From: Occultella kanbiaonis
GTDB taxonomy: Bacteria; Actinomycetota; Actinomycetes; Actinomycetales; Beutenbergiaceae
Reading direction: 5' to 3'
Assembly: GCF_009708215.1 (NCBI RefSeq)
Contig: NZ_CP046175.1
Location: 868,001-932,000, forward strand
DNA: 64,000 nt
This document shows, piece after piece, positions 1 through 64,000 of this stretch; the stretch's first letter is position 1, and each line of letters starts with the position of its first letter. The notes under the pieces were generated by a model, which saw only the letters and a list, made by a program, of their open reading frames with translations, made no database searches and was not told where the DNA came from. The position numbers and the translations under genes are program-made.

Positions 1-652
1 GAGCCCGGGCGCCGTCGAGCTCATCGACGCCGCGCTGCCGGGGCACGCGCGGGTGGTCGACGACGCACCTGGTTGGCGCGAGCACGCGAACCTGTGGTGG
101 GACCGCGAGTTGTTCGCCGAGGTCGAGCACGGCCTCGCGGACATCGGGATGCCAACCCCCGACCGGGGCCTGTCCTGGGTGCGGTTGCGCCACGTCGAGG
201 CGTCCGACCTGGCGCCACTGGTCCTCGCGTCGGCGCACCTGACCTTCCCGGGCAACGCCGAGGAGGTGCGCACGGAGCGCAGCCCGCGCACCGAGCAAGC
301 CCGGTCCGCGGCGCGGGAGCTGAACCGGCTCGCGGGGGGCGACCCGGTGATCCTGTGCATCGACATCAACGACTACGCCCGACCGCTCTGGGCGTTCTAC
401 GACGACGGCTTCCGGGAGCCGTTCGGCACGCTGGGCCGGACCTGCCCGATCACGCATCCGGTCACCCCACGCCTGGACAAGCCGATGCGCTGGGAGGGCG
501 TCCAGGTGGTCGAGAAGGCACTCGACTGGCTGTTCTTCAACGGGGCCCTGCGGCCCCGCACCGCCGAGGTCGTCGACTACTTCCTCGACGGCGTCGCCCC
601 GAGCGACCACAAACCCGTCACGGCGACCTTCACCCAAGGTGCCGTGGCCTGA
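1..652 (+). CDS. Endonuclease/exonuclease/phosphatase family protein, 5' end outside the window
   Basis: The reading frame is open from base 2, so this is the C-terminal part of a longer gene cut by the window edge. The GTG at 53 is only an internal candidate start. Three signatures of the DNase I-like EEP fold are visible in order: a histidine in ASAHLTFPGN, an acidic CIDIND that matches the usual GDFN position, and a C-terminal SDHKPV. The family hydrolyses phosphodiester or phosphomonoester bonds with a divalent metal. The substrate cannot be told from this fragment. It runs in the same direction as the binding lipoprotein that starts 96 bp later. Confidence 0.75.
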   Translation, partial: SPGAVELIDAALPGHARVVDDAPGWREHANLWWDRELFAEVEHGLADIGMPTPDRGLSWVRLRHVEASDLAPLVLASAHLTFPGNAEEVRTERSPRTEQARSAARELNRLAGGDPVILCIDINDYARPLWAFYDDGFREPFGTLGRTCPITHPVTPRLDKPMRWEGVQVVEKALDWLFFNGALRPRTAEVVDYFLDGVAPSDHKPVTATFTQGAVA

Positions 653-748
653 CGAGGGACACACGGCGGACGACGGCACGGTCGCGTCGCCGGAGTCCAT
701 TCCACGTCCCCATCAAGTCCTCATCGAGCCCGCAGAAAGGGGCCCATC

Positions 749-2296
749 ATGTTCCACCGCACGCGGTTCCACCGCTTGCTCGCCGGCGCTGCCGCCGTCG
801 CCACCGGTCTGAGTCTCGCCGCCTGCTCCGCCGGTGGTGGTGCCGACGGCGGCGATGGCAGCGGGGGCGGTGCACCGGCGGCCGAGCAGGCCCTCACGGT
901 AGCTCCCGGCACGTTCCCGGTCGCGCTCGACCCGCACCAGTGGTCCGCGGAGGCCGCCGTCATCGGTCCGATCCAGCACGTGATGGAGACGCTGGTCGCC
1001 CGGGACGGCGACGGTTTCGCACCGCTGCTCGCGAGCTCCTGGGAGAACCCGGACGAGACCACCTGGGTCTTCCACATGAACCCGGACGCCACGTTCTCGG
1101 ACGGCACCCCGGTCACGGCCGAGGATGCCCGCGCCTCGGTCCAGCGGCTCGTCGACATCGGCGGCTCGATGGCACCCCTGTTCGCGCTCGTGGAGACCAT
1201 CGAGGCGACCGACGAGGCCACCCTCACCCTCACCACGAGCCAGCCCCTCGGCACGATGCTGAACACGATGTCGCTGGTGTTCGTGGGCCAGGCCTCGGCG
1301 ATGGACTCCGAGGACTACTGGCGGGCCCCGGTGGGCAGCGGCCGGTTCACGGTCTCGGAGTACCTGCCGGATGAGCGGCTCACCCTCACCCGAAACGACG
1401 ACTACTGGGGCGCCACCCTGCCAGCGCTGGACACGCTGACGTTCACGAACATCCCGGAGGAGGCGGCCCGGATCTCGGCGCTGTCCACCGGTGAGATCGA
1501 CCTGATGACCGGGATCGGGGCGGACTCCGTGCCCGAGCTCCAGGGCATGGACGGCATCGTCTACGACGAGGTGCCGAGCTACACGTACCAGCTGCTCTGG
1601 TTCAACGCCTCCCGGGAGCCCTTCACCGACCCCCGGGTCCGGCAGGCGATGTGGCACGCCGTCGACATCGAACAGATCGTCTCCGACCTCTTCGGCACGC
1701 AGGCCACCGTTGCCCAGGCGCCGATCCCGCAGCCCGTGTTCGGGGCCCCGCAGCTCGAGCCCTACAGCTACGACCCGGACCTGGCCCGGGAACTGCTCGC
1801 CGAGGCGGGCTACCCGGACGGGTTCTCCACCTCCCTGCAGTGGTCCGACGCCGGCGGTGAGGGCAGCCGGAGCCTGGCCCAGGCGTTCATCTCGGCGTGG
1901 GCGGAGATCGGCGTCACCGTCGAGCCGCTGGCGAAGGAGCGGGCGGTCTGGCTCGAGGACCTCAACAACCTCAACTGGGACATGAACCTCCAGGGCAACA
2001 CGGTCGCGACCGGGGACGCCGACTACACGCTCGGGCGGCTGTACCTGTGCGAGGCGAATCGGATGGGCTACTGCAACCCGGAGTTGGACGCCCTCCTCAA
2101 CGAGGCGAAGGCGAGCCTCGACCAGGACGTCCGGGCCGACCTGTACGCGCAGGCGGCGCAGATCATCTGGGACGACGCCGTCGGGATCTTCCCGATGGAC
2201 ATGACCAGCACGTCGGCCTACTCCGAGCGCGTCGAAGGTGTCACGATCGACCCGGGCGGGCGGACCAGCTACGCCGACGTCGTCATCACCGAGTGA
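749..2296 (+). CDS. ABC transporter substrate-binding lipoprotein, family 5 (peptide/opine type)
   Basis: This is a 515-residue lipoprotein. A basic N-terminus and hydrophobic stretch end in a lipobox LAAC with Cys26 as the lipidated residue, followed by a Gly/Ser-rich linker. The body has the family-5 pattern: an early LTVAPGTFPVALDPH region, FSDGTPVTAEDA typical of these proteins, and FPMDMTSTSAY near the end. An AGAAAGG ribosome site sits about 8 nt before the ATG. Family-5 proteins usually bind peptides, but actinobacterial members also serve oligosaccharides. The downstream AraM-like and AraB-like genes make a sugar or polyol ligand plausible here (inference). No permease or ATPase gene is in the window, so partners must lie elsewhere. 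Confidence 0.88.
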   Translation: MFHRTRFHRLLAGAAAVATGLSLAACSAGGGADGGDGSGGGAPAAEQALTVAPGTFPVALDPHQWSAEAAVIGPIQHVMETLVARDGDGFAPLLASSWENPDETTWVFHMNPDATFSDGTPVTAEDARASVQRLVDIGGSMAPLFALVETIEATDEATLTLTTSQPLGTMLNTMSLVFVGQASAMDSEDYWRAPVGSGRFTVSEYLPDERLTLTRNDDYWGATLPALDTLTFTNIPEEAARISALSTGEIDLMTGIGADSVPELQGMDGIVYDEVPSYTYQLLWFNASREPFTDPRVRQAMWHAVDIEQIVSDLFGTQATVAQAPIPQPVFGAPQLEPYSYDPDLARELLAEAGYPDGFSTSLQWSDAGGEGSRSLAQAFISAWAEIGVTVEPLAKERAVWLEDLNNLNWDMNLQGNTVATGDADYTLGRLYLCEANRMGYCNPELDALLNEAKASLDQDVRADLYAQAAQIIWDDAVGIFPMDMTSTSAYSERVEGVTIDPGGRTSYADVVITE

Positions 2297-2337
2297 GGCC
2301 CCGGGCGGGAACGCCGGTAGGGCCGGATAGGACCATC

Positions 2338-3750
2338 GTGCCCGAGCGCGCCACCGCGCCAGCAAGTACACCCGCGACCAGTGCACCCGCGACCGCCCGG
2401 CTGGCGGCCGCGCTGCGGGACGCGACCGACACCCGGGACCTGCGCTTCGGACCCGGTGCCGTGAGCCGGACCGGTGCCATGTTCGCCGGGCTGTTCCCGG
2501 GCCGGGCCGCGGTGGTCGTGGCCGACGAGCACACCTGGGCGGTGGCCGGCGCGGCGGTCACCGCCGCGCTCGCCGGTGCGGGCGTCGAGGTGCTCGCCCC
2601 GGTGCTCCTGGCCGGCCGGCCGGTGGTGCACGCCGACTACGACACGGTGACCAGGCTCCGGGTCGCGCTCGAGCCGCTCGACGCCGTCGCCGTGGCGGTC
2701 GGCTCGGGGACCCTGAACGACGTGACCAAGCGGGCCTGCGCCGAGCTCGACCGGCCCTACGCCTGCGTGGGCACCGCGGCGTCGATGGACGGCTACACCG
2801 CGTTCGGGTCCGCGATCACCAAAGACGGGTTCAAGCAGACCCTGGCGGGCCCCGCGCCGCGCGGCGTGGTCGCGGACCTGACGGTGATGGCGGGCGCGCC
2901 GGCCCGGATGTCCGGGTACGGGTTCGGGGACCTGATCGAGAAGATCCCCGCCGGCGCCGACTGGATCCTCGCGGACGAGCTCGGCATCGAGCCGATCGAC
3001 GAGCACGTCTGGACGCTCGTGCAGGGGCCGTTGCGGGAGGCGCTGGGACCGGCCGCGCGGATCCGGGCCGGGGACGAGGCGGCGCTCACCGGACTGGTCG
3101 AAGGTCTGCTGATGTCCGGCCTCGCGATGCAGGTCCACAAGTCGTCCCGGCCGGCGTCCGGCGCCGGCCATCACTTCTCGCACCTGTGGGAGATGGAGGG
3201 CCTCGGCGCCGATGACGACCCGCCGCTGTCCCACGGGTTCAAGGTGGGCCTCGGTGCCGTCTCGATCGCGGCGCTCTACGAGCGCGTGCTAGAGGAGGAC
3301 CTCACGACGCTCGACGTCGACGAGTGCGTGGACCGCTGGCCCTCCCGCGAGGCCATGGCCGAGAGGGTCCGGGCCGACTTCGCCGAACCCCTGCTCAGCC
3401 CGGCACTGGCGGCCGTCCTGAGGAAGTACGTCACGGCCGCGGAGCTGCGGGAGCGGCTCACCCGGCTGCGGGACCGGTGGCCCGTGATCGTCGAGCGGTG
3501 CCGGGCCCAGCTCCTGCCGGCGGCCGACCTGGCCCGGCTGCTGGACGAGGTCGGCGCCGTGTCCCGTCCGGCACAGATCGGGCTCAGCCCTCAGGCGTTC
3601 CGGGCCACGTACCGCCGGGCCCAGATGATCCGCGACCGGTACACGGTCCTGGACCTGCTCACCGAGACCGGGCGTCTCGGGCCGGTGGTGGACCGGCTGT
3701 TCGAACCCGACGGCCACTGGGGCCGCGACCGCACCACGACGGGAGAGTGA
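2338..3750 (+). CDS. sn-glycerol-1-phosphate dehydrogenase family protein (AraM-like)
   Basis: This 470-residue protein belongs to the iron-containing alcohol dehydrogenase fold. It carries GSGTLND (about residues 122-128) for NAD(P) binding and TAASMDGYTAFG, whose Asp151 is a likely metal ligand. Two histidines lie in GAGHHFSHL and LSHGFK, the usual metal set of glycerol-1-phosphate dehydrogenases. The GTG at 2338 is chosen because a GGATAGGA site lies just upstream; the frame is open further but has no better start. The first 25 residues are Ala/Thr/Pro-rich and poorly conserved in type. AraM is encoded in the Bacillus arabinose operon, and here too it precedes a ribulokinase gene by 5 bp. 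The enzyme normally reduces dihydroxyacetone phosphate; the product's use here is unknown. Confidence 0.82.
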   Translation: MPERATAPASTPATSAPATARLAAALRDATDTRDLRFGPGAVSRTGAMFAGLFPGRAAVVVADEHTWAVAGAAVTAALAGAGVEVLAPVLLAGRPVVHADYDTVTRLRVALEPLDAVAVAVGSGTLNDVTKRACAELDRPYACVGTAASMDGYTAFGSAITKDGFKQTLAGPAPRGVVADLTVMAGAPARMSGYGFGDLIEKIPAGADWILADELGIEPIDEHVWTLVQGPLREALGPAARIRAGDEAALTGLVEGLLMSGLAMQVHKSSRPASGAGHHFSHLWEMEGLGADDDPPLSHGFKVGLGAVSIAALYERVLEEDLTTLDVDECVDRWPSREAMAERVRADFAEPLLSPALAAVLRKYVTAAELRERLTRLRDRWPVIVERCRAQLLPAADLARLLDEVGAVSRPAQIGLSPQAFRATYRRAQMIRDRYTVLDLLTETGRLGPVVDRLFEPDGHWGRDRTTTGE

Positions 3751-3755
3751 GACCC

Positions 3756-5414
3756 ATGATGGCTGACCAGTCCTACGTGATCGGGATCGACTTCGGGACC
3801 CTGTCCGGGCGGGCCAGCGTGATCCGCACCGCCGACGGCGCCGAGGTCGGCGCGCACGTCGTCGACTACCCGCACGGCGTGCTCGAGGCGGACCTGGACG
3901 GCGTCCGGCTCCCGCCCGACACCGCCCTCCAGGTGCCGGCCGACTACCTGCGGGTGCTCGCCGAGGCCGTGCCCCGCGCACTCGCCGACGCGGGCGTCGA
4001 GCCCGGGTCCGTGGTGGGGCTCGGGCTCGACGTGACCTCCGCGACCGTGATCCCGACCACCCCCGACGGCACCCCGCTGTGCGAGCTCGGGGACCTGGCC
4101 GGGCGGCCGCACGCGTACGCCAAGCTCTGGAAGCACCACGGCGCCCACGCCCAGACCCGCCGGCTCGTCGACGCCGCCCGGCAGCGCGGCGAGCCGTGGC
4201 TGGCCCGGTACGGCGGCACCCTGTCCGTGGAGCTGGCCGTGCCGAAGCTCCTCGAGCTCGCCGAGGCCGATCCCCGGGTGTACGCGCAAACGGCGCACTT
4301 CGTGGAGGCGTTGGACTGGATCGTGTGGCAGCTCACCGGCGAGCAGGTGCGCTCGGCAGCGGCCGCCGGTTACAAGAGCCTCCACCAGGACGGCACCCAC
4401 CCGAGCGCGGCGTACCTGGAGGACGCGGGCTTCCCCAGCGGGCCGGAGGCGCTGGCGAAGCTGACCGCGCCAACGATGGCGCCGCTCGGGGCACGGGCCG
4501 GGGCGCTGAGTGCGCGCGGCGCCGAGCTCACCGGACTGCCGGCGGGCATCGCCGTCGCGGTCGGAAACATCGACGCCCACGTCACCGCGCCGGCCGCGGA
4601 CGCCGTGGAGCCGGGCCAGCTGACCATGATCCTTGGCACGTCGACCTGCTTCATCGTCTCCGCCGAGGAGTTCCACGAGGTGCCCGGCATGTTCGGCGCG
4701 GTGGACGGCGGCATCGTGGCCGGCCTCTGGGGGTACGAGGCCGGACAGTCCGGGGTCGGCGACATCTTCGCGTGGTTCGTCGACACCTGCGTCCCGCCGG
4801 AGTACCACGAACGAGCCCGGGCCGAGGGGGTCGGCCTGCACGACCTGCTCAGTGGTCTGGCGGCCGACCAGCCGGTCGGTGCGCACGGGCTGATCGCGCT
4901 CGACTGGCACAACGGGAACCGCTCGATCCTCGTCGACCCGCGCCTGTCCGGGCTGGTCCTCGGCCAGACCCTGGCGACCCGGCCCGAGGACACCTACCGC
5001 GCCCTGGTCGAGGCCACCGCGTTCGGCGCCCGCACCATCGTGGAGTCGTTCGAGCGCGCCGGCGTCGCCGTCACCGAGATCGTCGCCGCCGGCGGGCTGA
5101 TCCGGAACAGCTTCCTGATGCAGGTCTACGCCGACGTGCTCGGCCGCCCGCTCGCCGTGGTGGGCAGCAGCCAGGCCGGCGCCCTCGGCTCGGGGATCCA
5201 CGCCGCCGTGGCGGCCGGGGTGTACCCGGACGTCCGCGCGGCCGCCGCCGTGATGGGACGGCGTGCGGACGAGGTGTTCACCCCGGACCCGGCCGCGGTG
5301 GGCGCGTACCAGGAGCTGTTCGCGCTCTACACCCGGCTGCACGACGCCTTCGGCCGTGACCGGACGATCATGCACGAGCTGAAGGAGTTGCGCGACGCCG
5401 CGCTGAAGGGCTGA
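3756..5414 (+). CDS. araB: Ribulokinase-type FGGY carbohydrate kinase
   Basis: This 552-residue kinase has the ribulokinase-type N-terminal signature GIDFGTLSGR and a C-terminal AAGGLIRNSFLMQVYADV region typical of FGGY kinases. E. coli AraB is 566 residues, so the length fits. The start is one of two adjacent ATG codons (3756 or 3759), 5 bp after the AraM stop, so the two are probably co-transcribed. The family phosphorylates L-ribulose or related ketopentoses in the cytoplasm. No araA or araD lies in the window, so the pathway cannot be confirmed and another ketose or polyol is possible. It converges on the ADP-ribosylglycohydrolase-like gene with an 11-bp gap. Confidence 0.85.
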   Translation: MMADQSYVIGIDFGTLSGRASVIRTADGAEVGAHVVDYPHGVLEADLDGVRLPPDTALQVPADYLRVLAEAVPRALADAGVEPGSVVGLGLDVTSATVIPTTPDGTPLCELGDLAGRPHAYAKLWKHHGAHAQTRRLVDAARQRGEPWLARYGGTLSVELAVPKLLELAEADPRVYAQTAHFVEALDWIVWQLTGEQVRSAAAAGYKSLHQDGTHPSAAYLEDAGFPSGPEALAKLTAPTMAPLGARAGALSARGAELTGLPAGIAVAVGNIDAHVTAPAADAVEPGQLTMILGTSTCFIVSAEEFHEVPGMFGAVDGGIVAGLWGYEAGQSGVGDIFAWFVDTCVPPEYHERARAEGVGLHDLLSGLAADQPVGAHGLIALDWHNGNRSILVDPRLSGLVLGQTLATRPEDTYRALVEATAFGARTIVESFERAGVAVTEIVAAGGLIRNSFLMQVYADVLGRPLAVVGSSQAGALGSGIHAAVAAGVYPDVRAAAAVMGRRADEVFTPDPAAVGAYQELFALYTRLHDAFGRDRTIMHELKELRDAALKG

Positions 5415-5425
5415 CCGGCCGAACC

Positions 5426-6358
5426 TCAGTGGCGCAGTGCCGCCAGCTCCCGGGCGAGCTCGCACGGCCCGATCCCGTTCACGGTGCGCACGGTCGCCAC
5501 GGGGTCGGGCGGGAGCACCGAGAGCCCGTTGATCGCGCCGGCCATCGCCGTCGCCAGGGCACCGATCGCGGTGCACGCGCCGCCGAGGTTCGCGGCGAGC
5601 GTGGCCACCCGGAACGGGACGCCCTCGCCGCGCACGAGCAGCCCGACGGCGGCCGGGACCACCTCGGTCGCCGCCGGCGTGGTACCGATGACGTCGTAGA
5701 GGTGCTGCAGGAAGCTCGCGTCGCTCTCGGCGTTCATGGCGATCTCCCGCGCCAGCAGGGACCGTTGGATCACCGACGGCGCCGCAACCGGTGACCCGTG
5801 TCCGAGGCCGATCTCGGCGGCCCGGAACCCGATCTCCAGGTGGGCGGGCAGGAACACCGCCCCGGTGGCGCCGATCGGGGCATCCAGGGCGGACGTGACC
5901 ACGCCGGCGACCAGCGCGGCAGCCGCCACCGTCGCGTTCGAGAGGTGGTGCGGGGCGGCACAGATCACGATGTCGCCGATCAGGGCATCGAGGTCGAGGC
6001 TGGTGTGCACGATCCCCAGCGGCGCGAACCGGGCGACGTGCACCGGCCGCCGGGGCCGGTCGCCCAGCGCATCCATCCGATCGGTGATCCGTTCCTCCGA
6101 GGCCCGGCCACCGCCGTCGCGCAGTGCCTCGGCGACCGCGATCGCCTCCAGGGTCCCGGCGCTGACGTGCCCGGCCCGGCGGGTTCGGTCCCCGGTGCGA
6201 GCGGGCAGCAGCTGGTCGATCCAGCCGTAGGTGGACCGCAGTCGGGCGTGTGGCCAGCGGTCGCCGGGCAGGCCCATCGCGTCCCCCACGGCGAGGCCGG
6301 TGAGGGCGCCCTGGGCGCGGTCCATGAGGAGGTCACGCGCCTGTAGCGTCGACGTCAC
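5426..6358 (-). CDS. ADP-ribosylglycohydrolase-like protein lacking the metal-binding motifs
   Basis: This 310-residue protein has the general ARH/DraG plan: an N-terminal ALTGLAVGDAMGLP, a mid-region APLGIVHTSLD followed by APHHLSNATVAAAALVAG, and a C-terminal LGGACTAIGALATAMAGAI. The two motifs that hold the di-magnesium centre are gone. The TDDT position reads VSAGT, and the GGDTDT position reads GGACTA. It is therefore probably not a classical hydrolase, or uses different chemistry. The start is the GTG at 6358 because GGAAGGA lies 5-6 nt upstream, better than the later ATG at 6325. It converges with the ribulokinase gene. Confidence 0.72.
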   Translation of the reverse strand: MTSTLQARDLLMDRAQGALTGLAVGDAMGLPGDRWPHARLRSTYGWIDQLLPARTGDRTRRAGHVSAGTLEAIAVAEALRDGGGRASEERITDRMDALGDRPRRPVHVARFAPLGIVHTSLDLDALIGDIVICAAPHHLSNATVAAAALVAGVVTSALDAPIGATGAVFLPAHLEIGFRAAEIGLGHGSPVAAPSVIQRSLLAREIAMNAESDASFLQHLYDVIGTTPAATEVVPAAVGLLVRGEGVPFRVATLAANLGGACTAIGALATAMAGAINGLSVLPPDPVATVRTVNGIGPCELARELAALRH

Positions 6359-6541
6359 AGCAGTCCTTCCGGCAGGCGGCAGGGGGCGCACCTGGCCGTG
6401 GGCAGCGTCGGGGGAGCGAGTTTCCGCGGCCGGCCGGTGAGGTGTCTGTCGGACATCGTAGGCGCCATCGCGCCACGCTGTGAATCGATTCGTGGACGAC
6501 CTCGTAGCGAACTTTTCCGAGCAGGGGCTGACGCCGCTCGG

Positions 6542-7537
6542 TCAGGGCTGTGGCACCGGGTGGTGCTCGGCGTGCACCGTCGGCACCCTGACCCGGAGCG
6601 CGCCCGGCTGCACGACCGCCCGCAGCGCGACCACCTTGCCGAGGTACTCGCCGTCGATCTGGAAGTCCTCCCCGTGGCGCACGCTCAGGCGCACCTCGCG
6701 CGTGCGCGCCATCAGCACCGACTCCCCCTGGGGGACGTCGCTGCGGTGCCCGTTCGTGCGCCGGACCCGCTGGACGAGGCCGTTCTCGGTGAAGAACCAC
6801 CGTGCCAGGTCGCGCCACCCGCGGGCACCCTCCGGTCGCAGCAGCAGCACGTCGAGCTCGCCGTCGTCGATCACCGCGTCCGGGAGCAGGGTCAGTCCGG
6901 CCGGGAGCGACCCGCCGTTGCCGATCGCGAACGTGTGGGCGCGCACGGACCGCGGCTCGGCCCGGTCCAGGCTGTAGGTGAGATCGAACCGGTCCGCGCG
7001 GGTGACCCCGCGCCGTACTCCGTCCACGTAGGCGAGCCACCCGAACTGCCGCTTCGCCGCCGTCGAGGTGTGCACCACCATCTGGGCGTCGACACCGAAC
7101 CCGGCGAGCACCACGAACACCTTCTGCAGGCGCCGCCCGTCGGCGAGGTCCGCCGTCAGCCTCCCGACGTCGACGACGCGCTCGAGGTCGCCGAACGCCG
7201 CTCGCAGTGCCGCCCCGGGATCCAGCATGCTCAGGCCGAGGTTCCGGGCGGCGAGGTTCGTGGTGCCGACCGGCCACAGCCCGAGCGGTATCGACTGATC
7301 GACGAGCGCCTCCACCGTGGCGCGCACCGTGCCGTCCCCACCGACCGCGATCACCACGTCCGCCGGCTCGGCGAGGATCTGCGCCCGGAGCGACTCGACG
7401 CTCTCGTCCTCCTCGGTAGCGACCAGCCGGCTCGGCGCCCAGCCGGCGCGTGACTCCTCCCGCGCGAGGGCACGGTCCAGCCGGGCGCGGCTCATCTTCA
7501 CCGGATTGTGCACGACGACGGCACGCGGCTCGGTCAT
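6542..7537 (-). CDS. Diacylglycerol kinase family lipid kinase-like protein
   Basis: The protein has 331 residues with the DAGK/LCB5 catalytic signature VIAVGGDGTV (GGDGT at about 66-70) and the following LGLWPVGTTNLAARNLG, which corresponds to the conserved PxGTxNdfAR stretch. A later FAIGNGG and a C-terminal FQIDGEYL match the fold. It probably phosphorylates a lipid or sphingoid-like substrate at the membrane surface; the substrate is unknown. ATG 7537 is preferred to GTG 7546 because the GAGAAGG ribosome site then lies at a normal distance. It is divergent from the arfB gene across 59 bp. Confidence 0.85.
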   Translation of the reverse strand: MTEPRAVVVHNPVKMSRARLDRALAREESRAGWAPSRLVATEEDESVESLRAQILAEPADVVIAVGGDGTVRATVEALVDQSIPLGLWPVGTTNLAARNLGLSMLDPGAALRAAFGDLERVVDVGRLTADLADGRRLQKVFVVLAGFGVDAQMVVHTSTAAKRQFGWLAYVDGVRRGVTRADRFDLTYSLDRAEPRSVRAHTFAIGNGGSLPAGLTLLPDAVIDDGELDVLLLRPEGARGWRDLARWFFTENGLVQRVRRTNGHRSDVPQGESVLMARTREVRLSVRHGEDFQIDGEYLGKVVALRAVVQPGALRVRVPTVHAEHHPVPQP

Positions 7538-7582
7538 GTCGCTCACCTTCTCGTCGGGCGGACTGAGGTGCCCAGATTACGG

Positions 7583-7596
7583 GCACACTGGTGTGC
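7583..7596. promoter_or_regulatory. Perfect 14-nt inverted repeat abutting the arfB start
   Basis: GCACAC-TG-GTGTGC is a perfect inverted repeat that ends one base before the arfB ATG and contains the CACACT box proposed as its -10. It lies in the divergent gap between arfB and the lipid-kinase-like gene. It could be an operator or chance; no regulator is nearby. Confidence 0.35.
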
Positions 7597-8028
7597 ATGG
7601 TGAGCGCGGCAGGTGTTCGGGTCGGTCCGACGCTGACCATCCCCGAGGGAGAGCTGTCCTGGCGGTTCTCCCGGTCCTCCGGCCCCGGCGGGCAGGGCGT
7701 GAACACCGCCGACTCCCGGGTGGAGCTCAGCTGGGACGTCGGCGCCTCCGCGGTCCTGACCGGCCATCAGCGGGACCGGATCCTGACCCGCCTCGCGCCG
7801 CGGATCACCGACGGGGTGCTGACCATCGCCGCGTCCGAGTACCGCGCCCAGCTGCGCAACCGGGACGCCGCCCGGACCCGGCTCGCGGCACTGCTCATGG
7901 ACGCCCTCGCCCCGCCGCCGCGGGCCCGCCGCGCCACCAAACCGACCCGCGGTTCGAAGGAACGCCGGCTTGCCGCGAAGAAGCAGCACGGGCAGACGAA
8001 GGCGCTGCGCCGCCGCCCGGCGGACTAG
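7597..8028 (+). CDS. arfB: Alternative ribosome-rescue factor, peptidyl-tRNA hydrolase ArfB
   Basis: This 143-residue protein has the release-factor GGQ loop in SSGPGGQGVNTADSR (GGQ at 31-33) and a basic C-terminal tail ending KKQHGQTKALRRRP. That tail is what ArfB/YaeJ inserts into the empty mRNA channel of stalled ribosomes. Length matches the E. coli protein (140). Residue 28 onward reads SSGPGGQGVN rather than the longer release-factor context, as expected for the stand-alone family. A CACACT box 7 nt before ATG 7597 suggests a leaderless transcript, and no good ribosome site is present. Confidence 0.9.
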   Translation: MVSAAGVRVGPTLTIPEGELSWRFSRSSGPGGQGVNTADSRVELSWDVGASAVLTGHQRDRILTRLAPRITDGVLTIAASEYRAQLRNRDAARTRLAALLMDALAPPPRARRATKPTRGSKERRLAAKKQHGQTKALRRRPAD

Positions 8029-8108
8029 ACGCCCGCCCTCCCTCGGATCGGTCCGAGCCGGGGCCCGATGTAAGCGGCGTGTAAGCGCGCGCCGTCACGG
8101 TGGTCGGC

Positions 8109-9782
8109 ATGTCAGATCGAACGAGCGTGGCCACGACACCCCTGAGCGCATTCCGCACCGGGGTGATCTGCCTGGCGTTGCTGTTGGAAGGGATGAGCTC
8201 GTCGAGCATCAACGTGCAGATCCACGCCATGGCGACGGACCTGGGGCTGCGGGGAGCCTCGGTGCCGATCGTGGTGGGGGCGTTCCTCCTGGCATATGCC
8301 GGATGCCTCCCGGTGGCCGGACGCATCACGGACGTCTGGAGCCGCCGGGAGGTGTTCCGGCTCGGGGTCGTCCTGTTCGGTGTGGGCTGCATCCTCTGCG
8401 CCCTCGCCCCGGGGGCGGTCCTGCTGGTGGCCGGCCGGCTCGTCCAGGGTGCGGGGGCCGCGCTGAGCGCCCCGGCCGCGCTCGCGCTGATCACCGCGGG
8501 CCTCGGCGAGGGGACCGCTCGCAACCGCGCGGTGGCGATCTACGGCGCGATGGGCGCGGCCGGGTTCTCGCTCGGGCTGGTGCTGCCCGGATTCGTGGTG
8601 GCGCAGGTCGGATGGCGGTGGAGCTTCGTGCTGCTCGTACCGATCGTGGTCGCGGTGCTGGCCGTGACGGCCCGCCTGGCCACGAACGCGCCGGCGGGCG
8701 GCCGGGTGGACGTGCCCGGCGCGGTCGGGCTGACCGCGATCCTCATGCTCACCATGCACGCGCTCGGCGGCATCGGGAGCACGGACGGCGCGGTCCTCGC
8801 GATCGAGTTCGGCCTGGCCGCGGTGGTCCTCGCGTGGCTGATCCGACGCGGCGGGGTGGGTGACTACCCGACGGCGGTGCTCGCCTCGCGCAGGATCCGC
8901 GCCGCCTGCCTTGGGCTGGCCGGGGTGTATGCGGCGGTGTTGTCCTCGATGCTCGCGCTGAGCCTCGGGCTGCAGGGCCAGGGCAGCGATCTGGACGCGT
9001 TCGCGCTCGGCCTGCTGATCCTGCCGCAGCCCGTCGCGTTCACCCTGACCGCGGGTCTCGGGTCCCGGCTCGTGTCCCGGTTCGGACCGGCGCGGGTGCT
9101 GGGCGCCGGCGCAGCGGCGCTCGCCGCGAGCCTGGGGTACCTGGCGGTGGTCGGTGTGCAGCCGCCGTGGGTGGCGACCATGCTGCCCGCGATGGCCGGC
9201 ATCGGGGTGGCGCTCGGGCTGGCGTTCCCGGCCGCGTCCATCGCGGTGGTCGACGCCGCGGCGGAGACGGACCGGGGCACCGCCTCGAGCCTGCTCACCA
9301 CGGCGCAGAACGTGGGCGGTGCGCTCGGGGTCGCGGCGCTGACCGCGCTGGCGCTGCTGCCGAGTACGGACGGTGCGGGCGATGGTGACGCGGTGGTGGT
9401 GCGGGGTGGACCGGACGTCGGAGCTGCCCTGGTCGCCGGGATCGCGATGCTGGGGGTGGCGGTCGCCCTGGCCGCGGCGACCCTCGGCCGGTCCCGGTGG
9501 GCGGCGCGGGTGCGCCGGCGGGGTGCGCACGTGTCGGGCCGTCGTCGGGCCGCGGCGCCGCGGCCAGCGAGCGTGGAGGTGATCGGCACGCGGGTCGCAC
9601 GGGTGGACGCGGCGGGCGAGTGGGTCGCCGCCACGGAGGAGACCAGCACGGGGGCGCCGAGCGCAGCGGTCACGGACGAGCTGCTCGCCCGTGATCGGGC
9701 CGAGCGTGAGCGCGCGGCCCGGCGCCTGTTCGCGAGCCAACATGCCTCGAGGCCGAGCGTGCGGGCCGGCGGCCGACGATGA
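8109..9782 (+). CDS. MFS transporter, DHA2-type drug/proton antiporter
   Basis: This is a 557-residue polytopic protein with many Ala/Leu/Val-rich segments spanning about residues 15-465 and loop motif RITDVWSRREVFRLG between the second and third helices, which matches MFS motif A. The arrangement and length suit the 14-helix DHA2 group. About 85 C-terminal residues are hydrophilic and Arg/Ala-rich, probably cytoplasmic and longer than usual. ATG 8109 is preferred to GTG 8100, as in similar proteins, but no strong ribosome site separates them. Its last codons overlap the start of the HAD phosphatase gene by ATGA, so the two are translationally coupled. Confidence 0.85.
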   Translation: MSDRTSVATTPLSAFRTGVICLALLLEGMSSSSINVQIHAMATDLGLRGASVPIVVGAFLLAYAGCLPVAGRITDVWSRREVFRLGVVLFGVGCILCALAPGAVLLVAGRLVQGAGAALSAPAALALITAGLGEGTARNRAVAIYGAMGAAGFSLGLVLPGFVVAQVGWRWSFVLLVPIVVAVLAVTARLATNAPAGGRVDVPGAVGLTAILMLTMHALGGIGSTDGAVLAIEFGLAAVVLAWLIRRGGVGDYPTAVLASRRIRAACLGLAGVYAAVLSSMLALSLGLQGQGSDLDAFALGLLILPQPVAFTLTAGLGSRLVSRFGPARVLGAGAAALAASLGYLAVVGVQPPWVATMLPAMAGIGVALGLAFPAASIAVVDAAAETDRGTASSLLTTAQNVGGALGVAALTALALLPSTDGAGDGDAVVVRGGPDVGAALVAGIAMLGVAVALAAATLGRSRWAARVRRRGAHVSGRRRAAAPRPASVEVIGTRVARVDAAGEWVAATEETSTGAPSAAVTDELLARDRAERERAARRLFASQHASRPSVRAGGRR

Positions 9783-10642
9783 GGACGATCGTCACGGACC
9801 TGGACGGCACCATCGCGTTCGGCGGGTGCCGCCCGGTCCGGGCGATTCGCTCCGCGCTGTTCGCTCTCGCGGCCGCGCCGGACACCCGGGTGGTGCTGGC
9901 CACCTCCCGCACCCCGCGGTGCATCGGAGACTGGTTCGGCCCCCGGGCGCACCGGTTCGACCTCGTCTGCTGCAACGGTGCGCTCGTCGTGGCCCGGTCC
10001 GGCGCGGCGGTGACCCGGACCGCGATCCCGGCCACCGCCGTCGGGCACATCGTGGCGGCGCTGGGCGCCGCCGGCGCCGCCTACTGCCTGGAGTACGGGC
10101 ACGAGTTCGTCGCCACCGACCACGACTCGCTGCCCTGGTGGGGCACCCGGCACCGCCGGGTGCTGGCCCCCGGGCGGGTGCCGGACCTGGCCGGCGTGGT
10201 CAAGGTGACAGTGGCCCGCACGCAGGGCTGGGCGCGGACGTTCGGCGCGCTCGAGGGCGTGGACGTCTTTCCCCACGAGACCGGGGACCTGGACGTCGTG
10301 GCCGGCGGTGTGGACAAGGCGGCCGCGCTCGCCGGCCTGCTCGGCGGCACCAGCACGGCCGTGCTGGCATTCGGCAACGATCGCAACGACCTGGCCCTGC
10401 TGCGGGCCGCGGACCGGGCCGTCGTGGTCGGTGCCGGACTCGTTGAGCTGGACGGGCTGCCCGCCGTGCGCCGCGTGGCCGCGAGCCCGGACGCGGTGCT
10501 CGCCGCACTGCGAGCCGGGGCCCGTCAGATCGTCGACGTCGTCCCGGCCGGCCCGGCGACGACGTCCGCCGTCACGGCACCGCCGGTTGCCCCCATCGCC
10601 GCGGTCAGCGCCGCGAGCCGCGCGGCGGCCAGGTCCGGGTAG
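9779..10642 (+). CDS. HAD-superfamily (Cof-like) phosphatase
   Basis: This 287-residue protein begins with HAD motif I as TDLDGTIAFG. Motif II is LATSRTP, with a lysine region in KVTVARTQG or VDKAAAL and motif IV as AFGNDRNDLALL. The cap placement fits the IIB (Cof/sucrose-phosphatase-like) subgroup, which hydrolyses small sugar or nucleotide phosphates. The last 40 or so residues are Ala/Val/Pro-rich and fall in DNA that also encodes the C-terminus of the convergent AfsR-type regulator, a 118-bp antisense overlap. It is coupled by ATGA to the MFS gene upstream. Confidence 0.82.
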   Translation: MRTIVTDLDGTIAFGGCRPVRAIRSALFALAAAPDTRVVLATSRTPRCIGDWFGPRAHRFDLVCCNGALVVARSGAAVTRTAIPATAVGHIVAALGAAGAAYCLEYGHEFVATDHDSLPWWGTRHRRVLAPGRVPDLAGVVKVTVARTQGWARTFGALEGVDVFPHETGDLDVVAGGVDKAAALAGLLGGTSTAVLAFGNDRNDLALLRAADRAVVVGAGLVELDGLPAVRRVAASPDAVLAALRAGARQIVDVVPAGPATTSAVTAPPVAPIAAVSAASRAAARSG

Positions 10643-13545
10643 CGCCCCACCCGCTCGTAGGCCGCGTACTGCTGCACCGCACGGGCGTAGTGACGGGCCG
10701 CCGCACGCAGGTCGCCGAGCGCCTCGTAGGTGCGGCCGAGGTGCCGGTGCCCATCGGCGTGCTCCGGGAGCGCACGGGCCCGGGCGGCCAGCGCGAGGGC
10801 CTCCTGGTGACGCGCGAGGGCGGTGCCGTGATCACCGCGGCGGGCATCCACCATGCCGCGGACGTTGATCATCCGCGGCACCAGCCCCGTCTCCCGGATC
10901 TGGTGGGCGAGCCGGAGCCCCTCGTCGACGAGCGCCTCGGCGCGGTCGAGGTCGTTGTCCTCACCGGCGAGGAGCCCCTGCCAGCACAACGCCGCCGGCT
11001 CGCTGCGCCGCAGCTGGCGTTCGCGGACCAGGGTGGACAACTCGTCGGCGTAGCGGCGGGCGGCGGTCAGGTCAAGCCATTCGACGGCGTACGAGGCGAG
11101 CCGGTCGAGGATCATGGCCCGCTCGTCGTCGTCGCGTTCGGCCCGGGCGATCACGAGCGCCTCCTGCATGAGGCGCTGCCCCTCGGCGATCCGGCCGAGC
11201 CCGATGATCGTGGCGCCGAGCTCGCAGAGGGCGCGCGAACGGTTCAGGGTGTGCCCGGACTCGACGAAGAGCGCCAGCGCCTCGCGGAAGAGCTCCTCGG
11301 CCCGGGTGCGGTGCCCGAGCTCGTACTGGTAGCAGCCGAGGTTGAACACCGCGACGGACTCCCGCTCCCGGTTCCCGGCTGCGCGCAGCGACTCACGCGC
11401 CTTCTCGGTCCGCCGGATGGCACCGTCGCGCTCGCCCAGATTGCTCAGGACGGCGGCGAGCGACACCTCCATGGCGGGCACGTCCTCGGCGTCCTCGGCC
11501 TCGGACTCAACGGACTGGGTGAGCAGGTCCGCGCACTCGTCGAGGTAGCCCTGGGCGTACAGCAGCGGGATCGTGGCCTGGGCGAGCGGGATCAGCCCTC
11601 CGACCCCGGCGGCCCGGGCCGCGAACGCCACCTGGACCAGGTCCGTGCGCCGCTGCTCTGGCCAGTTCGCGGCCAGGCTCGCGGACTCGAACGGCGAGCG
11701 GACGCCGTCGGTGTATTCGGCCCGGTGTGGCGCCCGGGGCGGATCCCAGGTGTCGTGGGCGAGGAAGGCCGTGGTGGTGAGGTGCCGCACCAGGCGGGCC
11801 AGGGCGTCCTGTCGCTGCACCGTGCCGAGGCCGTGCTCGGCCAGTTCGCGGGTGTAGGCCGCGAGCACGTCGTGCTGGGTGAAGGCGCCGGTCTCGGTCG
11901 GCTCCACGAGGTGCATCCGGACCAGGGTGTCCATGCCGCGCCGGGCGGCGGCGAGGTCGATGTCCGCCAGCGCGGCCAGGTCGGCGGTCTCCAGGCTCGT
12001 GCCCGGGAACACGCCCAGGTACTGCAGCAGCGACCGGTCCGGCTCGGTCAGGTTCTCGTAGGACCAGCTCAGCACCGAGCGGATCCCGGCGTCGGGATCT
12101 CCGGCGGCGTCGAGGAGGTCAAGGCGGGTGCGGTGGTCGTCGAGCTCCGCGAGCAGGTCCGCCGTCGGCTGGGTTCCGGTGCCGATCCGCTCGACGAGCA
12201 GGCGCAGCGTCAGCGGCAGGTAGCCGCACCGCTTCGCCAGCGCGGGCAGGAACTCCTGGTCCTGCGTGTGCGCGGCGAGCAGTGCGACGGCGTCGGCCTC
12301 GGTGAGCCCGCCGAGGTCGACCCGTGGCACGCCGTCGCGCCCGACCAGACCGGGCAGCGCATGGCGGCTGGTTACGAGCAGGACCGACGTGCCACCGCCG
12401 GGCAGCAACGGGCGCACCTGATCGGGTTCGCCGGCGTTGTCCGCGACCAGCAGCAGCCGGCGCTCGGCGGTCAGCGAGCGCAGCACGGCGGACCTGCCGT
12501 CGAGATCGCTCGGGATCAGGTCGCTGTTCACGCCGAGGGCGAGCAACCAGGACGCGATCACCCCGCTCGCCGTGAGCGGCGGTCTGGCGCTGAACCCGCT
12601 CAGGTCGGCGTACAGCCGGCCGTCCGGGTACTCCTCGAGGTGCTCGTGCGCCCACTGCAGCGCGAGGGAGGTCTTGCCGGCGCCCGCCGGTCCCGCGATC
12701 AGCGCGGCCCCCGCGCCGGAGCGGACGGCGCGCTCGAGCACCGCCAGGTCGGCCCGCCGGCCGACGAATCCGGCGACGGCGGGGAGGAGCTGGTTCGGAC
12801 GCTGCCGGACCGTTGTCGGTGCGGCGGCCTCGCCGGAGAGCACGAGGGCGTGCACCCCGCGCAGCTCCGGCCCGGGTTCCACGCCAAGTTCGTCGGCGAG
12901 TGCACGATGGGTGCGGCGGTAGTGCTCGAGCGCGTCGGCCTGTCGGCCGGCGCGGTACAGGCCGGTCATGAGCAGCCCCTGGAGTCGTTCGCGGAGCGGG
13001 TGCCGGGCCGCCAGCGCGGCGAGGTCGCTGAGAACCGCGGCGTGGTTGTGGTGGCCGAGTTCCACCGTGTACCTGACCTCGAGGAGCTCCAGGTCGAGCT
13101 CGGTCAGCCGCCACGCCTCGGCATGCACCGCGTCGCCGTCGAGGCCCTCGTACGCCGCGCCTCGCCAGAGTTCCTGTGCCGCGGCCGCGAGCGGGAGCAT
13201 CTGGGTGTGATCGAGCCCGGGTGCGAGGGCGCGGCTGCGGAGCGACTCGAACCGGGTCGCGTCGAACTCGTCGGCGTCGGCGCGCAGGACGTACCCGTCG
13301 GGGCCGTGGCTGAGCCGGTCGGGGTCGTCGAGCACCTTGCGCAGGCGGTGCAGGTGGACCTGGAGGCGGCCGGGGCCGCCCTCGGGCTCGCCCGGCCAGG
13401 CTGCCTCGGCGAGCACGCCGGGGGTGACGGGCCGGTTGACGTGGGCGAGCAGGTGCGCGAGCAGGGTGCGCTGAAGCCGACCCGACGGTGTCACGTCCGT
13501 GTCGCCGTCGAGGACCTGCAGCGGGCCCAATACCCCAAAACGCAT
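10525..13545 (-). CDS. AfsR/DnrI-type (SARP) regulator with NB-ARC ATPase and TPR domains
   Basis: This 1006-residue regulator starts MRFGVLGPLQVLDGD, the usual opening of the OmpR-like winged helix in SARP proteins (about 1-95). The bacterial transcriptional activation domain follows (about 95-245, ending DELGVEPGPELR). An NB-ARC-type ATPase carries the P-loop AGPAGAGKTSLA near residue 290, and helical TPR-like repeats fill about 600-1000. Such proteins activate nearby biosynthetic or catabolic genes and their ATPase acts as a switch. It is divergent from the alpha-galactosidase gene across 162 bp, so that gene is the obvious candidate target (inference). Its 3' end overlaps the HAD phosphatase gene by 118 bp. 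Confidence 0.88.
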   Translation of the reverse strand: MRFGVLGPLQVLDGDTDVTPSGRLQRTLLAHLLAHVNRPVTPGVLAEAAWPGEPEGGPGRLQVHLHRLRKVLDDPDRLSHGPDGYVLRADADEFDATRFESLRSRALAPGLDHTQMLPLAAAAQELWRGAAYEGLDGDAVHAEAWRLTELDLELLEVRYTVELGHHNHAAVLSDLAALAARHPLRERLQGLLMTGLYRAGRQADALEHYRRTHRALADELGVEPGPELRGVHALVLSGEAAAPTTVRQRPNQLLPAVAGFVGRRADLAVLERAVRSGAGAALIAGPAGAGKTSLALQWAHEHLEEYPDGRLYADLSGFSARPPLTASGVIASWLLALGVNSDLIPSDLDGRSAVLRSLTAERRLLLVADNAGEPDQVRPLLPGGGTSVLLVTSRHALPGLVGRDGVPRVDLGGLTEADAVALLAAHTQDQEFLPALAKRCGYLPLTLRLLVERIGTGTQPTADLLAELDDHRTRLDLLDAAGDPDAGIRSVLSWSYENLTEPDRSLLQYLGVFPGTSLETADLAALADIDLAAARRGMDTLVRMHLVEPTETGAFTQHDVLAAYTRELAEHGLGTVQRQDALARLVRHLTTTAFLAHDTWDPPRAPHRAEYTDGVRSPFESASLAANWPEQRRTDLVQVAFAARAAGVGGLIPLAQATIPLLYAQGYLDECADLLTQSVESEAEDAEDVPAMEVSLAAVLSNLGERDGAIRRTEKARESLRAAGNRERESVAVFNLGCYQYELGHRTRAEELFREALALFVESGHTLNRSRALCELGATIIGLGRIAEGQRLMQEALVIARAERDDDERAMILDRLASYAVEWLDLTAARRYADELSTLVRERQLRRSEPAALCWQGLLAGEDNDLDRAEALVDEGLRLAHQIRETGLVPRMINVRGMVDARRGDHGTALARHQEALALAARARALPEHADGHRHLGRTYEALGDLRAAARHYARAVQQYAAYERVGRYPDLAAARLAALTAAMGATGGAVTADVVAGPAGTTSTI

Positions 13546-13629
13546 GCCGCGCGATTCACCCCCGGTTGGTGCGCCCCAGCGCGTGTCCGCTCGATCATGC
13601 TCCTGCGCGGCCGGGAAAGGAAGGGCGAT

Positions 13630-13635
13630 TACGCT
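13630..13635 (+). promoter_or_regulatory. Candidate -10 box for the alpha-galactosidase gene
   Basis: TACGCT fits TANNNT and lies 72 bp before the ATG at 13708, inside the gap shared with the divergent SARP gene. I see no convincing -35 element, which would fit a promoter that needs an activator. Confidence 0.35.
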
Positions 13636-13707
13636 GCAGCGAGCGTGCTCGAACCGCGCTGCTCCGTCACCGCCGACCCGCCGCCCGACCCACCAGGAGT
13701 CATCCGC

Positions 13708-15408
13708 ATGACCGTCGATCCGCGTCCGTCCGCCGCACACCGTGCCGTTGCCCTCCCGCATCCGGCCGAGCCGGTCGCCGTGTTCGTCCAGGACCTGCCC
13801 GGCGGCGCACTGACGGCCGCCCGCCCGGCCGGACCGGGACGCTGGGCCGCCGGCGGGATCGAGGTCGCGGTCACGGCCGACGGCGGCGCCGCCCGGGTGA
13901 GCATCGACTCGGCCACCACCGTGTCCCGGGTTGCGGTGCGCTGGAGGCACACCCTCGCCGAGGATGCGCTGATCCTCGGGGACGCCTGGGAGCGCGGCTA
14001 CGGCGACCTGCAGTGGCGGCACCACCAGAGCGAGCGACTGCTGCCCTGGTACTGGCTCGCGCACACCCCGGGCGACGGCGTCACCACCGGCTTCGGCGTG
14101 GACGTCGCCGCCGGCGCGTTCTGCTCCTGGTCGATGGACGAGGCCGGGTTCACGCTCTGGCTGGACGCCCGCAGCGGCGGCGGGCCGACGACCCTCGCCG
14201 GCCGCACCCTCGAGGCGGCGACGGTACGCAGGTTCGGTGGGCCGGACGCCGTCGGCACCGGCGACGCCAGCAAGGACACCAGCACGGCCACCACCGGCTC
14301 GCCGTGGCGGGCCGCCCACCTCGCCGTGGCCACGATGGCGAGCCCACTGACCCGGGCGACCTCCGCCGTCGGGCCGGTTGTCGGTGCGAACAACTGGTAC
14401 TACGCCTACGGCACCGACTTCGACGAGGCGGCCGTGCTGACCGACGCCCGCACCGTCGTCGAGCTCGCGGACGGGCACCCGGTCCGGCCGTTCAGCGTCA
14501 TCGACGCCGGCTGGAGCCCGGGTGGGGTGGCGCCGGGCGGCCCGTGGCACGCCGGGTTGCCGGGCGTCTTCGACGACATGGCGGCGACGGCAGCCAGGAT
14601 CACGGAGATCGGCGCGCGCCCGGGTCTGTGGACCCGGCCGCTGCTCGAGCGCGGAACCGAGCCGGTGCACACCGTGCTCGGGCCAGGTGGCCCGGGGGAG
14701 TGGGCCCTCGACCCGTCGGCGCCGGACGTGCTGGCCGGCATCGAGGAGGACTTCGCGCGGTACCGCGAGTGGGGCTACGAGCTCGTCAAGCACGACTTCT
14801 CGACCTATGACACGTTCGGCCGGTTCGGACCGGCCATGGGCGCGAGCCTGACCGACCCGGGCCGCCGCCTCGCCGACCCGACACGCACCACGGCGGAGGT
14901 GCTGGTGGCCTTCTACCGCCGGATCCGCGAGGCGGCCGGTGACATGGTGGTGATCGGCTGCAACACCGTCGGGCACCTGGCGGCCGGGCTGGAGGACGTG
15001 CACCGCACCGGGGACGACACGTCCGGTCACGACTGGGAGCGGACCCGGCGGATGGGCGTGAACACCCTGGCGTTCCGGATGCCGCAGCACGGGCGGTTCT
15101 TCACGGCCGACGCGGACTGCGTACCGTCCACGGCGCGCACGCCGTGGGAGCACAACCGGGTGTTCCTGGACCTGATCGCCCGGTCCGGAACCGCACTGTT
15201 CTGCTCCATCGACCCGGCGACGCGGACCGACGCGGTGGACGCCGACCTGCGCGCGGCACTACGCCTCGCCCTCGACGGCGGCGAGAGCGGCGGCATCGAG
15301 CCGCTGGACTGGCTGAGCACCACGACCCCGCGGCGCTGGCGCACCGCCGACGGGGACCTCGAGGTGGACTGGACCTCGCCCTGGGGGGTGGAGCCCGGCG
15401 CCTGCTGA
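13708..15408 (+). CDS. Alpha-galactosidase-like glycoside hydrolase (clan GH-D)
   Basis: This 566-residue protein has no signal peptide, so it should act in the cytoplasm. A beta-rich N-terminal half precedes a TIM-barrel region. The barrel includes VIDAGWSPGG, then ELVKHDFSTYD (Lys-x-Asp typical of the nucleophile strand) and HRTGDDTSG, which fits the acid/base loop of GH27/36-type enzymes. AGGAG lies upstream of ATG 13708. The likely substrate is an alpha-galactoside, but closely related families act on other sugars. It is divergent from the SARP regulator and converges on the dioxygenase gene with an 18-bp gap. Confidence 0.75.
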   Translation: MTVDPRPSAAHRAVALPHPAEPVAVFVQDLPGGALTAARPAGPGRWAAGGIEVAVTADGGAARVSIDSATTVSRVAVRWRHTLAEDALILGDAWERGYGDLQWRHHQSERLLPWYWLAHTPGDGVTTGFGVDVAAGAFCSWSMDEAGFTLWLDARSGGGPTTLAGRTLEAATVRRFGGPDAVGTGDASKDTSTATTGSPWRAAHLAVATMASPLTRATSAVGPVVGANNWYYAYGTDFDEAAVLTDARTVVELADGHPVRPFSVIDAGWSPGGVAPGGPWHAGLPGVFDDMAATAARITEIGARPGLWTRPLLERGTEPVHTVLGPGGPGEWALDPSAPDVLAGIEEDFARYREWGYELVKHDFSTYDTFGRFGPAMGASLTDPGRRLADPTRTTAEVLVAFYRRIREAAGDMVVIGCNTVGHLAAGLEDVHRTGDDTSGHDWERTRRMGVNTLAFRMPQHGRFFTADADCVPSTARTPWEHNRVFLDLIARSGTALFCSIDPATRTDAVDADLRAALRLALDGGESGGIEPLDWLSTTTPRRWRTADGDLEVDWTSPWGVEPGAC

Positions 15409-15426
15409 CCCGCTCGGGCTGCTGCG

Positions 15427-16452
15427 TCAGATCCCGATCGTGAGCGTCGAGACGTAGCCACCCGAGGCGTCCCCGCTGACCGTGGCCAGCTGGGTGATCC
15501 CGCCGTCCTCGCCGAACACGTTGTCGCTGGTGAGGCTGGTCCCGGAGAGGTTGCGGATGCTGCCGGGGTAGTCGGCCTGGCTGTACACGGCCTCGCAGAC
15601 CTCCTGCGGAAGGGCGATCTGGGAGGTCTTCAGGATCCGGCCGTTGCTGGTCGCGTTCGCCAGGGACTCGTAGACCTCGAAGTGGATGTGTGGCCACCGG
15701 CCGGAGTAGCAGCCGGGAAAGATCGAGGTGAACGTGACGGTGCCGTCCGCCGCCGTCTCCTGGACGCCGCGCAGGTAGTTCTCGTTCTCGACACCGCTGG
15801 AGTACAGGGAGTAGTTCCCCTCGGCGTCGCAGTGCCACGCGTAGATGGCCAGGCCCGGCATGACCAGCCCGGTCGCGGCATCCCGGACGGTCAGTGAGAA
15901 CGTCAGCGGAACCCCCTGCGCCGTGGTCGTGGAGGCGCCGAAGCTTGACCGGATGTCCGAACGCACGATGCCGGAGTCGTCCAGCACGTTCACCCCGTTC
16001 GAGCCGTCCGCCGGATAGGGGCCCTGCGTCTCGTCGGGAACCTCCGTGACCGATACCGCGTCCGCGGTGCTCGGGTCGGTGGTCGGGTCCGACGAGCCCG
16101 ACGGCGTGGCCGACGTGGGCGCCGACGTCGGGCCGGTCCCGGTCGCGCCGCTCGTGCAGGCCGCGAGCAGTCCGACCCCCGCCGCGCCGAACAACCCGAG
16201 TGCGGTGCGCCGGTCGAACAGGGTCCCGAGGTCGTAGACGAGGCCGCGGTCCTCCTCGTCGAGGACGTTGCCGTCCGCGTCGAGCCACTCCTCCTGCTCG
16301 GTGGTGCTCGCCTCGTCCGCCCCCGGTCGCGTTCCCGGATCCGCCGCCGGCTGACCCTCCACCCGGATCGCCGTCGGGCCCGAGCCCGGTCGTCTCGAGC
16401 GGGTGGTCCGCCGCAGGGGACCAAGGATCGTGCTTCGCCGCCTGTTGAACAT
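15427..16452 (-). CDS. Intradiol ring-cleavage dioxygenase-like Tat lipoprotein
   Basis: This 341-residue protein carries an internal export signal. DRRTALGLFG (Arg81-Arg82) is followed by a hydrophobic stretch and lipobox LLAAC with Cys99, so a twin-arginine lipoprotein with an unusually long 80-residue acidic leader is predicted. The exported part keeps the Fe(III) ligands of the protocatechuate/catechol dioxygenase family: a tyrosine in ETQGPYPADG, then CYSGRWPHIHFEV with one Tyr and two His. Exported members are known in actinomycetes, but their substrates are poorly defined. The ATG at 16452 has AAGG upstream; a later start nearer the signal is possible. Confidence 0.78.
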   Translation of the reverse strand: MFNRRRSTILGPLRRTTRSRRPGSGPTAIRVEGQPAADPGTRPGADEASTTEQEEWLDADGNVLDEEDRGLVYDLGTLFDRRTALGLFGAAGVGLLAACTSGATGTGPTSAPTSATPSGSSDPTTDPSTADAVSVTEVPDETQGPYPADGSNGVNVLDDSGIVRSDIRSSFGASTTTAQGVPLTFSLTVRDAATGLVMPGLAIYAWHCDAEGNYSLYSSGVENENYLRGVQETAADGTVTFTSIFPGCYSGRWPHIHFEVYESLANATSNGRILKTSQIALPQEVCEAVYSQADYPGSIRNLSGTSLTSDNVFGEDGGITQLATVSGDASGGYVSTLTIGI

Positions 16453-16782
16453 GTTCGCTCGCCTTCTCGTGATCGGTGCGCCGGCGCGCCCTACGGTGAG
16501 TGTGGGGACGCCGGCTGGCCCGGTCCTGGGCGGATCTTGAGAGGTCGCTGAGGGCGGCGTGAGCGAGCCGACGAGGTTTCGGGCCCGGCGATCGCGGCGG
16601 CGCCGGCCTGGTTCCGCTGGCGCAAGATGCGGGTGGCGTGGGGTTCGATCGATATTTCGGGTCAGTGGAGTCGTAGGGGTGCCGGCCCGAGCGATCGCGT
16701 ATCAACCGGGCCCGGCCGCGCCTCTTCCTGCTACCCGGCCCCCACCACCGGATCCCCCGACTCCCCGAGAGGACCGACGTCG
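16453..16782. other. 330-bp divergent gap, no gene seen
   Basis: This stretch separates the dioxygenase gene and the acyl-ACP-reductase-like gene. It should hold both promoters, but I find no clear TANNNT box at a good distance from either start and no repeat. GAGAGG before 16783 is the ribosome site of the rightward gene. Confidence 0.5.
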
Positions 16783-17835
16783 ATGAGTGACGCCTCCTTC
16801 GCCTTCCTCGTCCACCCGCGCACCCGCCTGGCCCCGGACCTTGGCCTGATCTGGGCGCCGCTGGCCCGCGTGCCGGAGCGCTACTACGACCTGGCACTGC
16901 GCCGGCTGCCGCTTCGGCCGTTCACGATGGCCGGGGTCCAGATCGACGACCGGCGGGTCGGCCGCATCGTGATGGTGCCCTACGGCGCGCGGCATCTGCT
17001 CGAGGCGCCCGTGGAGGGACGCGCCCGGGTGCACCGGGCCGTCGACGTGGCCGCCCGCACCGGGGCCGAGATGGTGGGTCTCGGGGCGCTCACCGCGACC
17101 GTGACCCGCGGCGGCTCGAGCCTGTCCGGGTGCACCGACGTCGGCGTCACCAACGGCAACGCCTTCACGGCCGCCATCGTGGACACCCAGGCCCGCCAAC
17201 TCCTGGACGGCCGAGCCGGTGCACCCGGCCGGCGCGTGGCCGTCGTCGGGGCGAGCGGCAGCGTCGGCGGCGCGGTCAGCGAGCTCCTCGCCGCGGACGC
17301 CGCGGTCGACCACCTCAGCCTCATCGCCCGGTCCCGTCCCCGGCTGGAGGCGCTCGCGGACCGGATCGGCCCCCGGGTGCCGACCACGATCGGCACGGAC
17401 CTGACCGGCCTGGCCGACGCGGACCTGATCATCCTGCTCACGGCCTCCGCCGATGCCCTGGTGCGGCCGGAGCACCTGGCCCCGGGCGCCGTCGTCCTGG
17501 ATGCGACGCAACCACGCAACACCGCACCCGACCTGCTCGTCGCCCGCCCGGACGTGACCATCGTCGACGGCGGGATCGTGAGCATCCCGAGCCTGCGCCT
17601 GACCGGCGGGGACATCGGGCTGCCGAACGGCCGGGCCTACGCCTGCTTCGCCGAGACCGCGCTGCTGTCCCTGACCGGCCACACCGGGCACTTCTGCCTC
17701 GGCGTGCCGACGCTCGAGCAGGTCGCCCACACCCGGGCCCTCGCCGCGGACCTGGCCCACCTCGGCTTCACCCCCGCCGCACCCACCTCCTTCGGCAGAC
17801 CCCTGGCCGAGACCACGACGTTGGTGGCGGCATGA
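16783..17835 (+). CDS. Acyl-ACP-reductase-like (AAR family) oxidoreductase
   Basis: This 350-residue protein follows the cyanobacterial long-chain acyl-ACP reductase along most of its length. It has a FAFLVHPRT opening and AEMVGLGALTATVT, the VTNGNAFTAA stretch before the nucleotide fold, then VAVVGASGSVGGAV with SLIARSRPRLEAL, and near the end GRAYACFAETALL. Cys288 in ACFAE corresponds by local alignment to the cysteine proposed to carry the acyl group in the cyanobacterial enzyme. The predicted reaction is NADPH-dependent reduction of an acyl thioester to an aldehyde. Databases often mislabel such proteins as shikimate dehydrogenase-like. A coupled NDH-2-like gene follows with an ATGA overlap. 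Confidence 0.7.
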   Translation: MSDASFAFLVHPRTRLAPDLGLIWAPLARVPERYYDLALRRLPLRPFTMAGVQIDDRRVGRIVMVPYGARHLLEAPVEGRARVHRAVDVAARTGAEMVGLGALTATVTRGGSSLSGCTDVGVTNGNAFTAAIVDTQARQLLDGRAGAPGRRVAVVGASGSVGGAVSELLAADAAVDHLSLIARSRPRLEALADRIGPRVPTTIGTDLTGLADADLIILLTASADALVRPEHLAPGAVVLDATQPRNTAPDLLVARPDVTIVDGGIVSIPSLRLTGGDIGLPNGRAYACFAETALLSLTGHTGHFCLGVPTLEQVAHTRALAADLAHLGFTPAAPTSFGRPLAETTTLVAA

Positions 17836-19214
17836 ACGCCCGGGTGGTGCTGCTCGGCGGCGGCTACGTGACCCTGTTCGCCTACCGCGCACTGATGCGC
17901 CGCCTCGGTCGCCAGATCCGCAGCGGCCGGGTCGAGATCGTCGTGATCAGCCCCGACGACGCACACAGCTTCCACGGCTTCACCGGCGAGGTGATCGCGG
18001 GGATCCTGCCGTACGAGCGCACCCGGACGCCGTTGGCGGAGGTCATGCCGCACGCCCGGATCCTGCCCGCGCGAGCCGTGCGCATCGACCGTCGGCAGCG
18101 CCTCGTCGAGATCGAACGCGTCGACGACGGCGTCCGTTCCGATCTCTCCTACACGGCGCTCGTGGTGGGTACCGGTGGGCGCGAGCCCGTTGGCCGGGTT
18201 CCGGGGATGGCCCACCACGGGCGCACGCTGCGCGGCCCGGGGGACATCCTGGCCCTCTCCGACCGGGTCGCGACGGCCGTCGACGCAACGGCCGGCAGCG
18301 TGGATCGTCGGATCCTCGTGGTCGGCGGCGGCCTGGCCGGCGTGGAGCTCGCCGCGGCCGCGGCCGACCGTGGCGCCGGCGACCTGCAGGTCACCCTGGT
18401 CCACTCCGGGCCACGCCTGCTGCCCGAGCTCGACGACCAGCCCCGGCTGCGCGCCCGCGCCCGCGCCGAGCTGATCCGGCTCGGGGTCGCGGTGCGCACC
18501 GGGGTGCGGGTGGCCGCCGTGGACGACGGCGGGGCACGCCTGGCCGACGGGACCTACCTGCGCGCGGGGACCGTCATCGCCACGGTCGGGCAGTCGCCGG
18601 TCGCGATCGGGGGCCTCGAGGAGTTCGGCGACGAGCGCGGGCGACTCGCCACCGGGCCGGACCTGTCCGTGACCACCGGGATCTGGGCGGCGGGGGATGC
18701 CGCACGGGTGGTCCGTCCGGGCACCCGCGAGCCGGTCCCGGCGAACGCACTCTGGGCGATCAAGGCGGGTGCGCACGCGGGCGCGAACGTGGCCGCGAGC
18801 CTGCACACCGACCTCGGGCTGCCCGGGTACGCGGGCCGGGTCCGGCGGCCGTTCACCTATCGCGGGCTCGGCCGCGCCGCGTCCTTCGGGCTCGGCCGCT
18901 CGATCAGCGAGCTCTACGGGATCCCGTTCACCGGTGCCCTGGCGTGGGTGCTGCGGATGGTGTTCTTCATGCGCTTCATGCCGTCCCGACGGCGGGCGCT
19001 CGCCGTCGTGGGCGACCTCGTCTCCGTCCGTGGCCGGGTGCGCGGCGGGCGCGGCGTGCAGCAGGTCGTGCCGACGGCCGGGGGCGGGTCCTCGGTCAGT
19101 CGGTCCGGGGTGCCGCAGGTCGTGCCGGCGGCGGCCGGGGCCGGGGCCTCGGTCAGTCGGTCCGGCTCGCGGCCGGAGCCGGCGCCCTCTCGCCTGCCGG
19201 TGCGGCAGGCGTAG
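17832..19214 (+). CDS. NDH-2-like NAD(P)H/FAD-dependent oxidoreductase
   Basis: This 460-residue flavoprotein has an N-terminal FAD-binding VVLLGGGYVTLFAYRAL and a second Rossmann motif ILVVGGGLAGVELAAA near 160. The flavin motif is TTGIWAAGDAARV near 285. The C-terminal part (about 360-385) has amphipathic to hydrophobic segments such as FTGALAWVLRMVFFM, as in membrane-bound type II NADH dehydrogenases. The last 50 residues are a low-complexity tail built on an imperfect 18/19-residue tandem repeat. It is translationally coupled to the AAR-like gene (ATGA overlap). Its 3' end overlaps the convergent MFS gene by 62 bp. A role in supplying or removing electrons for the AAR reaction is only inference. 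Confidence 0.78.
   Translation: MNARVVLLGGGYVTLFAYRALMRRLGRQIRSGRVEIVVISPDDAHSFHGFTGEVIAGILPYERTRTPLAEVMPHARILPARAVRIDRRQRLVEIERVDDGVRSDLSYTALVVGTGGREPVGRVPGMAHHGRTLRGPGDILALSDRVATAVDATAGSVDRRILVVGGGLAGVELAAAAADRGAGDLQVTLVHSGPRLLPELDDQPRLRARARAELIRLGVAVRTGVRVAAVDDGGARLADGTYLRAGTVIATVGQSPVAIGGLEEFGDERGRLATGPDLSVTTGIWAAGDAARVVRPGTREPVPANALWAIKAGAHAGANVAASLHTDLGLPGYAGRVRRPFTYRGLGRAASFGLGRSISELYGIPFTGALAWVLRMVFFMRFMPSRRRALAVVGDLVSVRGRVRGGRGVQQVVPTAGGGSSVSRSGVPQVVPAAAGAGASVSRSGSRPEPAPSRLPVRQA
19053..19163 (+). repeat. Two-copy tandem repeat at the 3' end of the NDH-2-like gene
   Basis: Two units (19053-19106, 54 bp, and 19107-19163, 57 bp) encode GVQQVVPTAGGGSSVSRS and GVPQVVPAAAGAGASVSRS. The second unit contains the stop codon of the convergent MFS gene at 19153, so the duplication copied the 3' tip of that gene as well. 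Confidence 0.85.
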
Positions 19215-20487
19215 CGCGTCCACTGAGCACCCTCGCCAGGCCCACCACCACGAGCCCCGCGACCGGGACCACGAGCAGGCCGACGCGCAGGCTGGTCGCA
19301 TCGGCCACCAGGCCGACCAGGGGCGGCGAGAGGAGGAACCCGAGTCGCATCAGCCAGGACACGACGGTCAGCCCCGTGCCGTGGCGCAGACCGGGAAGTT
19401 CATCCGCCTCGTGCATGGCCGCCGGGACGAGCGTCGCGACGCCGAATCCGGCGGCGGCGAACCCGGCGATCGTGCCGGGCACGGTGGGGAATGCCAGCGC
19501 GGCACCCATCCCGAGCGCGGCGATCAGGCCACCCGTCCGGGCAACGGCTCGCTGCCCGAACCGGTCCACGAAGGAGTCCCCGAGCAGCCGTCCCACGAAT
19601 TGCGCGCCGACGAGCGCGATGTAGCCGGTCGCGGCCAGCGCGGCGGGTGCGCCGAGGTCATCGGACAGGTAGAGCGTGGCCCACGAGTTGCCGGCATCCT
19701 CTACGACCGCACCGGCGGTCGCCACCAGCACCAGGGCGACCAGCACCCACACGGTGTGCGGGCTCACCCGCGTCGGTCGCGGCGCCGGGGGCGACACCCC
19801 ACCCGAGGCGCCCGCCGCACCGTCGGCGTCGACGGCCGGCGCGACCAGCTGCGTGGTGCCGGGCTGCGTGGTGCCGTCGGCCGCCACGGTGGCGTGCTCG
19901 TCGTCGCGTCCCGGGAGACAGAACCGCAGCGCCACCAGGGACACCGTCCCGAACAGCACCGCCGAGACACTCAGGTGCACCCCCAGCGGCAGCCCCAGGG
20001 CGATCGCGGCAGCGGCCATCGAACCCCCGAGGACCGCGCCGATCGACCACACCGCATGGAAGGAGTTGATGATCGAGCGCCCGTAGCGGCGCTGCACCCG
20101 CAGCCCGTGGGCGTTCTGCGCGACGTCCGTGATCGCGTCCATCGCTCCACCGAGGAACAGCGCGAGGGCGAACAGCCCCACCGACGGTGAGAGACCGGCG
20201 GTGAGCACGCCGATGGCGGTGAGGATCGTGCCGGCCACCGCGACGCGTCCCGAGCCGAACCGGCGGATCAGGGTCGCGGCCGCCAGACCGGCGGCGACGG
20301 CCCCGGCCGGGAAGGCCGCGATCACCAGGCCGTAGGTGGCGTTCTCGAGCCCGAGCGCGGCCTTGATCTCCGGGTAGCGCGGCAGCAGGTTCGCGAACAG
20401 CGCACCGTTGGTCAGGAACAGGGCGGCAACCGCGCCGCGGGCACGGCGGTCGACCGGCGCGGGGAGGGTTCGGACAGAGGCACTCAT
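19153..20487 (-). CDS. MFS transporter
   Basis: This is a 444-residue protein of about 12 membrane helices. A hydrophilic Thr/Asp/Pro-rich loop lies near the middle, as usual between the two six-helix halves. An early DAITDVAQNAHGLRVQRRYGRSIINSFHAVWS stretch spans the loop after helix 4 and resembles YbjJ-like members. The substrate is unknown. ATG 20487 is chosen because a TACGAT box stands 7 nt before it, giving a leaderless transcript; that box is inside the 20-bp palindrome proposed as the TetR operator. It is divergent from the acetyltransferase/TetR genes and overlaps the NDH-2-like gene at the 3' end. Confidence 0.8.
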   Translation of the reverse strand: MSASVRTLPAPVDRRARGAVAALFLTNGALFANLLPRYPEIKAALGLENATYGLVIAAFPAGAVAAGLAAATLIRRFGSGRVAVAGTILTAIGVLTAGLSPSVGLFALALFLGGAMDAITDVAQNAHGLRVQRRYGRSIINSFHAVWSIGAVLGGSMAAAAIALGLPLGVHLSVSAVLFGTVSLVALRFCLPGRDDEHATVAADGTTQPGTTQLVAPAVDADGAAGASGGVSPPAPRPTRVSPHTVWVLVALVLVATAGAVVEDAGNSWATLYLSDDLGAPAALAATGYIALVGAQFVGRLLGDSFVDRFGQRAVARTGGLIAALGMGAALAFPTVPGTIAGFAAAGFGVATLVPAAMHEADELPGLRHGTGLTVVSWLMRLGFLLSPPLVGLVADATSLRVGLLVVPVAGLVVVGLARVLSGRATPAAPAGERAPAPAASRTD

Positions 20488-20505
20488 ATGTACGATCGTA
20501 CATAT
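20486..20505. promoter_or_regulatory. Perfect 20-bp palindrome, likely TetR operator
   Basis: ATATGTACGA is followed directly by its reverse complement TCGTACATAT. The site overlaps the MFS start codon and its TACGAT box on one side. On the other side it covers the region upstream of the acetyltransferase -10 box (20513-20518). Binding here should block both divergent promoters. The TetR gene at 21115 is the natural candidate. Confidence 0.75.
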
Positions 20506-20512
20506 CGCGGGA

Positions 20513-20525
20513 TAGGATCGTGACA
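20513..20525 (+). promoter_or_regulatory. -10 box and probable leaderless start of the acetyltransferase gene
   Basis: TAGGAT (20513-20518) is followed by 6 nt and the ATG at 20525, the spacing expected if transcription begins at the start codon. AGGA within the same bases could alternatively act as a ribosome site. Confidence 0.5.
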
Positions 20526-21109
20526 TGAGCTCGGACGGCCACTTCGCGGGCGACCCCCGCACGAACCGGGAGCGGATGCTCGCCGGTGACCTCTACATCG
20601 CTGACGACCCGGAGAACGCACGGCTGGCGCAGCGCGCGGTCCGGCTCCAGGAGGCGTATCGCCGGGCCTGCGCCGAGGATGAGGAGTCCGCGCGGGCGAT
20701 CCTCACCGAACTGCTCGGGACGCTCGGAGAGGCGGCGTTCGTCAAGGCGCCGCTGTTCGTCGACTACGGCGAGAACCTGCACATCGGCGCCCGCACGTTC
20801 GTCAACTACAACCTGGTTGCGCTCGACGTGGCGACCATCACGATCGGCGCCGACTGCCAGATCGGCCCGAACGTCCAGCTGCTCACGCCGACCCACCCGG
20901 TGGAGCCCGGTCCACGGCGGGACAAGCTCGAGGCGGCGCGACCGATCACGATCGGGGACAACGTCTGGCTCGGCGGCGGCGTCATCGTGTGCCCGGGCGT
21001 GAGCATCGGGGACGACTCGGTGATCGGCGCCGGCGCGGTGGTGACGAGGGACATCGGCGCGGGTGTGGTCGCAGTCGGCAACCCCGCCCGCGTGGTCCGG
21101 AGCGTGTGA
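20525..21109 (+). CDS. Maltose/galactoside O-acetyltransferase family protein (left-handed beta helix)
   Basis: This 194-residue protein has an N-terminal helical segment (NRERMLAGDLYIADDPE) typical of the Maa/LacA group. Hexapeptide repeats follow, including ITIGADCQIGPNVQL, ITIGDNVWLGGGVIVCPGV and SVIGAGAVVTRDI, ending in VGNPARVVR. It should form a trimer and transfer acetyl from acetyl-CoA to a sugar or similar acceptor; the catalytic His is in LLTPTHPVEP. The TetR gene begins 5 bp later, so the two form an operon. Together with the divergent MFS pump this looks like a detoxification pair: acetylate the compound, then export it (inference). Confidence 0.85.
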   Translation: MSSDGHFAGDPRTNRERMLAGDLYIADDPENARLAQRAVRLQEAYRRACAEDEESARAILTELLGTLGEAAFVKAPLFVDYGENLHIGARTFVNYNLVALDVATITIGADCQIGPNVQLLTPTHPVEPGPRRDKLEAARPITIGDNVWLGGGVIVCPGVSIGDDSVIGAGAVVTRDIGAGVVAVGNPARVVRSV

Positions 21110-21114
21110 GACCC

Positions 21115-21702
21115 ATGTCCGGTGCGCTGGGGAGCTCGAGCAGGCCGGCGCCTCGGCGGGTCCGCAGGTTCGACCCGGACCGGCGGGAGCGAATCGTCGG
21201 GGCCTGCCTCGATGTCATCGCCGAGCATGGCGTGGCGGGCACGAGTCACCGGCGGGTGGCGGCGGCGGCGGACGTCCCGCTCGGCTCGATGACCTACCAC
21301 TTCACCGGCATGGACGGCCTACTGCACGAGGCCTTCGGCGCCTTCACCGCCGAGGTGATCGCCACGTTCGAGCGGCGGATGGCGCAGGCCGGCGACGCAG
21401 AGGCGGCGCGAGCAGCCCTCGTCACCCTGATCAGCGACGACCTGCTCAGCACCCACCGGGACCTGGTCCTGACGCACGAGCTGTACACGCTCGCCGCTCG
21501 TGAGGAGTCCTATCGCGCGCTCACGAACGCCTGGATGAACGCCAGCCGAGCCGCGCTGGAACGCCACTTCGACCCGACCACCGCACGGATCGTGGACGCC
21601 CTCATCGAGGGGCTGACCATCCACCGTGCCCTCGACACGCAGCCGCAGGACCGGGCGGTCGTCGCCTCGGCCATCGCGCGGGTCTGCGCCGGGTCCGCGT
21701 AG
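21115..21702 (+). CDS. TetR/AcrR-family transcriptional regulator
   Basis: This 195-residue regulator has an N-terminal helix-turn-helix in ERIVGACLDVIAEHGVAG, continuing TSHRRVAAAADVPLGSMTYHF (about 23-65), the standard TetR DNA-binding unit. The C-terminal helical ligand domain is not assignable. Transcribed with the acetyltransferase (5-bp gap), it probably represses that operon and the divergent MFS gene through the palindrome at 20486-20505, so the module would be self-regulated. It converges with the antiporter gene with a 40-bp gap. Confidence 0.88.
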   Translation: MSGALGSSSRPAPRRVRRFDPDRRERIVGACLDVIAEHGVAGTSHRRVAAAADVPLGSMTYHFTGMDGLLHEAFGAFTAEVIATFERRMAQAGDAEAARAALVTLISDDLLSTHRDLVLTHELYTLAAREESYRALTNAWMNASRAALERHFDPTTARIVDALIEGLTIHRALDTQPQDRAVVASAIARVCAGSA

Positions 21703-21742
21703 ACGGTCAGCGCTGCGACAGATCGATCCGGTGGCCGTCGGC

Positions 21743-22714
21743 TCAGGTGCGGGCGACGATCAGGTAGGTCAGGTAGGCCACGTACGCGGCGACGAAGATC
21801 GCGCCCTCGATCCGGTTGATCTTGCGCCCGGACACGAACACCGGGATGCACGCGATGGCCACGCCGAACATCAGGACCAGATCGACCCGGAGCACCTCGG
21901 CGGGTACCGCGATCGCGGCCGGGGAGGCGATCATGGTCGCACCGAGGATGAACACGATGTTGTACACGCTCGAGCCGAGCAGGTTGCCGAGCGCGATGTC
22001 CCGGTCACCCTTGATCGTGGAGACGATCGTGGTGACCAGTTCCGGGGCCGAGGTGCCGATCGCGATGATGGTCAGGCCGATGACCGCCTCGGACACACCG
22101 AGGTCGGTGGCGATCTCGACGGCGCCGCCGACGAGCAGGTCCGAGCCGAACACGATGATCGCGATACCGCCAACGAGCAGGAGCAGGTCGATGAGGCCAC
22201 GCCGGCCGGTGCGTGCGCGTTCGGGGACCTCGTACTCCTCCTCGTAGGTGTGCTTGATCGCCGGGGTCTCGCGCTTCGCGGTGCGCACGATGAGCAGCGT
22301 GTAGGCAAGCCCCGCGCCGAGCAGGAGGACGCCCTCCCAGAGCGACAGGACGCCGTCGAGCGCCAGCAGCACGAGCAGGACGGACGCGACCAGCATGGCC
22401 GGCAGGTCCATCCGGATCGTCCGGGTCTCCAACGGGATCGGCCGGATCAGCGCGCTCAGCCCGAGGATCAGCAGCAGGTTGACGATGTTCGTGCCGACGA
22501 TGTTGCCGATGGCGAGCCCGGCGCTGCCGGAGGTGGCCGCCTGGAGGCCGATCGCCAGCTCGGGCATCGAGGTGCCGAGCGAGACGACCGTGAGGCCGAC
22601 GACGATCGGAGAGATGCCCAGGCGGGCGGCGAGGTTCGACCCGCCGCGGACGAGGAGCTCGGCGCCGCCGATCAGCGCAAGGAGTCCGAGGAGGATGGCT
22701 ATCGGGGCGGGCAT
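21743..22714 (-). CDS. Calcium/sodium antiporter (CaCA family, YrbG-like)
   Basis: This 323-residue membrane protein has the two inverted alpha-repeats of the cation/Ca2+ exchanger family: VSLGTSMPELAIG in the N-terminal half and IAIGTSAPELVTT in the C-terminal half. An acidic cytoplasmic loop (HTYEEEYEVPERA) sits between them. About ten helices are predicted. It should exchange Ca2+ for Na+ or H+ across the membrane. It is followed on the same strand direction by nothing close; the PoxB gene is upstream across a 54-bp gap and could share a transcript. Confidence 0.88.
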   Translation of the reverse strand: MPAPIAILLGLLALIGGAELLVRGGSNLAARLGISPIVVGLTVVSLGTSMPELAIGLQAATSGSAGLAIGNIVGTNIVNLLLILGLSALIRPIPLETRTIRMDLPAMLVASVLLVLLALDGVLSLWEGVLLLGAGLAYTLLIVRTAKRETPAIKHTYEEEYEVPERARTGRRGLIDLLLLVGGIAIIVFGSDLLVGGAVEIATDLGVSEAVIGLTIIAIGTSAPELVTTIVSTIKGDRDIALGNLLGSSVYNIVFILGATMIASPAAIAVPAEVLRVDLVLMFGVAIACIPVFVSGRKINRIEGAIFVAAYVAYLTYLIVART

Positions 22715-22768
22715 CGCCAGTCACAGTACCGAGCCCGAGGCAGTGGCGGGCTCGCATTCACGCGATCG

Positions 22769-24508
22769 TCAGGGGCGTGGGATGTTCCGCAGGTTCGACC
22801 GGGCCATGGACATCACCTCGGCGCCGCCACCGCCGAGGACGGCCTTGGTCATCGCCGTCGCGAAGCCCTTGATCTGCTTGCCGGTGATGCTCGGCGGGAT
22901 GGACAGCGCGTTCGGGTCCGTGACGATGTCGATCAGCGCCGGGCCGGATCGCTCGAATCCGCCGGTCAGGGCCTTGCGCAGGTCCTTGGGGTGCTCGACC
23001 CGGACGGCCGGGATCCCGATCGCCGTCGCGATGGCCGCGTAGTCCACGGTGGGGGAGTCGGTGAACGCGGACGGGAGTCCCTCGACGAGCATCTCCAGCT
23101 TCACCATGCCGAGGCTCGCGTTGTTGAACACGACGACCTTCACCGGCAGGTCGTAGTGCCGGATGGTGATCAGGTCCCCGAGCAGCATGGACAGGCCGCC
23201 GTCGCCGCACATCGCGACCACCTCGCGGCCGGGCTCGGCGAACGCCGCCCCGATCGCGTGGGGCATCGCGTTGGCCATCGAGCCGTGCAGGAACGAACCG
23301 ATCACCCGGCGGCGGCCGTTCGGGGTCAGGTAGCGCGCCGCCCACACGTTGCACATGCCGGTGTCGACGGTGAACACGGTGTCCTCGCCGGCGGTCTCGT
23401 CCAGCTGCACGGCGGCGTACTCGGGGTGGATCGGGGTGGTCCGTTCCACCTTCTTCGTGTACGCGCTCACCACCTTGTCCATGAGGGTCTCCTGCTTCTT
23501 GAGCATGGAGTTCAGGAACCGGCGGTTCGACTTGCGTCGCACCAGCGGGGCGAGCGCGAGCATCGTCTCGCGGACGTCGCCGACCACGCTCAGGTCGAGC
23601 CGGGTCCGACGGCCCAGGTGCGTCGGGTCGATGTCGATCTGGGCGGTGCGCACGTCGTCGGGCAGGAACTGGTCGTAGGGGAAGTCGGTGCCGACGAGGA
23701 CCAGCAGGTCGGCGGAGTTCATCGCCTCGAAGCAGGCGCCGTAGCCGAGCAGGCCGGACATGCCGACGTCGAACGGGTTGTCGTACTGGATGACCTCCTT
23801 GCCGCGCAGCGAGTGCCCGATCGGGGCCGCGGCCGCATCCGCCAGCGCGATCACCTCGTCGTGGGCGTCCCGGGCGCCCGCGCCGACGAAGAACGTCACC
23901 TTCTTCGCGGTGTTGATGGCGTCGGCAAGCTCGGCGACGTCCTCATCGCGCGGTACGACCCGTGGGCGGTTGCTCGTCACGCACACCGTCGGAGCCGTGT
24001 CGGAGACCTCCTCGTCCGCGACGTCGCCGGGCAGGGTCAGAACGGCGACGCCGGGCGCGCCGAGTGCGTGCGCGATCGCGGTGTTCGCGACCCGGGGCAT
24101 CTGCGAGGCGCTGGAGATCATCTCGGAGTACACCGAGCACTCGGTGAAGAGCCGGTCCGGGTGGGTCTCCTGGAAGAACTGCGTACCGATCTGGTTGGTC
24201 GGGATGTGCGAGGCGATGGCGATGACCGGCACCCGGGACCTGTTCGCGTCGTAGAGGCCGTTGATCAGGTGCAGGTTGCCAGGGCCGCAGGAGCCCGCGC
24301 ACGCCGTGAGCTCCCCGGTCACGGTCGCTTCCGCGGCTGCGGCGAACGCGGCCACCTCCTCGTGTCGCACGGAGACCCAGTCGATCCCGGCGGTGCGCCG
24401 GACTGCGTCGACCACCGGGTTCAGGCTGTCCCCGACGATCCCGTAGATCCGTTTCACCCCAGCCGACACGAGTTGGTTCACGAGCTGTTCGGCGACGGTC
24501 ACGGCCAT
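22769..24508 (-). CDS. poxB: Pyruvate oxidase/pyruvate dehydrogenase (quinone), PoxB-type
   Basis: This 579-residue thiamine-diphosphate enzyme is close in length to E. coli PoxB (572). The N-terminal PYR domain has VRHEEVAAFAAAAEA with the catalytic Glu and AGSCGPGNLHLINGLYDA. The central domain is FAD-like, and the C-terminal PP domain has the ThDP/Mg motif VAMCGDGGLSMLLGDL ending in VVFNNASLG. It oxidises pyruvate to acetate and CO2, passing electrons to quinone at the membrane. The start ATG at 24508 follows GGAGGG. Its 3' neighbour is the antiporter gene. Confidence 0.87.
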   Translation of the reverse strand: MAVTVAEQLVNQLVSAGVKRIYGIVGDSLNPVVDAVRRTAGIDWVSVRHEEVAAFAAAAEATVTGELTACAGSCGPGNLHLINGLYDANRSRVPVIAIASHIPTNQIGTQFFQETHPDRLFTECSVYSEMISSASQMPRVANTAIAHALGAPGVAVLTLPGDVADEEVSDTAPTVCVTSNRPRVVPRDEDVAELADAINTAKKVTFFVGAGARDAHDEVIALADAAAAPIGHSLRGKEVIQYDNPFDVGMSGLLGYGACFEAMNSADLLVLVGTDFPYDQFLPDDVRTAQIDIDPTHLGRRTRLDLSVVGDVRETMLALAPLVRRKSNRRFLNSMLKKQETLMDKVVSAYTKKVERTTPIHPEYAAVQLDETAGEDTVFTVDTGMCNVWAARYLTPNGRRRVIGSFLHGSMANAMPHAIGAAFAEPGREVVAMCGDGGLSMLLGDLITIRHYDLPVKVVVFNNASLGMVKLEMLVEGLPSAFTDSPTVDYAAIATAIGIPAVRVEHPKDLRKALTGGFERSGPALIDIVTDPNALSIPPSITGKQIKGFATAMTKAVLGGGGAEVMSMARSNLRNIPRP

Positions 24509-24621
24509 GGGATGTTTCCCTCCGAGCGGTGGGGGTGGACCTCGTCCATTCTCCCGGGATCCGCCGCCGGCGCCACCCGCGGAAGGGGACGTCGCTCGGC
24601 CCGGAGGTTGGTCCCGGAACG

Positions 24622-25092
24622 CTACCTGGGTGCTCCGGCGTCGCTCTCGCCGCGGCCGGCCAGCTCCTCGAGCGCGTCCGCGAGCTCGGCCACCGGGCGC
24701 CGACCGTCCAGCTCCACGCTCGCGCCGGCGCGCAGCAGCGGTTCCACGGTCTCCGTGTAGTGGGCGATCTCGGCCCGTTGCTCCGGGGTGGCGCCGTAGG
24801 GGTTCTCGGTCCGGCGCTGGACCCGCTCGAGCATCACCTCGAGCGGGGCGCTGAGCAGGACCACGTGGTCGAACCGGTCGTAGAAGCGGCCCTGGTTCTC
24901 GACCGTGCCGGACAGGAACAGGTCCTGATGCTCGTCCAGCAGCGCCGTGACGCGCGGCTCGTCCCAGGTGGCGTCCGGGAGCACCCAACCGCCCTCGTCG
25001 GTCTCGACCGTGAGGTGCCCGCGACGGCGCAACTCGGCCAGGACGGTCGTCTTGCCGGTTCCGGACATGCCCGTGAGGAGGATGCGAGCCAT
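24622..25092 (-). CDS. Small P-loop NTPase/kinase
   Basis: This 156-residue protein begins MARILLTGMSGTGKTT, a Walker A motif at residues 7-15, and carries an acidic TVETDEGGWVLPD stretch near 35-47. It has the layout of shikimate- or gluconate-kinase-like nucleoside/small-molecule kinases, but nothing identifies the acceptor. CACAAT lies 6 nt before ATG 25092, so a leaderless transcript is likely. It is divergent from the amidohydrolase gene across 130 bp. Confidence 0.72.
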   Translation of the reverse strand: MARILLTGMSGTGKTTVLAELRRRGHLTVETDEGGWVLPDATWDEPRVTALLDEHQDLFLSGTVENQGRFYDRFDHVVLLSAPLEVMLERVQRRTENPYGATPEQRAEIAHYTETVEPLLRAGASVELDGRRPVAELADALEELAGRGESDAGAPR

Positions 25093-25222
25093 GGGTGCAT
25101 TGTGGCGTGCTCCACGTCCGGGACGAACCCCGTCCCGCTCGGGATGCACGTCGCGCGCCGGCTGCGCCCGGACGGCGAGCCGGGTTGCCCGAGGTGTGGA
25201 CCCGGGGTCCAAGATGTGACCC

Positions 25223-26086
25223 ATGAGGATCGACGCCCATCACCACGTGTGGGATCTGGCCGTGCACCCGCAGGACTGGATCGGGCCGGAGCTGGCACCG
25301 GTCATCGGCCGCGACTTCGACGTGGACCAGTGGTTGGCCGCCGCCGAACCCACCGGGGTGACCCACGCCGTCATCGTGCAGACCGTGCCGCAGGACGCCG
25401 AGACGCCGTACCTGCTCGACCTCGCCGCGCGGCACGAGCACGTGCTCGGCGTGGTCGGCTGGGTGCCGTTCGGCGCCCCGGACCTCACGGAGCGACTCGA
25501 CGCGCTGGCCGACCATCCGGCATCGGACCTGCTCGTCGGGCTGCGGGACCTGAGCGAGCAGCGCGTGGACCCGGCCTGGCTGGCCGGACCGGAGGCGGCG
25601 CGGACCTTCGCGGCCGCCGGCGAGCGTGACCTGACCATCGATCTGCTCGTGCGTGGCGAGCACCTGGCTGCTGCGGCCGAGGCGGTCCGGGCGCATCCGG
25701 ACACCTCGTTCGTGGTCGACCACCTCGCCAAGCCGGACCTGGACCGGACCACGCCGGGGGAGTGGGCAGCCGTGATCGCACCCCTGGCCTCGGCGCCGAA
25801 CGTCGCGCTGAAGTTCTCCGGCTACGCCACCCAGACGGGCGATCTGGGTGCAGCCGACCTGACCCTGGCCGGCTATCTCAACGCGGCCCTCGAGGCGTTC
25901 GGTCCGCGTCGGATCATGTTCGGCAGCGACTGGCCGGTCTGCCTGATCGGCGGCTCCTACGCCCAGGTGGTCGCTGCGGCCGAGGCTGCGCTGGAGGTTG
26001 TCGATGCCGACGACGCCCTGCTGGGGGAGTTCTTCACCGGCGCGGCGACCCGATGGTACGGACTGGACCCGTTGGAGGCCGCCTGA
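25223..26086 (+). CDS. Amidohydrolase-2 family lactonase/hydrolase
   Basis: This 287-residue TIM-barrel metal hydrolase opens RIDAHHHVWD (HxH metal site). VGLRDLS, FVVDHLAKPD and MFGSDWPVCL follow, the last with the conserved Asp at the end of the barrel. This set is typical of the family that includes L-fucono-lactonase and L-rhamnono-lactonase, so hydrolysis of a sugar lactone is the best guess. A CAAGAT box 7 nt before the ATG suggests a leaderless start. No sugar dehydrogenase gene is adjacent to support a particular pathway. Confidence 0.78.
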   Translation: MRIDAHHHVWDLAVHPQDWIGPELAPVIGRDFDVDQWLAAAEPTGVTHAVIVQTVPQDAETPYLLDLAARHEHVLGVVGWVPFGAPDLTERLDALADHPASDLLVGLRDLSEQRVDPAWLAGPEAARTFAAAGERDLTIDLLVRGEHLAAAAEAVRAHPDTSFVVDHLAKPDLDRTTPGEWAAVIAPLASAPNVALKFSGYATQTGDLGAADLTLAGYLNAALEAFGPRRIMFGSDWPVCLIGGSYAQVVAAAEAALEVVDADDALLGEFFTGAATRWYGLDPLEAA

Positions 26087-26131
26087 GCGCAGGGTCGGGG
26101 AACCCACGCGGCGCGCCACGCGTTGAGCAGG

Positions 26132-26145
26132 GGGAGACATCTCCC
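26132..26145 (+). other. Short perfect hairpin between amidohydrolase and next gene
   Basis: GGGAGA-CA-TCTCCC is a six-base-pair inverted repeat lying 19 bp before the 26164 start. It may be a weak terminator or play no role. Confidence 0.3.
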
Positions 26146-26163
26146 AGCCCGGAAGGATTCATC

Positions 26164-26871
26164 ATGGGCCTGCTCGACCGGATCCTCGGCCGCGAGCCGA
26201 ACGACTACGACCCCTATCGCGCCAACTCCCAGCCCGGACGCCAGGCCTACGGGCAGCACCCGCAGGCCGCGTACGGCCAGCCTGCCCCGGCCGGCCAGAA
26301 CCACGCCCGACGGAGCCCCGATCAGGTGGCGATCGACCGGTACCGGTACCTCGTGAGCACCGCGCCGCCCGACGCCGTGGAACAGGCCCACGCCGAGGCG
26401 TTCTCCCGGCTCACGCCGGAGCAGCGACGGCAGGTGCTCGATGACCTTGGTGCCGTCGTCCCGCCCGCGGAACGGGCGCCGTCGGACTCTCCGCAGGATC
26501 TCGCGCGGATGGCGACCCGCGCCGAGGTGCGCGAGCCGGGCACCCTTGAACGCACCTTCGGCGGCCAGCGCGGCGGCCCCGGTTTCGGCGCCATGATGGG
26601 CTCCAGCCTGCTCGGCACGATCGCCGGTGTGGTGATCGGCTCGGCCGTCGCGAACGCCCTGTTCGGCCCGGCATTCGCCGACCCGACCCAGGAAGTGCCG
26701 CAGGACGCGGCCGCCGATGGCGGTGCCGACGCGGGTGCCGACGGCGGCGCTGACGCGGGTGCTGACGGTGGCGGCAGTGATGCTGCGGCCGACGCGGGCG
26801 GTAGTGACGCGGGTGGTCTGGGTGACTTCGGTGGTGGCTTCGAGGACTTCGGCGGTTTCGGCGACTTCTGA
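26164..26871 (+). CDS. Hypothetical protein with Ala/Gly/Asp low-complexity tail
   Basis: This 235-residue protein is of unknown function. It opens MGLLDRILGREPNDYDPYR, then a Gln/Pro/Tyr-rich stretch. A charged helical middle is followed by one hydrophobic glycine-rich segment (MMGSSLLGTIAGVVIGSAVANALFG, about residues 140-163) that may enter the membrane. The last 70 residues are a repeat of GADGGADAG units and a Phe/Gly/Asp end (FGGGFEDFGGFGDF). GGAAGGA precedes the ATG. The tail resembles those of small coacervating or surface proteins, but I cannot assign a role. It converges with the patatin operon. Confidence 0.65.
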   Translation: MGLLDRILGREPNDYDPYRANSQPGRQAYGQHPQAAYGQPAPAGQNHARRSPDQVAIDRYRYLVSTAPPDAVEQAHAEAFSRLTPEQRRQVLDDLGAVVPPAERAPSDSPQDLARMATRAEVREPGTLERTFGGQRGGPGFGAMMGSSLLGTIAGVVIGSAVANALFGPAFADPTQEVPQDAAADGGADAGADGGADAGADGGGSDAAADAGGSDAGGLGDFGGGFEDFGGFGDF

Positions 26872-26896
26872 CTTCGGCGACTTCTGAGCCGGTACG

Positions 26897-28492
26897 TCAG
26901 CCCCAGTTCGGCTCCTCGCCGATCGGGTAGCCGTGCCGTTCCCAGGTGCGCCACCACGAGGCGGCTCCCGGTGGGAGCGTGGCCGGGTGCTCCTCGAGGA
27001 GTTCGCGCAGCCGGAGCTTGAGCTCGACCAGTTCGGACATCGGCGGCCGGGTCAGGGCCGGATCGCGGGCCGGGTTGAACATCTCGTCCTCGGTGGTCCA
27101 GATGAGGCGGCGCAGATTGATCACGTTACGGGTGTGCTCGTGCGCCTCGGCGGAGGCGTCCGAGTAGATGTCGCGGGCGCGCAGATACCCGTAGTCCATC
27201 GCGATCGAGACCAGGCCGGGCTCCACGGTGAGCAGGTCATGGATGTCCAGCTCGGGCTGGATGACCATGGCCCCGGCGGACTGCGCGCGTCGGATCTCGT
27301 CGAGCTGGATCTCGTCGGTCATGATGCCGAAGCCGCTGCGCATCACGATCTCCAGCATGTCCTTGTCCGCGTAACCACCGTCCCACGGCAGCCCCGCGGG
27401 TGAGGCGACCACCGCGAAACAGCGGGTCACGCCCAACGCGGACACCGCGATCTCGACGGGCAAGGACTCCCGGGCTCCGCCGTCGACGTAGTGCTGGTCG
27501 TTCAGCCGGACCGGCGCGAAGACGGCCGGGATCGCACAGGAGGCCCGGATCGCCTCGATGAGGTCGACCGGGTCCTCCTCGGGCAGCAGCGCGTCGGTGC
27601 GGTCCCGTAGCCGTCCGAACTCGTCGACGTAGCGCAGCTCGCCCGACTCCAGCGCCACCACCGCGGCTCGGAACCGAATCCCGGAGGCGGCCAGCTGGGT
27701 GGCGTCGAACAGCCGTGGGTCGGAGACCCGGTCGACCAGGGGACCCGGGCGGAAGGCGGCGCGCTCGGTCTGCGCCCCGGTCAGGATCGTCTGCACGTCG
27801 GTGCTGGTCCGGCCGGCCTCCCAGATCGTCGCGAGCGTGTCCAGGACGTTGCCCGAGGACCACAGCGGCGTGTGCTCGGGTGGTGTCTGGTCATGGTCGG
27901 CCGTCACCAGCGCGGCTTCGGCCGGTGCGTGCCTCGTCGCCTCCTCGTGGTGTTCGGACTGCCGTGCGGTCAGTCGCTCGACGGCCTTGATCGGGCCCTG
28001 CAGCACGGACGCGAGGTTGGTGGTCAGGGCGGTCCGGTTGCTCGGCCGGTGCCGCAGGGCCATCACCTTGCGCCATGTCGGCATGTGCTCGCGGAGCTTG
28101 GTGAACCAGGGCAGCTCCTCGAACAGGTCCGAGCTGCTGCGCATCCCGAGCCAGAGCCGGCGCAGATCCGCGACCGCCTCCCGCTGCCCGGCCTGGTCGG
28201 GGTACTGCGCGATCACGGCCGTGAGGATGGACCCGGCCGACGTGCCGGTCATGACCTGCGGGGCGAACCCGTCCTGCTCGTAGAGGTAGGTCAGGGCGCC
28301 GATCTGGAAGCTCGAGCGCGCGCCGCCGCCGGAGACGACGAGACCGATGACGTCCTCGGGCTGCGGCGCCGGTTCGGCGGGCTCGGCTTCGGGACCGGGG
28401 GCGGCGGTCCGCCCGTCCGGCACGGGTTCGCCCCCGAGCAGACGAATGAGCCGATGCCGCAGACTCGTGGTCAGGTCCGGTGCACCGGTCAT
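26897..28492 (-). CDS. Patatin-like phospholipase, second gene of a tandem pair
   Basis: This 531-residue protein has the patatin oxyanion-hole motif VVSGGGARSSFQIG (about 53-66), the nucleophile elbow TGTSAGS with Ser85, and the dyad Asp in YVDGGARE. A 70-residue helical/disordered insertion sits between the elbow region and the dyad. No signal peptide is seen. The family hydrolyses acyl esters of phospholipids. It is the second gene of a two-gene operon; its ATG overlaps the stop of its paralogue (ATGA). Both share closely similar C-termini (SIAMDYGYLRARDIYSDA here). Confidence 0.87.
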   Translation of the reverse strand: MTGAPDLTTSLRHRLIRLLGGEPVPDGRTAAPGPEAEPAEPAPQPEDVIGLVVSGGGARSSFQIGALTYLYEQDGFAPQVMTGTSAGSILTAVIAQYPDQAGQREAVADLRRLWLGMRSSSDLFEELPWFTKLREHMPTWRKVMALRHRPSNRTALTTNLASVLQGPIKAVERLTARQSEHHEEATRHAPAEAALVTADHDQTPPEHTPLWSSGNVLDTLATIWEAGRTSTDVQTILTGAQTERAAFRPGPLVDRVSDPRLFDATQLAASGIRFRAAVVALESGELRYVDEFGRLRDRTDALLPEEDPVDLIEAIRASCAIPAVFAPVRLNDQHYVDGGARESLPVEIAVSALGVTRCFAVVASPAGLPWDGGYADKDMLEIVMRSGFGIMTDEIQLDEIRRAQSAGAMVIQPELDIHDLLTVEPGLVSIAMDYGYLRARDIYSDASAEAHEHTRNVINLRRLIWTTEDEMFNPARDPALTRPPMSELVELKLRLRELLEEHPATLPPGAASWWRTWERHGYPIGEEPNWG

Positions 28493-30309
28493 GACTCAAG
28501 GGTAGGAGAGGATGCCGGGTCCGTGTCGAGCCAGTCGGGCGTGGCGGTGATCGGGGTGGCGTGCTTCTCCCACGTGCGCCACCAGTCGAGGGCGCCGGGT
28601 GGCAGCCGCTCCGGTGGGAACTCCGCGACCAGTTCGTGGAGGCGGCGCTTCAGTTCGCCGAGCGCCGGTTCGATCCGTCCGGGCTCGGCGGAACGCGGGT
28701 CGACGGCGGCGCCGACGTTCAAAGTCGGCGCACCTGGGGCGGTGGCCGGTCCGAGCGTTGCGAACATGTCGTCCTCGACGCTCCAGATGAGGCGGCGGAG
28801 GTTGATGAGGTCCCGGGTGCGGGCGTGCTCGGCCTCGGTGGCGTCAGCGCAGACGTCAGCTGCCCGCAGGTAGCCGTAGTCCATCGCGATCGCGATCAGG
28901 CCCGGCTCGATGGTGATGATGTCGTGGATGTCCAGCTCGGGGTCGATCACCGTGGCGCCGAGGGCGCGGGCTCGCTCGACCTCGTTGGCCTGGATCTCGT
29001 CAGGCATGATCTCCGCGGCTGCGCGCATCACGATCTCGAGCAGTGCCTGTCCGCTGAAGTCATCGGCCACGGGGAGCCCGACGGGGTTCGCGGTCACGAC
29101 GTAGCACCGCTCCACGCCGAGGCTGGAGTAGGCGATGTCGACCGGCACGTTCTCGCGAACACCGCCATCCACGTAGGTGCCGTCGTTCAGCCGGACCGGG
29201 GGCAGCCCGGCGGGGATCGCGCAGGAGGCGAGGATCGCCTGATCGAGCGCGACCGGGCTCTCGTCGAGGAGCCGGTCGGCGGCATCGCGAAGGCGTCCGG
29301 CGCCGTCGACGTAGCGCAGCTCGCCGGACTCCAGGTGCACGGTGGCGAGCCGCAGCTCGACGCCGGAGGTCGCCGGAAGCGCCGTGTCGAACACGGCTGG
29401 GTCCAGCAGCTGGTCGATGATCGGGCCCACCACGAACGCCGACCGCTCCCGCGCCGCGCCCCGGAGGACGACGTTCACGTCCGGCCCGGTCCGGCCGACA
29501 TCCCAGAGCGCGGAGAGGAGCTCGAGCGGGCTGGACCCGGCGGACGAAGGGTCGTGCTCCGGCGGAACCTGATCGCGTGCCGTCGGCGTCGGGGAGGGCA
29601 CGGGATTGCCGTCGAGGGCACGGTCCGCATCTGCAGGCAGGCGCTGCCCAGTAGGAACTGGGCTCTGCCCCGCCGCCGTCCCGCCCTCCGCGCCCGATGC
29701 CCGGCCCACGCCTGCGCGGTTCTCTCCCGCCGCCGCTCGCGCGCGCTCGGTGAGCCGGTCCACCGCGCGACGTGGGCCGGCGAGAACCGTGCCGAGGCTC
29801 TCGACGAGCGAGACCCGGTTGGCCGCCCGGACCTGAATCGCGGCGAGTCTGCGCCAGGTGGGCATGTCCTCGCGAAGCGCTGTGAACCATGGCAGTTCCG
29901 CGAACATGTCCGAGCTGGTGGTCATGCCGAGCCAGATCCGACGCAGTTCGGCGACCGTGCGCCGCTGCCCGGCCAGGTCGCCGTGCTGGGACAGGATCCC
30001 CGCCAGGACCGACCCGGCGGACGTGCCCGTGATGACCGAGGGCGTGATCCCTTCCACCTCGTAGAGGTAGGACAGCGCCCCGATCTCGAACGACGACCGG
30101 GCGCCACCGCCACCGAGGACGAGGCCGACCACCGGTTCGACCTCGGCCGCCGCGGTGCCCGGCCCGGGTCCCGGGGCGGTGGCGGCGTCCGATGGGCCGG
30201 TCGCGCTCTCGGGTCCGGTGCCTGCGGCGCTCGAGGGCCGTGGGACGCCTCCGAGCAGCTTGATCACTGCGTGGCGTGCCGATCGCAGCACGTTGGCTGG
30301 GGTCCCCAT
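28489..30309 (-). CDS. Patatin-like phospholipase, first gene of a tandem pair
   Basis: This 606-residue paralogue of the following gene has the same motif order: VLGGGGARSSFEIG, TGTSAGSVLAG and YVDGGVRENVP, and a C-terminal IAIAMDYGYLRAADVCADA. It is about 75 residues longer, mostly through a Gly/Ala/Pro-rich insertion near residues 180-260. The ATG at 30309 is supported by a TACAGT box 6 nt upstream, a leaderless arrangement. The reaction should be the same acyl-ester hydrolysis; the two may act on different lipids or as a heteromer (inference). ATGA overlap joins it to the second gene. Confidence 0.87.
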   Translation of the reverse strand: MGTPANVLRSARHAVIKLLGGVPRPSSAAGTGPESATGPSDAATAPGPGPGTAAAEVEPVVGLVLGGGGARSSFEIGALSYLYEVEGITPSVITGTSAGSVLAGILSQHGDLAGQRRTVAELRRIWLGMTTSSDMFAELPWFTALREDMPTWRRLAAIQVRAANRVSLVESLGTVLAGPRRAVDRLTERARAAAGENRAGVGRASGAEGGTAAGQSPVPTGQRLPADADRALDGNPVPSPTPTARDQVPPEHDPSSAGSSPLELLSALWDVGRTGPDVNVVLRGAARERSAFVVGPIIDQLLDPAVFDTALPATSGVELRLATVHLESGELRYVDGAGRLRDAADRLLDESPVALDQAILASCAIPAGLPPVRLNDGTYVDGGVRENVPVDIAYSSLGVERCYVVTANPVGLPVADDFSGQALLEIVMRAAAEIMPDEIQANEVERARALGATVIDPELDIHDIITIEPGLIAIAMDYGYLRAADVCADATEAEHARTRDLINLRRLIWSVEDDMFATLGPATAPGAPTLNVGAAVDPRSAEPGRIEPALGELKRRLHELVAEFPPERLPPGALDWWRTWEKHATPITATPDWLDTDPASSPTLES

Positions 30310-30321
30310 ACCCGCACTGTA
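30307..30321 (-). promoter_or_regulatory. -10 box and leaderless start of the patatin operon
   Basis: On the minus strand TACAGT (30321-30316) is followed by six bases and the ATG at 30309. This supports the chosen start against earlier in-frame codons. Confidence 0.55.
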
Positions 30322-30446
30322 GGGGTACCGCCGGAGGAAGGCGCTGTGGTTGCCGTACCTCAGACCCGCCTGCGTGCTGCCGCGGTCGGCCAGCGGGCGG
30401 TCGCGCCGATGCGTGCCACGCGTCGTCCGGATGCCAGGCTGGGCGC

Positions 30447-31085
30447 ATGACGGTCGCGCCCGCAGTGCTCTTCGACGTCGACGGCACCCTCGTCGACGCG
30501 CTCGCCGGCCAACGGCGGATCTGGGCGCAATGGGCAGGCGAGTTCGGGCTCGATCCGGACACCGTCTACGCCGTGGCACAGCGGACCCGCCCGATCGAGA
30601 CCGCCGCCGAGCTGCTGCCGGGGTCGGATGCACGGTCTGCTGCGGCGAGGTTCGACGAACTGGAGGATGAGGACGCCGCGCACGGCGACGTGCGGCAGAT
30701 CGAGGGCGCCGCCGCGCTGCTCGAGGCGCTCGCGGGTCGGACCTGGGCGCTCGTGACGTCGAATGCGGAGCGTCGTGTCGTGCGCCGGTTCGAGCGGCTC
30801 GGGTTGCCCGTGCCGGCCGTCATCGTGGACAACGCCGCGACCCGCCGGGGCAAGCCTGCACCGGACCCGTACCTCTTCGCTGCGGAACGCCTCGGGGTCG
30901 AACCCCGCGACTGCCTCGTGGTCGAGGACTCGCCCTCGGGTGCTGCCGCAGGGATCGCCGCCGCCATGACGGTGTGGTGCGTGAACTGCAGCGAGGCCGT
31001 TCCCGGTGCCGCGAGGCACTATCCCTCGCTCGCGGCGGCAGCACGGGACATCGTCGCGTTCGCCTCACGCCCGCCGAGCGTCTGA
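30447..31085 (+). CDS. HAD-superfamily hydrolase, phosphoglycolate-phosphatase-like
   Basis: This 212-residue protein has motif I as LFDVDGTLVD at residues 8-17, motif II VTSNAER, lysine motif RRGKPAPDPYLF and motif IV VVEDSPSGAAAG. A helical cap lies between motifs I and II (subclass IA). It resembles small sugar-phosphate phosphatases such as the DOG or glycerol-phosphate types. CAGGCT six bases before the ATG gives a plausible leaderless start. It is divergent from the patatin operon across 137 bp. Confidence 0.82.
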   Translation: MTVAPAVLFDVDGTLVDALAGQRRIWAQWAGEFGLDPDTVYAVAQRTRPIETAAELLPGSDARSAAARFDELEDEDAAHGDVRQIEGAAALLEALAGRTWALVTSNAERRVVRRFERLGLPVPAVIVDNAATRRGKPAPDPYLFAAERLGVEPRDCLVVEDSPSGAAAGIAAAMTVWCVNCSEAVPGAARHYPSLAAAARDIVAFASRPPSV

Positions 31086-31238
31086 GGCGCCCGGCTGCTC
31101 CAGGCCGATCGCGATGTGTCGCGCCGGACCCGCGGTCCACGGGCGTGATCTCAAGCGGCGCTCGGCGAGCGCACCGAGCGTGCCGCCTGCGGCCCGGAGC
31201 CGAACGGGTTGTTGGTCGTACCGCTCGAGGAAAGCACC

Positions 31239-31291
31239 GGAACGTTCCACCCCGGCCGCGCTGGCCGCGGAGTCTCCGACGCGACCACGAT
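31239..31291 (+). promoter_or_regulatory. ESX-type promoter module, copy 1 (weaker)
   Basis: GGAACGTTCCACCCC (31239-31253), CTGG at 31261 (22 nt from the start of the module) and CACGAT at 31286 (47 nt) match the geometry of the copies at 37353 and 37753. The last box departs from TANNNT in its first base. It lies upstream of the WXG-type gene at 31366. Confidence 0.6.
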
Positions 31292-31365
31292 GGGGATCCG
31301 GTCGACGCGGCTGCTCCCCAGCTGGCGTCGCGCTGCGACACCCCGAACAGTTCTGCGAGGACCCG

Positions 31366-32271
31366 ATGAGCACTGTCACCCACGGCGGCGACGTCGATGC
31401 CCTGATCGCGACCGCGAAGGCCTACGCCGCCGGCGCGGAGCAGCTCCGCACGGTCTGCGTGCGCATCACGGTCGGCCTGTGCCACACGATGATCTGGAAC
31501 GGCCCGGACGCCCTCGCCGCGCGAACCGCATGGGAACTGGAGTGGTCGCCGGCACTCATGCGGGCGTCGAGCGCGCTGATCGACGCAGGTCTGGAGTTGG
31601 TCGAGCACGCCGAGGACCAGCTTCGGACGAGCGGGGCGGGCGTGGCCGGATCGGGTCAGGCAGGAGTGGGCGCGGGTGCCGCGGTAGGGACCGCGGCCGG
31701 CGCGGCCGCCGGCGGCGCGGGCGGGCAGGGCCCGAGCCCTTTCGGTGACCTACGAACGAACCTCGAACGATTGCGCTCGTTCGCGATGAGCCTGCCGGAA
31801 CTGGCCCTGCAGGCGCGAACGTTGCGCGTCTTCGAGGACGTGGCGAACAACCTTGCCACGGCCGAGGTCGCCCGGGAGTTCATCGAGGCCGGTGTCACCA
31901 ACGCGGAGCGCGTGGGGCTGGCCGGACTGTCCGGCCTCGGCACCGTTCTCGACGCCCACGGACTGGTGACCGGCATCGAGGAAGGCGACGCGACCGCGAT
32001 CGTCCAGAACGGCACCTCACTCGGTATCACCGCGGCGGCGCCCTGGATCGGCTCGGCGGTGTCCGGTGGGGTCGGGGCGGCATGGGGCGTCGGGAGCGTG
32101 GCCGGTGGCCTGATCTATGACGGGATCCAGGGCACCCGCTACAACGAGATCCTCACGGACATGACGGACGAGGCGTTCAAGGAGAACGGCGTCCTCGGCA
32201 TTGCGCAGGTGCCAGGACTGCTCGCGTTCGCGGCCTGGGAGGCGCTGACCGAGGACGACCCTGGTGAGTAG
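31366..32271 (+). CDS. WXG-type ESX-like protein with C-terminal glycine-zipper region
   Basis: This 301-residue protein has a helical N-terminal domain carrying WNG at residues 44-46, the position of the WXG turn in ESAT-6-like proteins. An Ala/Gly-rich linker (about 90-120) follows. The helical C-terminal part contains a glycine-rich hydrophobic stretch around PWIGSAVSGGVGAAWG and GSVAGGLIYDG. GAGGA precedes ATG 31366, and an ESX-type module lies upstream. It looks like a secreted substrate whose C-terminal part could insert in membranes. No known toxin active site is visible and no immunity gene is obvious. The function is unassigned. Confidence 0.68.
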   Translation: MSTVTHGGDVDALIATAKAYAAGAEQLRTVCVRITVGLCHTMIWNGPDALAARTAWELEWSPALMRASSALIDAGLELVEHAEDQLRTSGAGVAGSGQAGVGAGAAVGTAAGAAAGGAGGQGPSPFGDLRTNLERLRSFAMSLPELALQARTLRVFEDVANNLATAEVAREFIEAGVTNAERVGLAGLSGLGTVLDAHGLVTGIEEGDATAIVQNGTSLGITAAAPWIGSAVSGGVGAAWGVGSVAGGLIYDGIQGTRYNEILTDMTDEAFKENGVLGIAQVPGLLAFAAWEALTEDDPGE

Positions 32272-32311
32272 CCACCGACCGGGGCCAACGTTGGTGAGCA
32301 GCCACCGACCG
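32262..32311 (+). repeat. 20-bp direct repeat at the stop of the WXG-type gene
   Basis: TGGTGAGYAGCCACCGACCG occurs at 32262-32281 and 32292-32311 with one mismatch. The first copy contains the TAG stop codon of the upstream gene. Its role is unknown; a small duplication is the simplest reading. Confidence 0.7.
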
Positions 32312-32361
32312 AGACTCCCGCCGACCTGTGACTTGCACCGTCGGGCGATCCTGCCGACCTG

Positions 32362-34398
32362 CTAGAAGGGTGGAGGTTCATCAGGGTCGACGGGTCTGGG
32401 GTCGGGGGTGCGGTAGCGCGCCTTCCCGTTGCTGCCGGGGTGGTGGATGTCGCGGCTGAGTTTGGTGATGGTGCCGTTGGGGTCGCGCTGGTAGGTGTGG
32501 CCGGTGGGGGTGTGCCAGGTGATCGTGCCGTCCGGGGCGCGCTCGTAGGAGAACTCGCCGTGGGTGACCAGGACGTGGTCGCGGCGGCACATCGGGTCGA
32601 GATTGTCGTCGCTGGTGGGTCCGATGGGGTAGGGGACGCGGTGGTTGAGCTCGGTCTGCCGCGCGGACGCGCTGCAGCCGGGGGCGATGCAGTCGGGCTC
32701 GTTCGCCTTGACCCGGTCGATCATGTTCTGGGGTGGCTCGTAGCGGGTGGTGCCGTAGTCGACGATCTTGTTGGTGAGGGGGTCGGTGACCAGGCGGGTC
32801 CAGGTGCCGCCGGCGGCGATCGCTGCTGCGACGTCGGCCGGGATCGGGCCCAGGCCCTCGACGTTGCCGGGTTCGTCGCCGCCGAGCAGGGTCGACAGCG
32901 GCACGTGGACGACGATCTGGGCGCGGTGGCCGCCGAGGATCCCGATCGGCCAGGTCCGCGGTGCGCCCCGGCCTGCGGGCGTGGCCAGGTTCGGATCACC
33001 CACCCCGGACGCGGAGCTACTTCCGGACAAGGGGCTACTACCAGTGCCGGGGCCGGCCGCGGTACCGATGCCGAACGCGGCGCCGGGCGCGGCCGGTGGC
33101 GCGGCACCGCCGGTGACGGCGGCGACCGGTGCCTTCGCGCCGGCCGTGACGGCATTCGCCCCGCTGGCCTGCTCGGCTGCGGTGTCTGTGGCGGTGGGCT
33201 GCTCGGCTGCCGGGATGGTGCCTGTCCCGGTGGCCTGTTCGGCAGCTGTGGCGGTGGGCTGTACGGCAGCTGTCCCGGTGGGCTGTTCGGCGACTGTGTC
33301 GGCAGCTGTCCCGGTGGGCTGTTCGGCGACCGTGGTCGGGGCCGTCGTATCGCTCGCGCCAGTCACGGCGATGGTGGTGGCGGGGTCGGTGGTCGGTCCG
33401 GCCGCGGGTTGGGGGTGGGGGCCGATCTGTCCGGTGGCGAGGTGGTGGGCGATGAGGTCGGCGAGGATGTCCGGGCGCAGTTGTTCCAGGGTGCGGGGGT
33501 CGCCTGCGGCTCTAGCCGTCGCGGCCGCGGCGTCCAGGGTGAGATCGAAGGTGAGGGCGTCGACGGCCGGCCAGTACAGGGTCTGGGTGGCCATGCCGTC
33601 GGCGACCATCCGGGCCCGGGAGACGTACCGCTTCTCGGAAGCGACCCGGGCGCGTTGGGTGAAGTTGGCCGGGTCTGCCTGCGCGACGGCGGTGGCGATC
33701 TCACGCTCGAGGCGGTACCGGGTCCACCCTGGTGCCTTGGGCAGGATCTCGGCCTGGACCGCCAGGGCGGGTTCGGCGTCGAGCACCGAGACGGCGGTCG
33801 CGATCAGGTCCGCTTTGGCGGCGTCGATGAGCCCGGCGGCGAGGGCGTCACCGGTCGGCGCGGCGATCGTGTCCTGCAGTTTGCCGACGCTGATGAGCCG
33901 GTTCGCCTCGCGCTTGGAGCACCCGAGCCGGGGCGCGATCTCCTCGGCGGCGATGCTGGAGCGGAAGTTCGTCCTGCGGTCCAGCACGGCGGGCTTGTCC
34001 ATGCTCATCGGGACCCGACCGGCGAGCTCGGCGGACGTGGCCCGGACCCCGGCCGCGCACGCGGACTCCAGTTGCCGCCACAGCGCGATGAGTTCGACGA
34101 GGTCGTACTCATCGATCCCGGACAGGTCCCGATCGGAACCCAGCGCGCGTTCGAGCTCGGCCAGGGTGAAGGAGTCCACCCGCGGCCGCTCGGCCAGGGC
34201 CTCGAAGTCGACCGGGGGAATCTCATCGCAGGTGCCACCGGACCCTGAGCGGCCGGGATCGTCGAAGGGGAACTCCTCGACCCGGTCGAACAGGGCGTAG
34301 GACGCTTCCAACCAGGCCGGGTCCGTGGCCAGCACGGCCACGTCCCAGGGCGGGGTCCCGATCCGGTCCCCGAACTCGCCACCACTCGCATCGTACAT
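32362..34398 (-). CDS. DUF222 domain protein with C-terminal HNH nuclease motif (REP13E12-like)
   Basis: This 678-residue protein has the DUF222 helical region over about 80-330. A long Thr/Ala/Gln/Gly-rich linker follows, and then a C-terminal HNH domain: CIAPGCSASARQTELNHRVP, continuing to NLDPMCRRDHVLVTHGEF and a WHTPTGHTY end common to this family. Such proteins occur in many copies in actinobacterial genomes; their cleavage target is unknown. TACGAT 7 nt before ATG 34398 on the minus strand supports this start. The linker holds a 36-bp-period repeat, described separately. Confidence 0.82.
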   Translation of the reverse strand: MYDASGGEFGDRIGTPPWDVAVLATDPAWLEASYALFDRVEEFPFDDPGRSGSGGTCDEIPPVDFEALAERPRVDSFTLAELERALGSDRDLSGIDEYDLVELIALWRQLESACAAGVRATSAELAGRVPMSMDKPAVLDRRTNFRSSIAAEEIAPRLGCSKREANRLISVGKLQDTIAAPTGDALAAGLIDAAKADLIATAVSVLDAEPALAVQAEILPKAPGWTRYRLEREIATAVAQADPANFTQRARVASEKRYVSRARMVADGMATQTLYWPAVDALTFDLTLDAAAATARAAGDPRTLEQLRPDILADLIAHHLATGQIGPHPQPAAGPTTDPATTIAVTGASDTTAPTTVAEQPTGTAADTVAEQPTGTAAVQPTATAAEQATGTGTIPAAEQPTATDTAAEQASGANAVTAGAKAPVAAVTGGAAPPAAPGAAFGIGTAAGPGTGSSPLSGSSSASGVGDPNLATPAGRGAPRTWPIGILGGHRAQIVVHVPLSTLLGGDEPGNVEGLGPIPADVAAAIAAGGTWTRLVTDPLTNKIVDYGTTRYEPPQNMIDRVKANEPDCIAPGCSASARQTELNHRVPYPIGPTSDDNLDPMCRRDHVLVTHGEFSYERAPDGTITWHTPTGHTYQRDPNGTITKLSRDIHHPGSNGKARYRTPDPRPVDPDEPPPF
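33265..33330 (-). repeat. In-frame minisatellite in the DUF222-HNH gene linker
   Basis: A perfect 30-bp direct repeat lies at 33265-33294 and 33301-33330 (36-bp period), with degenerate copies to about 33170. On the protein it gives VAEQPTGTAADT, VAEQPTGTAA and decaying variants between the DUF222 and HNH domains. The period is a multiple of three, so copy-number change keeps the frame. Confidence 0.85.
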
Positions 34399-34411
34399 GT
34401 GTTCTATCGTA
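34398..34411 (-). promoter_or_regulatory. -10 box and leaderless start of the DUF222-HNH gene
   Basis: Minus-strand TACGAT (34411-34406), seven bases, then ATG at 34398. Confidence 0.5.
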
Positions 34412-34503
34412 GGTCCATGCTCGAGAATCCGCAAGATATCAACGAAAATGTGGATACCGGGGCATCGGCACTCGCCCTGTGGACGGGGGTTCTCATCGGT
34501 GGA

Positions 34504-34878
34504 TCAGGCGGAGGGTGCGGTCGCCGTCGTCGAGTCGATCAGACCGGTCGCCAACTCGGTCAGCGGGTTCGGCCGCAGGGAGTAGTACGCCCAGCGGCCA
34601 CGTTGCTCGCGTGCCAGCAGTCCGGCGCTGACCAGGATCTTCAAATGGTGACTCACGGTCGGCTGGGACAGGCCCACCGGCTCGGTGAGGTCGCACACGC
34701 AGGCCTCGCCATCGGACTGTGCGGCGATGATCGCAAGGAGCTGGACGCGGGCCGGGTCGGCAAGCGCCTTGAATCCCTGCGCGATGTCCCGAGCGGTCGC
34801 CGGGTCGAGGGTGGCGTCACCGGCGGGAGGTGCGCAGCAATCGGCGCCAGTGAGCGCTGTCCCGGCTGTGGTCGACAT
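34504..34878 (-). CDS. arsR: ArsR/SmtB-family metalloregulator
   Basis: This 124-residue winged-helix repressor has the metal-site motif EACVCDL (Cys60, Cys62) at the start of the recognition region and LSQPTVSHHLKIL as recognition helix. A Cys pair in GADCCAPP near residue 14 could add a ligand. The CVC motif on the alpha-3 helix is the arsenite/antimonite site of classical ArsR. It is divergent from the ArsO-like gene across 82 bp that carry two direct repeats, so As(III)-controlled expression of both is likely. Confidence 0.87.
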   Translation of the reverse strand: MSTTAGTALTGADCCAPPAGDATLDPATARDIAQGFKALADPARVQLLAIIAAQSDGEACVCDLTEPVGLSQPTVSHHLKILVSAGLLAREQRGRWAYYSLRPNPLTELATGLIDSTTATAPSA

Positions 34879-34896
34879 GGGCCCATTCTGGCACGG

Positions 34897-34948
34897 ATTG
34901 ACAATCTTCGATATGTCACCCAATCTTGCCATATTGACGTTTCTCGAT
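34897..34948. promoter_or_regulatory. Two direct repeats, candidate ArsR operators
   Basis: ATTGAC-N5-TCGAT occurs at 34897-34912 and again at 34933-34948, 36 bp apart, in the AT-richer gap between the divergent arsR and ArsO-like genes. The 36-bp spacing is roughly 3.4 helical turns. Confidence 0.65.
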
Positions 34949-34960
34949 GGGAGCTTGGTC

Positions 34961-36385
34961 ATGGGCAGCACAGTTGACGTTCGGCGGGACGAGTTGCCGA
35001 TCGTGGTGATCGGAGCCGGGCCGGTGGGTCTCGCCGCTGCGGCGCACCTGCTGGAACGCGGTCTGGAACCGCTCATCCTCGAGTCCGGCGACGGTCCCGG
35101 GTCCGCCGTCGCCTCCTGGGGCCAGGTGCGGCTGTTCTCGCCCTGGCGGTACGACGTCGACGGCGCGGCGCGGCGGCTCCTGGAACCCACGGGCTGGCTG
35201 ATGCCGGACGCCGAGGGGCTGCCCACCGGCGCCGACCTGGTCACGCGCTATCTGACCCCGCTGGCCGACACCGATGCGATCGCATCCCGGCTGCGGACCC
35301 GAACCCGAGTGGTCGCAGTCAGCAGGGACGGCGCCGACAAGACCCAGAGTCTCGGGCGGGACCGCCGGGGCTACCGGGTGCGGGCCGTCGTCGGTGAGCG
35401 TCGCGAGAGTGTGGACATCCTCGCCCGCGCCATCATCGACGCCTCGGGCACGTTCGGTCGGCCCAACCCGCTGGGCCGGGGTGGTCTGCCCGCCATGGGC
35501 GAGGATCGGGCCGGCGAGTATCTGACCGGGCCGCTCCCGGACGTCCTCGGCGCGCAGCGGCTCCGGTTCGCGGGCCGCCACACTCTCGTCGTCGGCATGG
35601 GGCACTCCGCCGCGAACAGCCTGTTGAGCCTGGTCGAACTGGCCGAGTCCGAGCCGGGCACCACGATCACGTGGGCGATCCGGGGCGGCTCGGCCCGTCG
35701 CCTGTTCGGCGGCGGGACGGACGACGAGCTGCCTGCGCGCGGCCTCCTCGGGACCAAGCTCCGCGACGCCGTCGACGCCGGAAGGCTGCAGTTGCTCACC
35801 AGGGTGCGCATCGAGGAGCTCCGTCCGAGCGGTGACACGGTCAAGGTCCTCGGCCTGACCAAGGACGACCGCCTCGACCTCGACACGCATGCGATCGTCA
35901 ACGCGACCGGCTTCCGCCCCGACCTGGACATGCTGCGCGAGGTTCGCCTCGACCTCGATCCCGTCGTGGAGGCGCCGACGGCATTGGCGCCCCTGATCGA
36001 CCCGAACCAGCACTCCTGTGGCACCGTTCCTCCGCACGGGGAGCGCGTCCTGGCGCATCCCGACGACGGGTTCTACCTGGCCGGTATGAAGTCCTACGGC
36101 CGCGCGCCCACCTTCCTGTTGGCGACCGGGTACGAGCAGGTCCGCTCGATCGCCGCCGCACTGTCGGGGAACCGGGTCGACGCGGACACGCTCCAGCTGA
36201 GCCTGCCCGCGACCGGGGTCTGCTCCACGGACCTGCCGGGAGACTCCGACGGCGGGTCCGGCTCGTGCTGCGGTGCGTCGCCCGACGAGCCCCAACTCGT
36301 CACGCTGGGAGTAGGCGCGGCTGCGGGTGTCGGGTTCGCCACCGGCGTGGTGCACGGTCGCTCGGGCGATACGCCGAGGGACTGA
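34961..36385 (+). CDS. FAD-dependent monooxygenase-like protein, probably ArsO type
   Basis: This 474-residue flavoprotein has VVIGAGPVGLAAAAHLLERG (FAD fold, about 15-34). LRLFSPWRYDVDG-like residues near 55 and the second nucleotide fold HTLVVGMGHSAANSL follow, and then NATGFRPDL and FYLAGMKSYGRAPTF. The C-terminal tail carries Cys in GVCSTD and SGSCCGAS, which could bind a metalloid. With the arsR neighbour this matches the ArsO-type flavin monooxygenases found in arsenic clusters. GGAG upstream favours ATG 34961 over an in-frame ATG at 34913. The substrate is not established. Confidence 0.68.
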   Translation: MGSTVDVRRDELPIVVIGAGPVGLAAAAHLLERGLEPLILESGDGPGSAVASWGQVRLFSPWRYDVDGAARRLLEPTGWLMPDAEGLPTGADLVTRYLTPLADTDAIASRLRTRTRVVAVSRDGADKTQSLGRDRRGYRVRAVVGERRESVDILARAIIDASGTFGRPNPLGRGGLPAMGEDRAGEYLTGPLPDVLGAQRLRFAGRHTLVVGMGHSAANSLLSLVELAESEPGTTITWAIRGGSARRLFGGGTDDELPARGLLGTKLRDAVDAGRLQLLTRVRIEELRPSGDTVKVLGLTKDDRLDLDTHAIVNATGFRPDLDMLREVRLDLDPVVEAPTALAPLIDPNQHSCGTVPPHGERVLAHPDDGFYLAGMKSYGRAPTFLLATGYEQVRSIAAALSGNRVDADTLQLSLPATGVCSTDLPGDSDGGSGSCCGASPDEPQLVTLGVGAAAGVGFATGVVHGRSGDTPRD

Positions 36386-36493
36386 AACCGGGTCGGTCGG
36401 GGACCGCGTCCCGGCCCAGCACCCACCCGGCGTACTCGAGCGCCCGGCGAGCGCCATCCCTTAGGCTGACGGCGAGACGGGGGTGGGGCGCGA

Positions 36494-37348
36494 ATGCTAC
36501 GGGTGACGCTGCGCGGGTCGGGCGTGCCGACCGTGGTGCTCGGGACCGGCGACACCCTGCTCGTGGGCCGGTCGCCGGACAGTGCGCTGCCCGAGGTCGA
36601 CGCGGACACCCAGCTGCATCTCACTGCCCTCGCCCTACCCCGCGTCGCACCGCACGTGTCCCGCGTGGTCGGTGAGGTCCAGGTCGGCGAGGAGGTCGTC
36701 CGGCTCCGCTGGCGCGGCAGCACCGGCGCCCAGCTCTCCTCCCTGTTCGACGCCCCCGGCGGTGCGCGCCGGGTCGCGCTCTCGGAGGGCATGGCCGCGC
36801 TGCTCGACGAGGGCGAGAACCACCTGCTCGTCCTGCGCGGCCGGCAGACGGCCACGGGGACCTTCACCGACCTCGTCCTCGTCGTGGACGTCGAGGAGGT
36901 CCGAGACGAGCCGGCGCCGGTCGCGCTGGTCGCCGAGGGCGACCCCGACGGCGCCGCCACCGCCGACGCGCCGCACCTGGAGCGCTGGTCGCGCGAGTGG
37001 TACGTGGCACTCGCCCTCGCCGAGCCCTGGTTGACCGGCGCGGACGACTACCCACGGCCGCCGTCGAACCGGGAGATCTACGAGCGCATCCTGCACTGGC
37101 GCGGCCACGCCTGGAACCTCGAACGCGCGCAGCGCGTGGACGACGCGATCCGCTCCGTGGCCCGCCTCGCGTTCGGCCCGGACGACGACCCGTTCACCGT
37201 GACGGAAGGCCGCGTGCAGAACGTGAGGTTCGCCGTCGGGCGTCGTGCCGCGGAGGTACGACTGGTGACGACGGCGGACCTCGAGGCCGTCCACGAGGCC
37301 CGTTCGCGCGGTGCCGGCCTCAATCCTGGGGCTCCGACCGCGCCGTAG
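36494..37348 (+). CDS. FHA-like domain protein at the head of the ESX-type locus
   Basis: This 284-residue protein has an N-terminal beta-rich domain whose opening LLVGRSPDS and later RVAPHVSRVVGEV resemble the GRS...H-SR strands of FHA phosphothreonine-binding domains (about 1-90). The C-terminal half is helical and charged, with WSREWYVALALAEPWL and YERILHWRGHAWN. It probably reads phosphorylation by a Ser/Thr kinase such as the one at 55483. TAGGCT at 36462 is a possible -10. It lies 103 bp before the first WXG100 gene and is not preceded by the shared ESX module. Confidence 0.6.
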   Translation: MLRVTLRGSGVPTVVLGTGDTLLVGRSPDSALPEVDADTQLHLTALALPRVAPHVSRVVGEVQVGEEVVRLRWRGSTGAQLSSLFDAPGGARRVALSEGMAALLDEGENHLLVLRGRQTATGTFTDLVLVVDVEEVRDEPAPVALVAEGDPDGAATADAPHLERWSREWYVALALAEPWLTGADDYPRPPSNREIYERILHWRGHAWNLERAQRVDDAIRSVARLAFGPDDDPFTVTEGRVQNVRFAVGRRAAEVRLVTTADLEAVHEARSRGAGLNPGAPTAP

Positions 37349-37352
37349 CGGC

Positions 37353-37405
37353 GGAACCTTCCACCCCCTGTTCGCTGGCTTCTCCGGCGACGGCGCTCCT
37401 AGCGT
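37353..37405 (+). promoter_or_regulatory. ESX-type promoter module, copy 2
   Basis: GGAACCTTCCACCCC (37353-37367), CTGG at 37375 and TAGCGT at 37400-37405. TAGCGT fits the TANNNT -10 pattern. Transcription would begin near 37412, about 40 nt before the WXG100 start. The palindromic half GGAA-NN-TTCC looks like a protein-binding site. Confidence 0.7.
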
Positions 37406-37451
37406 CGAAGGCAGGTCGACAAGGCGTCGACGAAGCCCTCAGGAGGACACC

Positions 37452-37730
37452 ATGACGTACGACCGCTCGCAGTTCTACGGCATCGACACCGAGTACTCCC
37501 GGGACGCCTCCCGGAACATGGACACCGGCGCCCAGGACCTCAAGTCCATGGTTGGCAACGTCTCCGCCATGCTCGAGTCCGTGCTCTGGATCGGGCCTGC
37601 CGCCAGCAAGTTCAAGCAGGACTGGGACGGCTCCCTGCGCCCCGAGCTCGAGGCCGCCACGGACTCCCTCAGCGAGAACGCGGCCGAGTTGCGCCGCCGC
37701 GCCGACCTCCAGGACGAGGTCTCCAGCTGA
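37452..37730 (+). CDS. WXG100-family ESX protein
   Basis: This 92-residue all-helical protein has the WXG turn as WIG at residues 46-48, centrally placed. It has no signal peptide, as in EsxA/EsxB-like proteins that leave through type VII secretion as helical-hairpin dimers. AGGAGG precedes the ATG. The nearest similar protein is the one at 39189, and the two may pair. It is controlled by the module at 37353. Confidence 0.87.
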   Translation: MTYDRSQFYGIDTEYSRDASRNMDTGAQDLKSMVGNVSAMLESVLWIGPAASKFKQDWDGSLRPELEAATDSLSENAAELRRRADLQDEVSS

Positions 37731-37752
37731 GGTCGCCGGCCGCCGCCGGGGC

Positions 37753-37805
37753 GGAAGTTTCCACCCCCACGGCGCTGGCCCCGGCAGCGATCGACTGCCT
37801 AGCGT
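37753..37805 (+). promoter_or_regulatory. ESX-type promoter module, copy 3
   Basis: GGAAGTTTCCACCCC (37753-37767), CTGG at 37775 and TAGCGT at 37800. The element positions are the same as in copy 2, shifted by exactly 400 bp. It gives the Gly-rich WXG-type gene its own promoter behind the first WXG100 gene. Confidence 0.7.
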
Positions 37806-37905
37806 CATCGACCAGCGGCACCGGCCACCAGCACCACCGGGCCGGGCACTACCCCGCAGTTCCGACAGACCGGACCGACTTCCAGAAGCAGAAAGGAGAC
37901 TGGCG

Positions 37906-39093
37906 ATGACCGGGTTCCAAGGCGCCGACGTCAGCGCGCTCGACGAGATGGCCCAGAAGGCCCAGGAGGGTGCCGACTACGCGAAGATGATCGCGAAGGC
38001 GCTGAAGCTCGTGGTCAAGGCGCTCCGGGCGATGAGCTGGACCGGCTGGGCCGCCGCGTTCGCCAACTACCTCGAGTTCACCGTGATCCCGTGGATCGAG
38101 ACCACCGGTGAGGCGCTCGAGCGGTTCGCCAACATCCTCAAGGCCGCCTCGGCCCTGCAGAAGGCCGTCAGCGGCGACTCGCCGTCGGTCTCCATTCCGG
38201 CGAGCGCCTACACCAGCCCGAACATGCCGGCCACGACGGCGGTCAACCCGCCGATGCTGTCCGCGCCGCTGCCGGCCATCTCGAACGGGCAGATGCCCAC
38301 GGGTGCCGTCGGTGACGGGGCCGTGGTGATCACGCCGACCGGAGTCGGCTCCCGGTCCAGCTCGCTCGGCAACACCGGCTCGAGCGGCGGTGGCGCCACG
38401 ATCATCACCCCGGACGGGCTGACCATCCGCTGGGACGGCACGGGCACCCTCGGCCTGTCCACGGGCGGCTCGGCGGCCAGCTCCACGAGCCTGCCCGCCG
38501 TGATCTCCGGCCAGGGCGCGGCCTCGGCCGCCGTCGGCGGGGGAGCCGCGGCGCTCGCCCCGATGGCCGCCGCGGCACTCGCCTCGGGCGGCTCAGGATC
38601 CGGCCCGACGGCGTCCGGCGGCTCCGGTTCGTCGGGCTCGCTCGGCGCGGGGTCGCTCGGGTCGGCGTCACTGGGGTCCACGGGTGCGTCCGGCGGCTCC
38701 GGTGGTGGGTCTGGCTCGGGCACCGGCGGCGGTGGCGGTGGGCTCGGCTCGGGCGGCCTCGGATCGGCCGGCTCCGATGGGTTGGGCCCCGGCTCCGGTG
38801 GCGCCGGTCTCGGCGCCGGGTCCCTCGGACGCGGCGGCCCTGGCATCGCGCCGGGAGACCCGGCCACGACATCGGCTCCGGTCACCTTCGGTGCCGCCGG
38901 CGGGGCCAGCATCGGCACCGCCACCGGCGGCTCGCCACCGCTGCTCGGCGCGGACACCGTCACCGGCGGCTCCTCGACCAACCCTGCTCTCCTCGCGGCA
39001 CCCCTCGGGCTCGCCGGACTGGGCACCGCGGCACTGGGTGCTCTGCGCCGGAAGGACGGTGATCAGCCCGATGGCCTCGACGACGAGGACTGA
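37906..39093 (+). CDS. Large WXG-type protein with Gly/Ser-rich body and C-terminal hydrophobic end
   Basis: This 395-residue protein has a helical first 95 residues with WTG at 45-47, like a WXG100 domain. A Pro/Ala linker and some 200 residues of Gly/Ser-rich low complexity (units such as GSGSLGAGSLGSASLGS) follow. A hydrophobic segment PALLAAPLGLAGLGTAALGAL is followed by the basic end RRKDGD. The last feature suggests a membrane anchor at the C-terminus. It resembles the PE/PPE and Gly-rich ESX substrates in plan but not in family motifs. The AAAGGAG site lies before the ATG. It is probably exported and surface-located (inference). Confidence 0.65.
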   Translation: MTGFQGADVSALDEMAQKAQEGADYAKMIAKALKLVVKALRAMSWTGWAAAFANYLEFTVIPWIETTGEALERFANILKAASALQKAVSGDSPSVSIPASAYTSPNMPATTAVNPPMLSAPLPAISNGQMPTGAVGDGAVVITPTGVGSRSSSLGNTGSSGGGATIITPDGLTIRWDGTGTLGLSTGGSAASSTSLPAVISGQGAASAAVGGGAAALAPMAAAALASGGSGSGPTASGGSGSSGSLGAGSLGSASLGSTGASGGSGGGSGSGTGGGGGGLGSGGLGSAGSDGLGPGSGGAGLGAGSLGRGGPGIAPGDPATTSAPVTFGAAGGASIGTATGGSPPLLGADTVTGGSSTNPALLAAPLGLAGLGTAALGALRRKDGDQPDGLDDED

Positions 39094-39188
39094 TCCCACG
39101 ACCTGACCGCACGACCAGCAGTCACCAGTTCCGACCAGCACGAACCACCCAACCGCTGAGCGACTCAGCACCTACGAAGGGACACACC

Positions 39189-39458
39189 ATGAGCACCACC
39201 GTCTACGGGATGGACATCACCGCCGCACGCGACCTCGTCCGGGTGATGAACTCCGACGCCGACGTGATCAACCAGCTGACGGCGCAGCTGACCCAGCAGC
39301 TTGAGGCGACCCCCTGGTACGGCCCGGACGCGCAGCGGTTCACCAGTGACTGGCAGGGCCAGTACGTGCCGGCCCTGCAGAACGTGGTCCAGGCACTCCA
39401 AGAGAACGCGACGATCCTGAGCCAGCAGGCCGACGACCAGGAGCGCGCCTCCTCCTGA
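39189..39458 (+). CDS. WXG100-family ESX protein
   Basis: This 89-residue helical protein has WYG at residues 43-45 and no signal peptide. It starts 95 bp after the Gly-rich protein, with AGGGA before its ATG and no ESX module of its own, so it is probably on the transcript from 37753. It is a likely partner of the WXG100 protein at 37452. A strong hairpin at 39494 follows its gene. Confidence 0.87.
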   Translation: MSTTVYGMDITAARDLVRVMNSDADVINQLTAQLTQQLEATPWYGPDAQRFTSDWQGQYVPALQNVVQALQENATILSQQADDQERASS

Positions 39459-39493
39459 CCCGACCCCCGCCGTCGACCGCGGCGGGCCCAGGC

Positions 39494-39530
39494 CGACGGC
39501 CGGCTCCCTTCCCCCGGGAGCCGGCCGTCG
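39494..39530 (+). terminator. Strong hairpin terminator after the WXG100 gene
   Basis: A perfect 15-bp stem (39494-39508 with 39516-39530), almost all G-C, closes a 7-nt loop. No U tract follows, as is common in high-GC actinobacteria. It separates the WXG100 genes from the oppositely oriented DUF1801 gene. Confidence 0.75.
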
Positions 39531-39588
39531 TGGGCGGTGCGCCACTAGCGCTGGACCGTGACAGGTGTCGGATGGTGAGTGGTGCGTT

Positions 39589-40068
39589 TCAGCCGGCGGC
39601 CTTCTCGACGAGAGCGGCGAGTTCCTGCCACGCAGCCTCGGTGGGTTCGGCCAGCGCGAACGACGTGGGCCAGAACCCGCTGGCATCGTCGAGCTCCGCC
39701 TGCACGCTGAAGCCGAAGGTCGAATACCGCTCCTTGTCCTGCTGACCGCTGCGGAAGAAGCACAGCACCTTGCCCTTCTTCGCGTAGCCGGGCTGCCCGT
39801 AGTACAACTTCGGTGCCAGGCCTGGGGCGACCTCGGTCACGATCGCGTGCACGCGTTCGGCGAGCACTCGGTCGGACTCGGGCATCTGGGCGATCTTCGC
39901 CAGCACGTCCGCCTCATCGGCGGCCGCCTTGTCCGTGCCGCTGCCGCGCTTGGCCTGGGTCTTCAACTCCGCGGCCCGCTCCTTGACCGCGGCCCGTTCC
40001 TGCTCGGACAGGCCCGCCGCGGCGCTGCCGCTCCGACCCCGTGCGCCACTGTTCGACTTCGCTGCCAT
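39589..40068 (-). CDS. DUF1801 (YdhG-like) domain protein
   Basis: This 159-residue protein has a charged helical N-terminal part rich in Ala/Lys/Glu. The DUF1801 core follows, with VHAIVTEVAPGLAPKLYYGQPGYAK, then KVLCFFRSGQQ and YSTFGF. Such proteins are annotated as iron-chaperone or YjbR-like, but their role is not settled. AGAGGAG precedes ATG 40068. It lies on the opposite strand to the ESX genes and separates them from the two decayed genes. Confidence 0.75.
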   Translation of the reverse strand: MAAKSNSGARGRSGSAAAGLSEQERAAVKERAAELKTQAKRGSGTDKAAADEADVLAKIAQMPESDRVLAERVHAIVTEVAPGLAPKLYYGQPGYAKKGKVLCFFRSGQQDKERYSTFGFSVQAELDDASGFWPTSFALAEPTEAAWQELAALVEKAAG

Positions 40069-40254
40069 CGCTGCTCCTCTGCTCGGTGATGGTCGCTCGA
40101 CCTGACTCCACGTTAGAGAGGGTGGCGGCGTGGGGCTTCTCGATTCCTGCTCGATGTGGGGTCGGGGTCGAGCGCGGCTCGGGCGTGCGGCTCGGTGAAC
40201 CCGCACCGGGCCACCACGGCAGCGGGTGGAGGCGGCAGAGGTGCAGGCGCGCAC

Positions 40255-40808
40255 TCAGAGGCGATCCCGAAGCCACTCGACCAGTTCGTCGACGTCGTCC
40301 GCGTTGGCAAGCGGGTCCCGCACCTCGGGCTCATCCGCCTGGGGCTGCTCCTCCCGGATGGGCTGATCGAGAGAACCCCGATCGGATGCGACCCAGAGCC
40401 CGTAGGAGCTCACCGCGCGGTAGCGCCCTGCCTCCTCGCCGCCCTTGTCGACGAGGAACACCACCACGGTGCCGGCCGGCACCGTGGTGTCGGCGTCCGG
40501 CGAACGATCCCCGCTGCCCAGGAACCCCACCGGGACGGACGGTCCCAGGTCGATACCTGCGAGCTTCTCGTCGATCTCGAGCGTCAGGCAGTTGTACTGC
40601 ACCGGCAACGACAGCGTCTGAAAGCAGAGCGAGTTCCTCGACTGTGCCAGGGGGGACCACCTCAGACGCGCCGTAGATGCGTGCGGTAGGCCAGAATGAC
40701 TGGCTGTCGGGTCCCCCCAGATGTTTGACACGCCGTAGCGAGCGCCAGAGTGGCTCCAAGTGCGAGGCTCAAGGCGAGTGCCCGTCGAACTAGTGGTGAT
40801 GCATTCAT
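40255..40808 (-). pseudogene. Lipoprotein gene broken by two frame changes
   Basis: The start ATG at 40808 opens a lipoprotein signal (MNASPLVRRALALSLALGAT then LALATAC, with Cys as lipobox), but the frame stops soon after. At a six-base C run (40713-40718 on the plus strand) the sensible reading moves to a second frame: PDSQSFWPTARIYGASEVV and ELALLSDAVVAGAV. Near 40600 it moves again to a third: YNCLTLEIDEKLAGIDLG, then TVVVFLVDKGGEEAGRYRAV. The last part runs to 40255. Each segment reads as protein only in its own frame. Either real indels or base-calling errors at the homopolymer explain it. The intact protein would be an exported lipoprotein of unknown function. Confidence 0.7.
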
Positions 40809-40863
40809 TTCAGTCGACCCCCAGAGGCTTGTCCGCAACATCCGTTCCGTGTGGACTCGAAGG

Positions 40864-41442
40864 TTAGTATGTTGCGTTGATATGAGCGATGTCGTGTGCA
40901 CTGAGTGTGCTCAGAGTGGTGTCACCCATGTACGTCGTGATGCATGTGTTTGTGGCAGTGGTATGTCGCAATCCGACCGTGTGAGCCAGTTCATGGCACG
41001 CGAGTCGTTGTGCCGACGGCGGCGTGTAGTTCAGGTTGAGCCGTACCCACTGCACACTGCAGCGCTGACTCGGGTGGCTGCCAGTTACTGACCCGGCGCA
41101 CGCGTTCCAACCGTACAGCCCGTTGTTGCCGTATGTGTGGTCGAAGACGCATACCGTGGCTAACGCGCAACTGGAGTCGTTGCTTGCATGCGTGGACGCG
41201 ACTAGGTCCGTGGGGTTGTAGACGACCGAAACGCGGTTATTGACAGATGCCGAGTTCGTAGTGGTGAGAGCAACGCGCTTGACCGACATTGTCGCGTTGG
41301 GATGTAGCCAAACACCATTCGTGGTGCCAGACGTACCTGGAGATCCCGTGGATCCGAAATTGCTCGCTCAACTCGGAAGAGCAAGAATCGCAACCAGGAT
41401 GAGCGTGACAAACGACACGGACCAGACTCTTCGGCGCTTCAT
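40864..41442 (-). pseudogene. Secreted HExxH metalloprotease with in-frame TGA after the signal peptide
   Basis: The frame starts with a clear signal peptide, MKRRRVWSVSFVTLILVAIL ending ALPS. A TGA at 41370-41368 (codon 25) follows, and the same frame stays open to 40864. The rest is a small secreted metalloprotease with the zinc site ACHELAHTVGLRH (HExxHxxGxxH) and a downstream YMGD turn, like snapalysin or matrixin-type enzymes. Four Cys suggest disulfides. One changed base (for example TGG to TGA) would explain it. An internal ATG at 41289 would give a leaderless 141-residue fragment without export signal. GAGGGGG precedes ATG 41442. The DNA is only about half G+C here. Confidence 0.75.
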
Positions 41443-41588
41443 TGCGCCCCCCTCGTTGTGTGGAGGCTGGCAGGGCGCACGCTGGTGGGCAATGGAGCGA
41501 CGCGCCCGAGATCGAGCCCAGCGATTGGGGTGCTCGTCCTGACGCCGCGCGACGAGCGCTCGGTACCGTCGATGCGTACACACGCGGC

Positions 41589-41640
41589 GGAAGTTTCCAC
41601 CCCACCGTGCCTGGACCGACGTCGCGGACGCTCATAGCGT
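41589..41640 (+). promoter_or_regulatory. ESX-type promoter module, copy 4
   Basis: GGAAGTTTCCACCCC (41589-41603), CTGG at 41611 and TAGCGT at 41635-41640, 46 nt from the start of the module. Transcription from here would begin about 35 nt before the EccC-like start codon at 41682. Confidence 0.7.
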
Positions 41641-41681
41641 CATCGGCAGGACAGAGACCGGCCAGTGATGAGGAGCCCGCC

Positions 41682-44600
41682 GTGTGGCGAGTGAGTGTGC
41701 GACCGAGTGCGGAGAGCAAGCTCGCCCCCGTCGACGTGGTGGTCACCGCGGACGCCGGCGGCAAGGTCGGGGACCTCGCCGCGAGCCTCGGCACACACCT
41801 CGGCGGCGGCGGGGGTCGGTTGCTGCTGGCCCCGACCACGGGCGGACGGCCCTGGTCCGCCGACACCCCGCTGTCCCAGGCGCCGCTGCGCGACGGCGAC
41901 GTCCTCGAGGTCACCTCGGTCCCGGCCGAGTGGCTGACCAGGCCCGGCCGCGCCGGCACCGCCCGCGCCGTCGTGCACGTGGTCGCCGGCCCCGACGCCG
42001 GCACCCAGATCCCGGTCGTCGGCGAGGTCGTCACGATCGGTCGCTCCGCCGACGCAGGAATCCACCTCAACGACCCGCTGGTCAGCCGCAGCCACGCCCA
42101 GATCCTGCTCACCGACACCCCCGTCGTCGTCGACCAGGGCTCCGCGCACGGCACCCGGGTGGCCGGGCGGGCCGTGAACCGGCCGCAGGCGCTCGCCTGG
42201 GGTGAGCAGATCACGGTCGGATCCTCGGTGCTCGTGATCCGGCCGGGTCGATCGAGCCGCGCCGGCCTGTCCGGCTCAGCCGAGGGGCCCGACGGCGGCG
42301 CCGACCGCGGCGTGCTGCGCTCGCCCCGGTTCGGGGTCCGGGTCGAGGCGCTTGAGCACGAGGTGCCGGCGGCCCCGGCCCCGGTCCGCAAGGTACAGGT
42401 CCCCTGGCCGATGATGCTCCTGCCGATGCTCATGGGCGGCGCGATGTTCGCGCTGATGCGCAACCCGTTCTCCCTGATCTTCATGCTCGGGTTCCCCACG
42501 ATGATGGGTGTCAACTACCTCATGCAGGTGCGCACGGCCCGACGTGAGCACGCCGAGCAGGCCGCGATCTGGCGCGAGGAGGTCGACGGGATCCTCACCC
42601 TGGTGGACACCTCGGCGCGCGCCCAGGCCGAGCAGGCCGCCGACGACGAGCCCGAGCTCGACGTGGTCCTGGCGCGGGCCACCTCCCACGACCACCGGCT
42701 CTGGACCCGCCAGCGCGACGACGCCGACTTCCTCACGGTCCGCGCCGGCCGCGGGCCGCGCCCGGCCCTGGTCACCGCGAAGCTGCCCGGCACGCAGGGC
42801 GACCGGGTGCTGCGTGCCGAGGCGGCGGCGGCCATCAGCGGACGCGCCACCCTGCCCGACCAGCCGGTGCCGGTCCCGCTCGCGCAGGCGGCACTGACCG
42901 CTGTCGTCGGCCCGACGGCGGACGTCGACGCCTGGGTGCGCGCCGCCGTCGTCCGCCTTGCGGTGACCCACTCCCCGAACGAGGTGCGCGTGGCCGCCGT
43001 GCTCGGCGCGGACCGCTCGCACGTGGAGTCGTGGCTGCGGTGGCTGCCGCACGCCGCGCCGCTCGCCGGCGGCACCGCGTGCGTGAGCGTCGGCGCGGGC
43101 GACGGGCAGCGTCTGCTCGAGGAACTCGCCGTCGCCGAGCCGGCGGGCCTGCACACCGTTCTCCTGGTCGACGGCGGAGCGCAGGTCTCCCGTCGTCTCG
43201 TCGAGGCGGTGGCCGGGGTCGCCGAGGACTCGGACCGCCGGCTGCACCTGATCTGGATGGGGGAGAGCCTCACCGAGGTGCCGGCCGCGACCGACCTGGC
43301 CGTCGACCTGACCAGCTCGACGCTGCAGCGCGCCGCCCGCGGTGGCGTCGAGGAGCTCACCCGCCGCGACGCGCTCGACCTGACCACGGCCTGGCGGGCC
43401 GCGCGGGCGCTGTCCGGGTACAAGGACGAGGCCGCCGTGGTGGCCGCCGAGTCGATGCTGCCGCAGCAGGTCCGGCTGCCCGGGCTCACCGGCGATCTCG
43501 CGGACCCCGACGACGTGGAGCGTCTCATCGAGCGCTGGGCGGCGAGCACCGGGCTGCGCGCCCAGCTCGGCACCGGCGCCGACGGCGTCATCTCCATCGA
43601 CCTGCGCGAGGACGGCCCGCACGGGCTGGTCGCGGGCACCACCGGCGCCGGCAAGAGCGAGCTGCTGCAGTCCCTGATCGCCTCGCTCGCGATCAACAAC
43701 CCGCCGTCGCGGATCACGTTCCTGCTCGTGGACTACAAGGGTGGTGCCGCGTTCCGCGAGTGCGCGCAGCTGCCGCACTCGGTCGGCTACATCACCGACC
43801 TCACCCCGGCCCTGGTGCAGCGGGCCCTGACCTCCCTGCACGCCGAGCTCACCGCCCGCGAGCACCTGCTCGCCACCTACGGCGCGAAGGACCTGATCGC
43901 CCTCGAGCGCAGCCACCCCGAGGCGGTGCCGCCGAGCATGCTGATCTGCGTCGACGAGTTCGCAGCCCTGCTCGCCGAGGTGCCCGAGTTCGTGGACGGC
44001 ATGGTCTCGATCGCCCAGCGCGGCCGGTCCCTCGGCATGCACATGCTGCTGGCCACGCAGCGCCCCGCCGGCGTGGTCACCCCGCAGATCAAGGCGAACA
44101 CCGACCTCCGGATCGCGCTGCGGGTCGCCTCCCCGGACGACTCCACCGACGTCATCGACGCCCCGGACGCCGCGCACCTGTCCCGGCGCACCCCCGGTCG
44201 GGCCTGGCTGCGGCGCACCGGGCACGGCACCCGCGAGCTCGTCCAGGTGGCGTTCGTGGGCGCCCACGAGGAGCTGCACGAGGTCGGCGACGCCGTTCGG
44301 GTGGCCCCGTTCACCGCCCGCGACCTGCCCGGCCCGGCCCGCTCCGGCGGCACCCGGCTGCACCCGAGCACCGACCTGGAACGGATCGTGGCGACCGCCA
44401 CCACCGCGTTCCTGCGCACCGGCCGCCAGGCACCGAAGAAGCCGTGGATCCCGCCGATCGCCCCCGAACTACCGATGGTGTGCACCGCGCCCGGCGAGCT
44501 CGCTCTGGGCGCCGGCGCCCGCGACGAGGCCCTCGTGGCCGGCGGCGCCGCGGACGTGGTCCGCGCCGTGCAGGCCCCCGGCCAGGTGATCCTCGGCATG

Positions 44601-46136
44601 GTGGACCGCCCCGCACAGCAGTCCCAGGTCCCGTTCGTGGTGGACTACGCCCGCTCCGGGCACCTGCTCGTGTTCGGGTCCTCCGGCGCCGGTAAGACCG
44701 AGCTGCTGCGGACCCTGGCGGCCTCCGTCACCGTCGGCAGCCACGGCACTGCGGCCGTCGCCGACTGCGTCTACGGCATCGACGCCGGCGGTGGCGGGCT
44801 CACCGTCCTGGAGCGGCTCGGTTCGGTCGGCTCGGTGGTCGTGGAGCAGCAGCTCGAGCGGATGCTCCGGCTGATCCGGATGCTGCACCGCACCGTCACC
44901 GAGCGCAACGCCGCGCTGGCCTCCCGCGGCGTCGCGGACCTGGCCGCGCTCGCCGCGACCGGGGTGGACCTGCAGCGCATCCACCTGCTCGTCGACAACC
45001 TGCCGGCCGTGATGGACGCCCTCGAAGGCGGCGGTGCGGTCCGGCGCCAGCATGGCGAGCAGCTGCTCACGATCCTCCAGGAGGGCCGCCGCGCCGGCGT
45101 GCACATCACCGCGACCGCCCCGCAGCGCACCGGCCTGCCGAGCCAGCTGCAGGCAGCGTTCGGCCAGCGCCTCGTGATGCGGATGACCGTGACCGACGAC
45201 TACGCCATGCTCGGCGTCCCGGCAGGAGTGCTCGACGGCGAGTCCCCGGCCGGGCGGGCGCTGTCCGGTAAGGACGAGGTTCAGATCGCGACCCTCGGCG
45301 GCGCCGGGACCCCGCTGCAGGCCGAGCGCCTGGACGAACTGATGGCCGTCGTGGCCGACCGGTACGCCGGCGAGCCACCGGCCGCCGTGCCGGTGCTGCC
45401 GACCCGGCTGCCGCAGCACCTCCTGCCCGCGCCCACCGCCGACGAGCTCTGCCTCGGCGCCGAGGAGAGCTTCGTGGCCCCGGTCAACCTGGCCCTGCGG
45501 GCGGCGCCGCTGCTCATCACCGGCCGGTCCCGGTCCGGTCGCACCAGCGCCCTGCTCGGCATCGCCCAGCTCGCCCGCCGCTCGAGCGCCCCGCCGGCGC
45601 GGATCGTGTTCGCCGGGCCGCGCGCGCAGGCCGCCGTGGCCGTGCCTGGCGGCACGCTGTCCGCCGCGGAGGTGTCCGACGACGTCCTGGCCACTCCCGA
45701 GGACCTGCTCGCCTGGGTGGAGGGTGGCGCCGGGCGCGCAGACGGCGCCGCGGACGATGACTGGACCCTCCTGCTGCTGGACGACCTGCACGAGTGGGAG
45801 CGCGCCTGGGAGGCCAACGGCCCCGAACGGCGCGCGCTCGAGGCGCTCGCCGCGCACCTGACGTCGACGCCTGGGCCGAGCACCGCCGTCGTCGGCGTCG
45901 CCGACCCGGACGACGCCCGCTCCCGCCAGCACATCCCCGGCCTGATCGCCCTGCTGCGGCGCTCGCGCCGTGCGGTGCTGCTGTCCCCGGAGATGGGCGA
46001 CGGGTCGCTGGTGGCGGCGCAGATCCCGATGAACAGCCACGAGCCGCTGACCGGCGCCGGTCGAGGCCTCCTCGTGAACGGCGGATCGTCGCACGTTCTC
46101 CAATTAGTATCGGCCTCGGTGGAGGGGGTCCGATGA
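41682..46136 (+). CDS. EccC/EssC-like FtsK/SpoIIIE ATPase with N-terminal Ubl-like and FHA domains
   Basis: This 1484-residue protein has in order: a beta-grasp-like segment (about 1-85) and an FHA domain (GRSADAGIHLNDPLVSRSH, about 97-185). A hydrophobic segment of likely two helices (about 245-285) and three FtsK/SpoIIIE ATPase domains follow. Walker A is intact in domain 1 (GTTGAGKSEL near 652, Walker B VDEFAALL) and domain 2 (GSSGAGKTELL near 999, but LLVDNLPAVMD lacks the Glu). It is degenerate in domain 3 (GRSRSGRTS near 1281, Lys to Arg). This is the motor of type VII secretion. The GTG at 41682 is chosen with GAGGAG upstream. The stop overlaps the next ATG. Confidence 0.87.
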   Translation: MWRVSVRPSAESKLAPVDVVVTADAGGKVGDLAASLGTHLGGGGGRLLLAPTTGGRPWSADTPLSQAPLRDGDVLEVTSVPAEWLTRPGRAGTARAVVHVVAGPDAGTQIPVVGEVVTIGRSADAGIHLNDPLVSRSHAQILLTDTPVVVDQGSAHGTRVAGRAVNRPQALAWGEQITVGSSVLVIRPGRSSRAGLSGSAEGPDGGADRGVLRSPRFGVRVEALEHEVPAAPAPVRKVQVPWPMMLLPMLMGGAMFALMRNPFSLIFMLGFPTMMGVNYLMQVRTARREHAEQAAIWREEVDGILTLVDTSARAQAEQAADDEPELDVVLARATSHDHRLWTRQRDDADFLTVRAGRGPRPALVTAKLPGTQGDRVLRAEAAAAISGRATLPDQPVPVPLAQAALTAVVGPTADVDAWVRAAVVRLAVTHSPNEVRVAAVLGADRSHVESWLRWLPHAAPLAGGTACVSVGAGDGQRLLEELAVAEPAGLHTVLLVDGGAQVSRRLVEAVAGVAEDSDRRLHLIWMGESLTEVPAATDLAVDLTSSTLQRAARGGVEELTRRDALDLTTAWRAARALSGYKDEAAVVAAESMLPQQVRLPGLTGDLADPDDVERLIERWAASTGLRAQLGTGADGVISIDLREDGPHGLVAGTTGAGKSELLQSLIASLAINNPPSRITFLLVDYKGGAAFRECAQLPHSVGYITDLTPALVQRALTSLHAELTAREHLLATYGAKDLIALERSHPEAVPPSMLICVDEFAALLAEVPEFVDGMVSIAQRGRSLGMHMLLATQRPAGVVTPQIKANTDLRIALRVASPDDSTDVIDAPDAAHLSRRTPGRAWLRRTGHGTRELVQVAFVGAHEELHEVGDAVRVAPFTARDLPGPARSGGTRLHPSTDLERIVATATTAFLRTGRQAPKKPWIPPIAPELPMVCTAPGELALGAGARDEALVAGGAADVVRAVQAPGQVILGMVDRPAQQSQVPFVVDYARSGHLLVFGSSGAGKTELLRTLAASVTVGSHGTAAVADCVYGIDAGGGGLTVLERLGSVGSVVVEQQLERMLRLIRMLHRTVTERNAALASRGVADLAALAATGVDLQRIHLLVDNLPAVMDALEGGGAVRRQHGEQLLTILQEGRRAGVHITATAPQRTGLPSQLQAAFGQRLVMRMTVTDDYAMLGVPAGVLDGESPAGRALSGKDEVQIATLGGAGTPLQAERLDELMAVVADRYAGEPPAAVPVLPTRLPQHLLPAPTADELCLGAEESFVAPVNLALRAAPLLITGRSRSGRTSALLGIAQLARRSSAPPARIVFAGPRAQAAVAVPGGTLSAAEVSDDVLATPEDLLAWVEGGAGRADGAADDDWTLLLLDDLHEWERAWEANGPERRALEALAAHLTSTPGPSTAVVGVADPDDARSRQHIPGLIALLRRSRRAVLLSPEMGDGSLVAAQIPMNSHEPLTGAGRGLLVNGGSSHVLQLVSASVEGVR

Positions 46137-49100
46137 TGGCACGGGGCAAGCGCAGTCCGATGAGCTGGTGGCGTTCGCGCACCTCCGGTCGCGGCCGTGA
46201 GCGTGGCTTCGTGGAGGCCGGCGTGGCGGCGGCCGGTGGGCTGCTCGTGGTCGGCGCCGTCGTCGGCAACGGGGTCGCCGCCGCGCTGATCGACATGTCC
46301 GACGGGCAGACCTGGTTGGCCGACGACGACGGCCGTGTGGTGCAGATCAACCCCGCCACCGGCCAGCCGGAGCGGCGCCTGATCATCGGCGAGCCCGGCA
46401 GCGAACTGGAGGTCTCCCAACGGGACGGGCAGCTCATCGTCACCGACCTGACGACCGGGATGATCACCGCCGTCGACCTGGCCAGCCTCGTCGCCAGCGG
46501 CGCTCGCGGCGTGGACCCCGAGACCGAGGTGCTCGTGGGAGGCGGTCAGGTGGTCCTGGTCGACCTCGAGCCCGGCACGGTCCGGGCCGTGGACCCGCTC
46601 ACCCTGCGCGACCTCGGCCGCCCGTTCCGCACCGGTGACCTGGCCGACGCCGTCATCGACGATGAGGGGTCGGTCTGGATCATCGCTGCCGATGGCACTC
46701 TGACCGAGCTCGACTACTCCCCGGACGCTGCCGAGTTCGTCACGTCGACGTCCCGGCCGGTCGCTGGGGCGGGCCCGCAGTCCCGGCTGGTGCCGCACGC
46801 GGCTGGGGTGACCGTGTTCGCTCCCGACCAGGGCTCCGTGGTGCAGGTCGGCGCCGGGCGGGATCTCGCCGTCAGCGTCGCGGCTCTCGAGGGCACCGTC
46901 GCCGAGGCGGACTATGCCCCGGCGGACCTGGTGCCTGCCTCGGCGGAGGAGGCCGGCCGGGTGTTCCTGCTCACCGACGGGCGGATCCTGAACGTGGACG
47001 TCGGCGATCTCGGCTGTGAGCGGCCCGGCAGCCCGGCCGTGTTCGCCGGCAAGGTGTACGTGCCGTGCCTGGGCAACGGCCGGGTCATCGTCCTGGACTC
47101 CAGCGGTGCTCGAGCCGGCGCTGACATCGTGGTTCCCGGTGGTGGCGACCCGACCCTGGTGGTCGACGACGGCCGGCTCTACGTGAGCACCCCGCAGGAC
47201 GGCCGGATCGTGGTGGTCCAGCCGGACGGGTCCACCCAGATGGTCGACGTCGCCGCGGCCGAGGTCCCGGTCCAGGCCGCGGACCGGCCCCCACCCGCAA
47301 GACCCACCGTGCCGGTGACGAACCCGCCGGTGCACAACCCGCCCGTGAACAACCCCCCGGTGAACGTGCCGCCGCCGGCCACGCCCGACCCCGACCCGAC
47401 CAGTGATCCGACCGACGGCGGGAACGGCAGCAACGGGAACGACGCCGACCTGGCGCCCTCCGGCCTCGCCGCACAATTGCGGGCCGACGGCACGGTGACG
47501 CTCACCTGGACCCCGCCGGTGACGACGCCCGGGTCGGTCCGGGTGACGAGCTCGGACGGCGTCGCCGACCGGGCGGTCGCACCCGACGCCACGACCCTCG
47601 ATGTGCCCGGCCTGTCCTGTGGCTCGATGATCACGCTCACCGTGACCGCCACCCACGCCGGCGGCAGCACCGGGGTCGGCTCCACCGGGATCCGCACCGC
47701 CGACTGCGTGACCGGCGTGAACCCGGCCGACCTGGCACCCACCAACGTGCAGGCGGCCCAGCGCGCCGACGAGAGCGTGCGGGTCACCTGGACGGCCCCG
47801 GCGGAGCCCGCGAACGAGATCCGGGTGACGAGCTCGGACGGGACCGCGAACCAGACGCTCGCCGCCGACGCCACCACGGTCGACCTGACCGGGCTGACCT
47901 GCGGACGCACCCTCACCTTCACCGTCACCGCCTACCACGACGGCGGCATCACCGGCGCAGCGAGCGGCACCGCGACGACCGCGGCGTGCGCGGTGGACCC
48001 GGCCGACCTTGCCCCGACCGGGGCGAGCGCGGCCCTGCGCGCCGACGACAGCGTCCAGGTCAGTTGGACCGCGCCCGAGGTCGCCCCGAACGACTACCGC
48101 GTCACGAGCTCCGACGGCGCGGCCAGCCAGATGGTCGCCGCGGGCGCCTCGTCCGTGGACCTGACCGGCCTCACCTGCGGCCGCACGCTGACGTTCACGA
48201 TCACCGCGAACCACGACGGTGGGCAGACCGGGGCGGCGACCGCCAGTGCCCGCACCGCCGACTGCCCGACGACGCCGCCGCCCACGGTGGAGGCAACCGC
48301 CCCGACGAACGTGACCGCCACCCTGAACGGCGACAACACCGTGACGGTGTCCTGGACGGCGGCAAGCTCCGGCGCCGACGAGTACCGGGTCTCGCCGAAC
48401 GGTGGCGCCGCGACGTCCGTGACCGGGACGTCCGCGACCCTGACCCTGGCTCCGGGGGCGTACACGTTCACCGTCACCACCCAGCTGGACGACACGAGCG
48501 CCACGTCCGCGGCGAGCAACGCCGTGACCGTGGCGGGGGCACCCGGAGCCCCGGGCACACCGGCGATCGGCGGCGTGACGAACAACGGCTCCCAGGTGCA
48601 GGCCAACGTGTCCTGGTCCGCCGCCCCCGCGAACGGCGCCGCGGTGACCTACACCGTCACCTACACCGGTGGCTCGCTCACCACGACGGGCACCTCGACG
48701 GCGCTCACGATCAACTGCGCCGGTGCGTCACCGTGCGCCGCCGGCGGCACGCTGAACGTGAGCGTCACCCCGTCGAACGCGATCGGCACCGGGGCAGCGT
48801 CATCGGCAGCGGCGAGCGTGCCCGCGCCGCCGCCCCCACCGCCCGCGAACGGGGATTCGGTGGTCAGCAACATCCAGTGGTCGGCGCCCGGCCTGTACGA
48901 CGAGATGATCCCGTTCAGCGTCGACGTGTCCCCGCCCGCCGGCTGGTCCGCGCACACCGGTACCTGCACGCTGTACGTCTCGGGCGGCGGGATCAACGAC
49001 TCCCGGGTGATCGCCTGCAACTCGAGCGGGGCCGTGTACGGGAACGCCGCGCTCGGACGTGCCACGATCAGCGCCTACGTGGTGGCCACCGGCGCCGCGG

Positions 49101-49474
49101 TCAACGCGACCTCGGCCACGATCAGCGAGCAGCTGCCAGGCCGAGGTGACTGGGCGCATTGCACCATCAGCCCGCGCATCTGCACCCAGCCCAACGCCTT
49201 CGACCCCGGGAACCCCGACGTCGAGATCGTCCCCGCACCCTGGGCGCCGCCCGAGGTGCCGAGCCCGCCCGTCCTCGCCGCCGGCTTCGGGCTGCTCGGC
49301 GCCGCCGGCCTGCTGCGCACCCAGCGCCGCCTCGCCGAGGTCCCGGTCACCAGTGCGGCCGTCACCAGCACGACCGGCACCCACCCCGCCCCGGCCAGAG
49401 CGAGCACAACCACCGTGCCAGCGACCGCCGTCGACCCTGATCGACCCGACCCGACCGGAGACCAGTCCCGATGA
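46133..49474 (+). CDS. Membrane-anchored FN3-repeat surface protein
   Basis: This 1113-residue protein has an N-terminal basic leader and one helix (about 27-50). A beta-propeller-like region with WLADDDGRVVQINPATG-type units (about 55-380) and a Pro/Asn linker (NPPVHNPPVNNPPVNVPPP) follow. Then come three 88-residue Cys-bearing FN3-like repeats, further FN3-like domains and a C-terminal hydrophobic segment (VLAAGFGLLGAAGLL) with Arg-rich end. It is mostly outside the cell. Coupled by ATGA to the EccC-like gene upstream and to moxR downstream, it is the main extracellular component of the locus. The FN3-like parts may bind a polymer or partner cell (inference). Confidence 0.78.
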   Translation: MMARGKRSPMSWWRSRTSGRGRERGFVEAGVAAAGGLLVVGAVVGNGVAAALIDMSDGQTWLADDDGRVVQINPATGQPERRLIIGEPGSELEVSQRDGQLIVTDLTTGMITAVDLASLVASGARGVDPETEVLVGGGQVVLVDLEPGTVRAVDPLTLRDLGRPFRTGDLADAVIDDEGSVWIIAADGTLTELDYSPDAAEFVTSTSRPVAGAGPQSRLVPHAAGVTVFAPDQGSVVQVGAGRDLAVSVAALEGTVAEADYAPADLVPASAEEAGRVFLLTDGRILNVDVGDLGCERPGSPAVFAGKVYVPCLGNGRVIVLDSSGARAGADIVVPGGGDPTLVVDDGRLYVSTPQDGRIVVVQPDGSTQMVDVAAAEVPVQAADRPPPARPTVPVTNPPVHNPPVNNPPVNVPPPATPDPDPTSDPTDGGNGSNGNDADLAPSGLAAQLRADGTVTLTWTPPVTTPGSVRVTSSDGVADRAVAPDATTLDVPGLSCGSMITLTVTATHAGGSTGVGSTGIRTADCVTGVNPADLAPTNVQAAQRADESVRVTWTAPAEPANEIRVTSSDGTANQTLAADATTVDLTGLTCGRTLTFTVTAYHDGGITGAASGTATTAACAVDPADLAPTGASAALRADDSVQVSWTAPEVAPNDYRVTSSDGAASQMVAAGASSVDLTGLTCGRTLTFTITANHDGGQTGAATASARTADCPTTPPPTVEATAPTNVTATLNGDNTVTVSWTAASSGADEYRVSPNGGAATSVTGTSATLTLAPGAYTFTVTTQLDDTSATSAASNAVTVAGAPGAPGTPAIGGVTNNGSQVQANVSWSAAPANGAAVTYTVTYTGGSLTTTGTSTALTINCAGASPCAAGGTLNVSVTPSNAIGTGAASSAAASVPAPPPPPPANGDSVVSNIQWSAPGLYDEMIPFSVDVSPPAGWSAHTGTCTLYVSGGGINDSRVIACNSSGAVYGNAALGRATISAYVVATGAAVNATSATISEQLPGRGDWAHCTISPRICTQPNAFDPGNPDVEIVPAPWAPPEVPSPPVLAAGFGLLGAAGLLRTQRRLAEVPVTSAAVTSTTGTHPAPARASTTTVPATAVDPDRPDPTGDQSR
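47444..48265 (+). repeat. Three 264-bp tandem FN3-encoding units
   Basis: Units at 47444-47707, 47726-47989 and 48002-48265 each encode exactly 88 residues. They open ADLAP, contain a VTSSDG and a GLxCG segment and end in an -AC or -DC. Each has two Cys (in L[ST]CG and at the end), fitting a disulfide per repeat. Units 2 and 3 are the most alike. Confidence 0.88.
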
Positions 49475-50454
49475 CCGAGAACCCCCTGGCCCCCACCGAG
49501 GCCGACGTCGCCCGGTTCCGCCTGCTGCACGATGCGGTGGTCGACGCCGTGTCCGTCGCCCTGCAGGGCAAGCGGCCGGTCATCGAGCTGGCCACCGTGT
49601 CCCTGTTCGCTGGCGGGCACGTGCTCCTCGAGGACGTCCCCGGCACCGGTAAGACCACCCTGGCCCGCGCCATCGCCGCGGCGCTCGGCGGCTCCTCCCG
49701 CCGGATCCAGTTCACCCCGGACCTGCTCCCGGCCGACGTCACCGGCACCTCCGTGTTCGAGCCCGGCACCGGCCAGATCAGCTTCCGCCCCGGCCCGGTG
49801 TTCACGAACGTGCTGCTCGCCGACGAGATCAACCGGGCCGCCGCGAAGACCCAGTCCGCCCTGCTCGAGGTGATGGCCGAGCGCACCGTCACCGTCGACG
49901 GGATCGGCCACACGGTGCCGGACCCGTTCGTGGTGATCGCCACCCAGAACCCGATCGACCTGGACGGGACCTACCGGCTCCCGGAGGCCCAGCTCGACCG
50001 GTTCCTGGTGCGGATCACGCTCGGCTACCCCGACGTCGAGCACGAACTGGCCGTGCTGCGACCCGGCTCGCGCGCCGGTGTGGTCGAGGAGGTCCCGGAG
50101 GTCACCAACCCCGAGACCGTCGCGGCCGCCTCCCGGCAGTTGCGGCACCTGCACGTGGCCGAACCGATCCTCACCTACATCCGCGCCATCGGGGCGGCCA
50201 CCCGCGCCGACTCCCGGCTCCGGCTCGGGGCGAGCACCCGGGCCCTGCGTGGCCTCGTGGCCGCCACCCAGGTCTACGCCGCCGCGCAGGGCCGCCACTT
50301 CGTGGTCCCGAGCGACGTGCAGCGCCTCGCCGGTCCCGTGCTCGCCCACCGCCTCGTGCCGACCCGGGACGCCCTCCTCGCCGGGGACACCACCGAGGCC
50401 GTGGTGACCGACGCCGTCGGCAGCGTGGAGGCACCCCGCCCGGTGCCCGCATGA
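49471..50454 (+). CDS. moxR: MoxR-family AAA+ ATPase
   Basis: This 327-residue AAA+ protein has Walker A LLEDVPGTGKTTLARAIAA, Walker B VLLADEINRAAAKTQSALLE, sensor 1 VIATQNPIDLDGTYRLPEAQLDR, the arginine finger in the same segment, and a C-terminal helical lid. MoxR proteins act as chaperone-like ATPases, usually beside DUF58 and VWA proteins, as here. The start overlaps the FN3 protein gene stop by ATGA. Confidence 0.9.
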   Translation: MTENPLAPTEADVARFRLLHDAVVDAVSVALQGKRPVIELATVSLFAGGHVLLEDVPGTGKTTLARAIAAALGGSSRRIQFTPDLLPADVTGTSVFEPGTGQISFRPGPVFTNVLLADEINRAAAKTQSALLEVMAERTVTVDGIGHTVPDPFVVIATQNPIDLDGTYRLPEAQLDRFLVRITLGYPDVEHELAVLRPGSRAGVVEEVPEVTNPETVAAASRQLRHLHVAEPILTYIRAIGAATRADSRLRLGASTRALRGLVAATQVYAAAQGRHFVVPSDVQRLAGPVLAHRLVPTRDALLAGDTTEAVVTDAVGSVEAPRPVPA

Positions 50455-51608
50455 GGCTGACCGGTCGCGGTTGGGCCGTTCTCGGCTCGACGGCGGCGCT
50501 GCTCGGGTTCGGGCTGTGGGCCCGGTATCCGGGTCTCGTGGGGCTCGGTGCGGTCCTCGCCGTCGCGCTGGTGTGTGCGCTCGTGACCGTGCTGGTGCCC
50601 GCGCCGTTGCGGATCCGGCGCCGGGTGCGCCCGCCGCGGGTGGCCCGCCTCGAGGAGTGCTCGGCGACGGTCGAGGTCACGAACGCGTCCACGTGGCTGG
50701 CCCAGTCCGTCACGGGGCACGACCTGGTCGGCGGGCGACGCACCCCGTTCGTCCTTCCCCGGATGCCGCCCGGCGCGACGGTGAGCACGGACGTGCCGAT
50801 CCCGACCGCCCACCGCGGCGTGATCGACTTCGGTCCGCTGACCCTGCACCGGTTCTCGTTCCTTGACCTGATCGAGGTCGGTCAGGAGCACGGGGACAGC
50901 GCCGCGGTGCTCGTGGAGCCGCGGATCCTGGACGCGCTGGGGCTCCCGGCCGGCGCCCGCCGCGGCCACATCGGCGCGGACGAGCGGATCGCCCACGGTG
51001 GCACGGACCTCGTGGGGCTGCGCGAGTACGTGGCCGGTGACGACCTGCGCCGGCTGCACTGGGCGACCAGTGCCCGCCTGGCCACCCTCATGGTCCGCGA
51101 GGACGCCGACCCGTCGGCTCCGCACCTGACCGTGCTCCTCGACGACCGGGCCGGTTCGTATGCCGGCTCCCACGACGGCGAGGATTTCGAGGAGGCCGTC
51201 GACGTCGCCGCGAGCCTGCTCGCCGCGGCCGCCGGGGTCGAGAGCCCGGCCCGCATCGTCACGATCGGCGCCGGCCTCGACGAGCAGCTCCCGGCACCGG
51301 CGCCCGCGACAGGTCCGGCCGGCCTCGACCCGCACGTGCTCGGCGCCCTCGCCCGGCTCGAAGCGAGCGACGGCGAGCAGGGCTCCGGTCTGTTCGCCGG
51401 CTCCCCGGACGTGCTCGCCGTGATCACCGGCCCGAACAGCGACCTGGGCGACCTTCTCCTCACGGCGTCCGGGGCGCCGTCGGGCGTGGTGCTCGTCGTG
51501 GACCCGCAGCCCGAGGCGCTCGTCTCCGCCCAGCAGGGCGTGCTGGTGCTGCGCGGCCCGCGCGCCGAGGAACTCGTGCATGGCTGGCGGACGGCGGTGG
51601 CCCGATGA
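50451..51608 (+). CDS. DUF58 domain protein (VWA-like)
   Basis: This 385-residue protein has two N-terminal membrane segments (about 8-50, including GWAVLGSTAALLGFG and GLVGLGAVLAVALVCALVTV). The DUF58 signature LREYVAGDDLRRLHWATSAR follows, and then LMVRED and a VWA-like LTVLLDDRAGSYAG strand. It is encoded directly after moxR with an ATGA overlap, the usual DUF58-MoxR pair. It probably serves as an envelope assembly or folding adaptor (inference). Confidence 0.88.
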   Translation: MRLTGRGWAVLGSTAALLGFGLWARYPGLVGLGAVLAVALVCALVTVLVPAPLRIRRRVRPPRVARLEECSATVEVTNASTWLAQSVTGHDLVGGRRTPFVLPRMPPGATVSTDVPIPTAHRGVIDFGPLTLHRFSFLDLIEVGQEHGDSAAVLVEPRILDALGLPAGARRGHIGADERIAHGGTDLVGLREYVAGDDLRRLHWATSARLATLMVREDADPSAPHLTVLLDDRAGSYAGSHDGEDFEEAVDVAASLLAAAAGVESPARIVTIGAGLDEQLPAPAPATGPAGLDPHVLGALARLEASDGEQGSGLFAGSPDVLAVITGPNSDLGDLLLTASGAPSGVVLVVDPQPEALVSAQQGVLVLRGPRAEELVHGWRTAVAR

Positions 51609-53941
51609 GCAGGTTCGCGGCCGCGGCCTGGTCGGCGCTCGTGGTGGCGCTGTCCACCCTCCCGCTCGCCGCCGGGTACTCCTCGCCGGTCGCGATCGGC
51701 GTGCTGATCGGCTGTGCGATCGTCCCGTTCGGCGTCGCGGCCCTTGGCCGGGTCGCCAAGATCGGCCGCGGCTGGGTGGCCGTCGCCGGCACCGTGCTCG
51801 CGGTGAGCGCCGCCCTGATCCTGCTCGACGGCGTCGACACCGAGTCCCAGCCGGTTCCCGGCTGGCGCGCCAGCCCGGCGCTGAGCGTGCTCGGCCCACT
51901 GATCGACTCGGTCCCGCGGCTGCTCACCGCGCCACGACCGGCACCGGCGGACGTCGGCTACCTGGTGCCGACCGCGCTGCTCGTCTGGATCGTCGCGCTC
52001 GGCGTGGCCGTGGTGGCCGTCGGGCGTGCCCGTGCCACCGCGGCCCCGCTCGTCGGTGCCGTGGCCCTGCAGGTGGCGGGTGCCCTGCTCACCGCCGGGC
52101 GCGGGGACCCCAGCGGCGCGGTCGCCCTGGCCACCGCGGTCGTGCTGCTGCTCGGCTGGGTGCTGCTACCCTCGCAGGCGCGGGCCTCGGCCCGGGTCGG
52201 CGGCGAGATTCCCACGGAAACAGAGTCGACCTCGTCGCCGACGGTGGCGAGCGGGCTCGAGAAACCTGCGGCACCCGCGCGCCGTGGCCTGCTGGTGCCC
52301 GCGGTCGCCGCCCTGATCCTCGCGTCGTTCGCGCTCACCGCGGCGGCGGTACCCACCGTGCGGTCCTTCGAGCCGCGCGCGCTGGTGCCGCCGCCGGAAC
52401 TCCCGCTGGCCGCGACGAACCCGATCCCCGCCCTGTCCCTGTGGAACTCCCGGCCGAACACCCCGCTGCTGAGCGTGAGCCCGGACGGCGCGAACCTCCC
52501 GGAGCGGCTCACGATCGCCGCGCTGCCCGATTTCGACGGCGCAGCCTGGACGATCGACGCCCGCCTGCGTGCCGTAGGGGTCGTCGACGAGCCCGACCTG
52601 GACCCCGGCACCCGGCAGCGGGAGGTCGCCTACGTGCTCACCGACTCCGCGCTCGGTGGCGTGTGGGTGCCGTCCGCCGGGATGGCGCAGTCAGTGGCCG
52701 GCGCCGACGTGCTGATGGACACCGATACCGGCGTGCTCGTGGCACCCGAGGGCCTCGGCGCCGACCCGGTGACGATCCGCGGACTCCTCGACGCACCAAC
52801 GGACACCGAGATCGGCCGGGCCGGGACGCCGATGGCAGAGGTCGCCACCCGGTACCTCGAGCTGCCCCGGATCCCCGCGTCGCTGCGTGAGGAGTCGGCC
52901 GCGCTGATCCAGGGCACGACCTCCCGCTGGGAGCAGGCGGTCGCGATCGCCGAGGGTGTTCGGGGGGAACGGACCCTGGACGTGGGGGCACCGTCGGGAT
53001 CGTCCTACGGGCGCATCCAGGAGTTCCTCTTCCTGCCGGCGGCCGACGGCGGCCAGGTCGGCACCTCCGAGCAGTTCGCCGCGTCCTTCGCAGTGCTCGC
53101 CCGGGCCGCGGGCCTGCCCACCCGCCTGATGATCGGGTTCGACCTCACGGACGCGGTGGCCGGCGCCGACGGTTCCGTGACGGTGACCGGCGACGATGCG
53201 CGCATGTGGGCCGAGGTCTACTTCGCGCGCGCCGGCTGGGTGGCCCTCGACCCGAGCCCGGCCACCAGCACCGACACCGGCGACCTCCCGGAACCGCCGG
53301 CCGGCGACGACCAGCCCGATCAGCCTGAGGACGTGGGCGCCGAGGACGACCAGGACGCCGACGTGAACGTGGCCGAGCCCGGTGACGACGCCGACGGCCA
53401 GACCGGAATGAACGTCGTCACCGGCCTGACCCTGCTCGCCGGGCTGGCCCTGCTCGGGGTGTTCGCCGTGGCGGGGCTGGCCATCGCCCGGGCGGTGCGC
53501 CGGCGCCGGTGGCGGGCCGCCGGAGCCGTGGGTGCCTGGGCGCAGGTGCTCGACGCCGCCGTGCTCGCCGGCCGGCCGGTGCCATCCTCGAGCGCAGCGC
53601 CCGACGCGGCTCGCGCGCTGGCCGACGCGACCGGGACCGGACGCTCCGCGCCGGACCGGACCCCGGGACGTCCGGCCTCGGCGGCCCCGGAGGGCCGGGG
53701 CACGACCGCGCTGATGCTGGCCGAGCGCGCCGAGCGAGCCGCGTTCGGACCGGAGCCGCGCGCGGGGGCGAGCACCGCCGTCGGGCAGTCGGCCCCAGCC
53801 GGAGCACCATCGGTGGCGACGTCCGACTGGGAGCTGGCCATCGCCGTCGAGCGTGACCTGCGCGCGCGCGCCGGCGCGTGGCGGCGCGCGGTGTGGTGGG
53901 TCTCGCCGGCGGTACTGAGAGGCCGCAGGGCCGAGCGGTGA
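51605..53941 (+). CDS. Transglutaminase-like membrane protein with altered catalytic residues
   Basis: This 778-residue protein has several N-terminal membrane helices over the first 190 residues. A linker and a transglutaminase-like domain near 480-570 follow, then one more helix (MNVVTGLTLLAGLALLGVFA, about 600) and an Ala/Arg-rich tail. The core keeps the frame of the family, for example EQFAASFAVLARAAGLPTRL and WAEVYFARAGWVALDPSP. However, the catalytic Cys of the usual G-x-C-E-x-F position is Ser (TSEQFA), and the His before the Trp is Arg (ARMWAE). The Asp in LDPSP remains. It is therefore probably inactive as a peptidase/transglutaminase and perhaps scaffolds instead. ATGA overlaps join it to the DUF58 gene. 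Confidence 0.75.
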   Translation: MSRFAAAAWSALVVALSTLPLAAGYSSPVAIGVLIGCAIVPFGVAALGRVAKIGRGWVAVAGTVLAVSAALILLDGVDTESQPVPGWRASPALSVLGPLIDSVPRLLTAPRPAPADVGYLVPTALLVWIVALGVAVVAVGRARATAAPLVGAVALQVAGALLTAGRGDPSGAVALATAVVLLLGWVLLPSQARASARVGGEIPTETESTSSPTVASGLEKPAAPARRGLLVPAVAALILASFALTAAAVPTVRSFEPRALVPPPELPLAATNPIPALSLWNSRPNTPLLSVSPDGANLPERLTIAALPDFDGAAWTIDARLRAVGVVDEPDLDPGTRQREVAYVLTDSALGGVWVPSAGMAQSVAGADVLMDTDTGVLVAPEGLGADPVTIRGLLDAPTDTEIGRAGTPMAEVATRYLELPRIPASLREESAALIQGTTSRWEQAVAIAEGVRGERTLDVGAPSGSSYGRIQEFLFLPAADGGQVGTSEQFAASFAVLARAAGLPTRLMIGFDLTDAVAGADGSVTVTGDDARMWAEVYFARAGWVALDPSPATSTDTGDLPEPPAGDDQPDQPEDVGAEDDQDADVNVAEPGDDADGQTGMNVVTGLTLLAGLALLGVFAVAGLAIARAVRRRRWRAAGAVGAWAQVLDAAVLAGRPVPSSSAAPDAARALADATGTGRSAPDRTPGRPASAAPEGRGTTALMLAERAERAAFGPEPRAGASTAVGQSAPAGAPSVATSDWELAIAVERDLRARAGAWRRAVWWVSPAVLRGRRAER

Positions 53942-53984
53942 GCGTGGCCGGGTCGGCGAGCGTGCCGGCCGATCAGGCGGGTTC

Positions 53985-53997
53985 TAGGCTGTCCGGG
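53985..53997 (+). promoter_or_regulatory. -10 box and leaderless start of the Eis-like gene
   Basis: TAGGCT (53985-53990), six bases, then the GTG at 53997. No ribosome site precedes the codon. Confidence 0.55.
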
Positions 53998-55364
53998 TGA
54001 CCCGACTCAGCGCACCCAGCGTCCCGGCCGACCCGACCTCGAAGGAGCGCCTCGCCGCCCGAGGTCTCGACTACCGCACCGTCGACACAGCCGACCGCGA
54101 CGCGTTCCTGAACGCGATGCAGGCCGTCACGCGCGGGTTCCTCGGACCGGAGATCACCGGCGCGGCCGTCGCCGAGGAGTCCGAGCCGACCGAGGGCCGG
54201 CGCTACCTCGGCATCTTCGATGAGGCCATCGCGCAGCCGCAGGTGCCGGTCGCGACGATCGACTCCTGGGTCACCCCGCTGAGCGTGCCCGGCGGCGAGC
54301 TCGACATGTGGGCGATCAGCGGTGTCACCGTCGCCGGCACCCACCGGGGCCGCGGGATCGCACGGGCCATGCTTGAGGGCGAGCTCCGCGCCGCCGCCGA
54401 CGCCGGGCTCGCCATCGCCGGCCTCACGGTGACCGAGACGACGCTGTACGGGCGGTACGGCTTCGGCGCGGCCGTGCCGATGAGCACGTGGACGATCGAT
54501 ACCCGCCGCGCCGGGTGGGCCGGGCCGGACGTCGCGGGCCGGGTCGAGTTCGTCTCCCGGGAGCAGCTCGCGAGCGACCTCGGACAGGTGCACGAACGGG
54601 TGCGCACCCGGCGGGGCGGGGAGATCGCGGCGTGGCCCCGGCGGTGGCAGCAGGCCGCGGGCCTGTCGACTTCGGTGAAGGACGGCGACCACGTCCGCGG
54701 CGTTCGCTACGTCGACGCCGACGGTGAGGTCCGCGGCGCCCTCGCCTACCGGGTGATCGAGAACGAGCGCGAGTTCACCCAGTCCCGCCTCAACATCGGC
54801 GTCCTCGTCACCGAGACCCCGGACGCGGCCGCCGCACTGTGGGGATACGCGCTGCAGCACGCGCTCGTCGCGGAGGTCACGGCGTCCTTGCGGCCGACCG
54901 ACGACCCGGTGCGCTGGCTGGTGCGGGACGAGCGCGGCGCGGTCCAGACCATCCGCGACCACGGCTGGCTGCGGATCCTGGACCTTCCGCAGGCGCTCCG
55001 GGCGCGGACGTACTCGGCCGCCGCGGACGTGACCGTGGAGGTCACCGACCCGCTCGGGCTGACGAGCGGGACGTGGCGGGTGCGGACCGCACTCGATGGC
55101 GGGGCCGACGTGTCGAGAGTGAGCCCGGGGGAGTCGGCCGCTCCGGCCGAGTCAGGTGCGACGGGTGCGTTGGCGCAGTCGCGTGCCACCGGCGTTGCGG
55201 ACGTGCGCCTCGGCATCGCGGAGCTGTCCGCTGCCTACCTCGGTGGCACGCCCCTGACCGGGCTGCTCGCGGCCGGCCGGATCGCGGGGGATACGGCCGC
55301 GGTCGCCGCCCTCGATGCGGCGCTGCGCCCCGCCCAGCCACCGACGCTCAGCATCTGGTACTGA
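53997..55364 (+). CDS. GNAT-family N-acetyltransferase, Eis-like
   Basis: This 455-residue protein has the two-GNAT-plus-SCP2 plan of Eis-type enzymes. The first GNAT domain has ISGVTVAGTHRGRGIARAM (acetyl-CoA binding) and YGRYGFGAAVP. A second GNAT-like domain fills the middle, and a C-terminal beta-rich portion ends TLSIWY, where the C-terminal carboxylate may act as base. A disordered insertion (SPGESAAPAESGATGALAQS) precedes the last helices. Eis acetylates aminoglycosides and other amines. The GTG start is supported by the box at 53985. Confidence 0.83.
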   Translation: MTRLSAPSVPADPTSKERLAARGLDYRTVDTADRDAFLNAMQAVTRGFLGPEITGAAVAEESEPTEGRRYLGIFDEAIAQPQVPVATIDSWVTPLSVPGGELDMWAISGVTVAGTHRGRGIARAMLEGELRAAADAGLAIAGLTVTETTLYGRYGFGAAVPMSTWTIDTRRAGWAGPDVAGRVEFVSREQLASDLGQVHERVRTRRGGEIAAWPRRWQQAAGLSTSVKDGDHVRGVRYVDADGEVRGALAYRVIENEREFTQSRLNIGVLVTETPDAAAALWGYALQHALVAEVTASLRPTDDPVRWLVRDERGAVQTIRDHGWLRILDLPQALRARTYSAAADVTVEVTDPLGLTSGTWRVRTALDGGADVSRVSPGESAAPAESGATGALAQSRATGVADVRLGIAELSAAYLGGTPLTGLLAAGRIAGDTAAVAALDAALRPAQPPTLSIWY

Positions 55365-55422
55365 GCAGCGCACGCTCTGCGGCGCCGGTCTCCGCCGCTG
55401 ACCCAGCACCTATCGCGCTCAC

Positions 55423-55445
55423 ATCGCACCGTCGGACGGTGCGAT
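55423..55445. terminator. Bidirectional hairpin between convergent genes
   Basis: Stem ATCGCACCGTC pairs with GACGGTGCGAT (11 bp), separated by one base, so the tip of the stem must open. It lies between the ends of the Eis-like gene and the kinase gene and could end both transcripts. Confidence 0.6.
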
Positions 55446-55478
55446 CTGACCGTGGTGGGTGCGATCTCAGCGTGGTGG
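55439..55478 (+). repeat. 20-bp tandem repeat next to the hairpin
   Basis: Two 20-bp units beginning GTGCGATCT and ending GTGGTGG lie at 55439-55458 and 55459-55478, differing at three or four bases; a partial third copy runs on. The first shares its start with the right arm of the hairpin. Confidence 0.7.
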
Positions 55479-55482
55479 GTGC

Positions 55483-57345
55483 TCAGCGGCAGAGGGTGTC
55501 GGTGGAGCCGGCCTCCAGGCCGGTCTCGGTGATGGCGTAGCCGACGATCGCGTAGCAGTCGCCGGTGGCGTCCGGGTCGAGTCCCTCGACGACGTACTCG
55601 CCGGGGTCCGACGTGAGCTGCTGGAGCACGCTGGCCGGGGAGCCGTCCGCGGGGACGTCGACGATGAGGAGGTAGTCGACCTCGGACGGGGCAGGTGCCC
55701 AGGTCAGCAGCACCGAGGTGCCCTGTGACGTGAGCACCGGGTTGACCGGAGCCAGGTCCGGATTGCCGACGGTGGGCTGCGGCGGGGCGTCCCCGGTCCG
55801 GACGTCGGTCGGAGCCTCCGGTACGTTCACGCCGGTCTGCGACGGAGTCGGGTCCGGTTCCTCCTCGCCACGGAGCAGCGCGGACCCGATCCCGAATGCC
55901 GCGCCGACCAGCAGTGCGCCGCCGACGAATGCGACGATCCGCCGCCAGGTCGTCCCGGAACCCTCGCCGGACGTGACCGGGGCGCCGGCCGGAGGCTCGG
56001 GCGCAGGTTCCGGGCCGAGGCCGGTGGCGTCGTCGTCGATCGGGGCGGGCCGGCCCTGGTGCCCGACGTGCGCGAGCACCGAGGGGGCCAGCGGCGAGGG
56101 CTGGGGTGCTGGTTCCGGTGCGGCCGGCGGTTGCCCGGGTGCTGACGTCCGCACGGAAGCCGCCGACGGCGGTGCCTCGGTACCCGTGGCGCCCGGCGCC
56201 CACGAGGGCGGTGCGTCGCCTGCCGCGGGCGCCGCGGTCGCGGCAGCGGGACGGGAGGGTGCGGCGGACCCGGTCGGTGTGCTGGGTGCGGCCGGGGCGG
56301 CGGAGGGCGCGGCGACGGTCGCCGCCGTCGCGGCGGTCCCGGCCGCTCCCGCGGCGGGGGCCACGGCTCCGCTCGCCGGGTCCCAGGACCGGCCCTCGGT
56401 CCGGATCGAGCGCAGCCGGTCAAGCGCCTGCGCGGCCGTGGGGCGCCGCTCGGGCTCCGCGTGCAGGCCGGCCTCGATCAGGTCGCGCAGTCCGGCGGGC
56501 AGCTCGTCGGTCTCCAGAGGTCGGCGCGCCCCGGTGCGGACCCGGCGCAGGTAGGACAGCGCCGTGTCGTCGTGCGGGTCGAGCGCGGCGAACGGGGCCC
56601 GCCCGTCGAGCAGCGTGAACAGGGTGGACGCGAGGGACCAGACGTCGTCGGCCTCGGTCGGGGGGAGGCCGTCGAGCACCTGGGGGGAGGCGTGCCGGTA
56701 GCTGAACCGCTCCACGGAGGCGGTGTGCCCGGCGTCGGCCATCCGGGCGATGCCGAAGTCGCTGAGCACGTAGGACGTCGGCAGCAGCAGGACGTTCTGC
56801 GGCTTCACGTCCCGGTGCAGCACCCCGCGCGCGTGCGCGAACGCGAGCGCGTCGGCCACGGCGGTGCCGGCGGCAACGACCTCGGAGACCGGCAGCGCAC
56901 CGTGTGCACGGACCCGGTCGTGCAGCGATCCGAGATCGTGGAAGTCCATGACCAGGCAGGGGTCACCGTCGGCGGTCGTGGTGGTGTCCAGCACGTTGAC
57001 GATGTGCGGGTGCTGGCGACCGAGGGCCACGGTGATCGCGAGCTCGCGCTCGAACCGGGCGGCCGCCGACGGGTCCGCCGTGATCACCTTGATCGCGACG
57101 TCCCGGTCGAGGCTGTCCTGACGCGCCCGGTACACGACGCTGTCACCGCCTTCTCCGACCTCGACCAGGTGGGAGTAGCCCGCGACCGACACCGCCGACG
57201 GTGTCGCCGGGGCACGCTCGACCGGGTCGCCGGCAGAGCGGCTGGGATCGTTCGGACCGGCAGGACCGGGCCGTCGGCCGGACGTGGCGCCGACCGCTTC
57301 CGCCAACGGGCGTGGGGCCGCGGGCGCCCAGTCGTCGTCGGACAC
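55483..57345 (-). CDS. Ser/Thr protein kinase with extracellular FN3-like domain
   Basis: This 620-residue transmembrane kinase has VGEGGDSVVYRA (glycine loop), VAIKVI (Lys), HRDVKPQNVLL (catalytic loop) and DFGIAR. A long Ala/Pro-rich juxtamembrane region and one helix (IVAFVGGALLVGAAFGIGSA) lead to an outside segment of about 130 residues with an FN3-like fold, including LLTWAPAPSEVDYL and a final Cys. GTG 57345 is chosen because GGAGGGGG lies just upstream; the ATG at 57388 is in another frame. Its promoter carries the ESX-type module (minus strand), so it should be co-regulated with the WXG and EccC-like genes and may phosphorylate partners read by their FHA domains. Confidence 0.85.
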   Translation of the reverse strand: MSDDDWAPAAPRPLAEAVGATSGRRPGPAGPNDPSRSAGDPVERAPATPSAVSVAGYSHLVEVGEGGDSVVYRARQDSLDRDVAIKVITADPSAAARFERELAITVALGRQHPHIVNVLDTTTTADGDPCLVMDFHDLGSLHDRVRAHGALPVSEVVAAGTAVADALAFAHARGVLHRDVKPQNVLLLPTSYVLSDFGIARMADAGHTASVERFSYRHASPQVLDGLPPTEADDVWSLASTLFTLLDGRAPFAALDPHDDTALSYLRRVRTGARRPLETDELPAGLRDLIEAGLHAEPERRPTAAQALDRLRSIRTEGRSWDPASGAVAPAAGAAGTAATAATVAAPSAAPAAPSTPTGSAAPSRPAAATAAPAAGDAPPSWAPGATGTEAPPSAASVRTSAPGQPPAAPEPAPQPSPLAPSVLAHVGHQGRPAPIDDDATGLGPEPAPEPPAGAPVTSGEGSGTTWRRIVAFVGGALLVGAAFGIGSALLRGEEEPDPTPSQTGVNVPEAPTDVRTGDAPPQPTVGNPDLAPVNPVLTSQGTSVLLTWAPAPSEVDYLLIVDVPADGSPASVLQQLTSDPGEYVVEGLDPDATGDCYAIVGYAITETGLEAGSTDTLCR

Positions 57346-57395
57346 GCGAACCCCCTCCCCGGACGGGCGCCGTCGACCCGGCGCACATGAGTCCG

Positions 57396-57447
57396 AGGAT
57401 AGGCGGTGCCCGGCGCGATCGCGGCGTGGCCGGTGGTGGAAGGTTCC
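57396..57447 (-). promoter_or_regulatory. ESX-type promoter module, copy 5
   Basis: On the minus strand GGAACCTTCCACC (57447-57435), then CACC in place of CC, and TATCCT (57401-57396) at 46 nt from the module start. The CTGG element is absent. The expected transcript would start about 44 nt before the kinase GTG. Confidence 0.6.
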
Positions 57448-57526
57448 GCACAGGCGGCTCCGCGCTCGCGGCACCTGGCGTCGTCGGTCACTCCTCCTCG
57501 CGCGGCACGCCGAACCAGGTCCTTGC

Positions 57527-57539
57527 TACGGTGACCGGA
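57527..57539 (+). promoter_or_regulatory. -10 box and leaderless start of the mini-ORF
   Basis: TACGGT (57527-57532), six bases, then ATG at 57539. No start codon of the phosphotransferase frame lies at this point. Confidence 0.55.
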
Positions 57540-57580
57540 TGGCGCGTCGTCCCCGAACCGACCGTCGAGCCGAGTCGTGA
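57539..57580 (+). CDS. 13-residue leaderless mini-ORF (Arg-rich), possible leader peptide
   Basis: The ATG at 57539 opens MARRPRTDRRAES and stops with TGA at 57578-57580, which overlaps the GTG of the phosphotransferase gene as GTGA. Five of 13 residues are Arg. A TACGGT box 6 nt upstream would make its ATG the first transcribed bases. It could deliver terminating ribosomes to the next start, or could be a leader peptide. There is no homology evidence for a product. Confidence 0.5.
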   Translation: MARRPRTDRRAES

Positions 57581-58476
57581 CGAGTCCCGACGACGAACGA
57601 GTCCTGAGCTGGATCCGTGACGTGCTCGGCCGCGACGTTCGGATCGCCGCAACCGTCCCGTTGCCCGGAGGCCTGTCCGAGGCGATGTTCCGCGTCGAGC
57701 TCACCGGCGCAGACGTGGCCGCCGTGGTCCTGCGGCGCTGGCCGAACGACGGTGACTGGCAGCGCGACTCGGTGCGCCGGGAGGCCACCGCGCTCAGCCT
57801 GCTCGGCGGCCGCGGGGTCGGAACCCCCGAGCTGATCGCCACCGACCCGGCGGGGGAGTGGACCGGTCGACCCGCCAACCTGATGACCCACCTCCCCGGT
57901 GCTGGTCAGCTACGTCCCGCCGACATCGCCCAGTGGACCGGCGAGGTCGCCGCCCGCTTGGCGCTGATCCATGATCAGCCACGTGATCCGCGCCAGCAGG
58001 CGAGCCCGAAGTGGGTCGACCTGGACGACCCGGATCGGCGCGCCTGGCTGGCCGACCTGCCGTACGGCGACGAGGCACTCTCCCTCGCGCGCGCCGCCGC
58101 CGCTCCCGTCCGGGAGGTGTTCGGCCACGGCGACTACCAGCACTTCAACCTGCTCTGGAGCCGGGGACGGCTCACCGGCGTCGTCGACTGGACGATGAGT
58201 GGGGTGGCCGAAGCTGGTCGGGACGTCGGCCACTGCGCCCTCAACCTTGCCGTCCTGTACGGGCCGGACCGGGCCGGGCGATTCGTGGCGCACTACGAGG
58301 CGATCACCGGGACGCGCGTCGATCCGGGGTGGCTGATGTCCGAACTGCTCGACTTCTCGCCGGCGTGGCCGGAGTTCATCCCGCGCCAGGTCGGCGGTCG
58401 CGTGCCGGTCGACCAGGCCGGCATGCGCGGACGGGTCGAGGAACTCATCGTCGAGGTACTGCGCTCCGCCGGCTGA
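57577..58476 (+). CDS. Phosphotransferase family protein (APH-type kinase fold)
   Basis: This 299-residue protein has the Brenner motif GHGDYQHFNLLWS and the magnesium-site GVVDWTMSG of the aminoglycoside/choline kinase superfamily. An N-terminal segment AAVVLRRWPNDG supplies the likely ATP lysine equivalent (here Arg-rich). Its substrate is unknown; it is not close enough to any named resistance enzyme to call. The GTG start has no ribosome site and overlaps the mini-ORF stop. A hairpin at 58506 follows. It is divergent from the kinase gene. Confidence 0.78.
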   Translation: MTSPDDERVLSWIRDVLGRDVRIAATVPLPGGLSEAMFRVELTGADVAAVVLRRWPNDGDWQRDSVRREATALSLLGGRGVGTPELIATDPAGEWTGRPANLMTHLPGAGQLRPADIAQWTGEVAARLALIHDQPRDPRQQASPKWVDLDDPDRRAWLADLPYGDEALSLARAAAAPVREVFGHGDYQHFNLLWSRGRLTGVVDWTMSGVAEAGRDVGHCALNLAVLYGPDRAGRFVAHYEAITGTRVDPGWLMSELLDFSPAWPEFIPRQVGGRVPVDQAGMRGRVEELIVEVLRSAG

Positions 58477-58505
58477 TTCCAGCGGTCGCCGCCCGGCTCC
58501 GCACG

Positions 58506-58546
58506 GGCACCATCGGCTCACAGCGCCGAGCGCGGGCGATGGTGCC
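58506..58546. terminator. 10-bp hairpin between phosphotransferase and MFS gene
   Basis: GGCACCATCG (58506-58515) pairs with CGATGGTGCC (58537-58546) around a 21-base loop that has an inner GCTC/GAGC stem. It could end the phosphotransferase transcript or act as an operator for the following pump gene. Confidence 0.5.
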
Positions 58547-58609
58547 AGACTCGTCCAGGGGCAGCGGGGCGAGCGAGCGACCTCGCAGGCAGCGACGGGG
58601 AGGCACCCG

Positions 58610-60619
58610 ATGGCGTCGACGACGAGTTCAGCCGAGGCCCTGCCGGTCGGGAAGGTCCGAACGATCTTCGCCGGCCTCATGCTCGCGATGCTGCTCGCCG
58701 CGCTCGACCAGACGATCGTCGCGACGGCGCTGCCGACGATCGTCTCCGACCTCGGCGGGGCGGAGCACCTCTCCTGGGTGGTGACCGCGTACATGCTCGC
58801 GAGCACCGCGACGACGGTGCTCTGGGGCAAACTCGGCGATCTCTACGGTCGCAAGGCGCTGTTCATCGCCTGCATCCTCATCTTCCTGGCCGGCTCCGTC
58901 CTGGCCGGCACGTCGCAGACCATGGGCCAGCTGATCGCGTGGCGCGCCGTGCAGGGGGTGGGCGGCGGCGGTCTCATGGTCCTCTCGCAGGCCATCATCG
59001 GCGACGTCGTCCCGCCTCGGGAACGCGGCCGCTACCAGGGCCTCTTCGGTGCCGTCTTCGGCGTCTCCTCGGTGGCCGGGCCACTGCTCGGCGGGTTCTT
59101 CGTGGACAACTTCGACTGGCGCTGGGTCTTCTACATCAACGTCCCGGTCGGGATCCTTGCCCTGATCGTGGTGGCGGCGGTCCTGCCGCACATCGAGGCA
59201 GGTCGCAAGCCCCGCGTCGACTACGCCGGCATCATCCTGCTCGGCGGAGTCTCGACGGCGATCGTGCTCGTGACGAGCCTCGGCGGCACCACCTGGGCGT
59301 GGAACTCCGCCCCCGTGTACCTGATGGTGGCCGCCGCCGTCGCGGGCATCATCGCGTTCATCGCCGTCGAACGACGCAGCCCCGAGCCGGTGCTTCCGTT
59401 GCACCTGTTCAGCAGTCGCGTGTTCACGGTCGCCGCCATGATCGGCTTCGCGGTCGGCTTCGCGATGTTCGGCGCGATCACCTACCTGCCGCTGTACCTG
59501 CAGACGGTGAAGGGGTCGACCCCCACGGAGTCGGGGCTCGAGATGACGCCGATGATGCTCGGGCTGCTCATCACCTCGATCGGGTCCGGACAGCTGATCA
59601 CGCGGACCGGACGCTACAAGATCTACCCGATCCTCGGCACCGCGATCACGTCCTGCGGGCTCTACCTGCTCTCCCTCATGGGTCGGGACACGTCCACGCT
59701 GCAGGCGGGACTGAGCATGTTCGTGCTCGGCGCCGGGCTCGGGATGGTCACCCAGGTCCTCGTCATCGCCGTCCAGAACGCCGTGAGCTACCGGGACCTG
59801 GGTACCGCGACGTCGGGTACGACGTACTTCCGGACGATCGGCTCATCCATCGGGGTCGCCGTGTTCGGAACGATCTTCGCGAACCGGCTGACTGCGAACC
59901 TTGCTACCGCAGTGCCGTCACAGGCGCAGGGCGCGTGCGGCCCCGAGACGCTCGTCGCCTCGACGCAGGCGCTGGACCAGTGCCCCGCGAACGTCCAGGA
60001 CTGGTTCCTGGATGCCTATGCGGACTCCCTGCACACGGTCTTCCTGTGGGCGGTCCCGGTCGCGGTGATCGCGTTCGCTCTCACCTGGTTCCTGCCGGAG
60101 GTCGAGCTGCGCACCTCGACCCGCGGCGGCGATGCCGTGACGGCGGGGCAGGCGGCGGGTTCGTCGTTCGCGCTGCCGAGCTCGCGCACCTCGCTCGAGG
60201 AGCTGCGGATGATCCTGTGGCGGCGCGTCGGGGTTCGTGATCCGCTGCAGGTCTACCGGGTCATCGACAGCGACTACGACCTCACCCCGGAGCAGTGCTG
60301 GATGGTCACCAGGGTCTCCCTGAAGGGCACGCGGTCGGTCGAGCCGATGGCCGAACGCAGCGGCGCGTCCGCCGACCGGGTCCGTGAGATCGCCGAAGAG
60401 CTGGCGGCCCGAGGACTCGTCCGGCTCGACGGGGACACGGTCGTGTCCACCCCGGCCGGCGATGCCGTGGCCGAGGAGCTCCGCGAGCGGGAGCGCGAGC
60501 GGCTGCGCCGTTACGTCGCCGAGTGGCCGGGGGGCGACGAGCCCGAGGTCGACCAGCTGGTGGAGCAGCTTACCGCGCAGCTGCTGGCCGACCCGAGCGA
60601 CGTCCTCACCGGGCGCTGA
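58610..60619 (+). CDS. MFS transporter of EmrB/QacA type with C-terminal winged-helix-like domain
   Basis: This 669-residue protein has 14 predicted helices over about 1-510 with LAALDQTIVATALPTIVSDL in helix 1 and motif WGKLGDLYGRKALF. Then comes a 150-residue cytoplasmic tail: SRTSLEELRMILWRRVGV, VEPMAERSGASADRVREIAE and ELAARGLVRLDGDTVVSTPAG. This tail has the helix-turn-helix plus wing layout of MarR-like or similar domains. The pump part should expel drugs using the proton gradient. GGGGAGG precedes the ATG. The next gene is convergent with a 16-bp gap. Confidence 0.85.
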   Translation: MASTTSSAEALPVGKVRTIFAGLMLAMLLAALDQTIVATALPTIVSDLGGAEHLSWVVTAYMLASTATTVLWGKLGDLYGRKALFIACILIFLAGSVLAGTSQTMGQLIAWRAVQGVGGGGLMVLSQAIIGDVVPPRERGRYQGLFGAVFGVSSVAGPLLGGFFVDNFDWRWVFYINVPVGILALIVVAAVLPHIEAGRKPRVDYAGIILLGGVSTAIVLVTSLGGTTWAWNSAPVYLMVAAAVAGIIAFIAVERRSPEPVLPLHLFSSRVFTVAAMIGFAVGFAMFGAITYLPLYLQTVKGSTPTESGLEMTPMMLGLLITSIGSGQLITRTGRYKIYPILGTAITSCGLYLLSLMGRDTSTLQAGLSMFVLGAGLGMVTQVLVIAVQNAVSYRDLGTATSGTTYFRTIGSSIGVAVFGTIFANRLTANLATAVPSQAQGACGPETLVASTQALDQCPANVQDWFLDAYADSLHTVFLWAVPVAVIAFALTWFLPEVELRTSTRGGDAVTAGQAAGSSFALPSSRTSLEELRMILWRRVGVRDPLQVYRVIDSDYDLTPEQCWMVTRVSLKGTRSVEPMAERSGASADRVREIAEELAARGLVRLDGDTVVSTPAGDAVAEELRERERERLRRYVAEWPGGDEPEVDQLVEQLTAQLLADPSDVLTGR

Positions 60620-60635
60620 GCCCGCGCACTGTCCC

Positions 60636-60977
60636 TCAGACCGGGCGTCGGGCCGGCTCGGTCGCCGAGAGGAGGTAACGAGCGGCGGCCTCGGCGGCGT
60701 CCGCCGTCGGGGTCTGGGTCGAGCGCACCGCGAGGTGGACGGACTGGTCAGCGCCGATGAGGTCGTCATCGGTGCGGATCTCGAGTCCCCACGAGCGCAG
60801 CCGCTGCCCGCGGACCGAGTCGGTCACGAGGAACAGCCGACGACCGTCGTCGAGGAAGGCGACGGGGACGGGTCGCCTCGGCAGGCCGGTCGCCTCGGCG
60901 AGGGCCCCGACGGCGTCCCTGACGGCGGCGATGGTGGGGTCGGTGGTGTGGGTGGTCGTTTCGAGCATGGTGGTCAT
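60636..60977 (-). CDS. Hypothetical protein, 113 residues
   Basis: This small acidic/basic mixed protein opens MTTMLETTTHTTDPTIAAVR and includes FLDDGRRLFLVTDSVRGQRL and a helical end. There is no recognised domain. AGGAG lies before the ATG at 60977. It lies downstream of the CUT1 sugar transporter genes on the same strand but 262 bp away, behind a hairpin, so it is probably a separate unit. Confidence 0.6.
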   Translation of the reverse strand: MTTMLETTTHTTDPTIAAVRDAVGALAEATGLPRRPVPVAFLDDGRRLFLVTDSVRGQRLRSWGLEIRTDDDLIGADQSVHLAVRSTQTPTADAAEAAARYLLSATEPARRPV

Positions 60978-61138
60978 GGGTGTCTCCTGAGGTTCGGTGT
61001 CGGCGGCGGCACCCGACCGGCGACGGCGCTCGGCCGCATCCGATATGTCTCGAGCGGCGCTCGGCTCCGGGGTTTCTCGCGCGTGGAATGTCGCGCGTGC
61101 TGCCCGGGCGTGTCCGCCGCGTTCAAGGGGTGCCGACG

Positions 61139-61159
61139 GCGCATCCATCGATGGTGCGC
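61139..61159. terminator. Imperfect hairpin after the sugar permease genes
   Basis: GCGCA-(T)-CCAT-CG-ATGG-TGCGC forms a 9-bp stem with one bulged T. It lies downstream of the malG-like stop at 61240 and ahead of the small minus-strand gene, so termination of the transporter transcript is plausible. Confidence 0.45.
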
Positions 61160-61239
61160 GTCTCGCCGGTCAGTGGTGTAACCATACCGAGCGTCCGGAC
61201 ATTCCCCTTCCCGCCACCCGAACCCGCACTCGGCGAGGA

Positions 61240-62145
61240 CTACCCCTTCAGTCCCGTGGTCGTGATGCCACGGATCAGGTACTTCTGCGCGAACGCGAAG
61301 AACAGCATGATCGGGATCAGCGAGAGCACGGACATCGCGAGCAGCATCCCGATCCCGCTGTTCGACTCGGCGTCGACCATCGAGCTGAGGGCCACCGGCA
61401 CCGTGAACACGGACTGGTCGGTCAGATAGATCAGCGGCGTGAAGAAGTCGTTCCAGGTCCAGATGAACGTGAAGATCGTCGTGGTCACCAGGGCCGGTCG
61501 CATCAACGGGAAGATCACGTACCAGAACGTGCGGAACGGCCCGGCGCCGTCGATCGCGGCGGCCTGGTCGAGCTCGCGGGGGATGCCCCGGATGAACTGG
61601 ACCATCAGGAAGATGAAGAACGCGTCGGTGGCAAGGAACTTCGGCAGCACCAGCGGCACGAACGTGTTCACCAGGTCGAACTGCGAGAAGATGATGTACT
61701 GCGGGATCACCAGGACGTGCATCGGCAGCATCACCGAGACCAGCACGATCCCGAAGTACAGGTTCCGGGCCTTGAAGGTGAGCCGGGCCAGCGCGTACGC
61801 GGTCAGCGAGCAGGAGAACAGGTTGCCCACGATGGAGCTGATCGTGACCACGAACGAGTTGCCGTAGAACACCCAGAACGGGCGGGTCAGCGAGTTCCAC
61901 CCGTTGACGAAGTTCTCGAGCGTGAACTGCTCCGGGATGAGCGGGCCGGTGAGGATCTCGCTCTCCGGCGTGAACGCGCTCGTGACCATCCAGACCAGCG
62001 GGTAGAGCATGAACGCGACGAACACCGCGAGGCCCGCGTGCCTGGCGACGGACCGCCCGCACCGGCGGGGCCGGCGCCGGGTGGGCCCACCGGCCGGCGT
62101 GCCGGTGGTGGTGGCATTGGGCGTGAGGGTTTGTGTGGTCATCAT
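61240..62145 (-). CDS. Carbohydrate ABC transporter permease, MalG/CUT1 type
   Basis: This 301-residue permease has six predicted helices. The EAA loop is IPRELDQAAAIDGAGPFRTFWYVIFPL. It ends in KYLIRGITTTGLKG, typical of the MalG-like partner. Two ATG codons (62145, 62142) are adjacent; the first overlaps the stop of the MalF-like gene by one base (TGATG). The substrate is unknown. Confidence 0.9.
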   Translation of the reverse strand: MMTTQTLTPNATTTGTPAGGPTRRRPRRCGRSVARHAGLAVFVAFMLYPLVWMVTSAFTPESEILTGPLIPEQFTLENFVNGWNSLTRPFWVFYGNSFVVTISSIVGNLFSCSLTAYALARLTFKARNLYFGIVLVSVMLPMHVLVIPQYIIFSQFDLVNTFVPLVLPKFLATDAFFIFLMVQFIRGIPRELDQAAAIDGAGPFRTFWYVIFPLMRPALVTTTIFTFIWTWNDFFTPLIYLTDQSVFTVPVALSSMVDAESNSGIGMLLAMSVLSLIPIMLFFAFAQKYLIRGITTTGLKG

Positions 62146-63056
62146 CAGTCTCCGTAGAACACCCAGTACTTGGACAGCAGGAAGTGCCCCGCGGTCATGA
62201 CGCCGATGAAGACCAGCAGCACCCAGGCCAGCGCGGAGGCGTAGCCCATGTCGAAGGCCGTGAAGCCCTGCTGGTAGATGTACAGCGTGTAGAAGAGGGT
62301 CGAGTCCACCGGGCCTCCGGAGCCGCCGCTGACCACATGCGCCTGGGTGAACGCCTGGAACGCCCCGATCGTCTGCAGGATCAGGTTGAAGAAGATGATG
62401 GGCGTCAGCAGCGGCACCGTGATGGAGCCGAACTGGCGCAGCACCGAGGCGCCGTCCACCCGCGCCGACTCATAGAGCTCCTCGGGTATCTGGCGCAGGC
62501 CGGCCAGGAAGATCACCATCGGCGACCCGAACGTCCACACGTTCAGGATCACGAGGGTGCCCAGCGCCGTCTGCGGGTTCTGCAGCCAGCTCGAACCCTC
62601 GATCCCCACCAGCGCGAGCGCGGAGTTGACGAGACCCGCGTGGCCGAACAGCTCACGCCAGAGCACCGCCACCGCGACACTCGACCCCAGCAGCGAGGGC
62701 AGGTAGAACGCGCTCCGGTAGAAGGTCAGCCCGCGCATGCCACGGTCCAGGATCAGCGCGAGCAGCAGCGCGAACGCGAGCTGGAGCGGGACCGAGACCA
62801 GCACGTACGTGAGCGTGACCCGGACCGATTGCCAGAACCGGTCGTCGGTGAGCATCCGCTCGAAGTTCGCGGTCCCGATGAACTCCGGGCTGGACAGGAC
62901 GTTGTAGTCGGTGAACGCGAGGTAGAGGGAGGCGAGGGTCGGCAGGGCGGTGATGCCGACCAGTCCCACCAACCAGGGCAGCATGAAGACGTGCGCCGCC
63001 CGCCCCTGGCGGTTCAGTCGGCTCTTGCGCCGGGTCGGCGCCGTTGCGGTGGCCAT
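62145..63056 (-). CDS. Carbohydrate ABC transporter permease, MalF/CUT1 type
   Basis: This 303-residue permease has six helices and an EAA loop IPEELYESARVDGASVLRQFGSITVPL. It opens with a basic cytoplasmic segment MATATAPTRRKSRLN. It lies between the binding-protein gene (31 bp upstream) and the MalG-like gene, with a one-base overlap at its end. The ATPase is not in the window, as is common in actinobacterial CUT1 systems that use a shared MsiK-type ATPase. Confidence 0.9.
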   Translation of the reverse strand: MATATAPTRRKSRLNRQGRAAHVFMLPWLVGLVGITALPTLASLYLAFTDYNVLSSPEFIGTANFERMLTDDRFWQSVRVTLTYVLVSVPLQLAFALLLALILDRGMRGLTFYRSAFYLPSLLGSSVAVAVLWRELFGHAGLVNSALALVGIEGSSWLQNPQTALGTLVILNVWTFGSPMVIFLAGLRQIPEELYESARVDGASVLRQFGSITVPLLTPIIFFNLILQTIGAFQAFTQAHVVSGGSGGPVDSTLFYTLYIYQQGFTAFDMGYASALAWVLLVFIGVMTAGHFLLSKYWVFYGD

Positions 63057-63087
63057 CAGTGATCGCTCCGGTCCGGGTGCTGTCGCG

Positions 63088-64000
63088 TCAGGACGCGCGG
63101 TCGATGGCGGCCTGGAGCTCGGCGATCATGGCCGTCGCGGCATCGATGGTGGTCGACTGCTCCAGGGCCACCTGCTCGCTGACGCGGGTCAGGATCGTGC
63201 GCCAGGTGCTCGAGCCGGCCGGCGCCTCGTACCGCGGGTTGCGCTCCAGCGCCCGGTCGTGGGCGACGGCGTCGAGCATCTGCTGCTCGTCCGGCGAGGC
63301 GAACTCGGCGACCTCCTCCGCGACCCGCGGGTTCACCGGTGCGCCCATGGTCAGGCCGGTGATCCGGAGCGTGTCGGTGTTGTTCACGCTGAAGTTCAGC
63401 AGGGTGCCCGCGGCTTCGAGGTTGGCCTCGTCGATGCCGCCGAAGATCGCGAGCCGCGGGGTGTACAGGTAGGGGTGACCGGGGGTGGCGTCCGCGGCCA
63501 CGGGCATGGTGCGGAGCTTGAACGTGGCCTCGGGGAAGAACTGGGCGTCGTCGATGATGTGGTTCGAGTTGCCCAAGTAACTCAGCACCCGCTCGCCGAT
63601 CAGCGCCCAGTCCGCGCCGACGCCGTCCTGCTCCGAGAGGGACGGTGCGGCACCGTTCTTGCGCAGGTTCTCCCAGAAGTCCAGCCAGCTCGCGATCCCG
63701 TCGGCGGTGAACCCGATCTGGCCGTCCCCGGTCCACAGCTCCTCGCCGCGCTGGCGCAGCCACGCCTCGAGGGTGAGGTCGTGGTCGGGGCCGTAGTTCA
63801 CGGCCCAGTTGCCGTTCGGGTTGTTCGCGGCGTAGTCGATGGCGAACTCGGTGAAGCCGTCCCAGGTCCAGCCGGCACCCTCGGGCAGGGTGACACCGTC
63901 GGCCTGCGCCATCGTCTCGTTGTAACGGACCACCGGCACGAAGATCCCGAGCGCCATCGTGTTGTGCACGCCGTCGAGGCGCAGGCCGTCGATGTCGTCG
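63088..64000 (-). CDS. Sugar ABC transporter substrate-binding protein, N-terminus outside the window
   Basis: This is a CUT1-type extracellular binding protein. The visible 304 residues (frame open through 64000) include DGVHNTMALGIF near the edge, WDGFTEFAIDYA, FFPEATFKLRTMPVA and a helical end ELQAAIDRAS. The N-terminal part with the lipoprotein signal lies beyond the right edge. It is the first gene of the binding protein-MalF-MalG operon that runs leftward. Its ligand is probably an oligosaccharide or sugar; the sequence does not say which. Confidence 0.87.
   Translation of the reverse strand, partial: DDIDGLRLDGVHNTMALGIFVPVVRYNETMAQADGVTLPEGAGWTWDGFTEFAIDYAANNPNGNWAVNYGPDHDLTLEAWLRQRGEELWTGDGQIGFTADGIASWLDFWENLRKNGAAPSLSEQDGVGADWALIGERVLSYLGNSNHIIDDAQFFPEATFKLRTMPVAADATPGHPYLYTPRLAIFGGIDEANLEAAGTLLNFSVNNTDTLRITGLTMGAPVNPRVAEEVAEFASPDEQQMLDAVAHDRALERNPRYEAPAGSSTWRTILTRVSEQVALEQSTTIDAATAMIAELQAAIDRAS

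Follow-up and report, generated by a model that had tools for sequence, protein, structure and literature searches.

A type VII secretion locus in Occultella

The window, which is the whole 64-kb stretch of Occultella kanbiaonis DNA analyzed here, contains a gene cluster that encodes both an EccC/EssC-type ATPase and WXG100 proteins (Table 1), the combination by which a type VII secretion system is recognized, with the WXG100 and EccC equivalog matches being below cut-off. For the EccC-like ATPase, the equivalog matches are to TIGR03924, TIGR03925 and TIGR03928. Pfam lends no support to an "EspG-like" label for gene E1, and the label is not claimed. Inverted repeats are found upstream of genes A, B and C, the EccC-like gene and the Ser/Thr kinase gene.

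Table 1. Genes and inverted repeats of the locus, with coordinates in the window
Feature	Position	Strand	Remarks
Inverted repeat before WXG-like gene A	31236..31251	+	-10-like CACGAT at 31286-31291; orthologous sites in three other Occultella
Gene A, WXG-like, 301 aa	31366..32271	+	29% similarity to small WXG gene B2; no Pfam match
REG, candidate regulator, 284 aa	36494..37348	+	Predicted FHA/SMAD-like N-terminus, conserved C-terminus predicted to be helical; no Pfam/NCBIfam match
Inverted repeat GGCGGAA-NN-TTCCACC before esx gene B	37350..37365	+	-10 TAGCGT at 37400-37405
Gene B, WXG100-like, 92 aa	37452..37730	+	PF06013 E 0.0025 and TIGR03930 E 3.7e-5, both below cut-off
Inverted repeat before gene C	37750..37765	+	-10 TAGCGT at 37800-37805
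Gene C, Gly/Ser-rich, 395 aa	37906..39093	+	WTG motif near N-terminus; no family match
Gene B2, WXG100-like, 89 aa	39189..39458	+	Matches below cut-off; own module absent in window
Inverted repeat before EccC-like gene	41586..41601	+	-10 TAGCGT at 41635-41640
EccC/EssC-like ATPase with FHA domain, 1484 aa	41682..46136	+	FtsK_SpoIIIE E 4e-49; FHA E 6e-11
Downstream genes: fn3 protein, MoxR ATPase, DUF58, transglutaminase	46223..53941	+	
Ser/Thr protein kinase K, 620 aa	55483..57345	-	Pkinase E 4e-40
Inverted repeat before Ser/Thr kinase	57435..57450	-	-10 TATCCT at 57396-57401 (minus strand); Occultella-specific

Geometry and conservation of the promoter module

The initial annotation had placed five copies of a shared motif at 31239, 37353, 37753, 41589 and, on the minus strand, 57447. 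A search with the pattern GGAANNTTCCACC located all five at these positions, compared to 0.02 copies expected in the window, and none of 100 shuffles reached five. As had also been described, four of the five copies have CTGG at +22, and the TANNNT-like box at 46-47 nt is found as TAGCGT (+47, +47 and +46), TATCCT (+46, copy at 57447) and CACGAT (+47, copy at 31239). The GGAA/TTCC palindrome is present as well, although the true dyad is longer than the one annotated: it reads GGCGGAA-NN-TTCC(A/G)CC, spans 16 bp, and is followed directly by CC in most sites. It should be mentioned that columns within GGAANNTTCCACC are invariant by construction in our alignment of 42 sites, which were picked by this pattern; the C at -1 lies outside the pattern, yet it is the same in 42 of 42.

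Spacing was tabulated over loci chosen for REG or type VII genes, with 78 TANNNT boxes at the two main offsets. The box begins at +46 in 36 cases and at +47 in 42, with at most one box at every other offset from 12 to 79. The T at +23 is conserved in both spacing classes, at a frequency of 0.81 among the 36 and 0.93 among the 42, and the repeat is thus locked to the -35. A comparison of six promoters across four Occultella species reveals a footprint: variable columns number 0/48 in the GGAA/TTCC core and 3/36 in the -35, compared to 260/384 upstream of the repeat and 56/102 in the spacer. The -10 columns vary in 15/42, partly since the one-base shift was left unaligned. In seven of seven E1 and E2 promoters that have a TANNNT box, the distance from the first base of this box to the ATG is exactly 13 nt, as for a leaderless start. 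The -10 at a fixed distance and a start about 13 nt after its first base, as judged from these leaderless genes, are the features of a promoter dependent on the housekeeping sigma factor. That the dyad keeps a fixed distance to both the weak -35 and the -10 is consistent with an activator site, as the initial annotation had suggested from the sequence.

Distribution of the module across genomes

The 5.65-Mb genome contains six exact matches to GGAANNTTCCACC, five of them inside the window, compared to about 1.2 expected for the genome from the base composition of the window and none with the reversed-pattern control. A profile of the whole module found a further promoter at C1:2036225-2036286, 1.1 Mb off, before a pair of WXG genes. 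The sixth exact match, C1:507286, was set aside as background, as it covers 25 model positions only (E 0.07) and the rest of the module is absent. By eye, this match precedes a gene for an ankyrin-repeat lipoprotein.

When 396 genomes of the order were searched with the profile, 57 matches passed E<=1e-3. Of these, 56, spread over 13 genomes, stand in front of WXG effector genes or genes of this type VII system. Seven of these 56 lay outside the training set of the profile. Four matches are before the kinase, and one is before a gene whose WXG product carries a VgrG3-like domain. A match in G231 (E 2.3e-4) was dropped, as it covers model positions 16-61 only and leaves out the dyad; GGAANNTTCC(A/G)C is absent from the 11.6 kb around it. 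In Serinibacter, the repeat found where eccC and fn3 meet (L040:10786, L167:8536) has no TANNNT box; it was excluded from the model and is read as coding.

An equal frequency of the motif before unrelated genes had been named in advance as the result that would tell against a regulon. It is not what was found: in the 11 family members with the module, 44 of 49 exact matches either fall within the type VII locus or precede gene A, and the 13 members without it have nine exact matches in total, which is a background rate. Inspection covered one of the five exact matches outside type VII loci in REG genomes and five of the nine in genomes without REG. At the laxer threshold of E<=0.1, weak matches (best 0.001) also come from 7 of the 13 family genomes that lack REG, and we take these as noise. 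Within loci selected, as above, for REG or type VII genes, 72 of the 77 unique sites precede a gene of the type VII locus; the other five comprise two that read a true site on the opposite strand, one cut by the end of the locus and two without assignment. The family exact-match count, the whole-genome profile search and the 396-genome search are the less biased figures for specificity.

On this sequence evidence, the inverted-repeat signal marks the promoters of one ESX-type system and of unlinked candidate effectors in several actinobacterial families. The module does predict unlinked type VII and WXG genes, as had been anticipated. The regulon proposed earlier, of ESX-type genes together with the kinase, stands for the type VII and WXG genes; the kinase promoter carries the repeat in Occultella alone, and the kinase is therefore not a core member.

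A candidate regulator and its proposed mode of action

All 13 genomes of the order with the module carry REG upstream of the first esx gene. Full-length REG was found in 14 of the 396 genomes, 13 of them shared with the module; in the fourteenth, G163, the module was missed by the stricter filters of the 396-genome search and is present on inspection. Outside the order, seven of seven REG genomes have the module. It is also present at 18 of 19 named REG loci, several of which come from genomes already in the order-wide set and hence are not independent. Granulicoccus has REG with an adjacent repeat, and the full module is absent. In G358, the REG match spans 44 residues only; it was regarded as a fragment and left out of the gene count. 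Across the lineages compared, REG is encoded within the type VII locus and precedes esx gene B, with a gap of about 1.5 kb in G003 and an extra ORF between the two in Phytoactinopolyspora limicola; one contig (L228) ends behind REG. In family genomes that lack REG, the EccC relatives are all distant, based on five inspected EccC-like loci of the 12 such genomes having one. Taken from its sequence context, REG, an uncharacterized neighbor that travels with the signal, is probably its regulator.

The N-terminal half of REG may have an FHA/SMAD-like fold according to structure searches of a predicted model (PNKP FHA, E 8.4e-4; ArnA FHA, TM 0.67 by target, E 8.4e-3), and sequence methods recognized no FHA domain (hhalign probability 0.9%). 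Comparison of the REG profile to the FHA domain of EccC with hhalign yielded nothing useful. The full-length model reaches only a modest mean pLDDT of 66, and the C-terminal domain is modeled as five helices with a pLDDT of 82. From Occultella to Nakamurella, this domain is 71-91% identical to the copy in the window. A search with it alone brought up no wider family: clear matches came from 8 of 296 genomes, all of them known REG genomes; a stop-interrupted match (E 0.0096) was dropped.

Considering the sequence data together, we regard it as fairly probable that the module controls a dedicated type VII regulon and is served by a dimeric activator that is most likely REG. The dimer would bind the 16-bp dyad, centered near -54 beside the weak -35 (CTGGNN), and would help RNA polymerase with the housekeeping sigma factor to start at the TAGCGT-type -10. 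The regulon would comprise the WXG genes, gene C, eccC and unlinked WXG effector genes, plus the kinase in Occultella. The FHA-like half of REG may sense phosphothreonine or a protein signal, and the modeled helical half may bind DNA. The sequences themselves show the regulon, its fixed geometry, the footprint and the shared occurrence with REG; that the site activates and does not repress, that REG binds it and that the kinase feeds into it are inferred. We propose more tentatively that REG founds a new activator family, in which an FHA/SMAD sensor is joined to an undescribed all-helical DNA-binding domain, switched by a Ser/Thr kinase and dedicated to a type VII system delivering antibacterial WXG effectors (VgrG3-like, alpha/beta hydrolase).

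Several known systems share parts of this arrangement. PafBC-type promoters of actinobacteria likewise combine a TANNNT -10 with an activator element at rigid spacing; however, their motif is different and lies directly at the -35, and they serve a DNA-damage regulon. DegU provides a similarly dedicated activation of the type VII locus yuk in Bacillus, but it is a two-component response regulator with its own DNA sites. WhiB6 and other Wbl proteins, co-activators that bind the housekeeping sigma factor, also act at a site next to the -35 and would not reach an inverted repeat near -54. No Wbl gene was recognized by eye among the conserved neighbors in the five lineages. In the available part of PMC7002343, WhiB6 is linked to ESX-1, so that here too ESX genes are the targets.

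The closest analog is EspM, a mycobacterial ESX-1 regulator encoded beside a type VII locus, which controls secretion genes and has an N-terminal FHA domain followed by a C-terminal helical DNA-binding part (PMC7002343, PMC11005418, in the text available). The likeness is one of layout, in predicted domain order and locus neighborhood. EspM has at least 363 residues, where its C-terminal construct ends, compared to 284 for REG. EspM represses whiB6, whereas the targets suggested for REG are the secretion and substrate genes themselves. The available text of the two papers does not give a target motif for EspM, in contrast to the dyad of the REG-linked regulon. By analogy, REG would act much as EspM is thought to for ESX-1.

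It is possible, though we think it rather unlikely, that the dyad is a true activator site whose binding protein is encoded elsewhere, with REG being a cytosolic FHA-type component of the machine or a signaling adaptor. The C-terminal model of REG has no significant match to solved structures and fits no known DNA-binding fold, and the domain is not net basic (17 K+R, 18 D+E). An FHA-type partner would also suit a machine whose EccC itself has an FHA domain, and a LacI-type family, defined by loose single-linkage grouping, occurs close to the locus in four of the five lineages. It is noted that REG is inseparable from its type VII subtype, so that another regulator could co-occur with it. However, REG is the sole family near the system in all five lineages compared, besides the kinase and the recognized secretion-cluster genes, and the conservation of its C-terminal domain is as expected for the reader of an invariant DNA word.

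That the dyad serves as a repressor operator ahead of the core promoter appears considerably less probable. In favor of it, the closest analog, EspM, represses whiB6 (PMC7002343, in the text available). Against it, the position of the site upstream of a weak -35, with a fixed distance to the -35 while the -10 shifts by one base, is the layout of activation. Elements of the -35 class for ECF sigma factors often begin with GGAAC, and the GGAA element could be read as such; this reading was rejected as very improbable, since the conserved -10 at 46-47 nt is too distant for a sigma factor, and moreover the right arm TTCC(A/G)CC is conserved as well as the left and the leaderless starts match the TAGCGT box. 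Chance, or a repeated element copied along with the genes, might be suspected from five copies within 26 kb, but is negligible given that spacer and upstream flanks differ between species while the dyad and the -35 stay constant, and that unlinked and cross-family copies exist.

To our knowledge, little work has addressed how type VII secretion is regulated outside mycobacteria and firmicutes. The module provides one DNA word that lists, genome by genome, the members of one type VII system, including unlinked substrates missed by neighborhood analysis, and REG is a testable candidate regulator from a family unannotated in Pfam and NCBIfam. The presence of the kinase and of FHA elements suggests that secretion is switched on by a phospho-signal, and recruitment of the kinase gene into the regulon in Occultella could create a feedback loop. 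If REG is indeed the activator, the DNA word would be usable to list the effectors of each genome.

Promoter modules in the window and across the family

Five copies of GGAANNTTCCACC had been reported in the window by the initial annotation, and all of them were found in place. Four have the claimed CTGG at +22 from the module start (the GGAA of the dyad), and all five have a -10-like hexamer at +46 or +47. Dinucleotide-preserving shuffles (n=100) held a mean of 0.02 copies and never reached five. The whole genome (5.65 Mb) has six exact matches, five of them inside the window, with about 1.2 expected from base composition and none found in it with the reversed-pattern control.

Features discussed in the text (window positions unless a contig or locus is named; G, L and C numbers are handles for genomes, loci and contigs, G000 being the genome of the window)
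Feature	Position	Strand	Remarks
Gene A	start 31366		module upstream; WXG-like, without Pfam match
Gene B	start 37452		module upstream; WXG100-like, match below curated cut-off
Gene C	start 37906		module upstream; without Pfam match
EccC/EssC-like ATPase (eccC)	start 41682		module upstream; FHA domain; EccC equivalog matches below curated cut-offs
Genes downstream of eccC			fn3 protein, MoxR ATPase, DUF58 protein, transglutaminase
Ser/Thr kinase K	start 57345	minus	module upstream
REG	36494-37348	plus	284-aa candidate regulator, upstream of gene B
Large ORF	32362-34398	minus	between gene A and the remaining cluster
ORF of 1006 aa	10525-13545	minus	SARP/AfsR-type regulator likeness by eye
E1/E2 site	C1:2036225-2036286		precedes small gene E1, then WXG gene E2
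WXG100-like/VgrG3-like fusion	L146:9638-10645		G018, genus (g9) of Serinibacter arcticus; unlinked to type VII locus; module upstream
Second EccC-like locus	L243 (G000:C1:1501000-1520900)		ATPase of ~1070 aa, module absent
Partial copy of REG 3' end	L044 (G003:C21:34227-34400)		directly before the esx B promoter

The exact motif was searched in this genome and 58 relatives. It clusters at the same locus in 11 genomes from four genera of the family. There it precedes orthologous copies of genes A, B and C and of eccC, and the Occultella genomes have it before the kinase too. The type VII locus or the region before gene A accounts for 44 of the 49 exact matches (11 genomes), in line with the proposed regulon; one of the 44, at the eccC/fn3 boundary, is without a -10. 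The 13 module-less family members have nine scattered exact matches altogether. Columns outside the searched pattern are also conserved, with C at -1 in 42 of 42 sites, C at +13 in 37, C at +14 in 40 and T at +23 in 35, so that the complete dyad reads GGCGGAA-NN-TTCC(A/G)CC. No occurrence of GGAANNTTCC or of three other spellings was found in the literature covered, from which subscription journals are mostly absent, and among the matches listed for papers on type VII secretion that also concern FHA, promoters or Cellulomonas, none describes such a regulon.

Sites unlinked to the type VII locus

A profile built from 41 sites (R1) recovers in this genome the five window sites and the E1/E2 site (E 1.6e-5), the next match having E 0.07. 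E1 has no Pfam match; E2 shows a possible hydrolase motif by eye. The site is kept at the same genes in three further Occultella and two other genera, and in G003, which is without E1, the module lies directly before E2. It is noted that in the genome of the window a divergent gene has a TAGCGT box only ~24 nt away from where this dyad starts, so a bound regulator could act on that gene as well.

Searching 396 genomes of the order with a further profile, built from 49 sites (R2), gave 57 matches at E<=1e-3, in 14 genomes. That the module is commoner before type VII genes is borne out, as 56 of the 57 (13 genomes) precede type VII or WXG effector genes, including the four kinase sites of Occultella and six sites at which E1 is followed by E2. 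The single stray match (G231) is without the dyad. Seven of the 56 are outside the training set (G010 C11, G018 C1:931072, two in G267 and three in G391). The G018 site, with CAGGAT rather than TANNNT as its -10, precedes a WXG protein with a C-terminal VgrG3-like domain (PF21277, E 1e-40) and a WXG100 match below cut-off (E 0.008), a candidate antibacterial type VII effector that would use a type VI effector domain. In Microbacterium luticocti, one module copy has no TANNNT box; the partly read product of the gene that follows it matches an alpha/beta hydrolase domain (PF06259) over 27 residues only (E 1.6e-4).

Promoter geometry

Geometry was measured at loci with REG or type VII genes, on 204 unique, oriented GGAANNTTCC sites, with both strands included. 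TANNNT is found at +46 in 36 sites and at +47 in 42, with at most one at any other offset from 12 to 79. The T of CTGG stays at +23 whichever spacing the -10 has (0.81 of the 36 sites and 0.93 of the 42); thus the -35 keeps a fixed distance to the dyad, and the -10 shifts by one base. E1/E2 is predicted to be leaderless: where a TANNNT box is present, in seven genomes, the distance from the first -10 base to the ATG is exactly 13 nt. The start site predicted from the leaderless genes puts the dyad centre at about -54.5 or -55.5. At the window kinase promoter, the ATG at the 13-nt position is not in the reading frame of the kinase.

Across six promoters of four Occultella species, variable columns number 0/48 in the dyad core, which belonged to the search pattern, 0/18 in (A/G)CC and 3/36 in the -35; the -35 and the flanks lay outside that pattern. 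The upstream region has 260/384, the spacer 56/102 and the -10 15/42, the last partly from the unaligned one-base shift. A dyad at a rigid distance upstream of a weak -35 would be the layout of an activator site.

REG as candidate regulator

When locus neighbours were compared in five lineages, REG was the sole family present in all five besides recognised secretion-cluster genes and the kinase; a LacI-type family occurs in four of five under loose single-linkage grouping with flanks up to 20 kb. When the REG alignment was used to scan named genomes, 19 loci were found, in the genera Occultella, Pseudactinotalea, Serinibacter, Cellulomonas, Microbacterium, Xylanimonas, Actinotalea, Phytoactinopolyspora, Nakamurella and Granulicoccus, which belong to eight NCBI families. 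All 19 have GGAANNTTCC, and 18 have at least one copy with TANNNT at +46/+47, the Granulicoccus locus having none. The closest named relatives are Occultella species (REG identity 98-99%). Of the 396 genomes of the order, 14 have full-length REG, and one more has a fragment; 13 of the 14 are R2 module genomes, and inspection showed the module in the remaining one, G163, too. Fisher's test (13 genomes with both REG and an R2 match, one with each alone, 381 without either) gives 2.5e-22, a value that overstates independence because the genomes are related. In the class, REG occurs in 9 of 394 genomes, and all seven outside the order have the module. No GGAANNTTCC(A/G)C was found in ~20 kb at each of five EccC-like loci from the 12 family genomes without REG, nor in ~20 kb at the second EccC-like locus of this genome. 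The ATPase gene there and at its counterpart L242 (G009), similar in size and also without the module, adjoins a small gene that is WhiB-like by eye. No member of the family has REG without its EccC subtype or the subtype without REG, so co-occurrence alone is no proof that REG is the binder.

REG has no Pfam model at E<=10, no NCBIfam model and no relative among PDB sequences. The predicted structure of the whole protein (mean pLDDT 66) best matches SMAD/IRF and FHA domains (IRF9, E 5.9e-4; PNKP FHA, 8.4e-4), with TM 0.67 by target to ArnA FHA (E 8.4e-3); comparison with the EccC FHA profile fails, and the GST motif of REG sequences is without the Asn usual in FHA domains. The C-terminal 120 residues are predicted to form five helices (pLDDT 82), without a match among solved structures. 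This part is not net basic and is strongly conserved across the class, at 71-91% identity to that of the window in one comparison and 66-100% in another. Mycobacterial EspM, encoded beside ESX-1, is described as combining FHA and helix-turn-helix parts, and its C-terminal half as binding the whiB6-espM region (PMC7002343, PMC11005418); by that description REG would resemble it.

In the tree, REG of M. luticocti (L168), a member of the Microbacteriaceae, groups with Occultella on a long branch (support 87/83), and horizontal transfer may have carried the secretion system together with its promoter module. The second, partial REG copy in G003 looks as if an insertion had parted REG from its neighbour.

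All five lineages have a kinase of the K family within the cluster or next to it. Only the Occultella kinase promoter has the dyad; the regions upstream of the kinase in four other lineages differ from it by at least three mismatches. The regulon and its promoter geometry are established by comparison of the sequences, and the protein that binds the dyad is, on balance, probably REG. Most likely, a REG dimer would bind the dyad and activate secretion and effector genes at their housekeeping-type promoters, and its FHA-like half would receive a signal, perhaps, as a guess, phosphothreonine from kinase K.
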